Source of the DNA: Kingdonia uniflora
Lineage: Eukaryota; Streptophyta; Magnoliopsida; Ranunculales; Circaeasteraceae
Direction: 5' to 3'
Assembly: GCA_014058105.1 (NCBI GenBank)
Contig: JACGCM010002205.1
Location: forward strand, 4,278,001 to 4,342,000
Length of the DNA: 64,000 bases
The notes under the pieces were generated by a model. It was not told where the DNA came from. It saw only the letters and a list, made by a program, of their open reading frames with translations, and made no database searches. Positions within the stretch are counted from its first letter, which is position 1. Each line of letters starts with the position of its first letter. Position numbers and translations under genes: made by a program. Shown piece after piece: positions 1-64,000 of this stretch.

Positions 1-1417
1 GAGTCTGAGTAGGAGGAGGTTAAAGATCTGCTGCCTCACACACGACATAAGACCCGTCTGCAAGAGGTCATTATCTTTAATGAACCTTTGCAAGTAGATG
101 CTAGTAGTAGTAGGGTACAATCACAAGCCAACTAGATTATGACATTTGATTGTACTTTGCATAATGTAGTTGGTTCGTGTATCATAGCTGGATGTTGAAA
201 TAAATGTTGTAGAATGATATGTCTTGTAGGAATGAATATCTGTCTATAGATATATTGTCACTTGTGATCTATTCTTCTAGGTTGAAGACAAAGAATAGGG
301 CAAATTGGCTGCCTTATCTGCGCGAAATAAAGAATTGTCTGCCAAGTTGCAGCAATGTTCGTTGGCGGTTGAAAGAACGACTTTGTTGAATTCAAAGCTG
401 AAATCGGAGATGTTGGAGCTGCAGAGTTGGCTAAATGCTGTGACTGTAGAGTTGTCATGTAAGGATGCAAAAATATTGACTGCTAATAATGAATCCGAAC
501 TGTGGAAGGAATCTCTGAAGAAGAAAAAGTTGGAGACCATGGTTGCGAATCAACAGGTACTGGATCTGTTAAGTACGATTGAAAGGCAAAATAATGATCT
601 GTTATAACATCAGTCGGTGATAGCAAATAATATTGATCTCTTAAAGAAGTAAGATTCTGAAATCTGCTATATGCGCGAGCGCCTGAATAAGCTGAACTGG
701 GATTTGTATGAGGCTCGTGATTCATGTCAGAGAAAAAATGACCGTGCCAAAACTCATGAGGAGGCATATGCCAAGAGAGATCGAGAGCTAAATGAGGCCA
801 TTAATAAGTGCAATTCGCGGATCGCCGATCATGACCGGGACAAACAAGCTTTGGTACTGGAGTGCATGCAAGGTAATGAAGTTTTTGAGGAACTCCATAT
901 GAAGTATAAAGAGTCGCAGAGGATGATGGACGCAGCTAAAGCCGAGATCAATTATTCGAGGGAGGTAGATAAGAAGTTGCATCGCCTGAAGCAGGAGATG
1001 GAGTGCAGTGTGCAGATGACGAAGCAATATAGAGGCTCGTTGCTGCAGGAGAAAAAATCTTTGGAAGCTCAATGTAAAGATCTTGAAGACGAACTAAACA
1101 AGGTGAAAACCGAATTTTATGAAGCTATGTTGTTAGCTGCAGATAATGTTGCGTTGCGTGCTATGGCTATGTTGCATGCTGATGTAGGGAAATTTTGAAC
1201 AGAGTGTGAGTCGATCTTGGCTGCGACAACTGAATACGTTACGGAATATAACTTGCAGCTAGCATGGTTATCTTTTATAGATAATTTGATGCTGAGAGTT
1301 ATGGAATTGTTGAATGCACCTTCTACTGTGGTTAATGCGGCTATTCCTTTCCCTGTCTTACTTTCATCTGGGCCTGGGGAAAGTTCAAATGTTATATGCC
1401 CAAAAAGCGAACAGTAG
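1..1417 (+). pseudogene. Antisense coiled-coil gene (3' part) carried by element A
   Basis: This lies on the strand opposite to A's gag-pol. An acidic, Ser-rich stretch reads from 1 to a TAG at 133-135. After an AT-rich, intron-like gap with an AG at 279-280, one frame runs from 281 to 1417, broken by stops at 296-298, 605-607, near 650 and at 1196-1198. The translation is rich in Leu, Glu, Lys and Arg with heptad spacing, which predicts a long coiled coil. The same position and character recur on the antisense strand of B, C, D and E, so this is an element-borne gene and not a host gene. Its 5' part lies outside the window. The function is unknown. Confidence 0.6.
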
Positions 1418-1639
1418 TTTCGTTGTTTATATTATAATGAGACAGAGTGCAAATATGCCTTTGCTGTAGAAAATGTCAAATGTTGAGTAGATAAAAAAGT
1501 TTGTTGTTATCTCTATGTATAGTTGAATTGGGCGATCCAACGAACGACCATATAAAGATGTAGTGATGTTGTATTTTAACGTGTATAGGTCAATTTGAAC
1601 AAATCAATAAAGACCGCAACGAGATATTTGAAGGGCGCA
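1418..1639. other. Spacer between antisense gene and tandem array of element A
   Basis: AT-rich sequence with no supported ORF. It is part of the 3' untranslated zone of element A. Confidence 0.5.
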
Positions 1640-2300
1640 TCACTGCCCGGTCGAATTGATCGTCTCAATAAGCGACCCTCGGGGCAGCGCGTATGTAGAT
1701 CCCAGTTATAGGTCGAGCTGATCGACCGTAAGGGGACATGTATAAAATATTGCATAGCTGAATGACGTCTCTGCCAGATTGAATTGATTGACTCAACAAG
1801 CGATCCTCAAAGAACGTGTATATTTGTAGAGCTATGAAGTAGATCCCGGTTATAGGTCGTGCTGAGCGACCGTGATGGGACATGTATTGAATATTGCATA
1901 ATTGAATGGCGTCTCTGTCAGATCGAATTGATTGACTCAATAAGCGATCCTCGGAGAGTGTGTATATTTAAAGAGCTATGAAGTAGATCCCAATTATAGG
2001 TCGAGCTGAGCGACCGTGATGGGACATGTATTGGATATTGCATAGCTGAATGGCGTCTCTGCCAAATTGAATTGATTGACTCAATAAGCGATCCTCGGAG
2101 AGCGTGTATATTTGAAGAGCTATAAAGTAGATCCCGGTTATAGGTCGAGCTGAGCGACCGTGATGGGACATGTATTGAATATTGCATAGCTGAATGGTGT
2201 CTTTGCCAGATCGAATTGATTGACTCAATAAGCGATCCTCGGAGAACATGTATATTTGAAGAGCTATGAAGTAGATCTCGGTTATAGGTCGAGCTGAACA
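1640..2300. repeat. 144-bp tandem repeat array in the 3' zone of element A
   Basis: The word gaattgattg or a close variant recurs at 1653, 1781, 1925, 2069 and 2213. The first step is 128 bp and the next three are exactly 144 bp, giving about 4.6 copies with the first unit shortened by 16 bp. Units share the blocks gcgatcctcgg, gttataggtcgagctgagcg and gacatgtattgaatattgc. Because 144 is a multiple of three, repeated open frames appear on the minus strand, but these are a by-product of the repeat. Tandem arrays at this place are known in Tat-lineage elements. Confidence 0.9.
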
Positions 2301-2372
2301 AACCATATGAAGATAGGTAGAATATTTGAATAAATTTACAGCATAATGATGAAATCTGAAGTTACAGCATGT

Positions 2373-3600
2373 TTAATTTTGATACAGCTTTAGTCGGCGG
2401 GTATTCCATGAATTAGGTATAGGTACTCCATCATGTCTACTGAGATTGTAAGACCCCAAACTGCTCGTGCCAGTTATGATGAAGGGACCTTCCCAATTGT
2501 CTGCTAATTTTCCTGTATTAGGTGATTTACGATGTTGGGGGATTTCTTTGAGAACGAGGTTCTTGACTTTGAATTCTCGATGTCGAACGCGCTTGTTATA
2601 AGACCGTGATAAAGCAAGCTGATATCTTCCCAGATTGACAATGGCTTTATCGCGTGTTTCTTCAATTATATGTAGGTTGCTTGCGATCTGAAATTCATTT
2701 TCTTCATCTGTCATTTTGTGATCGTGTATTGGGTGATGATACTGAGTGGGTATTATGGCTTTCGTCCCGTAGGCCTGTAAGAATGGAGTACAACCTGTTA
2801 CTGTTCTTGAAGTTGTTCGATATGCCCAAAGTATGTGTGGTAACTCGTTCACCCAATTCCCCCTTTTGTCATCTAAACGCTTCTTGAGTCCATCCACAAT
2901 CGTTCGATTAGTAATCTCAGCTTGTCCGTATCTTTGAGGATAGTAAGGGTTTGATGGGGAATGAATAATATTGTATCCATTGAGGAATGCGACGACTTTG
3001 GAGCCAACGAACTGTGGTCCATTATCGATTCTGATAAGATGTGGTCTACCGAACCGAATGATAATGTGCTCCCAGATGAATCTGATGACATCATCTTCTA
3101 GTGTTCGGCACAATGGGACTGCCTCTACCCATTTAGTGAAGTAGTCCGTAACGACCATCAAATGCTTTCATTTTCCTGGTACTGTAAGAAATTCTCCTAC
3201 GAGATTGAGAGCCCATCGTCTGAACGACCAGGTGACTTGGCTTGAGTGTAGTTCGAGTACTGGGGCTTATATCTTTGGACCGTGACGTTGGCAAGCGTCA
3301 CATTTGCGAGCGTACTCGATTGCTTGTGCTTTCATCTTAGGCTAGAACATTCCTTGTGTTAAAGCTCTGTTTGCAAGAGACCGTCCTGCGGCATGGGACC
3401 CGTATGTGCCTTCGTGTAGATCGTACAAGAATTGTTGTACCTCTTTTTTGGATAGGCAGAGAAGGTATAGACCAGTGACTGATATTTTGTAAAGGAGGTT
3501 GTCCCGGACAATATATCGACGGGCATTGTCAATTAATCTCTGTCGTTCTATAGGATCCTCTGGAAGTGGGCCATAGAATTTATTGTGAGGTCCAATGTAT
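2373..3600 (-). pseudogene. Integrase of element A
   Basis: The region has an HHCC zinc-binding part (about 3540-3290, with H-E-G-T-Y-G-S-H-A-A-G-R and C-D-A-C-Q-R-H) and then a DDE core in the same frame from 3161 to 2373. Core residues seen are D in V-V-T-D-Y-F, D in R-I-D-N-G-P-Q-F-V and E in G-Q-A-E-I-T-N-R-T. A C-terminal barrel-like end G-P-F-I-I-T-G closes the protein. Stops interrupt the frame near 3340, 3270 and 3165. It is followed at once by the 3' repeat zone. In the intact family it would join element cDNA to host DNA; here it is broken. Confidence 0.85.
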
Positions 3601-3734
3601 TTGATGTAAGGCTGTCTCCAATCATTTTCGATTTCCTCGTTGCTCCTAATATTAATGGTGCTGGACACGATGACATTAATGCTGGGGTTAAAAATGATGT
3701 CGAATTTTAAATAACGAGCTTCTGATCCAAGGAC

Positions 3735-4105
3735 CCCAGCAAGGTAAGCGAGTGCATCTGAATGTTTATTTTCTCCCCTTGGCAAATGTTCCATAGAAAT
3801 TGTCTGAAATTTGTTCATTCGTTTGACCACTACAGCAGCATAGTCAATCATTTTCCTATTGGCTTGATAGATACCTGCGTGATGATTGACAATCAGAAAT
3901 GAATCGGTGTAGACAGAGGGCTCTGCTACACCCAGTATGAGTGCCATGTCCAAGCCATAAATTAATGCATTATATTCTGCTACATTGTTGGTTACTTCGA
4001 AATTGAGGTGAATGAATTTTTTGAGCTGATCATTGGAAGGAGTAATAAGAACAATCCCCACTCCTGATCCGGCTAGTCCGACGGAGCCGTCCGTTAAAAG
4101 TCGCC
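3735..4105 (-). pseudogene. Second, archaeal-type RNase H domain of element A
   Basis: The translation has the acidic catalytic pattern of type I RNase H in its archaeal form: L-L-T-D-G-S near the start, T-N-N-V-A-E-Y-N-A-L with the Glu, T-D-S in the middle, and a final H-S-D-A-L-A-Y. It lies between the RT-linked RNase H and the integrase. A second RNase H at this place is a hallmark of plant Tat elements. The same domain is recognisable in C (about 45350-45720) and D (about 60120-60530). Confidence 0.75.
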
Positions 4106-4698
4106 AACCTTTCTTTGTTACCCAATCAGACTTCTCTTCAGACTGTACTGTGGGTGGTTCATCTTTGTTATCATTAACGTCTTCTTCCCAATCAGGATCG
4201 TATACTGGAAAGTTAGCTAGAAAATCTGCTATAGCCTGACCTTTCTCAGAGTGGCGTAACCCAAAATGTATGTCGTGTTCTCCGAGTGTTACTGACCATT
4301 GTTGAATACGTCGAGATTTTTCACGTTTAGATAAGATTTCATGGAGTGGATAGTTCGTTAAGACACGAACAACATGGGCTTGGAAATATTATTTCAATTT
4401 TTACGATGTAGACGAGAGCTAAAAGAAGCTTCTCGATCTTGGTGTATCTTGTTTCAGCGGGGGTCAGAGTCTTGCTGATAAAATAGACTGGTTTCTCGGT
4501 CTTTTCGTTGAGTCAGAGAAGAACGAAGCTGAGAGAAGTATCTGTGACGGCTAGGTATACTGTTAGTTCTTCTCCATCTGCTGGTGTACTCATAACTGAT
4601 GGTTTAACCAAATGTATTTTTAGTTTGAGGAAAGCGGCTTCGTATTTATCTGCCCACTCGATCTCGGGATCCTTCTTTGATTTTCCCCGTGATGTACC
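4106..4698 (-). pseudogene. RT-linked RNase H domain of element A
   Basis: The minus strand shows the usual Ty3-type linker and RNase H strands, with Y-L-A-V-T-D-T-S-L, P-V-Y-F-I-S-K-T-L and A-E-T-R-Y-T-K-I-E-K. The frame is broken by stops, so the product would not be made whole. It follows RT directly and precedes the second RNase H. Confidence 0.65.
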
Positions 4699-5460
4699 TT
4701 ATTTTAGCAGATCGAATAAAGGTCGGCATCTGTCTGATGATTTGGACACAATTCTGTTAAGTACTGCGATCTTCCTGACTAGTTTCTGAACATCCTTTTT
4801 TGTCTTTAGTGAAGGCATAGCCAAAAGAGCTCGTATGCGTGATGGATAAGCTTCAATTCCTCGTTTGTTGATTAGGTGGCCTAAATTTTTTCTGGATTGT
4901 ACTCCGAACTGGCATTTGTCAGGATTTAAGCGCATTTTGTAAGCTCACAAAATCTCAAAAGTTGTTCGTAAATCTGCCAGATGGTCTTCTTTCTTGAGAA
5001 GAGTTGTAAAGCATGTCGTCGATGTAAACCTCTATTATTTTACCGAGTTGATCTTTTAACATTTGCGTCATCAATCTCTGATAGGTAGCGCCAACATTTT
5101 TCAGGCCGAAAGGCATGACCTTATAGCAATACAGGCCTTGTTCGGTGATGAATGCAGTCTTGTCTTGATCTTCAGGGAAAAGTGATATCTGATTGTATCC
5201 TGATGCAGCATCCATCATAGAGAGGAGCTCGTGCCCTGCTGTTGAATAGAGCAGATGATTGATGATTGGAAGTGGAAAGCTATCTTTTGGAGTGTGTCGA
5301 TTGAGATCCGTGAAATCGACGCAGATTCTGATCTTGCCATTTTTCTTTGGGACTGCGACAATGTTCGAGATCCAGTTCGGGTAAATAGCTTTGCGGATAA
5401 AACCGACCTTAATCAATTTATCGATCTCTTTGTTTACTTTGTCTCGTATTTTTGGTGCTA
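4699..5460 (-). pseudogene. Reverse transcriptase of element A
   Basis: Two open stretches (5416-4955 and 4935-4699) lie in different frames. They carry Ty3-type RT motifs: V-P-K-K-N-G-K-I-R-I-C-V-D-F-T-D-L-N, then M-M-D-A-A-S-G-Y-N-Q-I, then M-P-F-G-L-K-N-V-G-A-T-Y-Q, and the catalytic V-Y-I-D-D-M. The frame shifts near 4950 and splits the thumb from the palm. This is the best-preserved RT in the window. Confidence 0.87.
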
Positions 5461-5728
5461 GAGTTCATTACTTATGTTTAACCGGTTCTACCTTCTCTTT
5501 CAGCTCTAGCTTGTGGCACGCCATGGCTGGATCGATTCCTGGCATTTCGTGGAGCATCCACACAAAAACATCGTGGTTATTTGAAAGGAATTGTATGAGA
5601 CTTGAGCGTTCCTCCGTGCTCAAGAGGGTCCCGATGTGAGTTCCTCTTTGTGCACCGTTGATCTCGATATATTCTATTGGTTTGGCGCTTGACAGCTGAT
5701 GTTCTGCTGGTACTGAATGCTGTAATTG

Positions 5729-6490
5729 CTATGCTGGAGCTGATGTAGCTGGCTCAGCTTCAATAGTATTATCACAAGCTCGAGCTAATTTTTGGATACC
5801 TTTAATTTTGTAGATCCCTCCTTTCCAGTCGAACAGTAATGCTTGATGATATGTGGAGGGAATAGCTTTCATGTTATGCAACCATGGCCGTCCCAGGATG
5901 CCCAGGTAACGGGATTTTATATTGATGACGTAAAAAACTATGTCAAGTGTGACTGGTCCGGCCGTGATGGGAAGTGTAATTTTTCCCACGTGTTCTTCCC
6001 TGGAACTGTTGAATCCAGAGACGTTGATGTCACTTGGTTCGACCTTGTCCACTAAACCCATTTGGTCGATCGTGCTCTGGAATAGTAGTTCGATGCTGCT
6101 GCCGGTGTCTACCATCATTGTATGTAGAACTATGTTCTTCATTTTTAACATGATGACTAGAACATCGTGATGCGGGAAGTTGACGTGACGTACGTCACAG
6201 TCTTCGAAAGAAATCGCAGATCGTCGATTGTTGGATTCTGGCAACAAACGAGCTTCTTTATTTACCATTGTCAGATCATGGCATTGTCCAACGCGCATGC
6301 GCTTGGATCTGTTGGAGTGGCTGACTGTCTGAGTCTTGATGAAGTATAAATGTTTTTCCTCATTCGCTTCGTCAGTCTGGACGACCGTGATTTCAGTTTT
6401 GTAGCTGCCATCTTTGTAACTTTTTACGTCCACAATATATTCAAGCATCCGACCATGCAAAAATATACTCAAGAGGAGAAATTTCAACAC
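5729..6490 (-). pseudogene. Aspartic protease region of element A
   Basis: An open frame of 253 codons holds the retropepsin active-site motif V-D-T-G-S-S in context M-M-V-D-T-G-S-S-I-E-L-L-F. A later hydrophobic flap and I-L-G-R-P-W are typical of plant Ty3/gypsy proteases. It is in the same frame as the RT fragment at 5416 but separated from it by stops between 5461 and 5728. The catalytic Asp is retained. Confidence 0.8.
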
Positions 6491-6493
6491 GAA

Positions 6494-7874
6494 TCACGGT
6501 TCCGTGTCATGATGGTGGATCTTGTGGTGAATGCAGTACGGCTTTCCTGGTATGGGTTGAAGAGTATTGGCATTTCTGAAGAGTTCATCCTTTTGCAGTA
6601 GGGGATATATGTTTGTAATAGTAGTTGTCAACTGTGGTAAGAGTGGCACTGGTCTCTTTTGTCCTTGTCGTGTTCGATCATCATAGGACTTGAATCGTTT
6701 CTTATCACCTCCGTAGTCTTTACTGCTGTTGCGAGTACGTTCTTCGGTATGATCATTAGTGGATAGAGCGAAGCGCTGAGGTTTTTGTTTCTTAGTCGTC
6801 AGTCTTTCGAGGTCAATGAAATTATTGACATTTTCCATCATATCTTCTAATGTCAGCGGCTTGTTGAGGATCATATGTTCCTTGACTCGTCCATCTATGA
6901 GTAACGCATTGGTGAAAGCGGAGATTGTGATCTTTTTATCGAAGTTATCGAGCTTTCGAGCTAGCCCAAATTTTTTTATGGTAAATGTCTCCAATCTTTC
7001 CCCTGGCGCCTACTTAAGACTAAACAAATAGTAAAGACTTTCCTCCTTGTCTTTATTATGTAAATAGTTCTTGACGAACAGTTCGAGAAGTTGCTCGAAG
7101 GTGAGGATAAATCCTTCATCGAGTGTGTGAAACCATCGTAGAGGCTCGCCTTTTAAGCTGGTCGGGAATAGACGGCAGAGGATATGGTTGGAGGAGGAAT
7201 ACAACCCCAAGGAATCTTAAAATTCTTGGACGTGTTCCACAGGATCCCCCCCTTCGTATTTCTGAATCGTTGGAGTGCGAAAACTGGTTGGTACTTCTTC
7301 GTCTAGCAACTCCAGTGCGAGTGGACTCTTCTGTAATCTTGCATAGTTGTTCCTTCCAGTGAGTATTTGAGCGCCTAAGAGCTCTTTGATGCATTTTTCC
7401 ACCTGTTCTGGAGTGAGATGTTGTCGAGACGTGACAGCTCGTCTTATTGTTGGTCCTCTCACAGGATTATGCTCTCCTATTGCTTCTCCCATGCGGTCAT
7501 AGACTGAAACTCGAGGTTTTTCTCTGTTTTGTTCCTCTTGTGGCTGTATCTATTACCGCTCCAGCGGGTAATGGTGGATTTATGTGACTCTGAGGTAGGA
7601 CTGGTTCTTGCTGAATTTGAGGAAGCGCGGTATTTCTGCCTCGATGTCCCAGGCGATCATGGACTAATATCCTCGAGGCTGCGGGCATAGCGTTCTGCTA
7701 TCTCGAATTTGCCATTATTTGAGCTTGGAGTGCCCTGATTGTGTCCTGCATGCTGGCGAGCTATTTCTCCAGCTCCATTCGTCGCTCGGTTTCTGCTTGC
7801 ACAGTTGTTCGCAGATCCGTCACTCCTTCAGCAGCGTCAGGTAGGGCGTGGTGTGATTTGTCTTGATTTGCCAT
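6494..7874 (-). pseudogene. Gag of element A
   Basis: The start is placed at ATG 7874, 57 bases after the primer binding site. The N-terminal part is charged and helical. The retrotransposon gag core lies at about 7250-6900, with the conserved L-C-R-L-F-P, G-E-P-L-R-W-F and F-V-K-N-Y patterns that match B and C closely. A basic tail precedes the protease. Several stops and shifts split it into at least four pieces. Confidence 0.75.
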
Positions 7875-7930
7875 CTTTCAAAGATAAATGCGGTGAAAAC
7901 TGGTTTGCAGAACGCTGAGTATAATCTTCG

Positions 7931-7950
7931 TTCCCACAGACGGCGCCAAA
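7931..7950 (-). other. Primer binding site of element A
   Basis: On the minus strand it reads TTTGGCGCCGTCTGTGGGAA, directly after the LTR end. It is the best-preserved version of the sequence also seen after the LTRs of B (13358), C (41421) and, more decayed, D (56243). It would pair with the 3' end of a host tRNA; I did not assign which one. Confidence 0.85.
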
Positions 7951-8736
7951 TGTAATAGCCTATTTTCGTATTGCACAAAGATAGCGCTTTACACCTTCAA
8001 AATCTAGTATGTTTAGTTATGAACGGGAAACAAACAACGCTAGATTTAGCGTGGAAAACCCTTGAATGGGTTAAAAACCACGATCTCTCATGAGGATTTT
8101 AGAAAGAGAGAGATGTTTATTTAGACTGCTAACTATTACAAAGAGAGAGAGATGTAGAAAAGATCTCTTAAAGGTTCTCAGAGCAGTCTGTCTAATTCGT
8201 AGCTATCTAGTCTTATTTATAGGTCTTATAATATGACCGTTGGTTACATTGATGAGGAACGTTACAATATCGGGTTTTGATGAGTCTTCATGGTGGTCTT
8301 TTGTAACGTCTTGATACTTGTTGATCTTTAACGGATCCATTAACATTCTTTAGCTGCAGCTTCAGACAGTTGGGAAAATACGATCTCTTGCGATGCTCGT
8401 GTGCATACGACTTGTTGATAAGTGGAGGAGTATTTTCTGTAGCGCGAAGTCGCAGGATGCTTTGATATCTTCGAACTGTTGATGAAGATATGATATCTAA
8501 TAGTGTTCGCGTGTATTCGAACTGTTGATAGATATCTGAGTATTTTTTGTAGTGCGATGTTATTGGATGTTTTGCCATCTCCGAGCTGTAGATGAGGAAG
8601 TCTGTATTACGATCTCCTTGCTTTTAGTCATTGATTGGTTATCAGTATGTTTACTCGAGCTATGTGAGTTCGAATATCGGACTCAGTACGAGGATTATAA
8701 ATAAGCCCTCCCAGCTTAAACTTACGATCTTTCACA
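7951..8736 (-). repeat. 5' LTR of element A
   Basis: The left boundary is firm because TGTAATAGCC abuts the primer binding site. The right boundary (ending ttcaca at 8736) is an estimate from the TG..CA rule, since the partner LTR is outside the window. A minus-strand TATA-like motif lies near 8213-8221 (plus strand ttatttata). The LTR ends about 840 bp before the start codon of the WAG-like kinase and points away from it. Confidence 0.6.
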
Positions 8737-9509
8737 AATTTGTTTACCCATGTTAAGCACTAACTGAGATTTGAGATTTTGAATCATAAGGAGGAAAATA
8801 GAAGAGAGATTTGAGATTTTGAATCATAAGAAAATTTTCAGTAGACGATTAGGGCACATTTTTGTTGTTGTAAAACTAGGTGAAATTCTGCTCAGGCTAT
8901 CCCAATGGTAAAAGATAGTAGTAGCTGCCAGTGATTAGCAAAAACCATCTACTAATTTCACCTGCATACGTCATCTTTACTAAATTACTGTCACCACTAT
9001 CTGTTTAAATAAACCACCAAAAACTTTACAGTCATGCAGACCATTGTGCACGTGTAACTCAACTGTAATAATTCACTTTTTACCACAATGAAAGTATGAT
9101 GATGATGTAACAATTAAAGTAAGTCCCACACTTTAAACCATAAAATTAAGGTTTGATAAGAAGGGTCAAACTGAAATCACGGAGATATTTAACAGGTTAC
9201 AGTGCAACCACGTACAACTGTTTCTGATATGACTACGATAGACCCAGGTCAATTGAAATGATGGTTCAAGCTCAAGTCGTCAGAACTAGACTCCTATTTT
9301 TGTCTTTTTAACTTGTAATGACAATAATAACCCTACGAATTTGGGTTAATTAATTTACTCTCGTAATCACCAATAAGTTGCCTAGCTTCTTCGCGGCTTC
9401 CAATGTTCTCTCAGACGCTGCTTCAATGCAATGCCATGTCAGCACTACACCATATTTCAATATCTTCTAAGTCAACTAAAACTGGGTCCTACCATGTCTC
9501 GTATGCCTT
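8737..9509. other. Kinase upstream region
   Basis: AT-rich, non-coding sequence between element A and the WAG-like kinase. Apart from a short duplication at 8766-8830 and the TATA box just downstream, I see no ORF or element. The kinase promoter should lie here. Confidence 0.5.
8766..8830. repeat. Two direct copies of a 25-bp word
   Basis: The word gagatttgagatttt plus gaatcataag occurs at 8766-8790 and again at 8806-8830, a 40-bp period. The two copies are identical, so the duplication is recent. No function is suggested. Confidence 0.85.
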
Positions 9510-9516
9510 TATAAAT
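9510..9516 (+). promoter_or_regulatory. Candidate TATA box of the WAG-like kinase
   Basis: TATAAAT lies 64 bases before the ATG at 9580, giving an expected short leader of about 30-40 bases. It is the only good TATA motif in the near-upstream sequence. Confidence 0.5.
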
Positions 9517-9579
9517 CAACGGTAATTGTGGTGTGTTTTAGTCCTGTATTCTTCATCTTTCAGAATTGTTGTTGTAGTT

Positions 9580-10998
9580 ATGGAGATTGAAACAACAATT
9601 TTTTTAACACAATCAGATACTACAACAGATCTCGACTTGAGTTTCACGAGTTGCACATCAACGACCTCAACCGACCGCACATTCACCTCCTCAAGTGCAC
9701 GAAGCTCACTCAGACTTAGTTTCAATGAGTCACGACTCTCTACCTCAGGTTCCCCAAGACCTCATCGCAAATCTGACTCACATTGGTCAGCTATCAACGC
9801 TGCAACTAATCTCACACCTGATGGTATCTTACAGCTTCACCATCTCAAACTTCTTCGCCACCTCGGTAGCGGTAATTTCGGTAAAGTCTTCCTATGTAAG
9901 CTCAAGGACTTCGACGGGGCTGAGTTCGCTCTCAAAGTTGTTGATCGTGATGCACTCACATCCAAAAAACTATCTCACGTTCAGATGGAGTCAGAGATCC
10001 TCTCAGTTGTTGATCACCCTTTCTTGCCTACCTTGTATGCGCATCTAGAGGTCTCTCATTACACGTGTATGCTCATGGATTACTGTTCCGGTGGTGATTT
10101 GCATTCGCTGTTGAGGAGACGACCCGGGAATCGGTTCGGGGTAGACGCGGTCCGGTTCTTTGCTTCTGAGGTATTAGTTGGGTTGGAGTATTTGCATGCG
10201 ATAGGTGTGGTATATCGCGACTTAAAACCGGAAAATATTTTGATACGTGAAGATGGGCATATCATGTTGTCTGATTTCGATTTGTGCTTCAAAGCTGACG
10301 TCATCCCAACTCTCCAACTCATCCAAACCCAAAACAAAATCCGGACCGGGTTCAGCTGTTTCGGTTTCGGGTCCACCCGGGAGGGAACTGAAGAAGAGTT
10401 AACCCAGTTCGTTGCGGAGCCCACAACTGCTTACTCAAGATCCTGCGTTGGGACCCACGAGTACTTAGCGCCAGAGCTAGTTAACGGTAACGGTCACGGT
10501 AACGGAGTGGACTGGTGGGCTTTTGGCGTTTTTATTTACGAGCTCTTATACGGTCGTACGCCGTTTAAGGGAACTACTAAAGAAGCGACCCTGCACAATA
10601 TAGCCTCGTCGCGCACGTTTAGGTTTCCCGATGCGTCTGACGTGGCACATGCGTACGATAGCATGGAGGTGCAAGCGAGGGACTTGATAGAGAAGTTGCT
10701 TGTGAAGGATCCGTTGGAGAGGTTAGGGTGCGCTAGGGGTGCGTCGGATATTAAACGGCATTCCTTTTTTGATGGGATAAAGTGGCCGTTGATACGGACG
10801 TATACGCCTCCTCAGGAGGTCCGTATGGGGAGGAAGACGTCGCAAGTGTGTTATGTGAGTAGGAGGGTGAGTCCGTTAAAAAGGAAGAGTGAGGGGAGGA
10901 GTTGGTCATTAAAAAGTGGGATTGGTAATTTAATTAGGAGTAAAGTTGGGTTTAATTTTGGTAATAGTAAGAGTAGAGAAGAAAGGTTTATGTTTTAA
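9580..10998 (+). CDS. WAG2: AGC-type Ser/Thr protein kinase, WAG1/WAG2-like (PINOID family)
   Basis: An uninterrupted frame of 472 codons starts at ATG 9580; the open frame extends upstream but without an ATG. The N-terminus is Ser/Thr-rich with the WAG signature D-L-D-L-S-F-T-S and D-R-T-F-T-S-S-S-A-R-S-S-L. Kinase features are the Gly loop G-S-G-N-F-G (96-101), Lys119, Y-R-D-L-K-P-E-N (212-219), S-D-F-D (231-234; DFD in place of DFG, typical of plant AGCVIII), an insertion of about 50 residues, the activation loop S-R-S-C-V-G-T-H-E-Y (286-295) and A-P-E (297-299). It is intronless, as WAG genes are. Relatives phosphorylate PIN auxin efflux carriers at the plasma membrane and control root waving and cotyledon and leaf development. 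All catalytic residues are present, so it is probably functional. WAG1 versus WAG2 orthology is not resolved. Confidence 0.93.
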   Translation: MEIETTIFLTQSDTTTDLDLSFTSCTSTTSTDRTFTSSSARSSLRLSFNESRLSTSGSPRPHRKSDSHWSAINAATNLTPDGILQLHHLKLLRHLGSGNFGKVFLCKLKDFDGAEFALKVVDRDALTSKKLSHVQMESEILSVVDHPFLPTLYAHLEVSHYTCMLMDYCSGGDLHSLLRRRPGNRFGVDAVRFFASEVLVGLEYLHAIGVVYRDLKPENILIREDGHIMLSDFDLCFKADVIPTLQLIQTQNKIRTGFSCFGFGSTREGTEEELTQFVAEPTTAYSRSCVGTHEYLAPELVNGNGHGNGVDWWAFGVFIYELLYGRTPFKGTTKEATLHNIASSRTFRFPDASDVAHAYDSMEVQARDLIEKLLVKDPLERLGCARGASDIKRHSFFDGIKWPLIRTYTPPQEVRMGRKTSQVCYVSRRVSPLKRKSEGRSWSLKSGIGNLIRSKVGFNFGNSKSREERFMF

Positions 10999-11947
10999 TT
11001 AGTGAGTTTGTGTGTAAAGCAGTAAAATGGGGGAAGTTACAGATTTGTGAAAGAGATTAGGGAGGGCATAGAGAAATTCTCAATTTTGGGTGTCCTTGTA
11101 GAAGTATTAGTTGACTGTTATGTATATGTAAATTTATGTGACGACGATTAAAGACAATTTTCGTGATTGAGTTTTCTTGAAATGCTTTGTTTTGTGTTCT
11201 TACTTACGCCAGAAAATTGATCTGGATCATCCGGTCATTTTTTTGATTCAATTGCTTTGTTCCTTGGTAGCATAAAGTGAGTGGGCGACAAATAGATTAC
11301 CATCACTATTTAAATTGTCAACAAGTCTGTGTAGTGCAACGGTTTTTACACATTTTTTTTCTTAGACTCACACTAGAGGTTTTAAGTCCCTTTGCTGGTA
11401 ATGTTACTGATGTTTACTAGGAGAAGGGTAATGGTTCATAGTCTTGGAGCATAATGTGATATGTCTTCGGTAAGACCAAACTGATCGCAAACCAAATAAA
11501 GTTGGAAAACAAACATTAAAAGTTTGGCCTCCTCTCATTGTACCATCACCACTAATCCGTTGAATTCATGATTTTATGTCCGAGGAAACCAATTGGTAGG
11601 CCTCATATTAGAGAAAACAAAGTGTTACGAGAAAAACACAGGCGTTGATCGACTACAACATTCTACCTGAAAAAAATGAAACATCTTCTCGCGTAAATAA
11701 CACATCCACGTTTACGGAAATTTGTCCACTCCTACACATACATATTCTTGCACATGTGTACCCGCTGGTTACTGAAACATCGCACCGCAGATTGGGTTGA
11801 TTAACACATTCACTACGTAATCATTCACTCGATCGTCAAATTAAAATACAAACTCAGGCCCAAGCCCGCTTAAATTAGGCCTAGCCAATAAATTCTCACC
11901 GAGCCCAATATACTCGATCTTTCTTGTGTTTTTAGTACAAGTTGGGG
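10999..11947. other. Convergent intergenic region between WAG-like kinase and PME
   Basis: Non-coding, AT-rich sequence downstream of both genes, which end tail to tail here. It probably holds the kinase 3' UTR and poly(A) region. No mobile element with clear ends is visible. Confidence 0.5.
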
Positions 11948-12271
11948 CTATATGGCACATGTAACTCTACTAGTCGCGGCCTCTGTTTCATTGATCACAT
12001 GGTATCCGGCCCATGTAACTCTACTAGTCGTGTTATTATGCTCCGCATAATATAATGTAGCCAGAGTAAAATCTCCGGCCATGCATTCCATCTCGCCGGA
12101 TGGACTAAACTACCATAAACGACTTCATGTACACCGTCCTTAAGTACTCCCTTCATGGTCGTCCCTAATATGTGTTTGTAGTACTTCCGTTGACGTTCGA
12201 ACTTAAGTCATCAACGGCTTTAACACTACAGTTTTGGAACGAAATTCTCATATTTTGATTTAGATCAGTCC
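11948..12271 (-). pseudogene. PME piece 5: C-terminal catalytic part
   Basis: The translation resumes D-L-N-Q-N directly after the target duplication and continues I-S-F-Q-N-C-S-V-K-A, T-Y-stop-G-R-P-stop-R-E-Y (the conserved L-G-R-P-W with Leu and Trp codons turned into stops), T-L-Y-Y-A-E-H-N-N-T and R-V-T-W-A-G-Y-H-V-I-N. A small frame shift lies between 12090 and 12130. Near the end, a 19-bp word (catgtaactctactagtcg at 11958 and 12012) is duplicated 54 bp apart, repeating S-R-V-T. The TAG at 11950-11948 ends the frame a little early compared with relatives. Confidence 0.88.
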
Positions 12272-12457
12272 TGTAGGGACCTATCCATCGACCTACTCCA
12301 AACTCGAACTACCTCAATATTAGACTTACGCATTACACAAGTGAAGTGTACAGTCAGCATTGACACCTAGACCACGAACTGATAAAGAACGTGGATCGAG
12401 TACTACAGCAAAATATGAACAAGTCAAAGACACCTGTCTCCCACGAACTAATAGTTA

Positions 12458-12955
12458 GAGCATCTCCTAAAGTCTACCTTAGAATTCAAGGTGCCACCTA
12501 GGATTTTCGTCCTCCAACAGTGCCTCACTGACTTGGATTTCACCCTCCAAATCCAAGGCTGAGTCTTGGATTTAAAGACTCAGCCTTTAAATTTAATGTC
12601 GCGATCGGGCGCCCAAGTGTTGAGCGCTTATTATATTTTTAAACAGACGCCTAAGGTTTGGGCGCACAATTATTTTTTTTTAACAAAAATTCAAATCGGG
12701 CGCTTAAAACTTGGGCACCCAATTTTTTTTTTTTTTTTTTTAATTTTAAATTGGGCGCCCAAGTCTTGGGCGCCCAAATTAGACTTGTAATTTTTTTTTT
12801 TTTTTATTATTATTTTTTTTGAAAAAAAATAAAGTAGGCGCCCAACGACGCTTGTTAAAAAATCCAAGTCAGTTACTGTTGGAGGAAATAGAGTATGACC
12901 GACTTGGATTTGGCTTTTTTGCAACTAAGTCAGTCAAGCACTTTAGGAGATGCTC
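12458..12955. mobile_element. Tourist/Harbinger-type MITE in the 5' LTR of B
   Basis: Inverted ends GAGCATCTCCTAAAGT are perfect over 16 bases and flanked by TTA on both sides (12455-12457 and 12956-12958). Comparison with B's own 3' LTR, which lacks it, gives the exact empty site. A 3-bp TTA duplication with 10-bp or longer inverted ends fits PIF/Harbinger-derived MITEs. It has no coding capacity. Inside are an 11-bp-arm hairpin (12557-12585), poly(T) runs and repeated GGGCGCCC palindromes. Confidence 0.93.
12598..12850. repeat. Degenerate GC-palindrome and poly(T) repeats inside the MITE
   Basis: About four blocks of 50-60 bases repeat the pattern gggcgccc-aagt-ttgggcgc followed by a T run. 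The clearest block holds two copies of the perfect palindrome TTGGGCGCCCAA at 12751-12762 and 12766-12777. They stand out as GC-rich spots in AT-rich sequence. Confidence 0.75.
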
Positions 12956-13357
12956 TTACACATTCAACTACCACTTACCTCATTATCTGGAGAACGTGAT
13001 TCTACACGATAACGAGCTGTATGTAAGGTCTATATAAAGAAAAAGTTTTAAAGGAGATAAGAACCAGAAAAATCAGATTTTCTAGATTATAATTAGGAAT
13101 TTCTAGATTCTAAACACCACAAAAGTTCTTATTTCAAGATCATTTATTTATAGTTCAAGAGATTACTTGTAATAAAATATCAGTCTCAAACAATAAAAGT
13201 TACCGTTACTAAACCCTAAACTCGAAGTCATAATTTTTTACCTATTCAAAGGTTTTCCATGCTAAATCACCTGTGTCATTTCTTGTATTACATTAATTTT
13301 TGTCACAGATACATTTGATGTAAGATCTAATTTTGGCTACGGAATTAGACCATTACA

Positions 13358-13377
13358 TTTGGAGCCGTCTGTGGGAA
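13358..13377 (+). other. Primer binding site of element B
   Basis: tttggagccgtctgtgggaa directly follows the LTR and differs from element A's site by one base. Confidence 0.85.
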
Positions 13378-13435
13378 AGAAGATATTTTCCACGGTATCC
13401 TAATGCATACTTTACTCAACTATCCATTTCCAATC

Positions 13436-14898
13436 ATGGTCACTTCCAAGTGACCAACAATAAGAGTCCAGCTCAATCTTTTAGTTGAACCAGAATAGCT
13501 CGCTGAACTACGAGCGAATCTCCATGTCGAAATAGAGAAACGTAATGAGCTCGAATATCAGTTAACTCTTGACCATGAACTCCGCGTCAAAGAGCTCAAA
13601 AGTGAGCGTCAAGCTCGTTTGGCAACATTCAAGAGACATGAAGAATAGATGATAACTATGCAGACCGCATTACAAGCTTTGCAGAATACTCAACAGGCTC
13701 CCCATACCAGAGATCGTGATCAAGTGCCAACGAACTCCTTAGTTTCTGCACGAGAAAGATTAAGCCCTCGAGGAGCAACCAACAAAGCCGTTTCCAGAAA
13801 TCTTTAGCATGAACCTCACCTTCAATTCATTTGGGCAGAGAAGCTCAATTCGATATCAGCAGAGGTCTCCGGCCTTCCAAACGTCAAGAAGAAGAACAAC
13901 AATCTTAACTCTGAATTTCAGCACGCGGGAGCTTGAGCGAAGGCAATGGTACTCATAATCCTCAACCAGATCGCCAAGCCACTTAGACAACATGTTAGTA
14001 CGTCACACAAGAGCACATGGATCAACGTATCAAAGAGTTGATTGAAGCTCAAGCTCTAGGCAGTAAGGACAATTTTACCAAATTATAAGGTAGTTCAATT
14101 GCCAAAGAGTTATTTGATATGGAAGTACCAACATGTTTCCATACTCTGAGGATACGAAAATACAAAGGCACCAATCCGAAGGAGTACATTTAACAATTCT
14201 AAGATTCCTTGGGATTGTACTTAAATCTCAACCATATTCTATGCCGTCTGTTCGCAATAAGTCTACAGGGAGAACCGCTACAGTGGTTCCATTCTCTACC
14301 TGAAGATTTTATCCTCACCTTCGATCAACTACAGGAGATTTTCGTCAAAACTTATGCTCACAATAAAGATAAGGAGGAGAACTTAGATTCTCTTATTAGC
14401 CTCAAACAGTCACAAGGAAAGAAGCTCGAGGTCTTTGCAAAGAAGTTTCTGGAGCTCACAAGAAAAGTTAATAATTTAGATAAGAAAATAGTTGTTACTG
14501 CTTTTACCAATGCACTGTAACTCGATTACAAAGCAAAGAAGCATCTCTTCTTAAACAAACCCGCGACCTTGGAGGATATGATCACCAAGGTCAATTGGTA
14601 TGTCGACCAGGAAAGGATGATGACCGTAAGGCATAAATCTACTAAATCTATCCTAACCACTAAATGTCTAAACACAGAGAGCAATAGTGAACCAAAAGAG
14701 GACCAGGGTGATCAAAAGCGTTCCAAGGCAAACGCAGGCAAATCTCGGAAGGGCAATTTATTACCCAAGCCGGTCCTCCCCAAGATGAATGCCCGAATCT
14801 TCTCAATTTTTCCCGTTTTAGCGAAAGACAAGTTCTATCGTACATCTCAACCGCTGAAACCGATTGAAGGCAAACTGTACTGCATGCATCACAAGTAA
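13436..14898 (+). pseudogene. Gag of element B
   Basis: It starts at ATG 13436 in M-V-T-S-K, as in element C. A charged helical N-terminus is followed by the gag core at about 14100-14520 (L-C-R-L-F-A, G-E-P-L-Q-W-F, F-V-K-T-Y-A-H-N-K-D-K-E-E) and a basic tail to about 14900. Many stops and shifts are present. Confidence 0.78.
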
Positions 14899-15167
14899 AT
14901 CATCATGAAACTGACAACTGCTATGCTTTACAGACGTTGCTGGAATATATTTTCAAAGACGGGAGAATACAAGAGTATATTATCAATCTGAAATCATACA
15001 AGAATAGAAGCTACAAAACGTAGGTCGAACTAATTTAGGTCAAAGATCAAGCTAAGGAGAAACACCTGTACCATATGTACCATAGTAACATGATCGAGAT
15101 TTATCAAATTAACAAATCCTGTAGATTCAAGTGACAGAGATTGTCAGAGTGCTGTGATCTCACACCT

Positions 15168-15713
15168 CAAGATAAAGAAGCTAAACTTCTTCCTAAATTG
15201 AGCAATATTCACTGATTTGAGATTTTATTTGTGGATTGCGACATCAGTCACGTCAAGTTTCCACATCATGACGCATTAGTTATCATGCTCAAGATGAAGA
15301 AATTTGTCATGCATACAATGATGATTGATATTGGTAGTGGTATTGAGATTCTCTTTCAGAGTACAATCGAACAGATGGGGTTAGCCGATCAGGTTATTCC
15401 AAGTAACATCAATATCAGTATATTTAATGGTTCCAAGGAAGAACGAGTGGGCAAGATCATCTTACCTATCACCGCTAGACCAGCCACAATCGATGTCGTA
15501 TTCTACATCATCAACGCCAAATCTCGTTATCTCGAGATTATGGGCTACTGTTGGATCCATAACATGGAAGCAATCGCTTCCACTTATCATCAAACACTTC
15601 GCTTCAAGCATAACGATGGCATCTACAAAATTAAAAGTAGCCAAAAGCTTTCCCAAGCTTGTGAAAATACTATTTTTGGCATTCTCGGTATATCCGGCAG
15701 ATACGTTGTATAA
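15168..15713 (+). pseudogene. Aspartic protease of element B
   Basis: The active-site motif reads I-D-I-G-S-G, where the family has V-D-T-G-S-S. The surrounding M-L-K-M-K-K-F-V-M-H-T-M-M and the later Y-L-E-I-M-G-Y-C-W match A and C. The catalytic Asp is kept but the neighbouring Thr is lost. Sequence soon after this gene (about 15830) jumps directly to integrase. Confidence 0.75.
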
Positions 15714-15836
15714 CAATTACAGAGAGCTGGTCACATCGATGATCAACCTTCAACAAAAGAACCTACAAAGTACATTGACATTGATGGACCTAGCAAAGGT
15801 ACTTATATTGGTAAAAAGCTGGTCTAATACGACAAG

Positions 15837-16945
15837 TTGATAAAAAATTTAAAGCGTTATACAGTTCAAAACGACCGTTTATATCGCCGATCAGTAACAA
15901 TGATTTATCTCAAGTGCCCCTCGAATAAGAAAGCCGATGGAATGCTCAAAGAATTACATGAAGAAACTTGTGGCTCCCATGCCGTAGGTCGATCACTTGC
16001 AAACAGAGCAATTACATAAGGAGTATTCTTGCCAGAAATGCGCAAGCAACTAGAAGAGTACTCACAAAAGTGTAACACATGTCAACGACATGGACACATG
16101 ATCCATGCCTCTACACTCAAATTACATGTAAGTAAGGTATTCTGGCCATTCAAGCGGTGAGAGCTCGATCTCGTGGGAGAGTTTCCCAATACGCCAGGTA
16201 ACCACATTTCTTACTCGTGGCAACAGATTATTTTATGAAATGGGTGGAAGCATTTCCTCTTTGTCGAACTAGAGAAGAAGATGTCATATCTTTTATCTGG
16301 GAACACATTATCACATGGTTCGGATGCCTCCACCTGATTCGAATCGATAACAGGCCGCAGTTCGTTGGGGAAAAGGTTGCGGCCTTCCTTAATAAATACT
16401 ACATCATCCATTCCCCATCCAATCCATACTACCCACAAGGTAGTGGACAAGCCAAAATCACCAACAAAACCATAGTGGATGGACTAAAGAAAAGGCTTCA
16501 ATCACAGAAGAAAGGAAATTGGGTACGGGAGCTTCCTCACATCTTATGGGCATACCGTACTACTCCACGACAATCAATTGGCTGTTCTCCCTTCCTCCTA
16601 GCTTATGGCACAAAGGCCGTTATTCTAACAGAGTACCACCATCCTGTCAGAGATTACGAGCTTACAAATAATGAGAATGAATTCGAACTGGCCTGCAATA
16701 TGAATTGGATTGATAAAATTAGGGAACGCGCTATTGCCAATATAGGTCGATATCATCATTTGCTCGCAAGCTCGTACAACAGAAGAGTCCAAAGCTGTGA
16801 GTGCCAAATTGATGATCTCATCCTCAAAAAAATCTCACAGAGTAGAAAAGAAGCACATGCTAGGAAGCTCGCAGAAAATTGGAAAGGTCCTTTCCTGGTC
16901 GTTGGTCGAACTGGCATTGGATCATACTATCTCATGACAGAGTAA
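15837..16945 (+). pseudogene. Integrase of element B
   Basis: The HHCC part (15837-16100: E-L-H-E-E-T-C-G-S-H-A-V-G-R, then C-N-T-C-Q-R-H) leads to an open DDE core at 16217-16945. The core has A-T-D-Y-F-M-K-W, R-I-D-N-R-P-Q-F-V and G-Q-A-K-I-T-N, where the third catalytic residue Glu has become Lys. The rest aligns with A. Loss of that Glu and several stops make it inactive. Confidence 0.85.
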
Positions 16946-17161
16946 GGAGTTTAAATCCCAAATCTATGGTACACTAAGCGATTAAATCGATATCATCGCT
17001 AAATCTCTAGTCTCTCAATTACAAATTACTCTATTCTCATTCTTTACATTCCAAAAGTGAGATTTCAATCTTCAACAGTCTACATTCTATTTTTCTCAAT
17101 GAAAACTTCCAAGTTTTTTCCCACATTACTCTCTACTCATAGAGAATCTACTAAATCTCAT

Positions 17162-17500
17162 AGATTGAAGCAAAAGTAATACTAGCTTTCAATCGAACAT
17201 CTATACATAGATTGAAGAAAAAGTAATACTAGCTTTCAATTGAACATCTATACATAGATTGAAGCAAAGGTAATACTAGCTTTTAATCGAATATCTATAC
17301 ATATTAAGGTAAAGGTGATACTAGATTTCAAGTAACATCTATACAGATTAAAACAAAGATAATGCTAGCTTTCAATCGCCCATCTATACATATAATATCG
17401 ATTAAAACGAAGGCAATATTAGTTTTTAATCAATGATCTCTATTAGACATAAGATAAAGCAAAGGTAAAACTAGCTTTCATGTTTATACATGTCTACAAC
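17162..17500. repeat. ~47-bp tandem array in the 3' zone of element B
   Basis: The block agattgaagcaaaagtaata-ctagctttcaatcga-catctatacat is repeated about six times with growing divergence. It lies between the integrase end and the antisense genes, the same place as the arrays in A, C and D. Confidence 0.85.
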
Positions 17501-17767
17501 TACAGAAGCAATATGTCACTTGTATAAGTTGTTTGCTTATGGGAGGTCAGCTGCACTTTCCCCTACTCAGGAGGTCGTGCAGCCATAAAATCTGGAGCTC
17601 GAATAATGATAACATTCATTCCTTGCTCCACTAGTTCTGTAGGTCGGGAGCCTACTTTCATTTCCATGTCGTTCAAGCAATTTCCTCAATCTATATCAGC
17701 ATTATAGATATAGCCTCAAAATGCCACACAGTCATGCAAAGTATCCCTTTCGAGATTAAGCCTCTTT

Positions 17768-19207
17768 ACTTCTTCCACAAAATAAGCAATGATAGCCATA
17801 AGCTTCCCCGAGTGCACCTCTTCCAGGCTATAGTTCTCAAGGTCAATCATGACTACCTCGGCAAATTGCTTTTTTAACCTCTGATAACGCTACTTCAAAT
17901 CTTTGTGAAAAACATCTTCCCACTCTACTTGTTTGTTTAAGTTTTTTATCACCTCAGTTTACTGTGCCATTGTCCCCACCGCATTATCCAGCTAAGCTTT
18001 ATTCATCGTTCTCAGCCTTTCCAATTGAGCGGAAAGCTCCACCAACTCCAATTCAATTGTATCACTTCCCCTAACAGGATCCTTCTTCAGCAGCTCATCC
18101 TTCTTCTTGATCACCCCTTCTAGCTCTAGCTCTCTACGAAGATCAATATCTAACTTATACTCGCTTTCTCTTAAATGTTCATTTCCTCTTCATACGTGAG
18201 CTTAAACACGAGCTACATCCACCTCCAACTCTTTAATTCGAGCTGATGGGTTAATCACGTCACTCTTAGCAGTCGAGACCTCGGCGTCAGTCTTTTTCAT
18301 CTTTGACCGCTCTCCGGCCTTGGCCTTCTTGGCTCACGAATCGGCCATAACCAAATCCATCTTCAACCTTGTAACCCTCATATTCAGTTCGTTACACCAT
18401 TTTTGGGCCATCCGAAGATTAATATCATTAGTAGGCAAGGCCTCACTCAGCTGCTTAACCACATTTTCAGAACTTGCCAGGTTAGTTACTTCTTCCATAA
18501 AATAAGCAATAACAGCCATCAGTTCCCTCGAGTGCACCTCTTTCAGGCCATACTTCTGTCGGTTAAGCATGACTTCCTTGGAAAATTGCTATTTTAACTT
18601 CTGATAACGCTGCTACAAATCTTTGTGAAAAACATTTTCCCTCAATGCTTGTTTCCTTAAGTTTTTATCGTCTTAGTTTGCTGCGCTATTGTCCCTGCCG
18701 TATTATCCAGCTCAACTTTATTCATCTTCCTCAACCTTTCCAATTGATCACGAAGTTCCACCAACTCCCATTCATTTGTACCACTTCCCCCAATAGGATA
18801 CTTCTTCAGTAACTCATCCTTCCTCTTAATCACCCCCTCTAGCTCTAGCTTTTTACGAAGAGCAATATCTAACTTATACTCACTTTTTCCTAAATGTTCG
18901 TTTCTTCTCCTTATGTGAGCTTGAACATGAGCTACAACCGCCTCCAACTCTTTAATTTGAGTTGATGGCTTAATCACCTCACCCTTAACAGTTGAGACCT
19001 CGGCGTCAATCTTTTTCTTATTTAACCGCTTTTTGGCCTCGGCCTTCTTGGCTCGCGAATTGGCCATAGCCAAATCCGCCTTCAACCTTGCAACCCTCTC
19101 ATTTAGTTCATTACACCATTTTTGGGCCAGCGGAATATCAATATCTTTAGCAGGCAAGGCCTCACTTAACTTCTCAACCACACTTTCGGAACTTGCCAGG
19201 TCAGTTC
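17768..19207 (-). repeat. 720-bp in-frame tandem duplication in the antisense coiled coil of B
   Basis: Copy 1 spans about 17768-18487 and copy 2 about 18488-19207. Landmarks recur at exactly 720 bases: acttcttcca-aaaataagcaat at 17768 and 18488, and similarly the g-taccatttttgggcc word near 18391 and 19108. The size equals 240 codons, so the coil would be lengthened without a frame change. Element C has a single copy in this place. Confidence 0.85.
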
Positions 19208-22200
19208 GAACTTTCTCAAGTTCATTTTCTTTCCTAATCATTTTACAATTTAATTGCTCAATCGCACTTTCTAAACTTATCAGGTCAGCTCGAGACTTCT
19301 CAAGCTGTTTACTTTCCCGATCATTTGACTCTTCAAATTAGTGACAAAGTCCTGTAACTCTTTTTCTGTCACTTCTAACGACTTGATACGATATTGAGCC
19401 ACATCTACTTCTTTACCTTTCACCATCAATAAATTTATCCTGCTTTTGAGCTTCGCTGTTTCAGTCTGCGTCTCCGCAATCTCCTTTTGTACTTTTTCGT
19501 TTTCAGCATCTTTACCTTCGATCTTCCGAGACAGGTCATCCATAGTTTTTGTTGCCTTAGCAAACTGGATATGTACTTTGATATATTGATCCTCCCTATC
19601 TTCAGGTACCTTTTTAATCTTATTAAACTTAGCCACAAACTCATGATTATATTGGAGCGTCTGATCGCTCAGGCGAACAGTCTCTATTTCGACTAGCATC
19701 ACCAAGCTCGATTCAACAATTCTTCATAAATACAATCAATATATATTACAGATAACTTTACAAATTTTTAATAGATTTCTGTTTCTGACATACCAACAAG
19801 CTGAGAATATACTTTGGCCCCAAGTTAAGAAGCTATCTCACAATAATGGCAATGACATCTACATCTTCTTTCAAGGTACACATTTTCTATGTTTTAATTT
19901 GCTAACCCTCTAAAATAATATGAACATACTGGATTACTATTGTTTATAATTTTCTAACATATTTGTGATCTATATCTATCTTCTAACTTTACTATTTCTT
20001 GCTCTTTTCTAACCTATAGCTCTGCTTGCGAAGTCAACAGGAACGCTAAGGCATTTTTCTCCTTAGTAAGCTCTTTTTCTAATTCCTCAATTCTAAGGCA
20101 CATATCTTTAAGTTTCTATAAATCAATGTTTACGAACATTTCTTAGCCTATCCAAAATTTATCCTACAAATCAATGTACCATACCCTTACAGTTTTTCAA
20201 CCCACATAAAAACATAAACAAACTCCAAACAATTTTACTCTACCTTCTCATTATCTCCCTCATGGTTATCTAGATCAGTTCTAGCAGAGACCGAGTCCAG
20301 CCTTGTAACCACATCTGGGAGAGAGCCATCATCAACCTGGAGCTCCTCTTATACTTCAGCCTCTTCGACATAGGTACCTGCTATAATGGCTTCAAGGTCA
20401 GCAGTAGAGTACCCCAATATGAGAAGTTGGCGCCCAAGACTATCCCAAGCAGCTGCAACTTCGTTAACATTCTCTTGCGCCTCGTCAGTGAGCTCGCGTA
20501 TCAACACCTTATGCAAGTCCCTCACGAAAACCAAGTGCTCCCTCTCCAATGCCAGATCGAACTCCAGTTGAGCCACCTTTTTCTCAAGCCCGGCTCTCCC
20601 GCCCTCGAGCTCAGTCCTTCCTTTCTCAAGCCCAAGGAAGATACCCTTAAACATCCGAGCAGCCTAATACAGAAAAAAATACTTTTTAGCTCAAAAACAA
20701 ATACAGGTTCAAATATCACAGACACATCAACTTACCACCCTGCTCAACTCTAACTGTGCAGAGGTATTCAGCTCCTCAGCGCCTGCTCGAGCTACCAGCC
20801 TCAATCAGTTCTCCAATGCCAGTAGCTCGTTCCCCTCAACAAGTCGATTCTTCCTAACCTTCGACCCACTCACAATAGTAGGAGCATCCACCCTAATCTT
20901 CTTCGAGTTTACCTCGACCTCACCATTCACCGTGGACCCCAAGGTCTAGTTACCCTTAACAGCCTTCCTCTTTAAGTGCTTTTGAGCTAATTTGCTCACA
21001 GTAGTACCCCTAGAAACATTCTGCAGTGACATTGGCACAACCCTCGGTACCACCGGACGTTCTTCCCCGTCTGCTGCTTTTTTCTTGCTGGCTCCAACTC
21101 TTGTCATTTGTCTCTTGGCTTGAGACTTTTGTACTTTCTCTGACCTGCTGTTAACCCTTTTGTTTCTGCTAATTCCAAGCTCTTTCAAAACAATCTCGAG
21201 CTCAACACCTTCTCAAGCTACATTGTCTATCAACGATTCTCTTTTCAGTACTTTAGATCGAGGACCTGCAATATAACACAACAAATTATTCAACAAACAC
21301 AGAACGACCTATATTATAACAATTTAATATCATATACAATTACTTACTTTTCTTCAAAGTTCTATATACAAGGTCCATGGGGTTCCTCATCCATTCTCTG
21401 AATACATTCACCTTTCATCCATATCATATTATCGTTCCAAGCTCGTCTTGCTGAATTCAGATCGAAGAAAAAAGGGTGATATGAACTAGAACAAAAATAC
21501 GTACCTCCAGTTGCAGGGTAATATTTTACAGAGTAATACTGCAAAACATTTGCAGGAGTTATTTTTCTCTCCACCTCGCGCGTTCTCTTCCCACAATCTA
21601 TTTAGATTATCCCAAATATTAATCACCTCCCACATATTCATATTCAGTTAGGCAGGACAGGGGAATATGGACTGATGCTGCCTCTTAGTAATCTTGCTAA
21701 AGGTAATTTGAATACCATATTCCAACTAAGAGGCAGCATCAGTCCATATTCTAACTGAGAATGATAGCACAGAAAACCCTGCTCCAGGTCTCTTTGGACA
21801 TTACCATCAAAGTATTAAAAAAAGATCGATTACTCCACTCTCCTCTTCAATTTCTCCTATTCTAAATTGGGTAACAAGAAGAAATGCTCTTTCCCAGTTG
21901 ACACAGTACAACCCCTAAAAGACCTCCCAGCGCGCTCTACGACATTACCCCATGTCCCACCTAAAGTTTGATTTTACAGAATTCTTTAAATACATCAGAC
22001 TTTGGAGGATAGTATACCAAATGACCAGAGAAATCTAAAAATTATACTTCATCCTCCCCCTCAGAGTCAATATTTACAGCCTCTACATTTTTAGATTCAC
22101 CCATACGACCAAAGGTCGACGTCTCCATATCAGGTGACACCTCTATATCAAATATAGGCTTGAGGATGAGGCTAAGTTATATAACAGATTCACCTCATGC

Positions 22201-22660
22201 CTCAACCTACATACAGGTCTAGGTATTCTGTCAATTTTCTCAATCATTTTTTTTGTCTATACATTTCCATACATACATATACATACATCATATACATATA
22301 TCATTTTTCACGCAAATAAACAGATTTCCCCAAAAGTTTACTATAAATAGAAATTTTTTCAAATTTTGAAAATTTAAAAATATCGTAATTTCCATTTCAA
22401 ACTTCACAATCACCAAATCATAAATCAGCCACTAACCTTCAACGTCTGAATACGAGTCAAGAACAACACCCAATCCATCTTTTATAACGGCACCGCGCGC
22501 CCAATATCTTGACTCTACCTCTACAACTTTCTCTCTCCTTCTACGATTATTGTTGTCATCTAATCTCTCACTTGAATCTCTGTAACTTACTCTCTTTTCT
22601 CTCCCTCTATTCTTTCATTTTACTAGATTTGATAAATGTTTGAATGAGGAAGACAAACAA

Positions 22661-22669
22661 TTATTTATA
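22661..22669 (-). promoter_or_regulatory. Candidate TATA box for antisense gene c (element B)
   Basis: The minus strand reads TATAAATAA. A matching but decayed motif is found at the same place before the first exon in E (near 30810) and C (near 50770). This suggests that the antisense gene has its own promoter inside the element. Confidence 0.4.
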
Positions 22670-22700
22670 CTTTCCCTCTATAATTGCTGGTAGTTATTGG

Positions 22701-23130
22701 GCCTCACACAAGTTGCCTTCGATTTTGGAACTGAGGCGTCCCTTCTATAATTAATGTCAGGCGTTTTGTACCTTTTTAGTGAAAGCGCCTTCCCATCATT
22801 ATCCTACATCATATATTTTAATATATTTTTCTCCCTCCTACCCAAATCTCTCTCTAATCTTCCACTCATGATGACTCTATATCATACGCAATCAAACTTT
22901 TTCTACCCTTACACAAAAGACAAAAAGTAAAGCTGATCTGATTTCTTAATACCTACTTATGTAACTTATAGAACTTCTGACGTCATTTCCAATTCTATAA
23001 TACTTCAAAATTCAAAATTTGTATTCACCAAAGTTTCCAACAATATTTACAACAAAACAGGAACAACTTCAGTAGAAACATTCTACCTACATTCACATTC
23101 CAGTTAATCGATTTAACTCAGTTCATTCAC
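22701..23130. other. Spacer between antisense genes b and c of element B
   Basis: AT-rich, with several TATA-like words and no supported coding sequence. Confidence 0.4.
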
Positions 23131-23484
23131 TCATACATAATCACACAAGAAACAACCAAGATGCCTTGGAGTGTCACACCTAATCAGTTTTCCCCCAATA
23201 ATCCTCTCATCTTCCTCAGCTGACTTTTCCATAACAATTTGCCTCATAGTAAGTTTTTGAGCTTCACTCTCCAAGATCACTTCACAAAATATCTTCGAGG
23301 AAAAGTGACGCCCAATCTTGCGCTCCCTCGCCCTTACATCCAACCAGTCAAACCGGATTTTTGATTTAGGCAAGTTAACATCATAATCTAGCAACCCAAA
23401 ATTACTCTCCTGTATTTTAACGATCTTTATTGCCAAGCCCCCCTTAGACACGTGATGAGCTCTTTGAGAACGAGTCTTTACCAT
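23131..23484 (-). CDS. Antisense gene b of element B: short basic protein with Cys cluster
   Basis: The start is chosen at ATG 23484 because M-V-K-T-R-S-Q-R is conserved as M-A-R-T-H-S-Q-R in C and as V-Q-T-L-S-Q-R in E. It encodes about 117 residues: a basic N-terminus, R-A-R-E-R-K-I-G-R-H, an acidic middle and a C-terminal C-D-T-P-R-H-L-G-C-F-L-C (C-x7-C-x2-C with a His between). The frame is unbroken. I do not recognise the family. The Cys/His cluster could bind a metal. Confidence 0.55.
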   Translation of the reverse strand: MVKTRSQRAHHVSKGGLAIKIVKIQESNFGLLDYDVNLPKSKIRFDWLDVRARERKIGRHFSSKIFCEVILESEAQKLTMRQIVMEKSAEEDERIIGGKLIRCDTPRHLGCFLCDYV

Positions 23485-23523
23485 TTTTACTGCTTCCTCC
23501 TCTCTACATAACCTTTCAAGCAT

Positions 23524-24199
23524 TATTTATACACCTCTTAGAGATAACATCAAATCCCCCACATTCCGTATATTGTAACCTCTATATGCTCCACATTGCC
23601 ATAACTTGTAATCCTAAGATCATGATAAAAGTTATTTGAACTTATCTTTCAAAATCAACCTCCTTAAAAATCGTCCATCACTTTTTTGAACTACTTTTCA
23701 CAAATACCTCCCAAACTCGAGATTTGATTTCTACATATTCTATTCTGCAAAGGATTGTTATTACAGCTTGATTCTTCAGAACTCATTAGTTCGATATTCA
23801 TACCATACATCTCTATTTTTATATCTTTAACAGTTTGAATAATAATGCTCATTTTTATTTTTCTTTTTAAACATTATATTTTCATACTCCAACATCTTTC
23901 TTTCAGTTCGATTTAACTAATAACTGCAAATTTGATCTATCAATATAATTTTTGTACAAACATCTTTTTCATTAACTCGAACACTGCTTACAAAATACTT
24001 TACAGATAACAAGTGTTTCAGTTATTTTTATAGATCAATCTACAGGTTGTATTACATTTTAATTTTCAAACACTGTTTCACTATGAAACTTTTCTACAAG
24101 AAAGGTCCAGGTAATGGATTTCACATCATTTACTTCCACAAGAAACTGAGGAAGCTAGTGGTATCAATGCCTAAACCAACCTTCAACAAAGGGCACCCC
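23524..24199. other. Spacer between antisense genes a and b of element B
   Basis: AT-rich, no supported ORF. It may include the 3' end of gene a and the promoter of gene b. Confidence 0.4.
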
Positions 24200-24654
24200 T
24201 TTAGGAAATAGAGCGATGATTGTGCGGAAGAAGATTTCCAATCTCCGTCTCCCTTCTCCACCACCATCGTCTCTTCCTTTATAACCTCCACCAGCTTCGA
24301 GCTGGTAGAGATTAAAAGAGGTCCTACCTTAGAATCCAGTCCCTCATAGGATACCGGCAGTACTGCCTTGCAATACGCCGGCCTTTACATCTTCCTCATC
24401 AACCTTGTCCTCTGTCAACAGGTGAAGGTATATCCGACGCTGCACCGCAGACAAAACCACATAGTGAATCTTCCACATATGGTAGTAATCATCCTCAGCT
24501 TCAGCTGCTTCTTCTTCGCCATCCCATGATAAGTCGGTGGTATTGGAATGAGCGTGGGCATCTCCAACACTTGGTTGCCAAAGTAGCGTAACTTCAGCCT
24601 CTGAACTTTAGCAACCACCTTTTCTTCATATACTTGCCGCCTGGTCTTCACCAT
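24200..24654 (-). pseudogene. Antisense gene a of element B: short protein starting M-V-K-T-R-R-Q
   Basis: From ATG 24654 the protein reads M-V-K-T-R-R-Q-V-Y-E-E-K, then R-L-K-L-R-Y-F-G-N-Q and P-I-P-P-T-Y-H-G. The same sequence recurs in C (52841, start codon lost) and E (32899). A single-base shift around 24510 moves the acidic continuation into another frame. About 100 residues would be the intact size. Family not recognised. Confidence 0.55.
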
Positions 24655-24990
24655 TATCAAAATAGAGTACAGCAAAAGATATTTGCTACAACAAGGATCT
24701 TTTACAGAGATGACATACACTACAATACATGTACTATTTATATCAAACCCGTATTCAATGCGAAGAAACGTTTCCAAAGCAGTCATAATTCAAAAAATAA
24801 CTTCTCTGGGAACCCCAAACATTAAGTACATCAATCTTTTTAACCACAAAAAGTGCCAGATATAATCCTCAATAAAGAAATACCAAGTACCCAACCAGTC
24901 ATATTCCCCATCAATACATCTTAACTTTTCAACTTCCAGCACCAAAAGTCAAAAGATTTTTCCTCAACCAAGGTCACCCGTGCCTTTAGT

Positions 24991-25004
24991 TACGAGGGGG
25001 CAAT
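24991..25004 (+). other. Polypurine tract of element B
   Basis: tacgagggggcaat directly precedes the 3' LTR. The core gaggggg recurs before the 3' LTRs of E (33194) and C (53171). Confidence 0.75.
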
Positions 25005-25600
25005 TGTAGGGACCTATCCTTCAACCTAGTCCAAACTTGAACTACCTCAATATCAGTCTTACTCATTATACATGTGACATGTACAACCAGCATTGACACT
25101 TAGACCATGAACTGATAAAGAACTTGGATCGAGTACTACAGTAAAATATGAGCAAGTCAAAGGCACCTGTCTTCCACGAACTAACAGTTACACATTCAAC
25201 TACCACTTACCTCATTATCCAGATAACGTTCTTCTATACGATAACAAGTTACAGGTAAGGTCTATATAAAGAAAAAGTTCCAAAGGAGATAATGACCAGA
25301 AAAGCTAATTTTTTTAAATTTTAACATTGAAATTTCTAGATACTAAACACCACAAAAGTTTTCATTTCAAGATCAAACATTTATAGTTCAAGAGATTACT
25401 TGTAATAAGGTATCAACCTCAAGCAATAAAAATTACCATTACTAAACCGTCAACTCAAGTTCGTGGCTTTTACTTATTCAAAGGCTTTCTACGCTAAATC
25501 ACCTGTGTCATTTCTTGTATTTCATTAATTTTTGTCACAAGTAAATTTGGTGTAAGATCTAATTTTGAGCAATTTTGAGCTACAAAATTAGGCCATTATA
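25005..25600 (+). repeat. 3' LTR of element B
   Basis: It starts TGTAGGGACCTATCC and ends ccattata, where the terminal CA has decayed to TA. It pairs with 12272-13357 and shows the empty site of the MITE. Confidence 0.92.
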
Positions 25601-25851
25601 GGATCGGCCTTGGGTCGTAACCTCGTTACTTTGCCCACAAATTGGGAGCCTAACATACATATTACAGTTTTGGAAAACCACCGCCGCATTTTCGAATATG
25701 AAGCCTATTGTCTCATAAATGTCACATTCTTTATAGAATTGCCTGAGAAAATACGTGTATAATGTGTATTGGTATCCTTCATAATTGTAGCTGTAAATTG
25801 TGTACATGTCAGCTCTATTTCTCAGTGCCACGATCGCCCCTGTCGTGTTCA
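25601..25851 (-). pseudogene. PME piece 4: catalytic core
   Basis: It is open throughout and contains E-G-Y-Q-Y-T-L-Y (family E-G-Y-Q-D-T-L-Y), R-Q-F-Y-K-E-C-D-I-Y, G-F-I-F-E-N-A-A-V-V-F-Q-N-C-N (family D-F-I-F-G-N-A-A) and T-T-Q-G-R-S at the break. Both catalytic Asp codons are replaced, and the Gln-containing segment before V-A-L-R is shortened. It is bounded on the right by solo LTR F1 and on the left by element B. Confidence 0.92.
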
Positions 25852-26473
25852 TGTTAGGAAACTATGGAGAAAATTGTTATGCAGAAGCACAAGATTAATA
25901 AGAAAGAACTTGAAGATCTAACTTTAACCACATAAGATTTAAGCCAAAGTAATAAATACACACACAAGATTTTAATTGAGGTGGAAACCCAAAAGGATCA
26001 AATCCACCCCCTGATAAGCACGGCGAATCTATTATCAAAAAAATGGTTACAATAAGTTCTAGAGATCTCTCAACCTCACCTCTACCCTTATAGACAATCC
26101 CCAACAATAAACCTTAGAAAGAAAACCTAAGAAATTTCTCAGGAGCAAAAACTTTAAATTTTTTACTTTTTTCTCTTTAGATCCTTTCTCTCCTTTGAGA
26201 CTTTGAACAATGTAACCCTAAGACTTAACAAAGCTCTAACTTTATAATAAATATCCCATGAGGCTAATACCAAATATACGCATCACAATGTATTTTAAAA
26301 CAACCCAAAAAGCTACTATCGACTTTCTTTTAGAATATACTTATTGCCTGTTCGAACAGAGTCAACTCTGACTCTTCTGTTCGAATAGACTTATATAGGC
26401 TATATGTATATATTCTATTTGAACATGAACCAAAGAAAAATTTTCCTTCGAATTTTGAGCCGTAACCTCAACA
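25852..26473 (-). mobile_element. Solo LTR F1 (copia family F) in PME exon
   Basis: A 622-base LTR (TGTTAGGAAAC...CTCAACA) with no internal region. It is flanked by gttca (25847-25851) and gttct (26474-26478), a 5-bp duplication with one change. Removing it and one flank joins F-Q-N to T-T-G in the PME frame. The sequence matches the LTRs of element F. Solo LTRs arise by recombination between the two LTRs of one element. Confidence 0.9.
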
Positions 26474-27210
26474 GTTCTGGAAAGTTATATTTACCCCAAC
26501 AAATCCTTGTCAAACTACAACTGCGGGAAACAAAATCAAGCTAAGTTAAACTTAAATGTGAATGTTTAGCCCAAGATTTTGACAAAATTATTTTGTCAAA
26601 AAATTTTAATTTCCAAAATTCAACCAAAAATCAGTCTTATGGTTTTAAACTTTACGTTCGGCCTTAATTCCAAATATCATAGTCTACCCATGACTGTAAT
26701 CTAGTGAGGCAAGAAAACATACTAAAGGTCACAGAGTTGAATGTAGTCCACCCATCCACGACACTTCGATCACCCGTGATCACGGTTTGGTTGATCCCAT
26801 TTTTGATCATCATCACGTTCTTCTTATTTTTAGCAACGTTAACATACTCCTCATACACCCCGACAACACCATAAATTATGAAATAATCGTTGCTAATAAC
26901 CGCATTGTTTGGGACAAATTCAGAGCTTTACTAATAGTAGTAAAATTTCTACTTCCATCCGGGTTCAAAAAAACAGTCTCTCACCAAACCGCCATTAAAA
27001 TTTTCTTCAAACATCTTTCTCCTTAGTTTTCCTCAAGAAATAATTGATCTGTTGCGAACCCATGCATGCTTGAATGATGCAAGAAAAATCCTGTAGAGAT
27101 TTGTCCCGTTTGAGAGAGAAGAGTGGGGCACTTTGGTAGAATTCCAACTTTGCATTGTTGCTTGAAGGCCTTCGAAACATGTTTGTTAGTTAGTTAGTAT
27201 TGTACTAAGA
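26474..27210 (-). pseudogene. PME piece 3: inhibitor-domain end, linker and start of catalytic domain, with one intron
   Basis: From 27210 the frame reads S-T-I-L-T-N-stop-Q-T-C-F-E-G-L-Q-A, then the linker with A-S-F-K-H-A-W-V, then N-P-D-G-S-R-N-F-T-T-I-S, Y-E-E-Y-V-N-V, I-T-G-D-R-S-V-V-D-G-W-T-T-F-N-S. An intron at 26722-26521 follows. After it come G-F-V-G-V-N-I-T-F-Q-N and the break at F1. Two single-base shifts near 26960 and 26890 and stop codons show decay. Confidence 0.92.
26521..26722 (-). other. Spliceosomal intron of the PME gene
   Basis: On the minus strand the donor is ACCTTTA|GTATGT and the acceptor is CCCGCAG|TTGTAG. Removing these 202 bases joins T-F to I-V-V and continues to G-F-V-G-V-N-I-T-F, the expected PME order. 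The intron is phase 1 and AT-rich. Confidence 0.88.
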
Positions 27211-28061
27211 GACTTTTTTTTGCTGATTATGATTGATTATTCTGATTCTGATTGCTGAATCTAGCGTCTGAATGTTGAAGTTGAAATGTAAAATTATTAT
27301 TATTATTATTATTTTGCTAAATCTAAAGTCAGAATCTTCTAAAATTGGTTAATAATCAAATTTACCCAGTTTATGACGTTTATAAATCATACATTTAAAA
27401 TTACCATGTTCCATGTTTTTATGTTAATTAAACAGTATTAGAATTTATATCTATAATCCATATGTTTTGTTGTTACACATGTTTTCATTTGAAATGTTAA
27501 ATAGAGATGATAAACCAATGTAAAATCTTCACAATCCTCTCAATATACATGATGTCACGTCTTGTTGTCACACACTTGCAGGTGCATGGTTGGAAGAAAT
27601 ATTTGTTTGTCTGATAAACTATTTAGATGGGAACTCACTTCCTTTTCTATCTATATCTAGACTCTAGAAAGAGAAACTTTTTGCAAGATGGTAAAATAAT
27701 TTAAAAAAAGGTTTATGGGCCAGAAGATGGTGCTTTCATGGTAGTCAAGTGGGTTTGATTTTTATGTGGCCATGGGGGTTTGAATTTTGTAATAGTGATT
27801 CTTTATTCTTCATATGCTTTGCCTTTTCTTTTTGATCATAAACTAGGAACAGTTGGGTACCACTCAATTTTCATAATCATCTCTGATTTCTTATCACATT
27901 GTGTAAAACCCAAGCATTCATATAAGGGAGAGCAGAAAATCAAGACAAGAATCTACAATAATACCCATATACCTAATACCTAAAGCTTTAATGGGTATAA
28001 ATCTCCTCCCTACCTCTTTCTGACCCAAAATCTCCAATACCAATAAATTTCATGTACAAGA

Positions 28062-28346
28062 TGTAGGGGCCTATCCCTCGATATTACCCAAAGTTGAGCT
28101 CATCTAGTTCGAATTACCTCTATCTAAGACTTACGCTTTTCTAACACATTTCCCCAGTCAACATTCCAACCTACCCCACGAACTGGTCAAGAACGTGGGC
28201 CAAACTTAAACCGAAAAGCCTTATCCATTCAAAAACACCTGTTTCCCACGAGCTCGCCAGCTATTCAGTCAACTGCCACTAACCGCATTATTCGAAAAAC
28301 ATGCTCCAGCACGATGAAGAGCTGCGGAAAAAGCCTATATAAAAAA
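28062..28346 (+). repeat. Truncated 5' LTR of element E (U3 part)
   Basis: It matches 33205-33489 up to gcctatataaa and then stops abruptly. The deletion point lies just downstream of the TATA box. Confidence 0.85.
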
Positions 28347-28504
28347 GCAATATTCAAACTAACTGCATTATTTAAACTTTTATTTTAAGACTCATTTCTC
28401 TAAGTGCTTACAAGAAGTTTATAAAAAAAACACAGTCAACCTACTGAAGTCTTTTTCATACACACAATTCAACAGTTTATAAATATTCATACAAAAGCAC
28501 AGCT

Positions 28505-30902
28505 CTACCCTACCTTCTTATTATCGCCCTCTGGGAGTTCAGTGTCATTCCCTTGGTTGTCAAGCACCGTCTGGTGGAAGACACCGTCCAGACCATCCAC
28601 AACCCCAACCACTTCTACTTCTTCATCGTCTTCTTCCTCAACATAGGTGTCCGCCTTAATTGCGTCCACCTCCTCCTCAGAATAGCGCTTCAACATCAAG
28701 TGTCACCCCAGCCTGTCACGCTCCTCCACCATCTCATCCAGATTGGCTCGTGCCTCCACCTGTAGCTGACCAACGGTCACGACATGGGAAGCCTTAAGAG
28801 TATTCAGCTGCTTTGCTTCCTTGAGAGCATCAGTCCTGGCTCGAGCTAGTTTCTTTTCTAGCTCGATCTTACACTTTTTTAGCTCGAATTTTTTCTCCTC
28901 AATGCCGGGCCATATCCTCTTAACTAAGCGAGTACCTATAAAACATAAAATAGATATCAACGATTAGTTTGAACCGCGTTAGGAAACTCTTTAACATAAT
29001 ATAAGCTTACCATTTTGCTCATGTCTTCCTCTCCATGAAGAGCCGCCAACCTAGCCCTTTCTTTGACCTCTTTAAGATCATCCACCGCTGCAGGTCACCC
29101 CTCAGCGACCTTTTCCCCTGACTCCCCCGAACGTTCAACCCTTCTGCTTTTCTCTTTTACGACCTTACCACTTCCAGTGGTACTAGAGGCCGTCAAAGCC
29201 TTTAACATCTGTTTTTTAGATATTTTTGAGTTATTTTGCTTGACTTAAGGGGTTCAAGCTGGTACAAGCTGTCTATTCTAGGGGTTTTGGCCAAATTTGT
29301 TCAACCTTCCCACCAGTTATTGGCTTCTTCCCTTCGTCAGCACCCGCCATCGACCTGGTCTACTGAGCTTTTTAAACCTTCTTCGACCTACTATCAACCC
29401 TTTTCTTTCTACTGAGGCCGAGTCCTTCCAGCGCAAATTTGAGCTCAGCCTCCTCCTTCGCAACTTCATCCAACAATGACTCTTTCCTCTCTACTTGGGA
29501 CTTCACACCTGCCATGCATAACATTTTATTATCAATTAAAGGTATCACTTCAAATATAGCAATAATTTTATCTATGTATGGATATAATTACTTTGTTTTA
29601 ATGTTCTAAACCGAAGGTCCAAAGGTTCTTCGTTATCTCTCTAAAGGCAATTACCCTTTACCCATATGATGTTGTCATTCCAGGTTCGACCTGCTGAATT
29701 CAGATCGAAGAAGCGACCCTGAATTACGCTCGCACATAAATATTGCCCACCACTGACCTTATAATTCTTCACCCCATAAAATTGCAAAACGTCCTTAGGG
29801 GTTATCCTCCTCACTTTCCCATCATTTTCCCATTTTTCATTCAGATGATCACACACGGTTATAACCTCCCACATATTCCCGTTGAATTAAACAGGACATG
29901 CCCCTATTGCATTCATAATCTCCTTTGCCAAATTGGTAAGGGGAAGACTCAATCTGTACTCTAATTGAGACAAGTAACACAAAATACCCTCTAGAAGGTC
30001 ACTTCGGACATCCCCATCAAAGTATTCTAACGAGATCGATTCATCTATACCCTTATCTCGTTTTTCATTTTCCAAGTCAGCCAACAAATAAAAATACTCT
30101 TCCCCCGCCGCTACTGTGCAACCTTTGAACTACCTACCGACATATTCTACACAATTACCCCACTTCCCTCCTATAGCTGCTTAGCCTTACAAAATTCTTG
30201 AAAGGCATCAGAACTAGGAGGACATGCTATCAATTGGCCAGGAAAACCCAAAAATTGTTCTAATCCTACTTCCACCTCACTATCAGACTTACTCGTCCGA
30301 CTAGAGGTCGATACCTCGTTAACAGAAAAATTACCCATCTCGACAACAATTTCTACAGGCAAGTTTTCAAACCTATGCATATGCCTCTCACGCTCGACCT
30401 ATATACAGGTTAAGGTAACTATCATTATTTTGTATATATCGACCATTTACGCACAATATATACCTTTAGTATATTCTATGAATATGTCAAGATTTCATAG
30501 ATTGTATTAGATTGTTGTTTTTTAAGATTTGCTTAAACAATATGATTACAATTTACACAAACATACATATTGCGTACGTCTTTACTAACCTTCAGTGCCA
30601 GAATGAGAATCAACAGTAGTGCCAAATCCTTCCCACACGACGCTGCTGTATCGCCACCTACGTGGTCCAATATCTTTCACCCTCTTCAACCGTTGATCAC
30701 CTTCAGATAACTCTTTATCAAATCCCCTGTAGATTTTTTGCCTTTCTCTCTCCGTGCTCTCAAAATTTTTAGAAGTTGAAAAATGCTTGATTGGTGATGA
30801 AGAAATACTATTTATCCTTTCTCTCTCTAGCAGCTGGCAGTTATTGTGCCTCATACGACCTGTCCTCGGTTTTGGAACTGAGGCATCCTTTTTACTATCC
30901 AC
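28505..30902 (-). pseudogene. Antisense gene c of element E
   Basis: Exon 1 (from ATG 30902, K-D-I-G-P-R-R-W-R near its end) finishes at GAAG|GTTAGT near 30590. Downstream lie an acidic segment (30171-30380), a globular region with L-C-Y-L-S-Q-L-E-Y-R-L (29887-30087) and, at 29641-29874, D-V-L-Q-F-Y-G-V-K and F-F-D-L-N-S-A-G-R-T-W-N-D-N-I-I-W-V-K-G. A Lys/Glu-rich helix (28703-28960) and an acidic tail (28505-28699) follow. This is the cleanest copy of the globular domain in the window. The C-terminal coiled coil is lost with the deletion. Confidence 0.6.
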
Positions 30903-31390
30903 GTCAGACGTCTTGTACCTTTTCTACAAAACTAACTTTCCATAATTACACCTCCCCTCACTTTTTAACATATTTTCTCTCATGTATCCATTTCTTTTCC
31001 AGACCTTCCCACACTCATGATGACTCACTCTGTACGATGTCAGATTTATGCATCCTTACATACGAAACAAAACTAGAAGCTTCTACATTTCCTCATTTTT
31101 GTTTCTCTGTCCTTGTTTATCATACTTATAGTGATTGACGTCATTTCCTAAGCAGAGCAAATTTTCAAAATTATTTGCTAAAATAGTCTCAAAACAAATT
31201 TGCACCTATAGAGGATCCGATTGACTTATATCTTTTCTGTTACATTTAACACAATTGTATTATTCATGATAAACACTTTATACAACATCTATCACAGCCT
31301 TAGTAAACTGGACGACATTGCCCAGTCACATTATTCGTCGGTCCTCAGATCTTTGAATTCGATTTCAACCTTAGAAATTAAGCCAACCAT

Positions 31391-31624
31391 CACTTATTAA
31401 TCTACCGGATCCCTTACCAGTTCCCGAAGGCATGCCTCATAGAAATAACGAGCATACTCAAGTTCCCCACTCCTTACATCTAATCCTTCAAGCTGACATT
31501 CCCTCACTGGTAGCTAAGCATCATAACCAAAAGTACCAAAAATCCTCTCCCGCACTTCCGTAATCTTTACAGCCAATCGTCCTTCCGTGGCATGACGATT
31601 CCTCTGAGATAGAGTCTGTACCAA
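31391..31624 (-). pseudogene. Antisense gene b remnant of element E
   Basis: The start codon has become TTG (31624). The frame V-Q-T-L-S-Q-R-N-R-H aligns with gene b of B and C and continues to about 31391 with stops. The Cys cluster is gone. Confidence 0.5.
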
Positions 31625-32449
31625 CCTAATCCCTTCTCCATTTTTCACAGATCATCCTACCCTTATTTATATGTTTCTCACACACTTTCCCCTTAAAATG
31701 TGATTTTACCTAGTATCTCATAACAAAAAGCCTCAGAATCCTGAAATATAATTATTTGAGCTTATCCTTTCACTCCAGTACCTGTATTATATTATTTATC
31801 AGAACGAGCTTTTTTTTCCAAGAGCTATAATTCTATCGACCTGTATCAGCTCAAATTTCCATGATTACATGTTTTCTAAATTTTTTTCTCCCTCATGTGT
31901 TTAAACACACAACAAAATCGTACTTATATCACATCATCATTGTCAACAAATATTTACCTCAGTTAGAACATCACAACAACAGTGTTTCTAATATTCATAA
32001 ACTCCTTTTTATTTTGCGCATCCTACACAATTATGTTCGATTCCAAGATATATTTTCTATCTGCATAACAATAGTAATTGAATGACAATTATTTATTCAT
32101 ATCGAAAACATTACATACAATTTTACAGGTAACAAGATTTTCAGTACATCGATCTCAGGTATACTGTAGAAACATTATCCATCCAGAACCGAACTCCAGG
32201 TACTTTACAAATAACAAGTTTTTCCCTGTGTTTGAAAGTCATAGGTCATTCAGGCATTCCGCCGCATTAAGTCCTCCACTTCTTCTTGCTTCAGTAATCT
32301 TTCACCCCGATGCAAAGTAGAAATTGGAACCAACAACAAACTTCCCTCGCATGAGTTTGGTTGAAGCCTAGGCAAACTTCAAATGGAAACTATGCAAGCA
32401 GTAAACTCAGTGCTAGGACCAAATTCTTGAACTAGATTTCTCCTGAGTG

Positions 32450-32899
32450 CTAAAACATGATAAAAATATATAAACAGACTGCCACTGGTTCCCTCCCTCC
32501 TCCACTACCACCACCCCCTCCTCTGAAACTACCACCACCAAAGAGTTGGCAGAGATGAAAAGGACCCAACCTTAAAATCTATGATGATGCAAGAAATCAA
32601 CATAACCGACTAGCAATTACACCTATCTCTGCATTTGAAGCCCTAACCCTGTCTTTCGGAAGAGTATGGAGACAATCCCACCGGTTCTCGCCTGCCAAGA
32701 CGACAACATGAAACCTTCACTTGCAGTAGAATTCATCCTCAGCTTCAATCGTTTCATTTTCTGACAAACCTTGATACGTCAGACGAACAGGAGCGGGTAT
32801 GAACATCTCCAAGGATTGGTCACCAAAGTATTTCAACTTCAACCTCTGCATTTCGGATGCATTCCTCTCTTAAAGGACCATGCTACGAGTTTTCACCAT
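32450..32899 (-). pseudogene. Antisense gene a remnant of element E
   Basis: ATG 32899 gives M-V-K-T-R-S, a stop, then Q-R-L-K-L-K-Y-F-G-D-Q-S-L-E-M, and E-A-E-D-E-F-Y. The alignment with gene a of B is clear, with one early stop. Confidence 0.55.
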
Positions 32900-33204
32900 T
32901 GACAAAGTTTTCAAGGAATTTCACGCAACAGCAAGCATATTCTTCTCTCAAACCGATACAGGTATTATTTAAATAGCCCTATATTTAATGTGCAAGTATG
33001 TTTTACTAAGCGTCATCATTCATTACAGATGCAACTTTTTATATCATAACTGTCACATACATCAGCATAAACATCCTCATTAAATGCACATCATTTACAA
33101 AACCGTCATTATTCTTGCCCACTTATCAAAAACTTTTAAACCACATTACACGCTAGTTGTTTCTCAACCAAACCTACCCGTGACTTTGGTTGCGAGGGGG
33201 CGAT

Positions 33205-33778
33205 TGTAGGGGCCTATCCCTTGATCTTACCCAAAGTCAAGCTCATCTAGTTTGAATTACCTCCATCTCAGACTTACGCATTTCTAACATATTTTCCCAG
33301 TCAACATTCTAACCTACCCCACAAACTCGTCAAGAACGTGGGCTAAATTTAAGCCGAAAAGCCTTATCCAGTCAAAAACACCTATCTCCCGCGAACTCGC
33401 CAGTTATTCAGTCAACTGCTACTAACTGTATTATTCGAAAAACATGCTCTAACACGATGAAGAGCTGCGGAAAAAGCCTATATAAAGGAAAATTTATAGA
33501 AGAGATAGGGACCATAAAAATTATACAACTTCTTAGTTACAAGATTAAAAACATTTTTATATTTAGAGATCACTTGTAATAAAGATATCCGTCTCAAGCA
33601 ATAAAGATACTTTCACAAAAATCCTCTATACGAGGTCGTGGTTTTTTACCTATTCAGAGGTTTTCCACGCTAAAATCACCTGTTTCATTTCTAATTCTCT
33701 ATTATAATATTTTTACAGGATCATTGGTGTAATAGCGAATTCCAATCCATTTCAAGCTTATGGAATTTGGCCGTTATA
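33205..33778 (+). repeat. 3' LTR of element E
   Basis: 574 bases from TGTAGGGGCC to ccgttata, preceded by the polypurine tract tgcgagggggcgat. A TATA-like cctatataaagg lies at about 33479. Confidence 0.88.
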
Positions 33779-34242
33779 AAAGAGACATGGTTCTTTGTGC
33801 TTATATCTATAATTTTTATGCTTTGTGTCTATAACTATTATAAGGAATAATAGATACAGATGAAAACCTCATTCTTCATTTTTGGATTCTACAAATTAAA
33901 AAAGAATTGCAAATCATAGTTTTAAGGTTGTAAGCAGCAAAATATATTTTCATTGTTGAGGGTTTTGTAAGAGAATAAACTTTGAATTGGAGAAGAAGAC
34001 AACTTACATAACAAGGGTATTTTGAGATTTATAAAAAGCTACTTAAACCCGAAGTACATCCTGTCAAATTCAGCGGACGAACTTCAGATAAGTAAGCCTT
34101 TGTTGACTTATTAAAATAGCTGAAATTAGTGTTGCCTTTACCACCAATAAGTTCATTTTTGGAAGGAAAAACAAACACAAGATATTACTTAATATGCTCA
34201 CTTAAGTTGAATAAGTTAATTTAGTAAGAAAAAAACAACCTT

Positions 34243-34480
34243 TAAGAAAAGTTCGTATATTCTCGGACTCCAAGTGAGTGAGACAATTCTTAGAACTGAG
34301 AGACTCAAACGTGATTGATAGGAAATCAATATTTAGTCCAGCTAACTCGCAGTAATCTTTAAGAGCCCGAACTGTAGATTGTGGCAATGTTGACAGGGTT
34401 TTGATATAGTTGTCAACTAATGTCAAGAAAGCTTTAGATGTTGATAAGGAGCGGTGCATCGAAAACTTACAATAGTTATT
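34243..34480 (-). pseudogene. PME piece 2: inhibitor (PMEI) pro-domain
   Basis: The translation reads C-K-F-S-M-H-R-S-L-S-T-S-K, L-V-D-N-Y-I-K-T-L-S, V-R-A-L-K-D-Y-C-E-L-A-G-L-N-I-D-F-L and E-N-I-R-T-F-L, the four-helix PMEI pattern. The right end joins piece 1 across element F. The left end joins piece 3 across insertion H, where F-L is followed by S-T-I-L-T-N. Confidence 0.9.
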
Positions 34481-34719
34481 GGTTAGGAAACTAGGGGGAA
34501 ATTGAAATGCGAAAGCACTAGATATGACAAGAACTTTAAGGTTACTATTTTAACTTGTAGATGATTCAATTACAAAGCAATAATGCACACATGATTTCTA
34601 TGGAGGACGAAACCCAAAAGAATCAAAACTACCCCTCGACAAGCATGTAAAATCAATTATCAAATAAAGGGTTACAAGAAGTTCTAAAAATTCCTCAACC
34701 TCACCTCTACCCTTATAGA

Positions 34720-35411
34720 TGTTGGAAAATACAAAAGAGCTTTTGATTTTCTTTTTGGTTTAAATGGTAGAACTAAGTGTTTAGTCCCACATTGGATATG
34801 AGGGAAACTCAACTCTACTATATAAGTAAGTCTAACACTTAACTTGTTGTGATGTGTGTGAGAGTTGGTGGGTCACACGTGCATGTGCGACCCATGAGTG
34901 TAAACTAGTTTGGATGCATGGGCTTCCCATGGGCTTGCTCGACCTAGGAACCCGCTTATTATTATAAGTCTATGATTTGGGCCTTGGGGATTCCTTGGAA
35001 CACTTAGTCACTTTTTTGGGTTTGAGGTGTGAGTTGGGGTATCTCCAACAGATACACCTTAAGGTGTGACTCTTGGTAAAGAGGCACTGACTTGAGGTGT
35101 GACACTTGGTAAAGATTCACCTATACTCTATATAAACCAATTTCATTTTCATTTTTTATTATCAGTTTTTCTTGAGTTATTTTCAAGAGAGAAAATAGAC
35201 ACAATCGAGGTTCATTTGGTAGAGATATAGAAGTACTTTCTTCTTTTTACGACTGATCGTTGTATCCTGGAAGACAGGGGCCTACCTAGGAACCCGCTTA
35301 TTATTATAAGTACTATGGCAGGGGTAAATCTGTCTTAAGGAGATAATGTGAATACACTAGACTCGATCATCTCCTTAAGAAGTATTATTTGTTTATAGAG
35401 ATTGAATAACA
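34720..35411 (+). repeat. 5' LTR of element G
   Basis: It runs from TGTTGGAAAAT to ataaca. A TATA-like ctctatataaacc occurs near 35118. It is followed by a short leader before ATG 35456. Confidence 0.9.
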
Positions 35412-35455
35412 ATCTTAAGACATAATATTTTTCTGTATGATCAAAGACTGTAAAC

Positions 35456-36314
35456 ATGGTAAATCTCGCAGAGAAGGAGGGTGAAAAGAGCAACCCACAA
35501 GTTCTGAAGGTAAAGCCCAAGAAGTTTGATGGTACTGAATTCAAGCGTTGGCAGCAGAAGATGTTATTCTTTCTCACTACTCTAAACTTGGCAAAATTCC
35601 TCAAGGTGGGCAAGCCAGAGTTAAATGAGGAAGAATTTGGCCCAACAACCATAACAACAGTGGAGGCGTGGATTTATTCCAACTTTTAGTATCAGAACTA
35701 TATCCTAAATGTGTTGAACAATAAATTCTACAATGTGTATAGTCCAATGGAGTCTGCATAGGAACTGTGGGAATCCTTAGACTATAAGTATAAGCCGAAA
35801 GATGCCGGACTAAAAAAATTTATAGTCGGCAGATTCCTGGATTATAAAATGGTGGATTCCAAGACTGTAATCAGTCAAGTACAAGAACTGCAGATTATCC
35901 TGCATGATATTCATGCTGAAGGTATGAAGTTAAGTGAATCGCTTCAAGTTGCTACGATAATTGAGAAGTTACCTTCATCCAGGAAGGACTTCAAAAGTTA
36001 TCTAAAGCATAAGAGGAAGGAAATGAAGTTAGAGGAACTGATTGTAAGGCTAAAGATCGAAGAAGATAGCAAATCCAGCGATAAAAAGGATGTTGTTCAT
36101 TCTTACGATACCAAGGCTAACATGGTCGAGGGAAACCCTAAACCCTATAAGAAAAATGGGAAAAAAGGGAAAAATGGAAAGAATTTTCTGTGCCCTAAGG
36201 GAAAAGATTTTTAAGAAGTTCACAGGGAGTTGTTATGTTTATGGCAAACCAGGGCATAAGTCAATGGAATGCCACAAGCGTAAAAACGGACCAAAAAAAG
36301 AGAAAGGCACTTAA
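35456..36314 (+). pseudogene. Copia gag of element G
   Basis: It starts M-V-N-L-A-E-K-E with K-K-F-D-G-T-E-F-K-R-W typical of copia gag N-termini. A central part (35849-36214) has [10 protein letters not shown] and L-P-S-S-R-K-D-F. A zinc knuckle near 36227 reads C-Y-V-Y-G-K-P-G-H-K-S-M-E-C, in which the second Cys is now Tyr. Three stops or shifts divide it. Confidence 0.85.
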
Positions 36315-36342
36315 GCACACATTGCTAAGATGAAGAACCTGT

Positions 36343-36951
36343 GTGTTAATCAGCTTGGCAAGCGAATCCATAGGATGGTTTATGGACATAGGTGCTACAC
36401 GCAATATATGCTATGACATGAGTTTATTTACTACCTACAATAAGACTGAACATGAGGAAAAATTGCTTATGGGAAATGTTTCGACGCTAAGGGTTGAAGG
36501 AAAAGGGAAAGTAGTTATGAAATTCACATCTAAAATGGAAGTTGCTTTAAATGAAGTGCTGCAAGTGCCTGATATCTGCAAGAACCTTGTTTCCGGAGCA
36601 TTGCTGATCAAGAATGACTTTAAGTTAGTGTTTAAGTCAAACAAATGTATCATGACTAAGAATGATGTATTCATAGGAAGGGGTTATGAGTGTGATGGAC
36701 TGTTCATATTAGCAGTCTTATGTAAACCTGTTTCAATTATCAATAAGAATGAGAATTCTTTTTACTTTCTTGAGTCATTTAATGTTTGGCATCAAAGATT
36801 AGGACATGTAAATTATGGTTCGCTGCGTAAATTAGTCCATTTAGGATTGCTGCCTAAATTCAATCTCGATTGCAAACAAAAATGTGAAGTATGTGTTAAA
36901 GAAAAATTTACAAAACAACCTTTCCATTCTATTGAACAACAAAAAACTTAA
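36343..36951 (+). pseudogene. Protease and pre-integrase region of element G
   Basis: A 202-codon open frame. The protease site reads M-D-I-G-A-T (family D-S-G-A-T/S), and the end holds the zinc-binding H-Q-R-L-G-H-V-N-Y and C-K-Q-K-C-E-V-C-V-K-E-K of the GAG-pre-integrase domain. Confidence 0.88.
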
Positions 36952-37480
36952 CCACTAGATTTGATTCACAGTGATCTCTGCGATTTGAAGTTTATTCAAA
37001 CACGAGGCGAAATCCTTTATTACTTTCATAGATGACTATGCAAGATATAGTCATGTGTACTTGCTTAAAAGCAAAGGTGAGGCACTGGAAATTTTTGATA
37101 TTTTCAAAAATGAGGTTGAGACTCAACTCAACAAAAAAATAAAAGTTCTTAGAACTGATAGGGGTGGGGAGTATGATTCCATTCCATTTAGAGAATATTG
37201 TGCTAAGTTTGGTATTATACACCAGACTACTGTACCTTACACTCCTCATCAAAATGGAGTTGCAGAGAGAAAAAATAAAATGTTAAAAAAATATGTTTAA
37301 TGCTATGCTTATTAGTTCTGGTTTGCCCCAAAACTTTCGGGGGAAGCGTTACTTTCTGTGAATTATATTCTCAATAAGTGAGCTCACAAGAAGATTGATA
37401 TGACTCCTTATGAACTCTGGAAAGGGATATAGCCTTCCTTTAAGTTCTTAAAAGTGTAGGGGTGTCTTGCAAAGGTACAA
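36952..37480 (+). pseudogene. Integrase core of element G
   Basis: D in H-S-D-L-C-D-L (36970), D in R-T-D-R-G-G-E-Y, and E in P-H-Q-N-G-V-A-E-R-K-N give the DDE set. The frame shifts around 37030 and stops near 37298. The C-terminal part is recognisable to about 37480. Confidence 0.82.
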
Positions 37481-37537
37481 GTAACACTGCCAATAACAGT
37501 AGTGCATATAGATTTCTCGTATACTAGTCTGAAATAA

Positions 37538-38633
37538 ATGATGTTCACGAGAATACCATCATTGAATCACAAGATGTTATATTTAAAAAAAATATTTCCA
37601 TATAAAAAGAGTAATAATGTGAATCCTCTTAAAAGAACAACTGATGTTGCTTCTAGTAGTGATCAACATACCACTCCAATAAGTTCTAATTTTAATCCAG
37701 AACCAAGACGTGGGAAACGACTTAAAGTTGCCAAGTCTTTTCGTAAAGATTTTGTAGCATTCCTGTTAGAAAATGAGCCTCGAACCTTCAAGGAAGCCAT
37801 GGCTATACCTGAGGCTCCTAGTTGGAAAGAGGCTGAGATAGACTCTATAATGCACAACAATACTTGGGAATTGGTAGATCTTCCACATGGCAACAAACCT
37901 ATAGGTTGCAAGCAGATTTTCAAATGAAAATTAAGACCTAATGGTTCAATTGAAAAGTACAAAGCCGGACTTGTTGCCAAAGGCTATAGGCAAAAAAGAA
38001 GGCTTGGATTATTTTGATACATATTCTCCAGTGACAAGAATAACATCCTTTCGTATGTTGTTAGCTATTGTAGCAGTGCATAAGCTTGAAATACATCAAA
38101 TGGATATTAAAACTGTATTCTTGAATGGTGAATTAAATGAAGAAATATATATGAACCAACTTGAGGGGTTCATTGTCAGAGGCTAAGAAAATTAAGTGTG
38201 TCATTTGGTTAAATCTCTTTATGGATTGAAGCAGGTACCTTTACAATGGTATGAAAAAATTGATAGAGTCATGATGAATGATGGCTTCAAAATTAATGAA
38301 TGTGATACATGTGTCTATATTAAAAGTATTAATGGTGTGCATGTAATTTTGTGTCTTTATGTAGACGATATGTTCATCATGGGGACTAACATCAATGCCA
38401 TTATGTCAACAAAGAAAATGTTGTCCAAGAACTTCAATATGAAGGACTTAGGTGTTGCAGATGCTATTCTTGGCATAAAGATTAACAGAACGCCAAAGGG
38501 ACTTGTGTTGTCTCAATCACATTATATAGAGAATGTACTTAAGAAGTTTAATAAATTTGGCTGCCGTGGTGTTCAGACACCATACGATAATATGCGTCAA
38601 TTAATTAAAGATACAGGTGAGTCTATTTCTTAA
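37538..38633 (+). pseudogene. Copia reverse transcriptase of element G
   Basis: It begins with P-R-T-F-K-E-A-M and W-K-E-A-E-I-D-S. Later come K-A-G-L-V-A-K-G-Y, T-Y-S-P-V-T-R, H-Q-M-D-I-K-T-V-F-L-N-G, S-L-Y-G-L-K-Q, and the catalytic C-L-Y-V-D-D-M. Four frame or stop breaks separate these motifs. Confidence 0.88.
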
Positions 38634-39262
38634 ATAGAGTATGCACGCATAATAGGCAGTCTAATGTATATTATGAATAGCATAAGACCAGATATTGTTT
38701 ATGCGGTTAGCAAACTGAGTCGATATACAATAAACCCTGGACAGAGCTACTGGGAAGCGTTAATCAGGGTTTTACAGTATTTAATACATATAATATACTA
38801 TGGGTTACACTGTACATAATATCCTGCTGTCATTGAGGGATACAGTGATACAAACTGAATATCAGATTCTTGCGAGTCATACTCCCCAAGTGGATACGTG
38901 TTTACATTTGGTGGTGGAGCTGTCTCATGGAAATCCTCAAAACAAACATACATAGCTTGATCGACTATAGAATCAGAGTTTGTTACTCTAGATTTAGCGG
39001 GAGATGAAGTTGAGTGGCTTCGACAGTTTTGAGAGGATATTCCTATGTTACCAAAGCCAATACCTGCCTTATGTATTCATTGTGATAATCAAGCAGCTAT
39101 TGCAATGGCAAAGAATAATGTCTATAATGTTAAGTCATGACATATACGTCGCAGACATAATACTTTAAAGAAATTACTTGCAAGTGGAGTTATATCCATT
39201 GACTTTGTGAAGTCATGTGACAATCTTGCGGATCCATTTACAAAAGGGTTGGCAAAAATGTA
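38634..39262 (+). pseudogene. Copia RNase H of element G
   Basis: It follows RT with I-G-S-L-M-Y, R-P-D-I-V-Y-A-V-S, Y-S-D-T-N, S-G-Y-V-F, S-T-I-E-S-E-F and C-D-N-Q-A-A-I, the standard copia RNase H series, ending L-A-D-P-F-T-K-G-L. Several stops are present. Confidence 0.82.
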
Positions 39263-39700
39263 AGTATTTTCCACATCGAGGGAAATGGGCTTAAAGCCTT
39301 TAATTAGGAGTTAACCTCAGCGGATACCTAACCTAGTTGATTGGAAATCCCATGATCTAGGTTTAATGGGACAACTAGTTATGAGTTACTCAACATGAGC
39401 ACTGAGAAGATCTTAACTCCTGCCCATTCCATGATGTGAGCAGTGCAACCTATAACAATTTTTAGGCTAAGTTCTTTGAACTTTTAATGATTACGTTTGG
39501 AAAAGTACTGTGCGAAAACTATTGTCTTGGTTTACACTAAAGCTGACAGTTCAAGGCATATGTTCACTAATCAGCATAAATCCAATTGTTATTCACTAGG
39601 GAAGGTTCAAGTCTACAAGACACCTCTCTCGATGCAGGATCATTCCCTGATTTTTTCTATTTTTTTAGAGTTTGTTTGTTACCATTCAAATGTTGGGGAT
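39263..39700 (+). other. 3' untranslated part of element G
   Basis: No convincing ORF. A short G-rich stretch (tgttggggat, 39691-39700) stands where the polypurine tract should be. Confidence 0.55.
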
Positions 39701-40401
39701 TGTGGGAAAATATAAAAGAGTTTTTGATTTTCTTTTTGGTTTGAATGGTAGAACTAAGTGTTTAGTCCCACATTGGATATGAGGGAAACTCAACTCTACT
39801 ATATAAGTAAGTCTAACACTTAATTTTTTGTGATGTGTGTGAGAGTTGGTAGGTCACACGCGCACGTGCAACCCATGTGTATGAACTAGTTTGGATGCAT
39901 GGGCTACCTATGGGCTTGCTCGACCTAGGAACCAGCTTATTATTATAAGTCTATGATTGGGCCTTGGGATCTTTGGCCATGGGCTCATGGAGATTCTTTG
40001 GAACACTTACTCACTTTTTTGGGTTTGAGGTGCGAGCTGGGGTGTCTCCAATAGACGCACCATAAGGTGTGAATCTTGGTGAATAGGCACTGACTTGAGG
40101 TGTGACCCTTGGTGAAGAGTCACCTATACTCTATATAACCCAATTTAGTTTTCATTTTTCATTATAAGTTTTTCTTTAGTCATTTTCTAGAGAGAAAATA
40201 GACGCAATCAATGTTTGTTTGGCAGAGTGATAGAAGTGTTTTTTTCTCTCTGTGATTGATCGTTGTATCCTGGGAGATAGGGGCCTACATTCCTACAAAG
40301 TACTGTGGCAGGGGTGAATATGTCTTAAGGAGATTGTGTGTATACACTAGACTTGATCATCTCCTTAACAGGTGTTGTTTGTTCATTAAGATTGAATAAC
40401 A
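39701..40401 (+). repeat. 3' LTR of element G
   Basis: It starts TGTGGGAAAATATAAAAGAG and ends ataaca, pairing with 34720-35411. Confidence 0.9.
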
Positions 40402-40538
40402 ATAAATAATCCTTAGCAAGGAACCCAAGAAAAAAAACCCAAGAAATCTCTCAAAAGCAAAACCCTAAATTTCTCCTCTTTTTTTTTCTCATGATATTTT
40501 CTCTCCACTGAAGGCTTTTAAATGCATAACCCTTAGGC

Positions 40539-40764
40539 AATGGCAATTTCTGCTTGTAGCCCTTGAGTCAAGATCTTTTTAGTCTTTTTCATCATCGTTC
40601 ACTTTCTGGGCCGCCTTAAATTAAGATATCCTAGACTTGTATTTACCACAATATAAAATTAATCTTCCCATTGAACTTATCTACAACAAATTTGATCACG
40701 TCAGAGTACTTAGATCCTCCAATCTTGCTTCTATACTTGCCTTAAACCTCGCTCTGATGCCAAT
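40539..40764 (-). other. Internal remnant and primer binding site of element F
   Basis: On the minus strand TGGCATCAGAGC (40762-40751) abuts the LTR. It differs by one base from the initiator-Met tRNA site TGGTATCAGAGC common in plant copia elements. The following sequence resembles the beginning of a copia gag (V-D-K-F-N-G-K-I-N-F), then ends at the deletion. Confidence 0.75.
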
Positions 40765-40829
40765 TATTAGGAAACTAGGGGCAAATTAAAATGCGGAAGC
40801 ACTAGATTTAACAATAACTTTAAGGTCAT
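40765..40829 (-). repeat. Right (5') LTR of F, part proximal to PBS
   Basis: It starts tattaggaaactagggg, a decayed TGTTAGGAAAC, and is cut by element C after 65 bases. The rest of this LTR is at 53772-54329. Confidence 0.85.
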
Positions 40830-41420
40830 TATAAGCACCTGTCCTCCGACCTATTCCAAGCTCGAGCTGATTATATGGATCTTTCCCTCAACCAATTCCA
40901 AACTTGAACTACCTCAATACCATACTCACACATTATACACATGACATATACAATCATAAATGACACCTAGACCACGAACTGATAAAGAACGTGGATCGAG
41001 TACTACAAAAAATATGAGCAAGTCAAAGATACCTGTCTCCCATGAACTAGCAGTTACACATTCAACTACCACCTACCCCATTTTCAAGAGAACGTACCTC
41101 TGCGCAATATCAAACTGAGAGTGAGGTCTATAAAAATGAAGAGTTCCAGAGGAGAAAAGACCAAGAATTTTATACTACAAGACCAAATTTTTCTAACTCA
41201 AGAGATATAAAAACTTGTAATCAAATATCAGCCTCAAACAATAAAGTTACAGTTACTAAATTCTCAAAAATAAGGTCACAGTTTTTACCTATTCAAAGGT
41301 TTCCACGCTAATCACTTGTATCATTTTTATATTGAGTTATACTAATTCTTGTCAAAAGTACATTTGGTGTAAAAGATAATTTTGATTTATTTCAAGCTAC
41401 TGCAAAATTTGGCCATTACA
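40830..41420 (+). repeat. 5' LTR of element C
   Basis: 591 bases ending ggccattaca, followed by tttggcatcgtctatgggaa (primer site, 41421-41440). A short block near the start (gacctattccaagctcgag) is followed by a similar block about 40-50 bases on in both LTRs of C but not in B. Confidence 0.88.
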
Positions 41421-41498
41421 TTTGGCATCGTCTATGGGAAAGAAGACATTTCCATGATATCCTAAGGCATACAATTACTCAACTATCTATTTTCAATC

Positions 41499-42939
41499 AT
41501 GGTCACTTCCAAGCGTCCAGCGATAGGAGTCCAGCTTGATGTTTCAATATAGCCAGATCAGCTCGCAGAAATAAGGGCGAATCTCCATGTCAATATAGGA
41601 AATAGAGAAACATAATGAGCTCGAGCGTCAGTTAGTCCTTGACTGTGAACTCTACGAATATGAACTCGAGAGAGAACGTTAAGCTCGTTAGGTAAAATTC
41701 AAGCGACATGAAGAACATATGACAATAATACAGAATACCTTGCAAGCTTTGTAAGATAATCAGTAAGCTCCCCTAGCCAGAGGTCGTGGTCAGATCCTAG
41801 TAAACTCCTAAGTTTCTACACGGGAAAGGTTAGGACCTCGAAGAGTAACTAGCAAAGCCATTTCTAGAGGCCTTCATAGCGATCCTACAATTTCAATTTA
41901 TTTGGGACGAGAAGATCAGTCTGATAATAATAGAGGTTACTGGCCTTTCAAGCAACAAGAAGAGGAACAACGACCTCAACTCCGAATGCCAGCTCGCGAA
42001 TGTTTGAGCGAGGGCACCGATACTCATAATCCTTGACCAGTAAGCCAAGTCACTCAAGCACCACGTTAATACGTCACACAAGAACACATGGATCAATGTA
42101 TCAAGGAGTTGATTTAAGCTCAAGCTCAAGGCAATAAAGACAATTTAACAAAGTTGTAAAGTAGTCTGATTTTGATATGGAAGTACCAACAGGGTTCCAT
42201 ACTCCTAAGATATATAAATACAAAGGCACTGATCCGAAGGAGCACATTCAGCCATTTTGTGATTCACTGAGATTATATTCAAATCTAAACCATATTTTAT
42301 GCCATCTGTTTGCTACAAGTCTACAGGAAATACTGCTCCGGTGGTTCCATTCTATACCTGAAGATTCCATCCTCACATTCGACCAACTACATAAGATCTT
42401 TGGAAAAATATATGCTCACAATAAAGGCAAGGAAAATAATTTATGTACTCTTATTAGTCTTAAACAGTCTCAAGGAGAGAAGCTCGAGGTCTTTGCAAAG
42501 AAGTTCTTGGAGCCCGCATGGAAAGTTAGCAATCTCGATCACAAATGCACTATATATCGATTGCAAAGTGAATGAGCATCTCTTCTTGAACAAACCCTCG
42601 ACCTTGGAGGACATGATTACCAAGGGTATGCCAACTTGGAAAGGATGATGACCGAAAAGCATAAATCTACTAAATCCATCTTAACCACGAAAGGTCAAAA
42701 TACAGAGTGCAACAGTGAACCGAAGGAGGAGCAGGGTGATCAAAAGCGTGCTAAACCAAACACCAACAAATATCGGAAAGATAATTTATTTCCCAAGCCG
42801 GTTCTCCCCACGATGAATGTCCGGATCTTATTAATTTTTCCAATAATGGTGAAAGATAAGTTCTTTTGTGTATCTCAACCACTGGAACCGATTGAAGGCA
42901 AACTATACTGCATGCATAACAAGGTAGGTAAATAATCAT
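41499..42939 (+). pseudogene. Gag of element C
   Basis: It starts at ATG 41499 with M-V-T-S-K. The core at 42177-42575 has G-F-H-T-P-K-I, L-C-H-L-F-A-T-S-L-Q and L-E-V-F-A-K-K-F-L, clearly the same family as B. Heavy stop and shift load before 42177. Confidence 0.75.
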
Positions 42940-43166
42940 GAAACTGACAACTTTTATGCTTTATAGAGGTTGTTGGAATATATTTTTCAAGACAAGACAA
43001 TGCATGAGTACATTGTTGACCTAGAAGGATATTAAAATTGAAGCTATAAGGCGCAGGTCAAAGTAGTTCAAGTCGAAGATCAATCTGAGGAAAAACACTT
43101 ATACCATATGTACCATAGTAAAATGATCAAGATCCATCAAATCAACAACTCTACCAGATTCAAGTA

Positions 43167-43742
43167 GTGGAGATTAATGGAAGCTGCGACCTTACCGTTC
43201 AGGATAAAGAAGATAAACTCCTTCCTGAATCAAGCAATCGACGACTTAGGATTTTATTTGAGGATTGTGATATCAGTCACGTCAAGTTTCCTCGTTATAA
43301 CGCTCTGGTTATCATGCTGAAGATGAAGAAATTTATCATGCATACCATGATAATTGATACTAGTAGCGGTATCGAAATCATCTTTTAGAGTATAATCAAG
43401 CAAATGGGAGTAACCGATCAAGTGAATCTAAGCAACATCGATATCAGTGGGTTTAATGGAACTAAGGAAGAATAAGTGTGTAAGATCATCCTACCCATTA
43501 CTGCTGAACCATTCATAATCAACGTCGTTTTCTACATCATCAACGCCAAATATCGTTACTTAGGGACTATGGGCCGCTGCTGGATTTACAACATGGAAGC
43601 AATCGCTTCCACGTACCATCAAGCACTTCTCTTCAAGCATAATGGTAGCATCTATAAAATCAGAGGCAGTCAAAAGCTTTTACGAGTTTGCAAAAATACT
43701 GTCTCTACCATAGCCGACACATCTAATAGATTTGCTGTATAG
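43167..43742 (+). pseudogene. Aspartic protease of element C
   Basis: The active-site motif reads I-D-T-S-S-G, with Gly of D-T-G changed to Ser. The rest matches A and B in order. A stop lies at about 43387. Confidence 0.75.
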
Positions 43743-43849
43743 CAATTATAGAAAGCTGGTCACATCGATCTCTAGCCTTCAACAGAAAAACCTACAGAAT
43801 ACGAAGCTGGTCTATCCCAAAAAGGAGGCCCTCGTTCACTTTTTACAAA

Positions 43850-44460
43850 TGAACCAAGACGTCCTTGCTTGGACTTTTAAAAAAAATGCCAGGAGTCGAC
43901 CCAGCCAAGGTATGTCACAGATTGAGCATCAACAACAATTCTACGGTAGTCAAACAGAAATAGAGAAGACTATCACCTTATCTTCAAGATAAAGTTAACA
44001 ATGAAATCAATAAATTGATCAAAGTTAGATTTATTCGAGAAGCTGAGTACCCAGATTGAATCTCCAACATTGTTTGATGTTCAAAAGACGAATGGGAAGG
44101 TCCGAGTTTGTGTAGATTTTTCAGATCTAAACAAACACACTCCAAAGGGCAATTTTCCTCTTCCAATCATTCATCAAATTCTCGATTAAGTGGCAGGACA
44201 CGAGATCTTATCTATGATGGATGCTACTTTCGAATATAATCAGATCCCCATTCTAGAGGACGATCAGGAAAAAACTACTTTCATCACTGAAAGAGGGCTC
44301 TACTATTACAGAGTCATGCATTTTGGACTGAAGAACGCTGGGGAAACGTATCAACATTTAATGACAACAATAATCAAAGTATACTTGTGAAAGATTGTTG
44401 AAGTATATATCGATGACCTACTCTGCAAAAGCTTATAGAAGAAGGATTATATCATAGATC
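43850..44460 (+). pseudogene. Reverse transcriptase of element C
   Basis: It shows V-C-V-D-F-S-D-L-N, H-E-I-L-S-M-M-D-A-T, T-F-I-T-E-R-G-L-Y, F-G-L-K-N-A-G-E-T-Y-Q and V-Y-I-D-D-L-L in several frames. The catalytic Y-I-D-D is still readable. Confidence 0.8.
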
Positions 44461-44508
44461 ACGATACAATCTTCTATATTTAACGCTCATATAACATGAG
44501 GCTTAACC

Positions 44509-45207
44509 TTGATAAATGTCAGTTCGGATTATACTCGGGCAAATTCCTGGGACATCTTATTTGCAAGAAAGAGATTAAGGCCGATCCGGATCAAATTTGA
44601 GCTCTACTCAACATGTCGTCTCCAGCAACAAAGAAAGATGTTCAGAAACTTGCTGGCAGGATCACCGTTCTCAATCTCTTTGCCTCTAAGTCCTCAGATT
44701 GATGCCGATGGCTGTTCATGTTACTTCGAGGATGTACTGCTCAAGGAAAGATTCGACCTAATGAAGAGATCGATTAAACAGAAAAATGCGTGGCAGCATT
44801 TTAAGAACTCAAAAACTTATTTGGGGAAGTCTCCTATAATAAGTACCCCAATAAACAATGAGGAATTGATCATTTACCTCACAGTTACAAAAAACTCTCT
44901 TAGCTCAGTCCTCATTCGACTTGAAGGAAAGCTAGTGTATTTCATCAACAAGACCCTCATTCTAACAGAAACAAGATACTCCAAGAATGAGCGACTCCTT
45001 TTAACTTTCGGCTACACTTCACAAAATCTCAAATATTACTTCCAAACTCATTCTGTCAAAGTTATCATGAACTACCAACTCCAGGAAATTCTATCTAAAA
45101 AAGAGAAATCAAGAAGGGTGTATCAATGGTCTGTAAGTTTGGGAGAACATTATATCAAATTCAGGCAGCGCCATTCAGAAAAAGGTCAAGCAGTTGCTAA
45201 TTTTTAG
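44509..45207 (+). pseudogene. RT-linked RNase H of element C
   Basis: An open frame of 232 codons covers the RT thumb and connection in shifted frame, then Y-L-T-V-T-K-N-S-L, Y-F-I-N-K-T-L-I-L-T-E-T-R-Y. Its C-terminal end reads Q-A-V-A-N-F. Confidence 0.65.
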
Positions 45208-45239
45208 CAGATTTTCCTATATAAAATTCATATTGGGAG

Positions 45240-45760
45240 GAACACGACCCTGATCTCACATACAAAATAGCAGAAGATCTACCTACCAAACCCTTTGACG
45301 AAAGAGCTGAATGGGTTACAAGAAAAGGATGGAGACTTCTTACAGATGACTCAGCATGATCTGCAGGGTTAGGTATTGGTATCGTACTGATTACCCCATT
45401 AAATGACAGAATTGAAAAATTAATCGGCTTAGATTTTGAAGCCTTGAATAATGTCATAGAATATGAAGTTTTTATTAATGGGCTCAATTTAGCGCTAGAA
45501 CTCGACATTCCTGAGCTATCAGTCTATATAAATTTATTGCTAATCGTCCACCATTACTCTGAACAGTACAAGAAGAACGATAAAATGGTCGACTATGCAT
45601 CCCTCATTGCTGATAAGATGAGCAGATTCGTGAAAGCTACTCTCAACTATTTACCATGATGAGATAACAGACACGCCGATTCCTTGGCTTACTTAGCCGG
45701 GGTCTTGGGTACAGAAGCACGATACCTCCAAATCGAAGTGATATCAGCCACCAACATTGA
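45240..45760 (+). pseudogene. Archaeal-type RNase H of element C
   Basis: R-L-L-T-D-D-S, N-N-V-I-E-Y-E-V-F-I-N-G-L and H-A-D-S-L-A-Y-L-A-G correspond to the second RNase H of element A. It has two stops. Confidence 0.65.
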
Positions 45761-45809
45761 TCCCCACTCTGTATGCGCGATCAACACTAGGGGCGATGAA
45801 GAGGAGGAT

Positions 45810-46252
45810 GTCTATTGAAGGAAACCATTTATCGCCTACCTCGGCCCAAATAACAAATGTGATGGACCCCATCCAGAAGATACAAAAGAACGTCAGTATC
45901 TAATCACAAATTCAAAACATTATACCATTCAGAAAGGCTTTTTATATTACCATTTAGTTATAGGGCCTAATCTCAAATGCCTCTCCAAGAAGCAAGTTGA
46001 TGGAATGTACAAGGACTTACACGAAGGAACTCATGGCTCCCATGTTACAGGTCGGTCACTTGCAAATAGAGAAATTACATAAGAAGTATTCTGGCCAGGA
46101 AGGCACAATCAAGCGAAAGAGTACTTGCGACGATGCGACAAATGTCAATGACATGGGCACATAATACGAGCCCCTACACTCGAGCTCCATGCGAGCAAGG
46201 TATTCTGGCCTTTTAAGAGGTGGGGACTCGATCTAGTGGGTGAATATTTGTA
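45810..46252 (+). pseudogene. Integrase N-terminal remnant of element C
   Basis: The HHCC region is recognisable (D-L-H-E-G-T-H-G-S-H-V-T-G-R; C-D-K-C-Q), then W-G-L-D-L-V-G-E, and immediately after 46252 the sequence joins the 3' non-coding zone. The whole DDE core, about 700 bases compared with B, has been deleted. Confidence 0.8.
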
Positions 46253-46394
46253 GTCTCATTATTTACATTCCACAAGTGAGATTCCAATCTCTAACAGTTT
46301 GTATATTCTTTTTTACTCAATAAAAACTTTTAAGTTTTTTTCCCACATTACTCTCTGCAGACATACATGTAGACTCTACTCAATCTCAAAGATT

Positions 46395-46540
46395 AAAGTA
46401 AAGGTAACACTATCTTTCAATCGATACATCTATACAAATATCAGCGATTAAATCAAAGGTAATACTAGTTTTTAATAAATTATCTCTACTATATCTAAGA
46501 CACAAGATAAAGAATAGGTAAAACTAGCTTTCATCTTTCT
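46395..46540. repeat. Short tandem array in the 3' zone of element C
   Basis: About three diverged copies of the B-type unit (gattaaagtaaaggtaacac-tatctttcaatcg and variants). The unit family is shared with B but the copy number is lower. Confidence 0.7.
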
Positions 46541-49500
46541 AAACATCTACCATATCAAAACAGCAGGTTACTTGTACAGGTTTTTCTTGTGGAAGGTCAG
46601 CTACGCTTTCCCCAATAGTGGGAGGTCGTGAAGCCATAAAATTTGACGCTCGAGCGACTACAATATCCCTTTCTCGCTCCAGTTGTTCTGCAGTAATGGG
46701 GCCTATATCAGTCACCATAGAGTTCATGCAATTCCCTCGATATACTTCAGTATTATTGATACAACCTTTCAATGCCAAATATTCATGCAAGGTATCCCTT
46801 TCGAACTCCAACCTCTTTACTTCTTCTACAAAATAGGTAATTACTGCCATTATCTCCCTTGAGTGCACCTAATCCATGGAAATCGTGTGCCGGTTCAGCA
46901 CGGCCAGCTCAACAAAATTTACCTTTAATTTCTTATAATGGTTATCAAGATGTGTGTAGCGGGCATTGGCTCGCTCTAAGCATCGCTCAAAGTCCAATAT
47001 AACCCCTGTCAATTCCAATATCAATCCCATTAACTTCTCTTGTTTAGCTCAATTTTTCTTATTTAACTCCTCTAATTCACCACAAAATTCCCCCAACTTC
47101 ACCTCATTTACATCACGTCCCCCAGCACTAGCTTTCTTCAAAATCTCATCCTTCCTCTTAATAATTTCATTTAACTCATTCTCTTTAAGGAGAGTACCCT
47201 CTAACCTATTACCACTCTCTCTAGTTTGTTTATTAGCTTTCCTCATGACAGCTCGAACAAAGACTAAATCTGCCTCCAACTCTTTAATTTGAGCTTGGGT
47301 ACTAACCACATCACCCTTGGTAGTCGCAACCTCAGCGTCATTATGTCTCTTCTTCGACCTCTCTCCAACCTCAGCTTTTATGCCGTGCGAACAGCCAAGT
47401 TCACCTTTAGATTTGCAACTCACTCATTTAGTTTGTCACATTGATTTAGGGTGACCCGAAGAATAATATATTTTCCTTGCATGGCCTTACTCATCTTCTC
47501 TACTTCACTTGCGACACTTGCTAAATCAGTTCCCGCTTTCATATGTTTGCTTTCCTTATTATCTTCTTGACCCTCCAAAGTGGTAACATAGTCTCACAGC
47601 TCTTTAGTTTCCACCTCAAACATTCTGATGCAATATTGCGCGACATCTACATCTTTACTTTCTACCCCCAATAATTTTACCAGACTGTTCAACTTTGCCA
47701 CTTCATTCTGTACACTAATGAGCTCCCCCTGAAATTTTTCATTTTCAGCATCTTTACTCTTGGTCTGCTGGGTCGGATCATTCATAGTCTTCACTGCCTT
47801 AGCAATTTTGACCTCCATTTTGACATACTGATCCCCACTATCTTTACTTGCCTCTCTTATCCTTTCAAAATCGAGCTTATACTCATAATTGCATTCCATA
47901 GCATATTCCTCACAAGTTCGAACAACTTCTAACTCGGCCTGCATAAATAACTCGATTAAACGGTACTCCAAAAATACGGTCAATAAATTATAGTTCGCTA
48001 TACACATATCTAACAGAGTTCTTTCTATCATGCACCAATAAAACAAGATGCTACTTATCCCTCAAGCTACACAGTTTTCTTAACCTGATAGCCATACCAT
48101 CTACCTCTCAGAATCAGATGACACCGTTGAATTTTAAAATATTTTAAGGTACACATTTTCTACGTTCTCATTCTCTAACATTATAAAAAAGGTCTTATTA
48201 AACTTCTTGGATTACTCTAGAGTTACACACAAACAAGTAAAAAATTTTGAGCTATTTTCTAACCTGTAGTTTCTTGTGCGAAGTTAACAGAGTTACTGAA
48301 GAGTTTTGCTCCTTAGCGACCTCTTTCTTTAAATCCTCAATTATGAGGTGTAAACCATCAAGTTCCTACAAATCAATATTTACAACATATCTTCGACTAC
48401 TCCAAAATTATCTAACACATATATTCCATACAATAACAGTTTTCTACTCACAAATACTAATTTCAAATTTTTACTCTACCTTCTCCTCATCCCCTTCACG
48501 GTTCTCTAAATCAGTTCTCGCCGAGACCCCATCTAACCCTTTTACAGTCTCCTGGGGGGACTCACCTTCACCATCAGGCTCCTCTTCAGCATCGGCCTCT
48601 TCAACTTCGACAAAATGCCCCTCTATAATCACCTCAGTATCAGACATGGAGTATCCAACCTTGAGGAGCTTCTAACCGAGGTTGTCACGAGCAACTGAAG
48701 CTTCCTCAACATTCTTCTTCGACTCTTCTGCGAGTTTGAGTATCATGAATCTAAACGAATCTTTTAGGTCGGATATCGCAGAGCTCGAACCCTCATTCTC
48801 TTATGCTAAATCGGCCTTGAGTTAAGTAACCCTCTTCTCGAGCTCAGTCCTCCCTTCCTCGAGCCCAAGGCAGATTCCTTTCTATAAACGAGAAACCTAT
48901 AACAAAAATGAAACATTTTAGTTCGAAAATAGCATAAGAATCAAACAAAATGAAGCATTTCACTTACCTTACAAAGCTCTAACTTCACAGATATTCCCAG
49001 ATCCTCAGAACCTTCTCGATCTCGAGCTGCTACCCTCAGCCTGTTCTCCACAGCCAACAACTCATCCTCCATAATGGGACTACTGCCAAACTTCTTGACT
49101 TTCTTACTGAAGCAGGAGTGTCCGCCTTTCTCTTTTTTGAACTCATTCTGGCCTTTTCACTCTCTATGGACACCGAGTTCGACCCATCAATTTTCAGATT
49201 CTTCCTTTTTGGGAATTAATTTGCTCGATGTAGCCCCCAAAGGCTTTAACTTTAGAGAAATTAGTGCCACCTTCACTTGTGTTGGACGTCCTTCAAAGTC
49301 CGATACTCCCTTTCCTCCATCTCCCGCGGCCGCGCTAGTTTCAGACATTTTTCTTAGCTTGCGACTTCTGCACTTTTTTCGACTTGCTGTTAGCTCTTTT
49401 AAATCTGCTTATTTCAGGCTCTCCTAACACAATCTCGAACTCTGATCCTTCTCGAGCTACGGTATCAATTAGCAATTCCTTTCTCGCCACTTGAGATCGT

Positions 49501-50800
49501 GGATCTGCACGAAAACAACACATTGTTACATACAGACAAAATGCTAACATAAAAATAACAGTTCGATATCACAAACAATTACTTACTTTTCTTCATAATT
49601 TTATTTATAAGATCTATGGGTTCCTCATCCACTCTATGGAGACAATTGCCCTTCACCCATTTCAAGTTATTATTCCATACTCGTCCTGCCGAATTCAGAT
49701 CAAATAACTGAGGTCAAGATGAACTAGAAGGGAAGTACGGGCCTCTAGTGGCTGTATAGTATTTTACAGTATAATACTGCAAAACATCTAAAGGAGTTAT
49801 TCTCCTCTCCACCCCCTTAAAAGCCAACCTTCTATTCAAATTATCGCACATATTTATCACTTCCCACATATTCCTATTTAGTTAGGTAAGGCAGGCCTCA
49901 ATGGCATTCAAAATCTCTCTAGCAAGATTGCTTGAAGGCACCATCAATCAAAAATCTAACTGGGATAGATAACACAAGAATTCCTAGTCCAAATCACTGT
50001 TGACACCCCCATTGAAGTACTCAAAGGAGATAAACTCATCCACTCTCCTCTTAGATTTCTCATGCTCTAAATCTGACAATAAGAAAAAGTATTCGTCACC
50101 ATTTTTAACTGTACACTCCCTAAACGACCTACCGGCATGTTCTATTACCTCACCCCATATATCACCTAAACAACCTTTAATTTTACAAAGCTCTTTGAAT
50201 ACATCTAAATCTATAGGATATGATACACAGTTACTAGGGAAATTTGGAAACTCTAATTCATCCTTCCCCTCCACCTCTTACTCTACTGCTTCCGAACTTT
50301 CCGTTCTCAGCTCGTCCCCCACAAAATCTATATTATCAATTTCTACAGGTACAACCTCAATCAAATAACAAGAGGTTAAAGTCTCCATATTAAGAGTATG
50401 CTTGAAAGTGAGATTTATTTCTACAACAGAGCCTTCTTACGCTCTACCTACATACAGGTTCAAGTATTCCAATTATATAATTCTTCTAAATTCACAACAA
50501 CACAAATCAACAAAATCAACCATATAGCCCACTAACCTTCAACGTCAGAATAAGAATCCAGGATGTCACACGCCTCCTCTTTCACAATAAAACTCCACAA
50601 CATGGGTTTCTGATCGAACTCCACAACAGCGACCCCCTTTATCCTTCAGTTTTGATGGCTGCTTTAGTTTACTCTATCTCAAGAATCTCTGCAACTCAAT
50701 TTTTTTTTTCTCCCTATAGTTTTTCGTCTCTCTGTGTTTTACAAACGTTTGAACGAAGAAGAAGGGTTATTTACACTTTTTCTCTCCAATTGATGGCAGT
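46539..50800 (-). pseudogene. Antisense gene c of element C
   Basis: Exon 1 ends at GTTGAAG|GTTAGT near 50538. The globular part is at 49984-50274 (V-F-K-E-L-C-K-I-K-G, F-E-Y-F-N-G-G-V). A basic stretch lies at 49341-49550, an acidic part near 48480-48700, and coiled coils at 47594-48046 and 47049-47423. The C-terminal end at 46539-46868 reads R-P-P-T-I-G-E-S-V-A-D-L-P. The coil region is single-copy, unlike in B. Confidence 0.6.
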
Positions 50801-51118
50801 TATTGGGGCACACACAAGCCACCCTCGGTTTTGGAACCGAGGTGTCCCTTCCACTATTCATGTCAGACGTTTTTTACTTTTTGGGCAAAAATGCATTTCC
50901 ATCATTACCCCATGTCATATATTTAAATGTATATCTCTCTCTCCTACTCAAATCCCTCTCACACCTTCCCATACTTATTATGATACACTCGCCTCACACG
51001 CAAACTAACTTTCTCACCCGCAAAAAGTAAATAAAGCATGATAATCTGATTCCTACCCTCCTACTCCTAACTTATTCAACATCTAACATCATTTCCAATG
51101 CTATACCATTTCAAAAGT

Positions 51119-51580
51119 TTAAATATTCATTTTCAACAACATGCACAACAAACAAGGAGAAAATTCAGAAGGAAGTATTCTCTCTTTATTTTTCTTACAT
51201 TTATTCGAACTAAAGAGTTCGTCCTCCCAAAAATAGTTACACATAAAACAACCATGATGCCCTGGGTCGCCACACTTAATCAGTTCATTCCTAACAATCT
51301 TTTCATCTTCCTCTGCTATTTCTTCCAGGGCAATTTCCTTTACCATAGTTTTTTGAGCTTCAGGCTCAACAACTAATTCACGAAATATCTCACACCATAA
51401 ATGACGCCCAATATCGTTCTCCCTTTCCCTCGAAGTCAAATCATCAAATTATATTGAAGATTCAAGCAAGTTTGCATCATATTCTAACTGCCTAAATATC
51501 CTATCCCAAATTTCAGCAACCTTTTTCGCTAAACGCCCCTCCGACGCATGCCGAGCTCTCTGAGAATGAGTCCTCGCCAT
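51119..51580 (-). pseudogene. Antisense gene b of element C
   Basis: ATG 51580 begins M-A-R-T-H-S-Q-R-A-R-H, in frame with 51439-51119 apart from one stop near 51450. The C-terminal cluster C-G-D-P-G-H-H-G-C-F-M-C keeps the C-x7-C-x2-C spacing seen in B. Confidence 0.55.
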
Positions 51581-52115
51581 TTTTCCTCCTCTCAACCTCA
51601 AAATTCCAACATTATTTATACATACAGATTACGATCGCACACAATCCCCCATATTCAACATATAGAATGGTAACTATCAATCCCCTTATCCATAACTAAC
51701 AACCCTAAAATCTTGCTAGATATTTATTTGATTATATCTTTTCCGAGTGAACTCTGTATGTCTTATTCAACCATATATTTTTCAAACTAAATTCAACACC
51801 CCATTAACTAGTTTTCCTGCATTACAAAATATATCTACCAGTTTGAATTCTTCGTTACAAGGCATTACATTATGCCAAGCTTGACCTATAAAATTTCTTT
51901 CAGCAAAATTTTATCTCTACAGACTTTCTATCACACACAATTTGATCTATCGTAATTTCTAATTAACAATGCTAATCTCGAACTCTAGTACACATGTTTT
52001 ACCTTCATACAGATCGATTCTTTCATTTCACAACATTACCTTCTACTCCAAGGTGCTATATTGTAGCTCAATCAATTAGATTTCTTATAGTTCGACATAA
52101 GTACCTATTACATTA

Positions 52116-52118
<3 letters not shown>

Positions 52119-52199
<81 letters not shown>
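52119..52199. repeat. (AT)n microsatellite
   Basis: About 40 AT units with one internal irregularity (ataataat). It lies between antisense genes a and b of element C. Confidence 0.97.
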
Positions 52200-52203
<4 letters not shown>

Positions 52204-52649
52204 TCCCATCAAACACAGATCGATCTATCAAAATTTCAATTTCCATACTAATTTCTAGTTCTATCAAAGGAGCATTACTGTATTTTTTTTATTAGCTCGA
52301 CAATTCCTTACAAAATACTTTAAAGAAGGCACAATATTTTAGAAATTTCCTATAGATAAATCTACAGGTACAATACATATAAGATTTTATCTGTACTTTG
52401 TATTCAAGCACATCCCCTTCAAGAAAGAAATGTTTGTTGTAACAAAACCGTACTTCCAATCTAAAGACTAGAAGCATATTTTTAGTCTGAAACCACAACC
52501 ACCGTCTCTTCCTCCGTAACCTCAATCACCTCAGAATGGCAGATAAAGAAGAATGACTCTATTTCTATAAAGTCCAATCCCTCTCAGGATAACGGCAGTA
52601 CTTTCTGGTACGTACACTGACTTCCTCATCTACCTTATTAATGAGATCC

Positions 52650-52841
52650 TCTGTAAGAGGATGCAAACATACCCGACGCTGCTCACCTAATATAATCAAA
52701 TGGTGGAGCAGCGTGATACGTTGGCAAAATAGGTATGGGAGTGGGTAAATCTAAAGGTTGGTTGCCAAAATATTGCAGATGGAGCTTCTGAACTTTTGTA
52801 AGAACCCTTGTTTCATATACTTGACGTCTAGTAGTCTCTAT
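52650..52841 (-). pseudogene. Antisense gene a of element C
   Basis: The start codon position (52841) reads ATA. T-T-R-R-Q-V-Y-E-T-R, L-Q-Y-F-G-N-Q-P-L-D-L-P and P-T-Y-H align with gene a of B. Confidence 0.5.
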
Positions 52842-53181
52842 TCTCAAGACAAGGAGGAACTCAATTTTTTTTAAGTGTAAAGTACTTTTGCAGGAATAAC
52901 CAATGATACTGTAACAACTATATTTATAGCAGAACAACATTCAATGCAAGAAAGGAGTTCTAAGGTAGTCATCAATCAAGCCAGTACTTATTGGGAAACC
53001 CAAAAGCTAAATACATTAGTCCTTTCAAATGCCTTCAGTGCTAAATATAATCTTTAACAGAGAAGTGAGAAGTCCCAACCCGGTCTAATTTCATAGTATA
53101 CCTTTCTAAATTCCAATACCAATATTCAAACAAACATTTCACAAATAAAGCCACCTGCGCCTTCAATTGTGAGGGGGCAAT

Positions 53182-53771
53182 TATAAGGACCTATCCCTCG
53201 ACCTATTCCAAGCTCGAACTGATTATAGGGATATGTCCCTCAACCTATTCCAAGCTCAAACTACCATAATACCTGACTCATGCATTATGCACATGACATA
53301 TACAATCAACAATGACACCTGGACCACAAATTGATAAAGAACGTGGATCGAGCACTACAAAAAATATGAATAAATCAAAGTCACCTGTCTCTCACAAACT
53401 AGCAATTACACATTCAACTATCACCAACCCTATTTTTAGGAGAACGTGCCTCTACAAGATGTCGAGCTGAGAGTGAGGTCTATAAAAAGGATGAGTTCCA
53501 GAGGAGAAAGAACCAAGAATTTTATACTATAAGATCAAGTTTTTCAAACTCAAATGATATAGAAACTTGTAATCAAATATCAGCCTTGAACAATAAAGTT
53601 ACAGTTACTAAATCTTTAAACAGAGGTTGTGGTTTTTACCTATTCAAAGGTTTTCACGCTAATCACCTGTGTTATTTTTATATTGGGTTATACTAATTCT
53701 TGTCACAGGTACATTTGGTGTAAGAGCTAATTTCGAGATATTTTGAGCTACTACGAAATTAGGCCATTACA
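53182..53771 (+). repeat. 3' LTR of element C
   Basis: 590 bases from tataaggacc to ggccattaca, preceded by the polypurine tract gtgagggggcaat. Confidence 0.9.
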
Positions 53772-54329
53772 ATAACTACTTTAACTTGTAGAAGATTCAA
53801 TCATAAAGCATTAATGCACACATGATTTTAATGGAGGTAAAAAATCAAAAGGATCAAAACTACCCCCCCCCCCCCCCCCCCCCCCCACACACACGACAAG
53901 CATGACGAATCTATTATCAAGCAAATGGTTGTAAGAAGTTTCAGGGATCTCTTAACCTCACCTCAACCCTTACAGATAATCCCCAACAAGATACCCTAGA
54001 AAGGATACCCAAGAAATCTCAAAACCTTAAATGTCATCCTTTTCTTTCTTTAGAACCTTTCTCTCCATTGGTGAATTTTTACTACATAACCCTTAGGCTT
54101 AACAAAGCCCTAACTTTATAATGAACATTACATGAGGCTTTATCCCAAAATACGCATCACGATACACTTTAAACAACCTAAAAAAGTTGTTATGGACTTT
54201 CTATTCGAACATGATCTATTCCTATTTGAATAGACTCAAGTCTGACTCTTCTATTCAAACAGAAAATATCCTGTTCGAATAGAAACTAAAAAAAACTTCT
54301 TTCTTCGATTTTGAGCCGTAAGCCTAACA
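53772..54329 (-). repeat. Right (5') LTR of F, remaining part
   Basis: It continues the LTR after element C and ends gcctaaca. It contains the 24-C run (53863-53886) and four TTCGAA-type boxes in U3 (54201-54282). Confidence 0.85.
53863..53886. repeat. Homopolymer of 24 C
   Basis: An unbroken C run followed by acacacac, inside the right LTR of F. The sister LTR at 34631 reads cccct at this place. Confidence 0.95.
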
Positions 54330-54496
54330 TCGTTGACTGTCCATGAACCATTATGGGGGAGTTGTGATTATCAAAAAGGAGGGTTAAGTGTTGAGTTACA
54401 AATATTATTTAGTGTCGATGTAGGATTAAGGGATGAAAGAGAAGGATATAAGAACATCAAGATGAGAATGATGAGGAATGAGATGGTGCAAGCCAT
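54330..54496 (-). pseudogene. PME piece 1: signal peptide and start of inhibitor domain
   Basis: From ATG 54496 the frame gives M-A-C-T-I-S-F and a hydrophobic run ending P-S-L-S-S, a typical secretory signal. I-C-N-S-T-L-N-P-P-F follows (family motif I-C-x-S-T-x-x-P-x-x-C), then two stops where Cys and Lys would be expected. After S-Q-L-P-H-N-G-S-W-T-V-N the insertion F begins. The opposite-strand ORF at 54333-54608 is a shadow of this exon. Confidence 0.85.
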
Positions 54497-54620
54497 AATT
54501 TTTGCTCCTATGAAGTTAGAAGGGTGTGCTTCAATGTCGGGCAAACCAGGATTAAATATAAATAGAAATTCGAGCTTTCTAGAGATTTTTTTGATGCGTG
54601 ATTCGTGAGTTAGTATTATA

Positions 54621-54629
54621 TAATTTATA
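54621..54629 (-). promoter_or_regulatory. Candidate TATA box of the PME gene
   Basis: The minus strand reads TATAAATTA about 125 bases before ATG 54496. Position and sequence suit a plant core promoter, but nothing else supports it. Confidence 0.35.
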
Positions 54630-55885
54630 TTGTGGTGATTAATTAATACAACTAGAGAAGTCAACTCCCTTTTATTCTTGTTTCCTATTCTTTCCTTTTT
54701 ACTACAAGTTGAGTAATTTATTATCACTATATAATTGGAGAGCTGCCCACGATTAGCCATTATTGTCTTAATATTAACTTATGTTAGTGAATTAATTATT
54801 GATACAACTAGATGGGAAGCAAGTGAGAAAAATCCCTAAAAATAAGTGGATGACCTAAGAGATGTCGTTTAAGGTTATACATAAATCTCAAATAAGCTTC
54901 TTCTTTTTTAAATACGCAAAAATGTCATAAAACCAAGCTCTACCCAAATAGCTTCATCTGTACAACACAAGAGATCCAGGAGCTGAATAACCCCTAGCCT
55001 AAAACATCATTTTGCTTGGTATATTGTTCATATAAACTTTACTTGGTTTGATACCTCCCAACTTCTAAAGTCTCATTGACACAGTAATTGTCTATGCTTA
55101 ATTCTCTTTAACTTAGATAAACCATCAGATTTTCTCTTTGTATAAAGGGGTCAAAGACTAAAAACTCTTACCTCTAACCCAAAGTAGTTTGTTGTCTTAT
55201 TGAGTTCAGGGGGGCGGATAAGACTTTGTCAGGTAAAGATACGTTTTCTTAACCAATTTTGTTGCATTGCAGTATGTTTTATGATGTAGTAATGTCATCA
55301 AGACTTGATTTTTTAAGGATGATCTACATGATAAGAAGATATCTATACAGATAAAACTTCATAAAACATGTTTGAATGTGTCGGAAGGATGGTGTATCTA
55401 GGGGCGTGTCCAGAAATGGCATGGCTTTGGATCCTCCTATATATATATAAATATTCAGAGATGATTTTATCAAGTATTCAGAGAGAGGGGCGAATCGATA
55501 AAATTAGGAAAGATAGATAGGGTTTTGGGATAAGAGAGAAACATGTTACGTGATTTGATTTTTGAGAAAATTGTTGTTGTCCTAGCTCACTCTAATCTCA
55601 ACCAATCACAATCACCCATTCTTGAGATGGGTGGTTGGGATCAAGTAAAGTAGTAGCCTCCTTGATCAGATTGACCACTTTTGGCTTCTAAGGCGATGAC
55701 CCCAAGAATTGCAAGTACATTGATCGACTATTAGGAAAAATATACGATCAACATCAAACTATACATGGTCCCATCGACTACACACGGTAGCTACAATTAG
55801 AACTCAAGATAGGAGTCAGCAAAGATGTCGAGCTCTACCAGATGGAGTTGAAGTTTCCACCTGTGTAAAGCAAGTAAGAGACAAC
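54630..55885. other. PME upstream region
   Basis: AT-rich sequence between the PME start and element D. No ORF, RNA gene or element with clear ends is supported. The original PME promoter is probably here. Confidence 0.45.
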
Positions 55886-56242
55886 TGTAAAGGGGGATAT
55901 ATGAGTAATGTACAATTATATTAAGGCTATAATAGTAATTAAATCCTGAACCACAGAACTTGATGTTTCTCCTCTAATGATCTATAAATGAAGGAGGGGG
56001 AGGGGATAAAGGGCGAATTCTCGATACATAGAGAACTATTGGCTCGACCACATTCAAGACACCTTTGTAAACATACCTATATAAGTTATATTTATACCAA
56101 CTTATATTCAAATCCTCGTCTGAGGTCGTGGGTCTTTCTCATTAACATAAGTTACATACATATTGTCACACACCTTTAAATTATATCAATATATACTAGT
56201 GTGAGGTCGATTTCCCCCTTCTAATGGAATTAATCCCTTACA
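55886..56242 (+). repeat. 5' LTR of element D (left end estimated)
   Basis: The right end ccttaca at 56242 is set by the primer site tttggtgccatctatgctca (56243-56262). The left end TGTAAAGGGGG at 55886 is a guess from the TG rule. A TATA-like ctataaatg lies near 55982. Confidence 0.5.
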
Positions 56243-56415
56243 TTTGGTGCCATCTATGCTCAAAAACCCATACTACATAAAATCACCCTTCTTTTCTTCA
56301 ACACAATCGCGATAATACCACATCTTCGGTCTACGTCAACAATAGTGGGCGGTAACTAGCTAGATGTGAGACGCATTAGCATAGGCCGAAGATTGCCACA
56401 CAGAGTACTTGAGCC

Positions 56416-57680
56416 ATGAATGTGAAGCTCGTCCTAAAGAGCTCTAGGAAGAGGGCGATTGGCAAAAAGAAGAAACTACTAGAAACAATAGAGAAATGGA
56501 AGACAGGTGTAATAGAGTGCGCAATCTTCAAGATGCCCAACAGGTCGAGGAACAAAACTTTGCCAGACGACCGGCAAATTCAAAGATATCAATATGGGAC
56601 CGATTGGGGCCAGGCCCACAACAATAACCAACATCAATACATATTGGCAAAACAGAACTAATACCACCACTCCTAGAAGCAATTATCTACTTGAGAGTCA
56701 ATGCCTCAGAGGGATCGAGTGGGTTTACCATGCGCTCAGGTAGAGATAGAACACATCAGCCTCTAAGAGACTGACTGGGAGATCATTACACAGATCACCA
56801 ACCCCATCATGAACCCCACCAGGCAACACCTGGTAAGTTACCCCATCGAGCTACATACGTTACACAATGATAGCTCGATCAAAGGGTATGCGAAGCTGTC
56901 AACATTAGCTTGACCCCTGTTCCCAACTCTTAGAGTCGAATGAATGGCCTAATTTGCAAAGATCTTCTCAATATCGAGGTCCCACGAAACTTTCACATAC
57001 CCAAAATTTGCAAGTTTAATAAAATAGACCCAAAATTGCATATCCTCAAGTTCTAAAATTCCCGAAGCTTCCATGCTGCATCCGACCACATCTTGTGCCA
57101 AGTGTTCCCATCTAACCTCTCCAGCAACCCTTTATATGGTACCACAGCCTGCCTAACGACTCGATCCAAAGCTTGAAGACTTATCTAAACTCTTTATAGC
57201 CAATTTCACGCACAACAAAGACAGATAAGTACGAGTCGACTCTCTGTTTATTATTTGACAGTCTTCAGGTGAAATGCTCAAAATTTTCACCAAACGCTTC
57301 CCTGCTGAGTGTAGAAATGTCAAGAACCTTGATTTTTTGAATGCTATCCTTGCATATTCAAATGTATTTCCTGACAACATCAAAATTAAAGAATATATTG
57401 TGTTGCACAAACCTTCCTCCCCCGAAGAAATGTTTATCAAGTTTAACGGGTACATAGACTTGGAAAGAATTTGAGGAAACAACTAACAAACACTTCAACA
57501 TTCCTCTCAGTTGACCAAACCCAAGACAATGATCACAATAGTCTTTACGGACGACGATTCGAGAAAGCGACCAAATCAATATCAATAGGTTGATCGATTA
57601 TGCAGGAGGCTTCCAATACCCGTCCTGCCAAAGCTCAAGGTTAAACTAGCATGAATATATCACCTCATCAAAGCTGACCC
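56416..57680 (+). pseudogene. Gag region of element D
   Basis: ATG 56416 starts a basic N-terminus. Gag-type sequence at 57274-57474 shows L-K-I-F-T-K-R-F, L-D-F-L-N-A-I-L-A-Y and F-N-G-Y-I-D-L-E-R. Strongly broken between. Confidence 0.55.
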
Positions 57681-58059
57681 AATTTGGAGACCACCTGTGC
57701 CAATCGAGGTCAAACCCAAAGAACCCCACTACCTAAACCACAAATGCATAAATTACTCTGCAGAAAGATACTATGCTCTCAAGAAAATGTTTGAACTAAT
57801 TTTTAAGGCAAGTAGAATGCACGAGAATATAGTCGATTTGCTGAGTTACCTTGACGGATTATACCTTAAGTCCTATTATACACAAAATGATGGCGACAAA
57901 GAATTACACATCCACCAATCTCACATGATGGAAGTCAGTGATATTGATAGTGACCATGCTAGTAGTAAGAGAAAGAGAGTCAAAGACAGCGTTAAGTTCA
58001 CTTACTAACAAAAATTACCAACATTTTTACCCGAGTCTTGCCAGTACCCTCTACCAGTC

Positions 58060-58510
58060 AGTATATCTTTCGTCGGCTGCGATGTTTCACATATTCGCTT
58101 CCCACATTACAATCCCTTAGTCATTATACTCAAAGTTGAGAACGTCATTATGAATACTATACTGATCGATACAAGAAGTACGGTTGATATACTTTTCCTC
58201 GCAGCTGTTAAAGCCATAAAAATGGAAAATCACATTATTCCAGCCAATGTTGAACTTTAAGGCTTCTATGGGTCTACAGAAGCAACCGCGGGTAGACTTT
58301 ATGTATCGGTCATCGCAGGTCCTGTCGTCTTACAAGTTAATTTTCTCATGGTCGATAAAAAAATTAAATACTTGGGTAACGTGAGTCATAAATGGCTGCA
58401 CGCGATGAAAGATATCCATTCCAGTTACCACCAGGTACTCTAATTCACAACAAAGGATGATACTTACGATTTGAAAGATTCACAATATCTAGCACGCTCA
58501 TGTGAACACC
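58060..58510 (+). pseudogene. Aspartic protease of element D
   Basis: V-S-H-I-R-F-P-H-Y-N-P-L-V-I, then I-D-T-R-S-T at the active site (Gly to Arg), then a flap region and W-L-H-A-M-K. Family order as in A. Confidence 0.7.
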
Positions 58511-58799
58511 TAGAGATTAAAATGACCTACAAGATGGTAAAGGCATAGCAGTTACAGAACATCTGTGTAGCTCAAGACAATGATGACCGCATCGAACAAC
58601 ACCCATTAGAACCAATAACATACATAGGTCAAGATGGGACTAACCGTGGTACTTACATCGACACCCTCCTAAGTAAGGACAAAAAAAATTCCTTAATAGA
58701 TTTTTTCTAACTCAACAAATATGTTTTTGCATAGACCTTCACCGAATTTCCAGGCATCAGCCCTTACCTCGCCTGTTATAAAGTAAACCTGGTCGACAA

Positions 58800-59330
58800 T
58801 GCCACATAAATCAAGCAGAAGAAAAGTAACCTCTCCCCAAAGTTACGCGACTCAATTAATGCCGAGATTGAAAAACTCTTAGACACTGGATTTATTCAAA
58901 AAAAAGTACCCCAAGTAGATATCCAACATCGTTGCAGTTCCTATAAACAATGGTAAGATCCGCATCTGCGTCGACTTCACCTACCTCAACAAGAGCATAC
59001 CTAAAGACAATTTTCAACTTCCCAAAATCTAGAGAATCCTCAACTCTACAGTAGGACATGAAAGGCTATCTGCGATGGACACTACATATGGTTACAACCA
59101 GGTCCCACTCGCAACAATAGACCAGGATAAGATAGCTTTCATAACAGAGCGAGGACTCTATTGCTTTAATGTCATACTGTTTAAACTAAATATGTTTAAA
59201 CCCCTACTCGGAGCCAAGGTCAAGGTATACAACAATGAATTGATATGTAAGAGCCCGAGGAAGGAGTTGTACATCGAAGACCTAACTTAAGTTATTTAGA
59301 CACTTCGATCATACAATATATCATGAAACA
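58800..59330 (+). pseudogene. Reverse transcriptase of element D
   Basis: I-R-I-C-V-D-F-T, M-D-T-T-Y-G-Y-N-Q-V, D-K-I-A-F-I-T-E-R-G-L-Y are readable. The catalytic Y-I-D-D position reads V-Y-N-N-E. Several shifts. Confidence 0.7.
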
Positions 59331-59559
59331 CTGATAAGTGCCTGTTTGGTGTATCCTCTGGTAAATTCTTGGGACATCTGATTTTCCAAAGGGGAATAGA
59401 AATTGACCCTCGACAAGTTTGAGCCCTTATCGACATGACCTCCCTATGCCACAAGAAAGATGTACAAAAGATAGTAGGAAAGATTACAACGATAAATTAT
59501 TTTATCTCAAAATCTTCAGATCGATGTAAGTAGTTTTTCTCCCTCCTCAAGGTCGACTC

Positions 59560-60620
59560 AATCAATAACTGTAACAAAAAGAACTCGGGCATCGAGTGGA
59601 CACTGGAGTGTGAACTAGTTTTCTAAAAATTAATAACATATCTTGGTCGACCACCTATCATGAGCACACCGATAGAGGGCAAAACATTATCATTCTACTT
59701 GGCCTCCACTGAAGAGTCGATAAGCTCTATCCTAATTAAGGTCGACAACAACGTTGAAAGGTCCATATATTTTATTAGCAAAATCCTCACCTCTGCTGAG
59801 ACTAGATATACAAAGTTAGAGAAACTATTACTCAACGTCGTTTAGACCTAGACGAGGCTGAAACCATACATTCAAGCTCACAAGATCAAGTCATCACAAG
59901 GCACCCACTCTGAGAGGTTCTAACTAGAAAGGAGAAATTGAGAAGAGTACAATAGTGGTCTGTGTTTTCACGCGAGCATGATATTTCCTTTGAGAAAAAT
60001 GAATTAGAAAAAAGATAAGCAGTAGTAGATTTCTTGGCTGATTTCCCGGTCGAGGACCTCAAATGGGAGGAGCACGATGAAGAAATTCAAGAGGACAGGC
60101 TTGAAACCCTTGACCCCTAGAGCTAGAGCACAGGGTGGCAATTATTTACAAATACATCAATAGGACCAAATAGCTTGGGATATTTTTGGTCATCCCTTCC
60201 AATGATCGAATCGAGAAGGCAATCAAATTAGGTTTTGAATGTACTAACAATGAGGCAGAGTATGAGACCCTGATTCATGGGCTCGGCATATCTCTTAATT
60301 TGAGCGTACCTTAACTCTTGAATTTTACCGATTCCCAGCTGATCGAATGGCATTACTCTGGGGAAAACAACGCTAAAAAAGGGATGATTGATTATGCTCA
60401 TGCTGTCCGAGATCGAATAGATATGTTTCCACAAAAGTTGACCATAACTTATTTCCTATGCGGAGAGAAGAGACATGTAGATGCCTTGGCTTATATAACG
60501 GCTATGCCTGGTCGATCGGAGCCACAACAACTCAGCAACAAGGTAGTCAACCACCCATGTATCAATTGTATGCAAGTAATCAATGTTCAAACAGCCACCA
60601 CGGCAGTCAACGCCAAGAAT
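59560..60620 (+). pseudogene. Two RNase H domains of element D
   Basis: RT-linked RNase H at 59660-59845 (Y-L-A-S-T-E-E-S-I, Y-F-I-S-K-I-L-T-S-A-E-T-R-Y). Archaeal-type RNase H at about 60120-60530 (T-N-N-E-A-E-Y-E-T-L-I-H-G-L, D-S-Q-L, H-V-D-A-L-A-Y). Both carry stops. Confidence 0.65.
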
Positions 60621-60639
60621 TGGTGAATACCATTCTTAC

Positions 60640-61852
60640 AATATTTTAAACACAATATCCTCCCCAATGATCTCAAGAAGCGACTCTCCCTCCTTGACAA
60701 CTACAAAAGTTACTCGGTTTTGAATAGAGAACTTCACAAATGTGCAAAAAATGAAGTCTACCTGCGCTATCTATCTGATATCGATGCCCAAGACACCTTA
60801 AAAGAACTTCATGATGGAATGTGCAGGTCATACACGGCAGGCAGATTACTGGCAATTTGAGCTATCACGTAAGGACTATTTTGGCCTCGTATGAGATTGC
60901 AGGCCAAAGGGTATGATTGACAGTGTGATAAGTGCCAGTGCCATGAACATGACATTAGAAGCCCCTCTCAAGATTTACACCATAGTCAGGTCTATTGGAC
61001 CTTAAAGGGGTGGGTGATCGACCTTATCGGACCTTTTCCGAAATAACAGGCAAAAAAGAACATGTTTTGGTCATTACAGACTACTTCACTAAGTGGGTCG
61101 AAGCGGCCACATTAGGTAGAACTCGAGAATAGGAGGTAATCAACTTCATTTGGGAAAATATTATCACCTATTTTGGGTGTCCACACATGATTCATTGTGA
61201 TAATAGCCCCCAGTTCGTTGAAGCCAAGGTTTGTAATTTTCTAACAGATCACCATATCATTCTCTCACCTCCGACTCCGTACTACTCACAAGGCAATGGT
61301 CAGGTTGAAGCCATTAATAAGACAATCGTGGACGGCCTAATAAAATGGGTCAACAATAAGAAAAGGTCGATGGGCCTAAAAACTACAACATGTTCTTTGG
61401 GCTTATCGAACGATCCCAGAAAGTCAATCGGTTGCACCTCTTTCTTACTAGCCTACGGGATTGAGGCAGCATTACCTACTCAATTCCAAGTCTCGACTCG
61501 TGATCTGGACATGCCCGACGAGGGAAATGAATATCAATTATCTTGTAACATCGAGTGGATTGAGGAAATATGTGATTGGGCCATTGCAAACCTCGGTCGA
61601 TATCACTATTTTTTGTAGTAATATTACAACAAGAAGGTGCGACCAAGAGAGTTCGTAATCGGGGACCTAGGTTATAAATGGGAAACCCCATCCACAAGGA
61701 CAAAGAATGTTAGGAAGCTAGCAGATTTATGGAAAGGCTCGTACATCATCTTTGACAAGACCGTGAATGGGTCATATTACCTGATGACTAAGGACGATGA
61801 ACCTCTAGCTCATCCGTGGAATACGATGCACCTCATGGAGTACTGTCGATAA
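60640..61852 (+). pseudogene. Integrase of element D
   Basis: HHCC part near 60780-60960, then V-I-T-D-Y-F-T-K-W, H-C-D-N-S-P-Q-F-V and G-Q-V-E-A-I-N-K-T-I with all three acidic residues present. The C-terminal part at 61637-61852 ends W-N-T-M-H-L-M-E-Y. A frame shift near 61375 and stops at 61130 and 61617 break it. Confidence 0.82.
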
Positions 61853-61909
61853 GATAACCAATGTATCACATTTTGTATAAAGGAACATTATCAATGAAAG
61901 CTAATTTTT

Positions 61910-62545
61910 CCACTTTCCAACTTCCACATATACTTTGAAAATATAAAGCCCAAAATATTAGATTTAGTCAATCTACTTAAGTCATACTTGGGGCGAGCTT
62001 GATTCTCGAGCAACACGTATACTTATAAAATACAAAACCCCAAGTATTGGATTCAATTGTTTGAATTGAATCATTCATGAGGTCGAGCTCGATTCTCGAT
62101 CAACACATATACTTACAAAATACAAAACCCCAAGTATTCGATTTAGTCAATTGAGTTGAATCATACTTGTGGATGAGCTTGATTCACGAGCCACACATAT
62201 ACTTACAAAATACAAACCCCAAGAATTGGATTCAGTAAATTGACTTAAATCATACCTGGGGGTGAGCTTGATTCTTGAGTCACACATATACTTACAAAAT
62301 ACAAAAGCCCAAGTATTGGGTTCAGTCAATCGACTTGAATTATACCTGGGGGCAAGCACAATTCTCGAGTCACACATATACTTACAAAATACAAAACCCC
62401 AAGTATTGGATTCATTCAATCTACTTGAATTATACTTAGGGGCGAGCTCGATTCTCGAGCCACATATACTTACAAAATACAAAACCCCCCAACTATAAGA
62501 TTCAGTCAGTCGAACCAAATGATATTTGGGGGCGATCTTGATCCT
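61910..62545. repeat. ~90-bp tandem array in the 3' zone of element D
   Basis: The word acttacaaaatac or a variant recurs at 61932, 62021, 62111, 62201, 62290, 62380 and 62468, steps of 88-90 bases, so about seven copies. Each unit also holds gagcttgattctcgag and ccaagtattgg. It has no sequence in common with the arrays of A, B or C. Confidence 0.92.
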
Positions 62546-62739
62546 CAAGAAATATACATTTACAAGCATAAGATTGATTGAACAACTAAACATAAATATA
62601 TTTTCATAAACTTAACGCAAAACATTAATAAAAGCCATAAATTACTACATCGATCACATCACATAAAGTAATGTCGATAACAAAAGATACCTAAATACCA
62701 CCATAATTCACAAACAACGGTTACAAGACCTTAAAGCGA
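62546..62739. other. Spacer between array and antisense gene of element D
   Basis: AT-rich, nothing recognised. Confidence 0.4.
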
Positions 62740-64000
62740 TCAGGCTTCAGGGTTTTCCACTACATCTATAATAGGGGGTGGAGCACTATTATTAACAACA
62801 TCGATCAGAGTGGCCACTGTTCTTGCATATGCAGGATCTGCAAGTTCGACCTCATAATTTTTCTCACATATCCCGTCCAGGCCTCCATGTCCAATGCCCT
62901 CCAGTCCTTGCTCGGGCTCCTCTTCCTCCATAACATCATCATACTCTTCCACAGTCTCATAGTACTGCAGGGATTTAGGATTAATACCTATCTTGTCAAG
63001 ATGAATCGTAAGATGATCCATCTTTGCTTATTTCTCCTACACAAGTTTCTGAAAGGTTGATTTATTTCTAAGAAATTGGGCTTCGTACCACGCCACCACA
63101 GTATTAAGACCAACTTTGAACGACTCCAATGCTTGATCATGAGCAGCCACCAACTCTTCATCTGTGGCTTTAATCACCGTATCAACCTTTTTTTGGGTTG
63201 ACCATCTAGTAGAAGCTAAATCTTTCTCCAAATCAGCTACATTGTCAATCGAGCTTGGCCACCCGAGATTCCTCTTTGGGCTTTATTGTTAAAACACAAT
63301 CTACATAAAGTACCTTGGACATGTTCTGCAAGAGAAACATAACATGTAAACAACGCTACTACAATTAACTAAAATATTGCCAAATTACATTAAAGTACAA
63401 CATATACATCGCGGAAACAAAGGTCGATTTGGCGTTGCACGGCCTCGGGGTCCTTCTAAACAAAGGCTTGCATACGATACCCGACTACAACAGTCGCCGA
63501 GGAGAGCGAGCCCGCATCCGATCGCTCCTCCATCATCCCCGTAGTTGATTGAGGCTCTTCCCTTTTTTCTCTTTTGGCTAGCAGAGGGATTTTTCACCTC
63601 GACATTCGTTTTAGATTCTTTCGACTACTTCCCTGTGACCTTCTTCCCCGCAGTCATCTTATTTGTTATCAACTTGCTCCTACTCTTTAGTCGTGGCTGT
63701 AAAGAGCTCCAGACCTCGTCTAGCTGCTCAGCATCCAGAACAGTCACTCACATATTGTCTTCCAATTGGACAGTGCCAAGATAGCTTGGCTCCAATGGTA
63801 TAACCACGGGTCAAGGTACTGCACATACAAAAAAATGTTTTAGTCGATTAATAAATGAATCCGTGCACAATACATTATAGCAAGAAACCTACCAATTTTA
63901 CACTCTCGATTATTTAAAATTAGCGCCAGCTCACGCAGTTGTTGTTCCCAACCACCTTCTATCAACACTAACGTTTTGTTCCAGTGTCGATAATTGGTAC
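62740..64000 (-). pseudogene. Antisense gene c of element D, C-terminal part, cut by window edge
   Basis: The minus strand shows a segment ending W-E-Q-Q-L near 63940, a Lys/Arg-rich region (63385-63784), a helical part (63037-63231) and an acidic C-terminus (62740-63021, with E-E-E-E-P-E-Q). This is the same succession as gene c in B and E, without the long extra coil. Frame changes occur between pieces. Confidence 0.5.

Follow-up and report, generated by a model that had tools for sequence, protein, structure and literature searches.

A single pectin methylesterase gene of Kingdonia uniflora, dead and split by four direct insertions and the elements nested in them

Background

Nested long terminal repeat (LTR) retrotransposons of plants are the closest described counterpart of the locus reported here. 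Jedlicka et al. 2019 (PMC6911290) state that LTRs of plant elements are not commonly targeted by nesting. The nests described there resemble ours in that LTR elements, more often of the Ty3/gypsy type, lie in older ones. They differ in two respects: here two retroelements (E and G) and a miniature inverted repeat transposable element (MITE) all sit inside LTRs, and the substrate of the whole nest is one recognisable gene. No title describing a pectin methylesterase (PME) locus split in this way was found in a literature search covering titles and the openings of abstracts.

The gene itself is closest to PMEI-PME proteins, annotated in many of our matches as "probable pectinesterase/pectinesterase inhibitor 7/41". 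It shares their domain order, full-length colinearity and single intron, and is set apart from them by stops, frame changes, loss of catalytic aspartates and a missing C-terminus. The nearest annotated locus is that of Aquilegia coerulea, where the tags AQUCO_01000267v1 and 268v1 adjoin a WAG-like kinase (269v1) and the PMEs belong to the same clade. The Aquilegia pair consists of two annotated proteins of 529 and 503 residues, whereas the stretch analysed here has one broken copy.

The window analysed is a stretch of 64,000 nucleotides of Kingdonia uniflora (contig JACGCM010002205.1, positions 4,278,001 to 4,342,000, forward strand). An initial annotation had proposed that one PMEI-PME gene was broken here by four independent insertions with nested guests, beside an intact kinase. 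We are highly confident that this is one PMEI-PME gene which lost its function and was split by four direct insertions and the elements nested in them.

Results

The rejoined gene and its inactivation

Five minus-strand pieces (Table 1) rejoin to a single PMEI-PME pseudogene, whose coding length of 1.7 kb is now spread across ~42.5 kb. Joined in order, with the intron removed, they stay in frame 0 from the ATG across all four element junctions; pieces 3 and 5 each contain a pair of small frame changes, and the frame is left nowhere else. The joined read-through carries the PMEI domain (PF04043) at 28-176 (E 1.4e-11, 45 bits) and, on the same chain, the PME domain (PF01095) at 214-495 (E 6.6e-82, 275 bits), in the order of PMEI-PME proteins; carrot and tomato PME structures are also matched. 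A protein database search with this read-through gave 2153 matches, and the best 120 were used. Among these 120, AQUCO_01000267v1 (listed as P0003) is a full-length, colinear match with 52% identity over 97%, outranked only by the longer gene models P0001 (876 aa) and P0002 (648 aa). The five successive colinear segments of the initial annotation, once extracted and translated, were thus all recovered where it had placed them, its intron is a GT...AG intron of the expected extent, and the joining and search that it had proposed yielded the full-length PME match.

The gene end at 11948, also proposed there, does not hold. In tblastn, PME homology ends at 11960 in 83 of the 119 PMEs matching there (range 11951-11984). 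The PME lacks roughly 25-30 residues at its C-terminus, and the TAG at 11948-11950 is therefore not its own stop; reading the three minus frames of 10996-12000 by eye, we found nothing recognisable as this C-terminus.

Table 1. Features of the PME locus and its neighbour (positions within the window)
Feature	Position	Strand	Description
WAG1/WAG2-like protein kinase	9580..10998	+	472 aa, uninterrupted, convergent with PME
PME piece 5	11960..12271	-	GRTD... to ...YHVINETEAA; two frame changes, two stops
Insertion B	12272..25600	+	Ty3/gypsy, 13.3 kb; LTRs 12272-13335 (holds MITE), 25003-25600
MITE	12458..12955		498 bp, in B 5' LTR; 16-bp terminal inverted repeats GAGCATCTCCTAAAGT; TTA duplication
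PME piece 4	25606..25851	-	NTTGA...TTQG; two catalytic Asp replaced; four residues near KHQ gone
Insertion H	25852..26473	-	solo LTR, 622 bp, F family
PME piece 3, exon 2 start	26479..26520	-	VVV*QGFVGVNITF
PME intron	26521..26722	-	202 bp, GT...AG
PME piece 3, exon 1 end	26723..27210	-	PMEI end, linker, PME domain start; two frame changes
Insertion F1, first part	27211..28061		no class, 30% GC
Element C	28062..33778	+	shortened B/E relative in F1; LTRs 28062-28343 (partial), 33205-33778
Insertion F1, second part	33784..34242		beyond nested C
PME piece 2	34248..34480	-	PMEI domain; no stops
Insertion F	34481..54329	-	LTR retroelement in PME orientation; holds G and E
F 3' LTR	34481-34719 + 40407-40538	-	remainder deleted
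Element G	34720..40401	+	Ty1/copia in F 3' LTR; LTRs 34720-35413, 39701-40401
F internal remnant	40539-40765	-	most of F interior deleted
F 5' LTR	40766-40829 + 53777-54329	-	split by E
Element E	40830..53771	+	Ty3/gypsy in F 5' LTR; LTRs 40830-41420, 53182-53771
PME piece 1	54335..54496	-	ATG, hydrophobic N-terminus, PMEI start; two stops side by side

Judged by its coding sequence, the gene is a pseudogene of the PMEI-PME family and not a working member. Counted to the end of homology, its 492 codons include 7 stops, and the read-through requires 4 frame changes. Alignment to carrot PME (1gq8) places YQYTLY against YQDSLY (D to Y) and TIGFIF against TVDFIF (D to G), and four residues around KHQ are missing. 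Both aspartates of the catalytic pair of PME are therefore replaced.

Four direct insertions

Each break in the gene coincides with the ends of an element flanked by a duplication, and the four direct hits of the initial annotation (F, H, F1 and B) stand. The internal remnant of F has, adjoining the 5' LTR, a primer site which resembles that of the initiator-Met tRNA, with one mismatch by our reading. H consists of one LTR with no internal region and a flanking duplication, as a solo LTR does. F1 measures 1.3 kb without the element C that it holds; it contains no stop-free stretch longer than 74 aa and no TG...CA ends, and neither its termini nor a family were recognised. B and E are related (76% identity over 13112-15773, 64-75% in the rest of the interior), with LTRs of ~600 bp each, and B lacks the RT-RNaseH region that is present in E.

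It had also been claimed that the reading frame closes exactly once a 5-bp duplication is removed. Dropping one 5-bp copy does keep the frame at all four junctions; exact duplications are another matter, and only that of F1 is perfect (TAAGA/TAAGA, 5/5). The others are GTTCA/GTTCT at H (4/5), TTATT/TCGTT at F (3/5) and AGTCC/GGATC at B (2/5). As the border of F1 was picked by its duplication, that duplication is not independent evidence. The borders of B, H and F were fixed by LTR homology, and their duplications together match at 9 of 15 bases (binomial P 0.006).

Nested elements

Three retroelements are nested in the direct insertions, E and G in F and C in F1, as had been proposed. The domains of E run in the order RVT_1, RT_RNaseH, RVT_3 and H2C2, the last below its cutoff, which reads as a Tat-like Ty3/gypsy element; B, a relative lacking the matching RT part, is probably of the same type. 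RVT_3 is a second RNase H-like domain, upstream of the integrase zinc finger H2C2, and a dual RNase H is a mark of Tat elements. G has gag and integrase, followed by an RVT_2 reverse transcriptase, the arrangement of Ty1/copia. In the interior of C, no Pfam family was found in the three plus frames scanned.

The insertions of G and E are each confirmed by an empty site in the other LTR of F, and H likewise shows the site of G unoccupied. The flanking duplication of G is ATAGA/ATAAA (4/5); that of E, GTCAT/ATAAC, matches at 2/5 directly, and each side matches at 3/5 with GTTAC of the sister LTR. C has no sister sequence, and its nesting is supported by LTR homology together with a 4/5 duplication (CAAGA/AAAGA). 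The single MITE that had been noted does sit in the 5' LTR of B and has its empty site in the 3' LTR; it combines terminal inverted repeats with a TTA/TTA duplication and is presumably of the Tourist type. An Rfam scan of the window at the gathering score gave no matches, and neither did a tRNA scan.

Ages of the insertions and death of the gene

Ages were taken from the K2P distance between the LTRs of an element, with 95% bootstrap intervals; the value per lineage is half of that distance. The oldest value is that of F, 0.221 (0.169-0.282), or 0.111 (0.085-0.141) per lineage. It is followed by E with 0.165 (0.130-0.203; 0.083 per lineage), B with 0.156 (0.119-0.195; 0.078), G with 0.119 (0.091-0.146; 0.059) and C with 0.104 (0.067-0.147; 0.052), the last from 282 bp only. 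By point estimate both E and G postdate F, as elements nested in it must; the interval of G is separate from that of F, and the interval of E overlaps it. F1 is older than C. As H and F diverge by 0.233, H would be of F's generation or younger, provided that their sources were alike. Assuming 1.3e-8 substitutions per site per year, the ages of F and C would be ~8.5 and ~4 million years, figures to be taken as a rough guide only.

The death of the gene was dated by a stop-codon clock, which gives d 0.121 (0.049-0.250) per lineage at kappa 2, 0.105 at kappa 1 and 0.143 at kappa 4. A second estimate comes from the end branch of the pseudogene, which is 0.83 against 0.51-0.64 for four relatives in a tree of 20 PMEs, and 1.04 against 0.67-0.84 in a tree of 35 PMEs; by arithmetic on both trees the excess corresponds to d ~0.09-0.19. 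Point estimates for B, G and C lie below the estimate for gene death, with overlapping intervals. The description of the gene as a "fossil recorder" of insertions is fair as a description.

Death of the PME and insertion of F are indistinguishable in time. It may therefore be that F (or H or F1) killed the gene and that the stops accumulated later, as opposed to the gene being dead before all insertions. Both the clock and the branch-length estimate overlap the age of F, and nothing clearly opposes this order of events; the gene may just as well have been disabled before by a change that we do not see, and we give the killing by an insertion slightly less than an even chance.

The kinase neighbour and the likely Aquilegia counterpart

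The neighbouring kinase (Pkinase match 6.2e-58), WAG1/WAG2-like judging from its matches, has no internal stops and is intact, as had been noted; its identity is 70-72% to Macleaya and 65-66% to AQUCO_01000269v1. We infer that selection kept it clean, and no special protection needs to be invoked.

Comparison with an intact syntenic locus, also suggested by the initial annotation, was made through the locus tags of one relative, Aquilegia, which give tag order and not gene orientation. The PMEs AQUCO_01000267v1 (P0003) and 268v1 (P0044) and the kinase 269v1 (P0135) carry consecutive tags, all on a contig of the same size (6,881,409), so that by tag order a PME pair stands beside a WAG-like kinase there. 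This pair is likely the intact counterpart of the Kingdonia gene, with orthology inferred.

In a tree of 20 hand-picked PMEs out of the 120 listed, the window PME groups with four Ranunculaceae PMEs (99/98), and it does so in a hand-picked set of 35 of the 120 as well (SH-aLRT 96). Other PMEs of Ranunculales (Coptis, Kingdonia, Macleaya) are placed elsewhere in both trees. The window PME sits on a long end branch (0.83-1.04), while the branch that it shares with the Ranunculaceae PMEs is very short (0.0027 in the 20-PME tree), so the grouping may reflect long-branch attraction. The locus tags are independent of this problem, and so is the kinase tree, where the window sequence stands beside Ranunculaceae (SH-aLRT 92; 24 of 119 listed relatives, hand-picked).

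One gene or several

A rival reading is that the pieces derive from several PME paralogues, of a tandem cluster, and were united by deletion or recombination. The initial annotation had itself named best matches to different paralogues, and pieces from non-adjacent or overlapping parts of the protein, as results that would contradict a single gene. Among the best 120 of the 2153 matches, the top intact PME does differ per piece (P0044, P0026, P0004, P0050 and P0001 for pieces 1 to 5), P0003 ranks 17, 79, 4, 11 and 95 for the same pieces among the listed PMEs, and the Aquilegia locus has two consecutively tagged PMEs. This disagreement of BLAST ranks is the weakest point of the one-gene case; it is expected from short, decayed pieces. 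Trees agree better: pieces 1+2 and piece 3 receive the same placement (SH-aLRT 94 and 82), although piece 3 forms a long row whose place is unsure. The tree of pieces 4+5 gives no resolution, its nearest rows by path being Coptis_005509 and Aquilegia_267.

Continuity of the pieces speaks against several genes. The gap or overlap between neighbours was projected on those of the 120 PMEs where both pieces matched. It is 0 between pieces 1 and 2 in 48 of 102 PMEs (within +/-1 in 98 of 102) and between pieces 2 and 3 in 107 of 120. A value of 1 was obtained between pieces 3 and 4 in 108 of 119 PMEs and between pieces 4 and 5 in 119 of 119, where it represents the junction residue omitted from the query pieces. 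In most of the 102-120 comparisons, each piece thus restarts at the next expected residue with nothing lost or duplicated, as had been claimed. The breaks, moreover, are element ends with duplications, and outside the pieces tblastn with the 120 PMEs (E<0.1) matched just two stretches, one 8 and the other 11 residues long, each by P0097 at 53862-53898. An origin from several paralogues is thus very improbable.

An assembly artefact, with unrelated repeats misjoined around PME fragments, deserves a little less credence still: repeat-rich sequence is liable to misjoins, but they would not produce the empty sites in sister LTRs or the age order of E and G in F. A functional gene with huge, element-filled introns can practically be dismissed, for although one GT...AG intron persists and piece 2 is free of stops, the breaks lie inside coding sequence at duplications, there are 7 stops and 4 frame changes, both catalytic aspartates are replaced and the C-terminus was not found.

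Discussion

The locus is best explained as a single PME gene with a PMEI region, a PME domain and one intron, standing tail to tail with a WAG-like kinase, which lost its function and drifted. F entered the PMEI exon, F1 the end of the PMEI region, and H and B the PME domain; E and G inserted into the two LTRs of F, C into F1 and the MITE into the 5' LTR of B. Every integration left a short duplication, decayed since to a differing degree. Nothing beyond ordinary integration into DNA free of selection, followed by nesting, is needed. All these insertions probably fall within a single active phase in the past.

Dead plant genes holding nested LTR elements are a known kind of locus, and this one is a clean, datable and well-preserved example which changes no general view. 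Its value is that several insertions can be ordered at one locus by nesting, LTR divergence and coding decay, with an annotated Aquilegia counterpart for comparison. It also illustrates how gene prediction in repeat-rich genomes may break one dead gene into several unrelated-looking fragments.

The dead PME and the small old targets nearby might have been hit beyond their share, the chromatin of a freshly dead gene beside a live one being a favoured site; we consider this improbable. P(at least 4 of 8) is 0.005, 0.0028 without the MITE and 0.0009 if exposure extends to the present, in a post hoc test with rough ages and hand-set lengths that leaves out elements outside the nest. As its inputs are rough and the gene was chosen for its insertions, this post hoc test is not counted as evidence. 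Four of the eight recognised insertions of the nest lie on the 1.7 kb PME, which makes up ~10% of the estimated neutral exposure. Seven of the eight are on the PME, F or F1, and one, the MITE in B, is inside the large elements.

Duplicated sequences and the character of F1

The LTR of the Ty3/gypsy element E starts with a 42-bp tandem duplication, which probably predates the insertion of E because the start of its other LTR is similar. For F1, an AT-rich insertion of 1.3 kb in the pectin methylesterase (PME) pseudogene, the TAAGA duplication is perfect; the insertion has no recognised termini. Read in minus orientation, it displays a terminal run of eight A residues followed by GTC. F1 may be a retrocopy or an insertion of LINE type. 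A 19-bp stretch is present twice close to where the PME is truncated at its 3' end; this pair is perhaps a repair scar from the event that removed the PME C-terminus.

Within the Ty3/gypsy insertion B, no Pfam match was obtained for the antisense ORF. Two tandem arrays are also present; beside the first lie gypsy-like ORFs on the minus strand, together with B-like matches (about 2373-8077).

Positions of duplications, arrays and associated features
Feature	Position	Description
Tandem array	1695-2297	144-bp unit, 4.2 copies, 90% matches
19-bp repeat pair	11958-11976, 12012-12030	
Direct duplication	17766-19206	720 bp, 84%; 3' region of B
Antisense ORF	18657-19241	194 codons; at the 720-bp duplication
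F1	27211-28061, 33784-34242	
42-bp tandem duplication	53180-53262	
Tandem array	61925-62546	90-bp unit, about 7 copies
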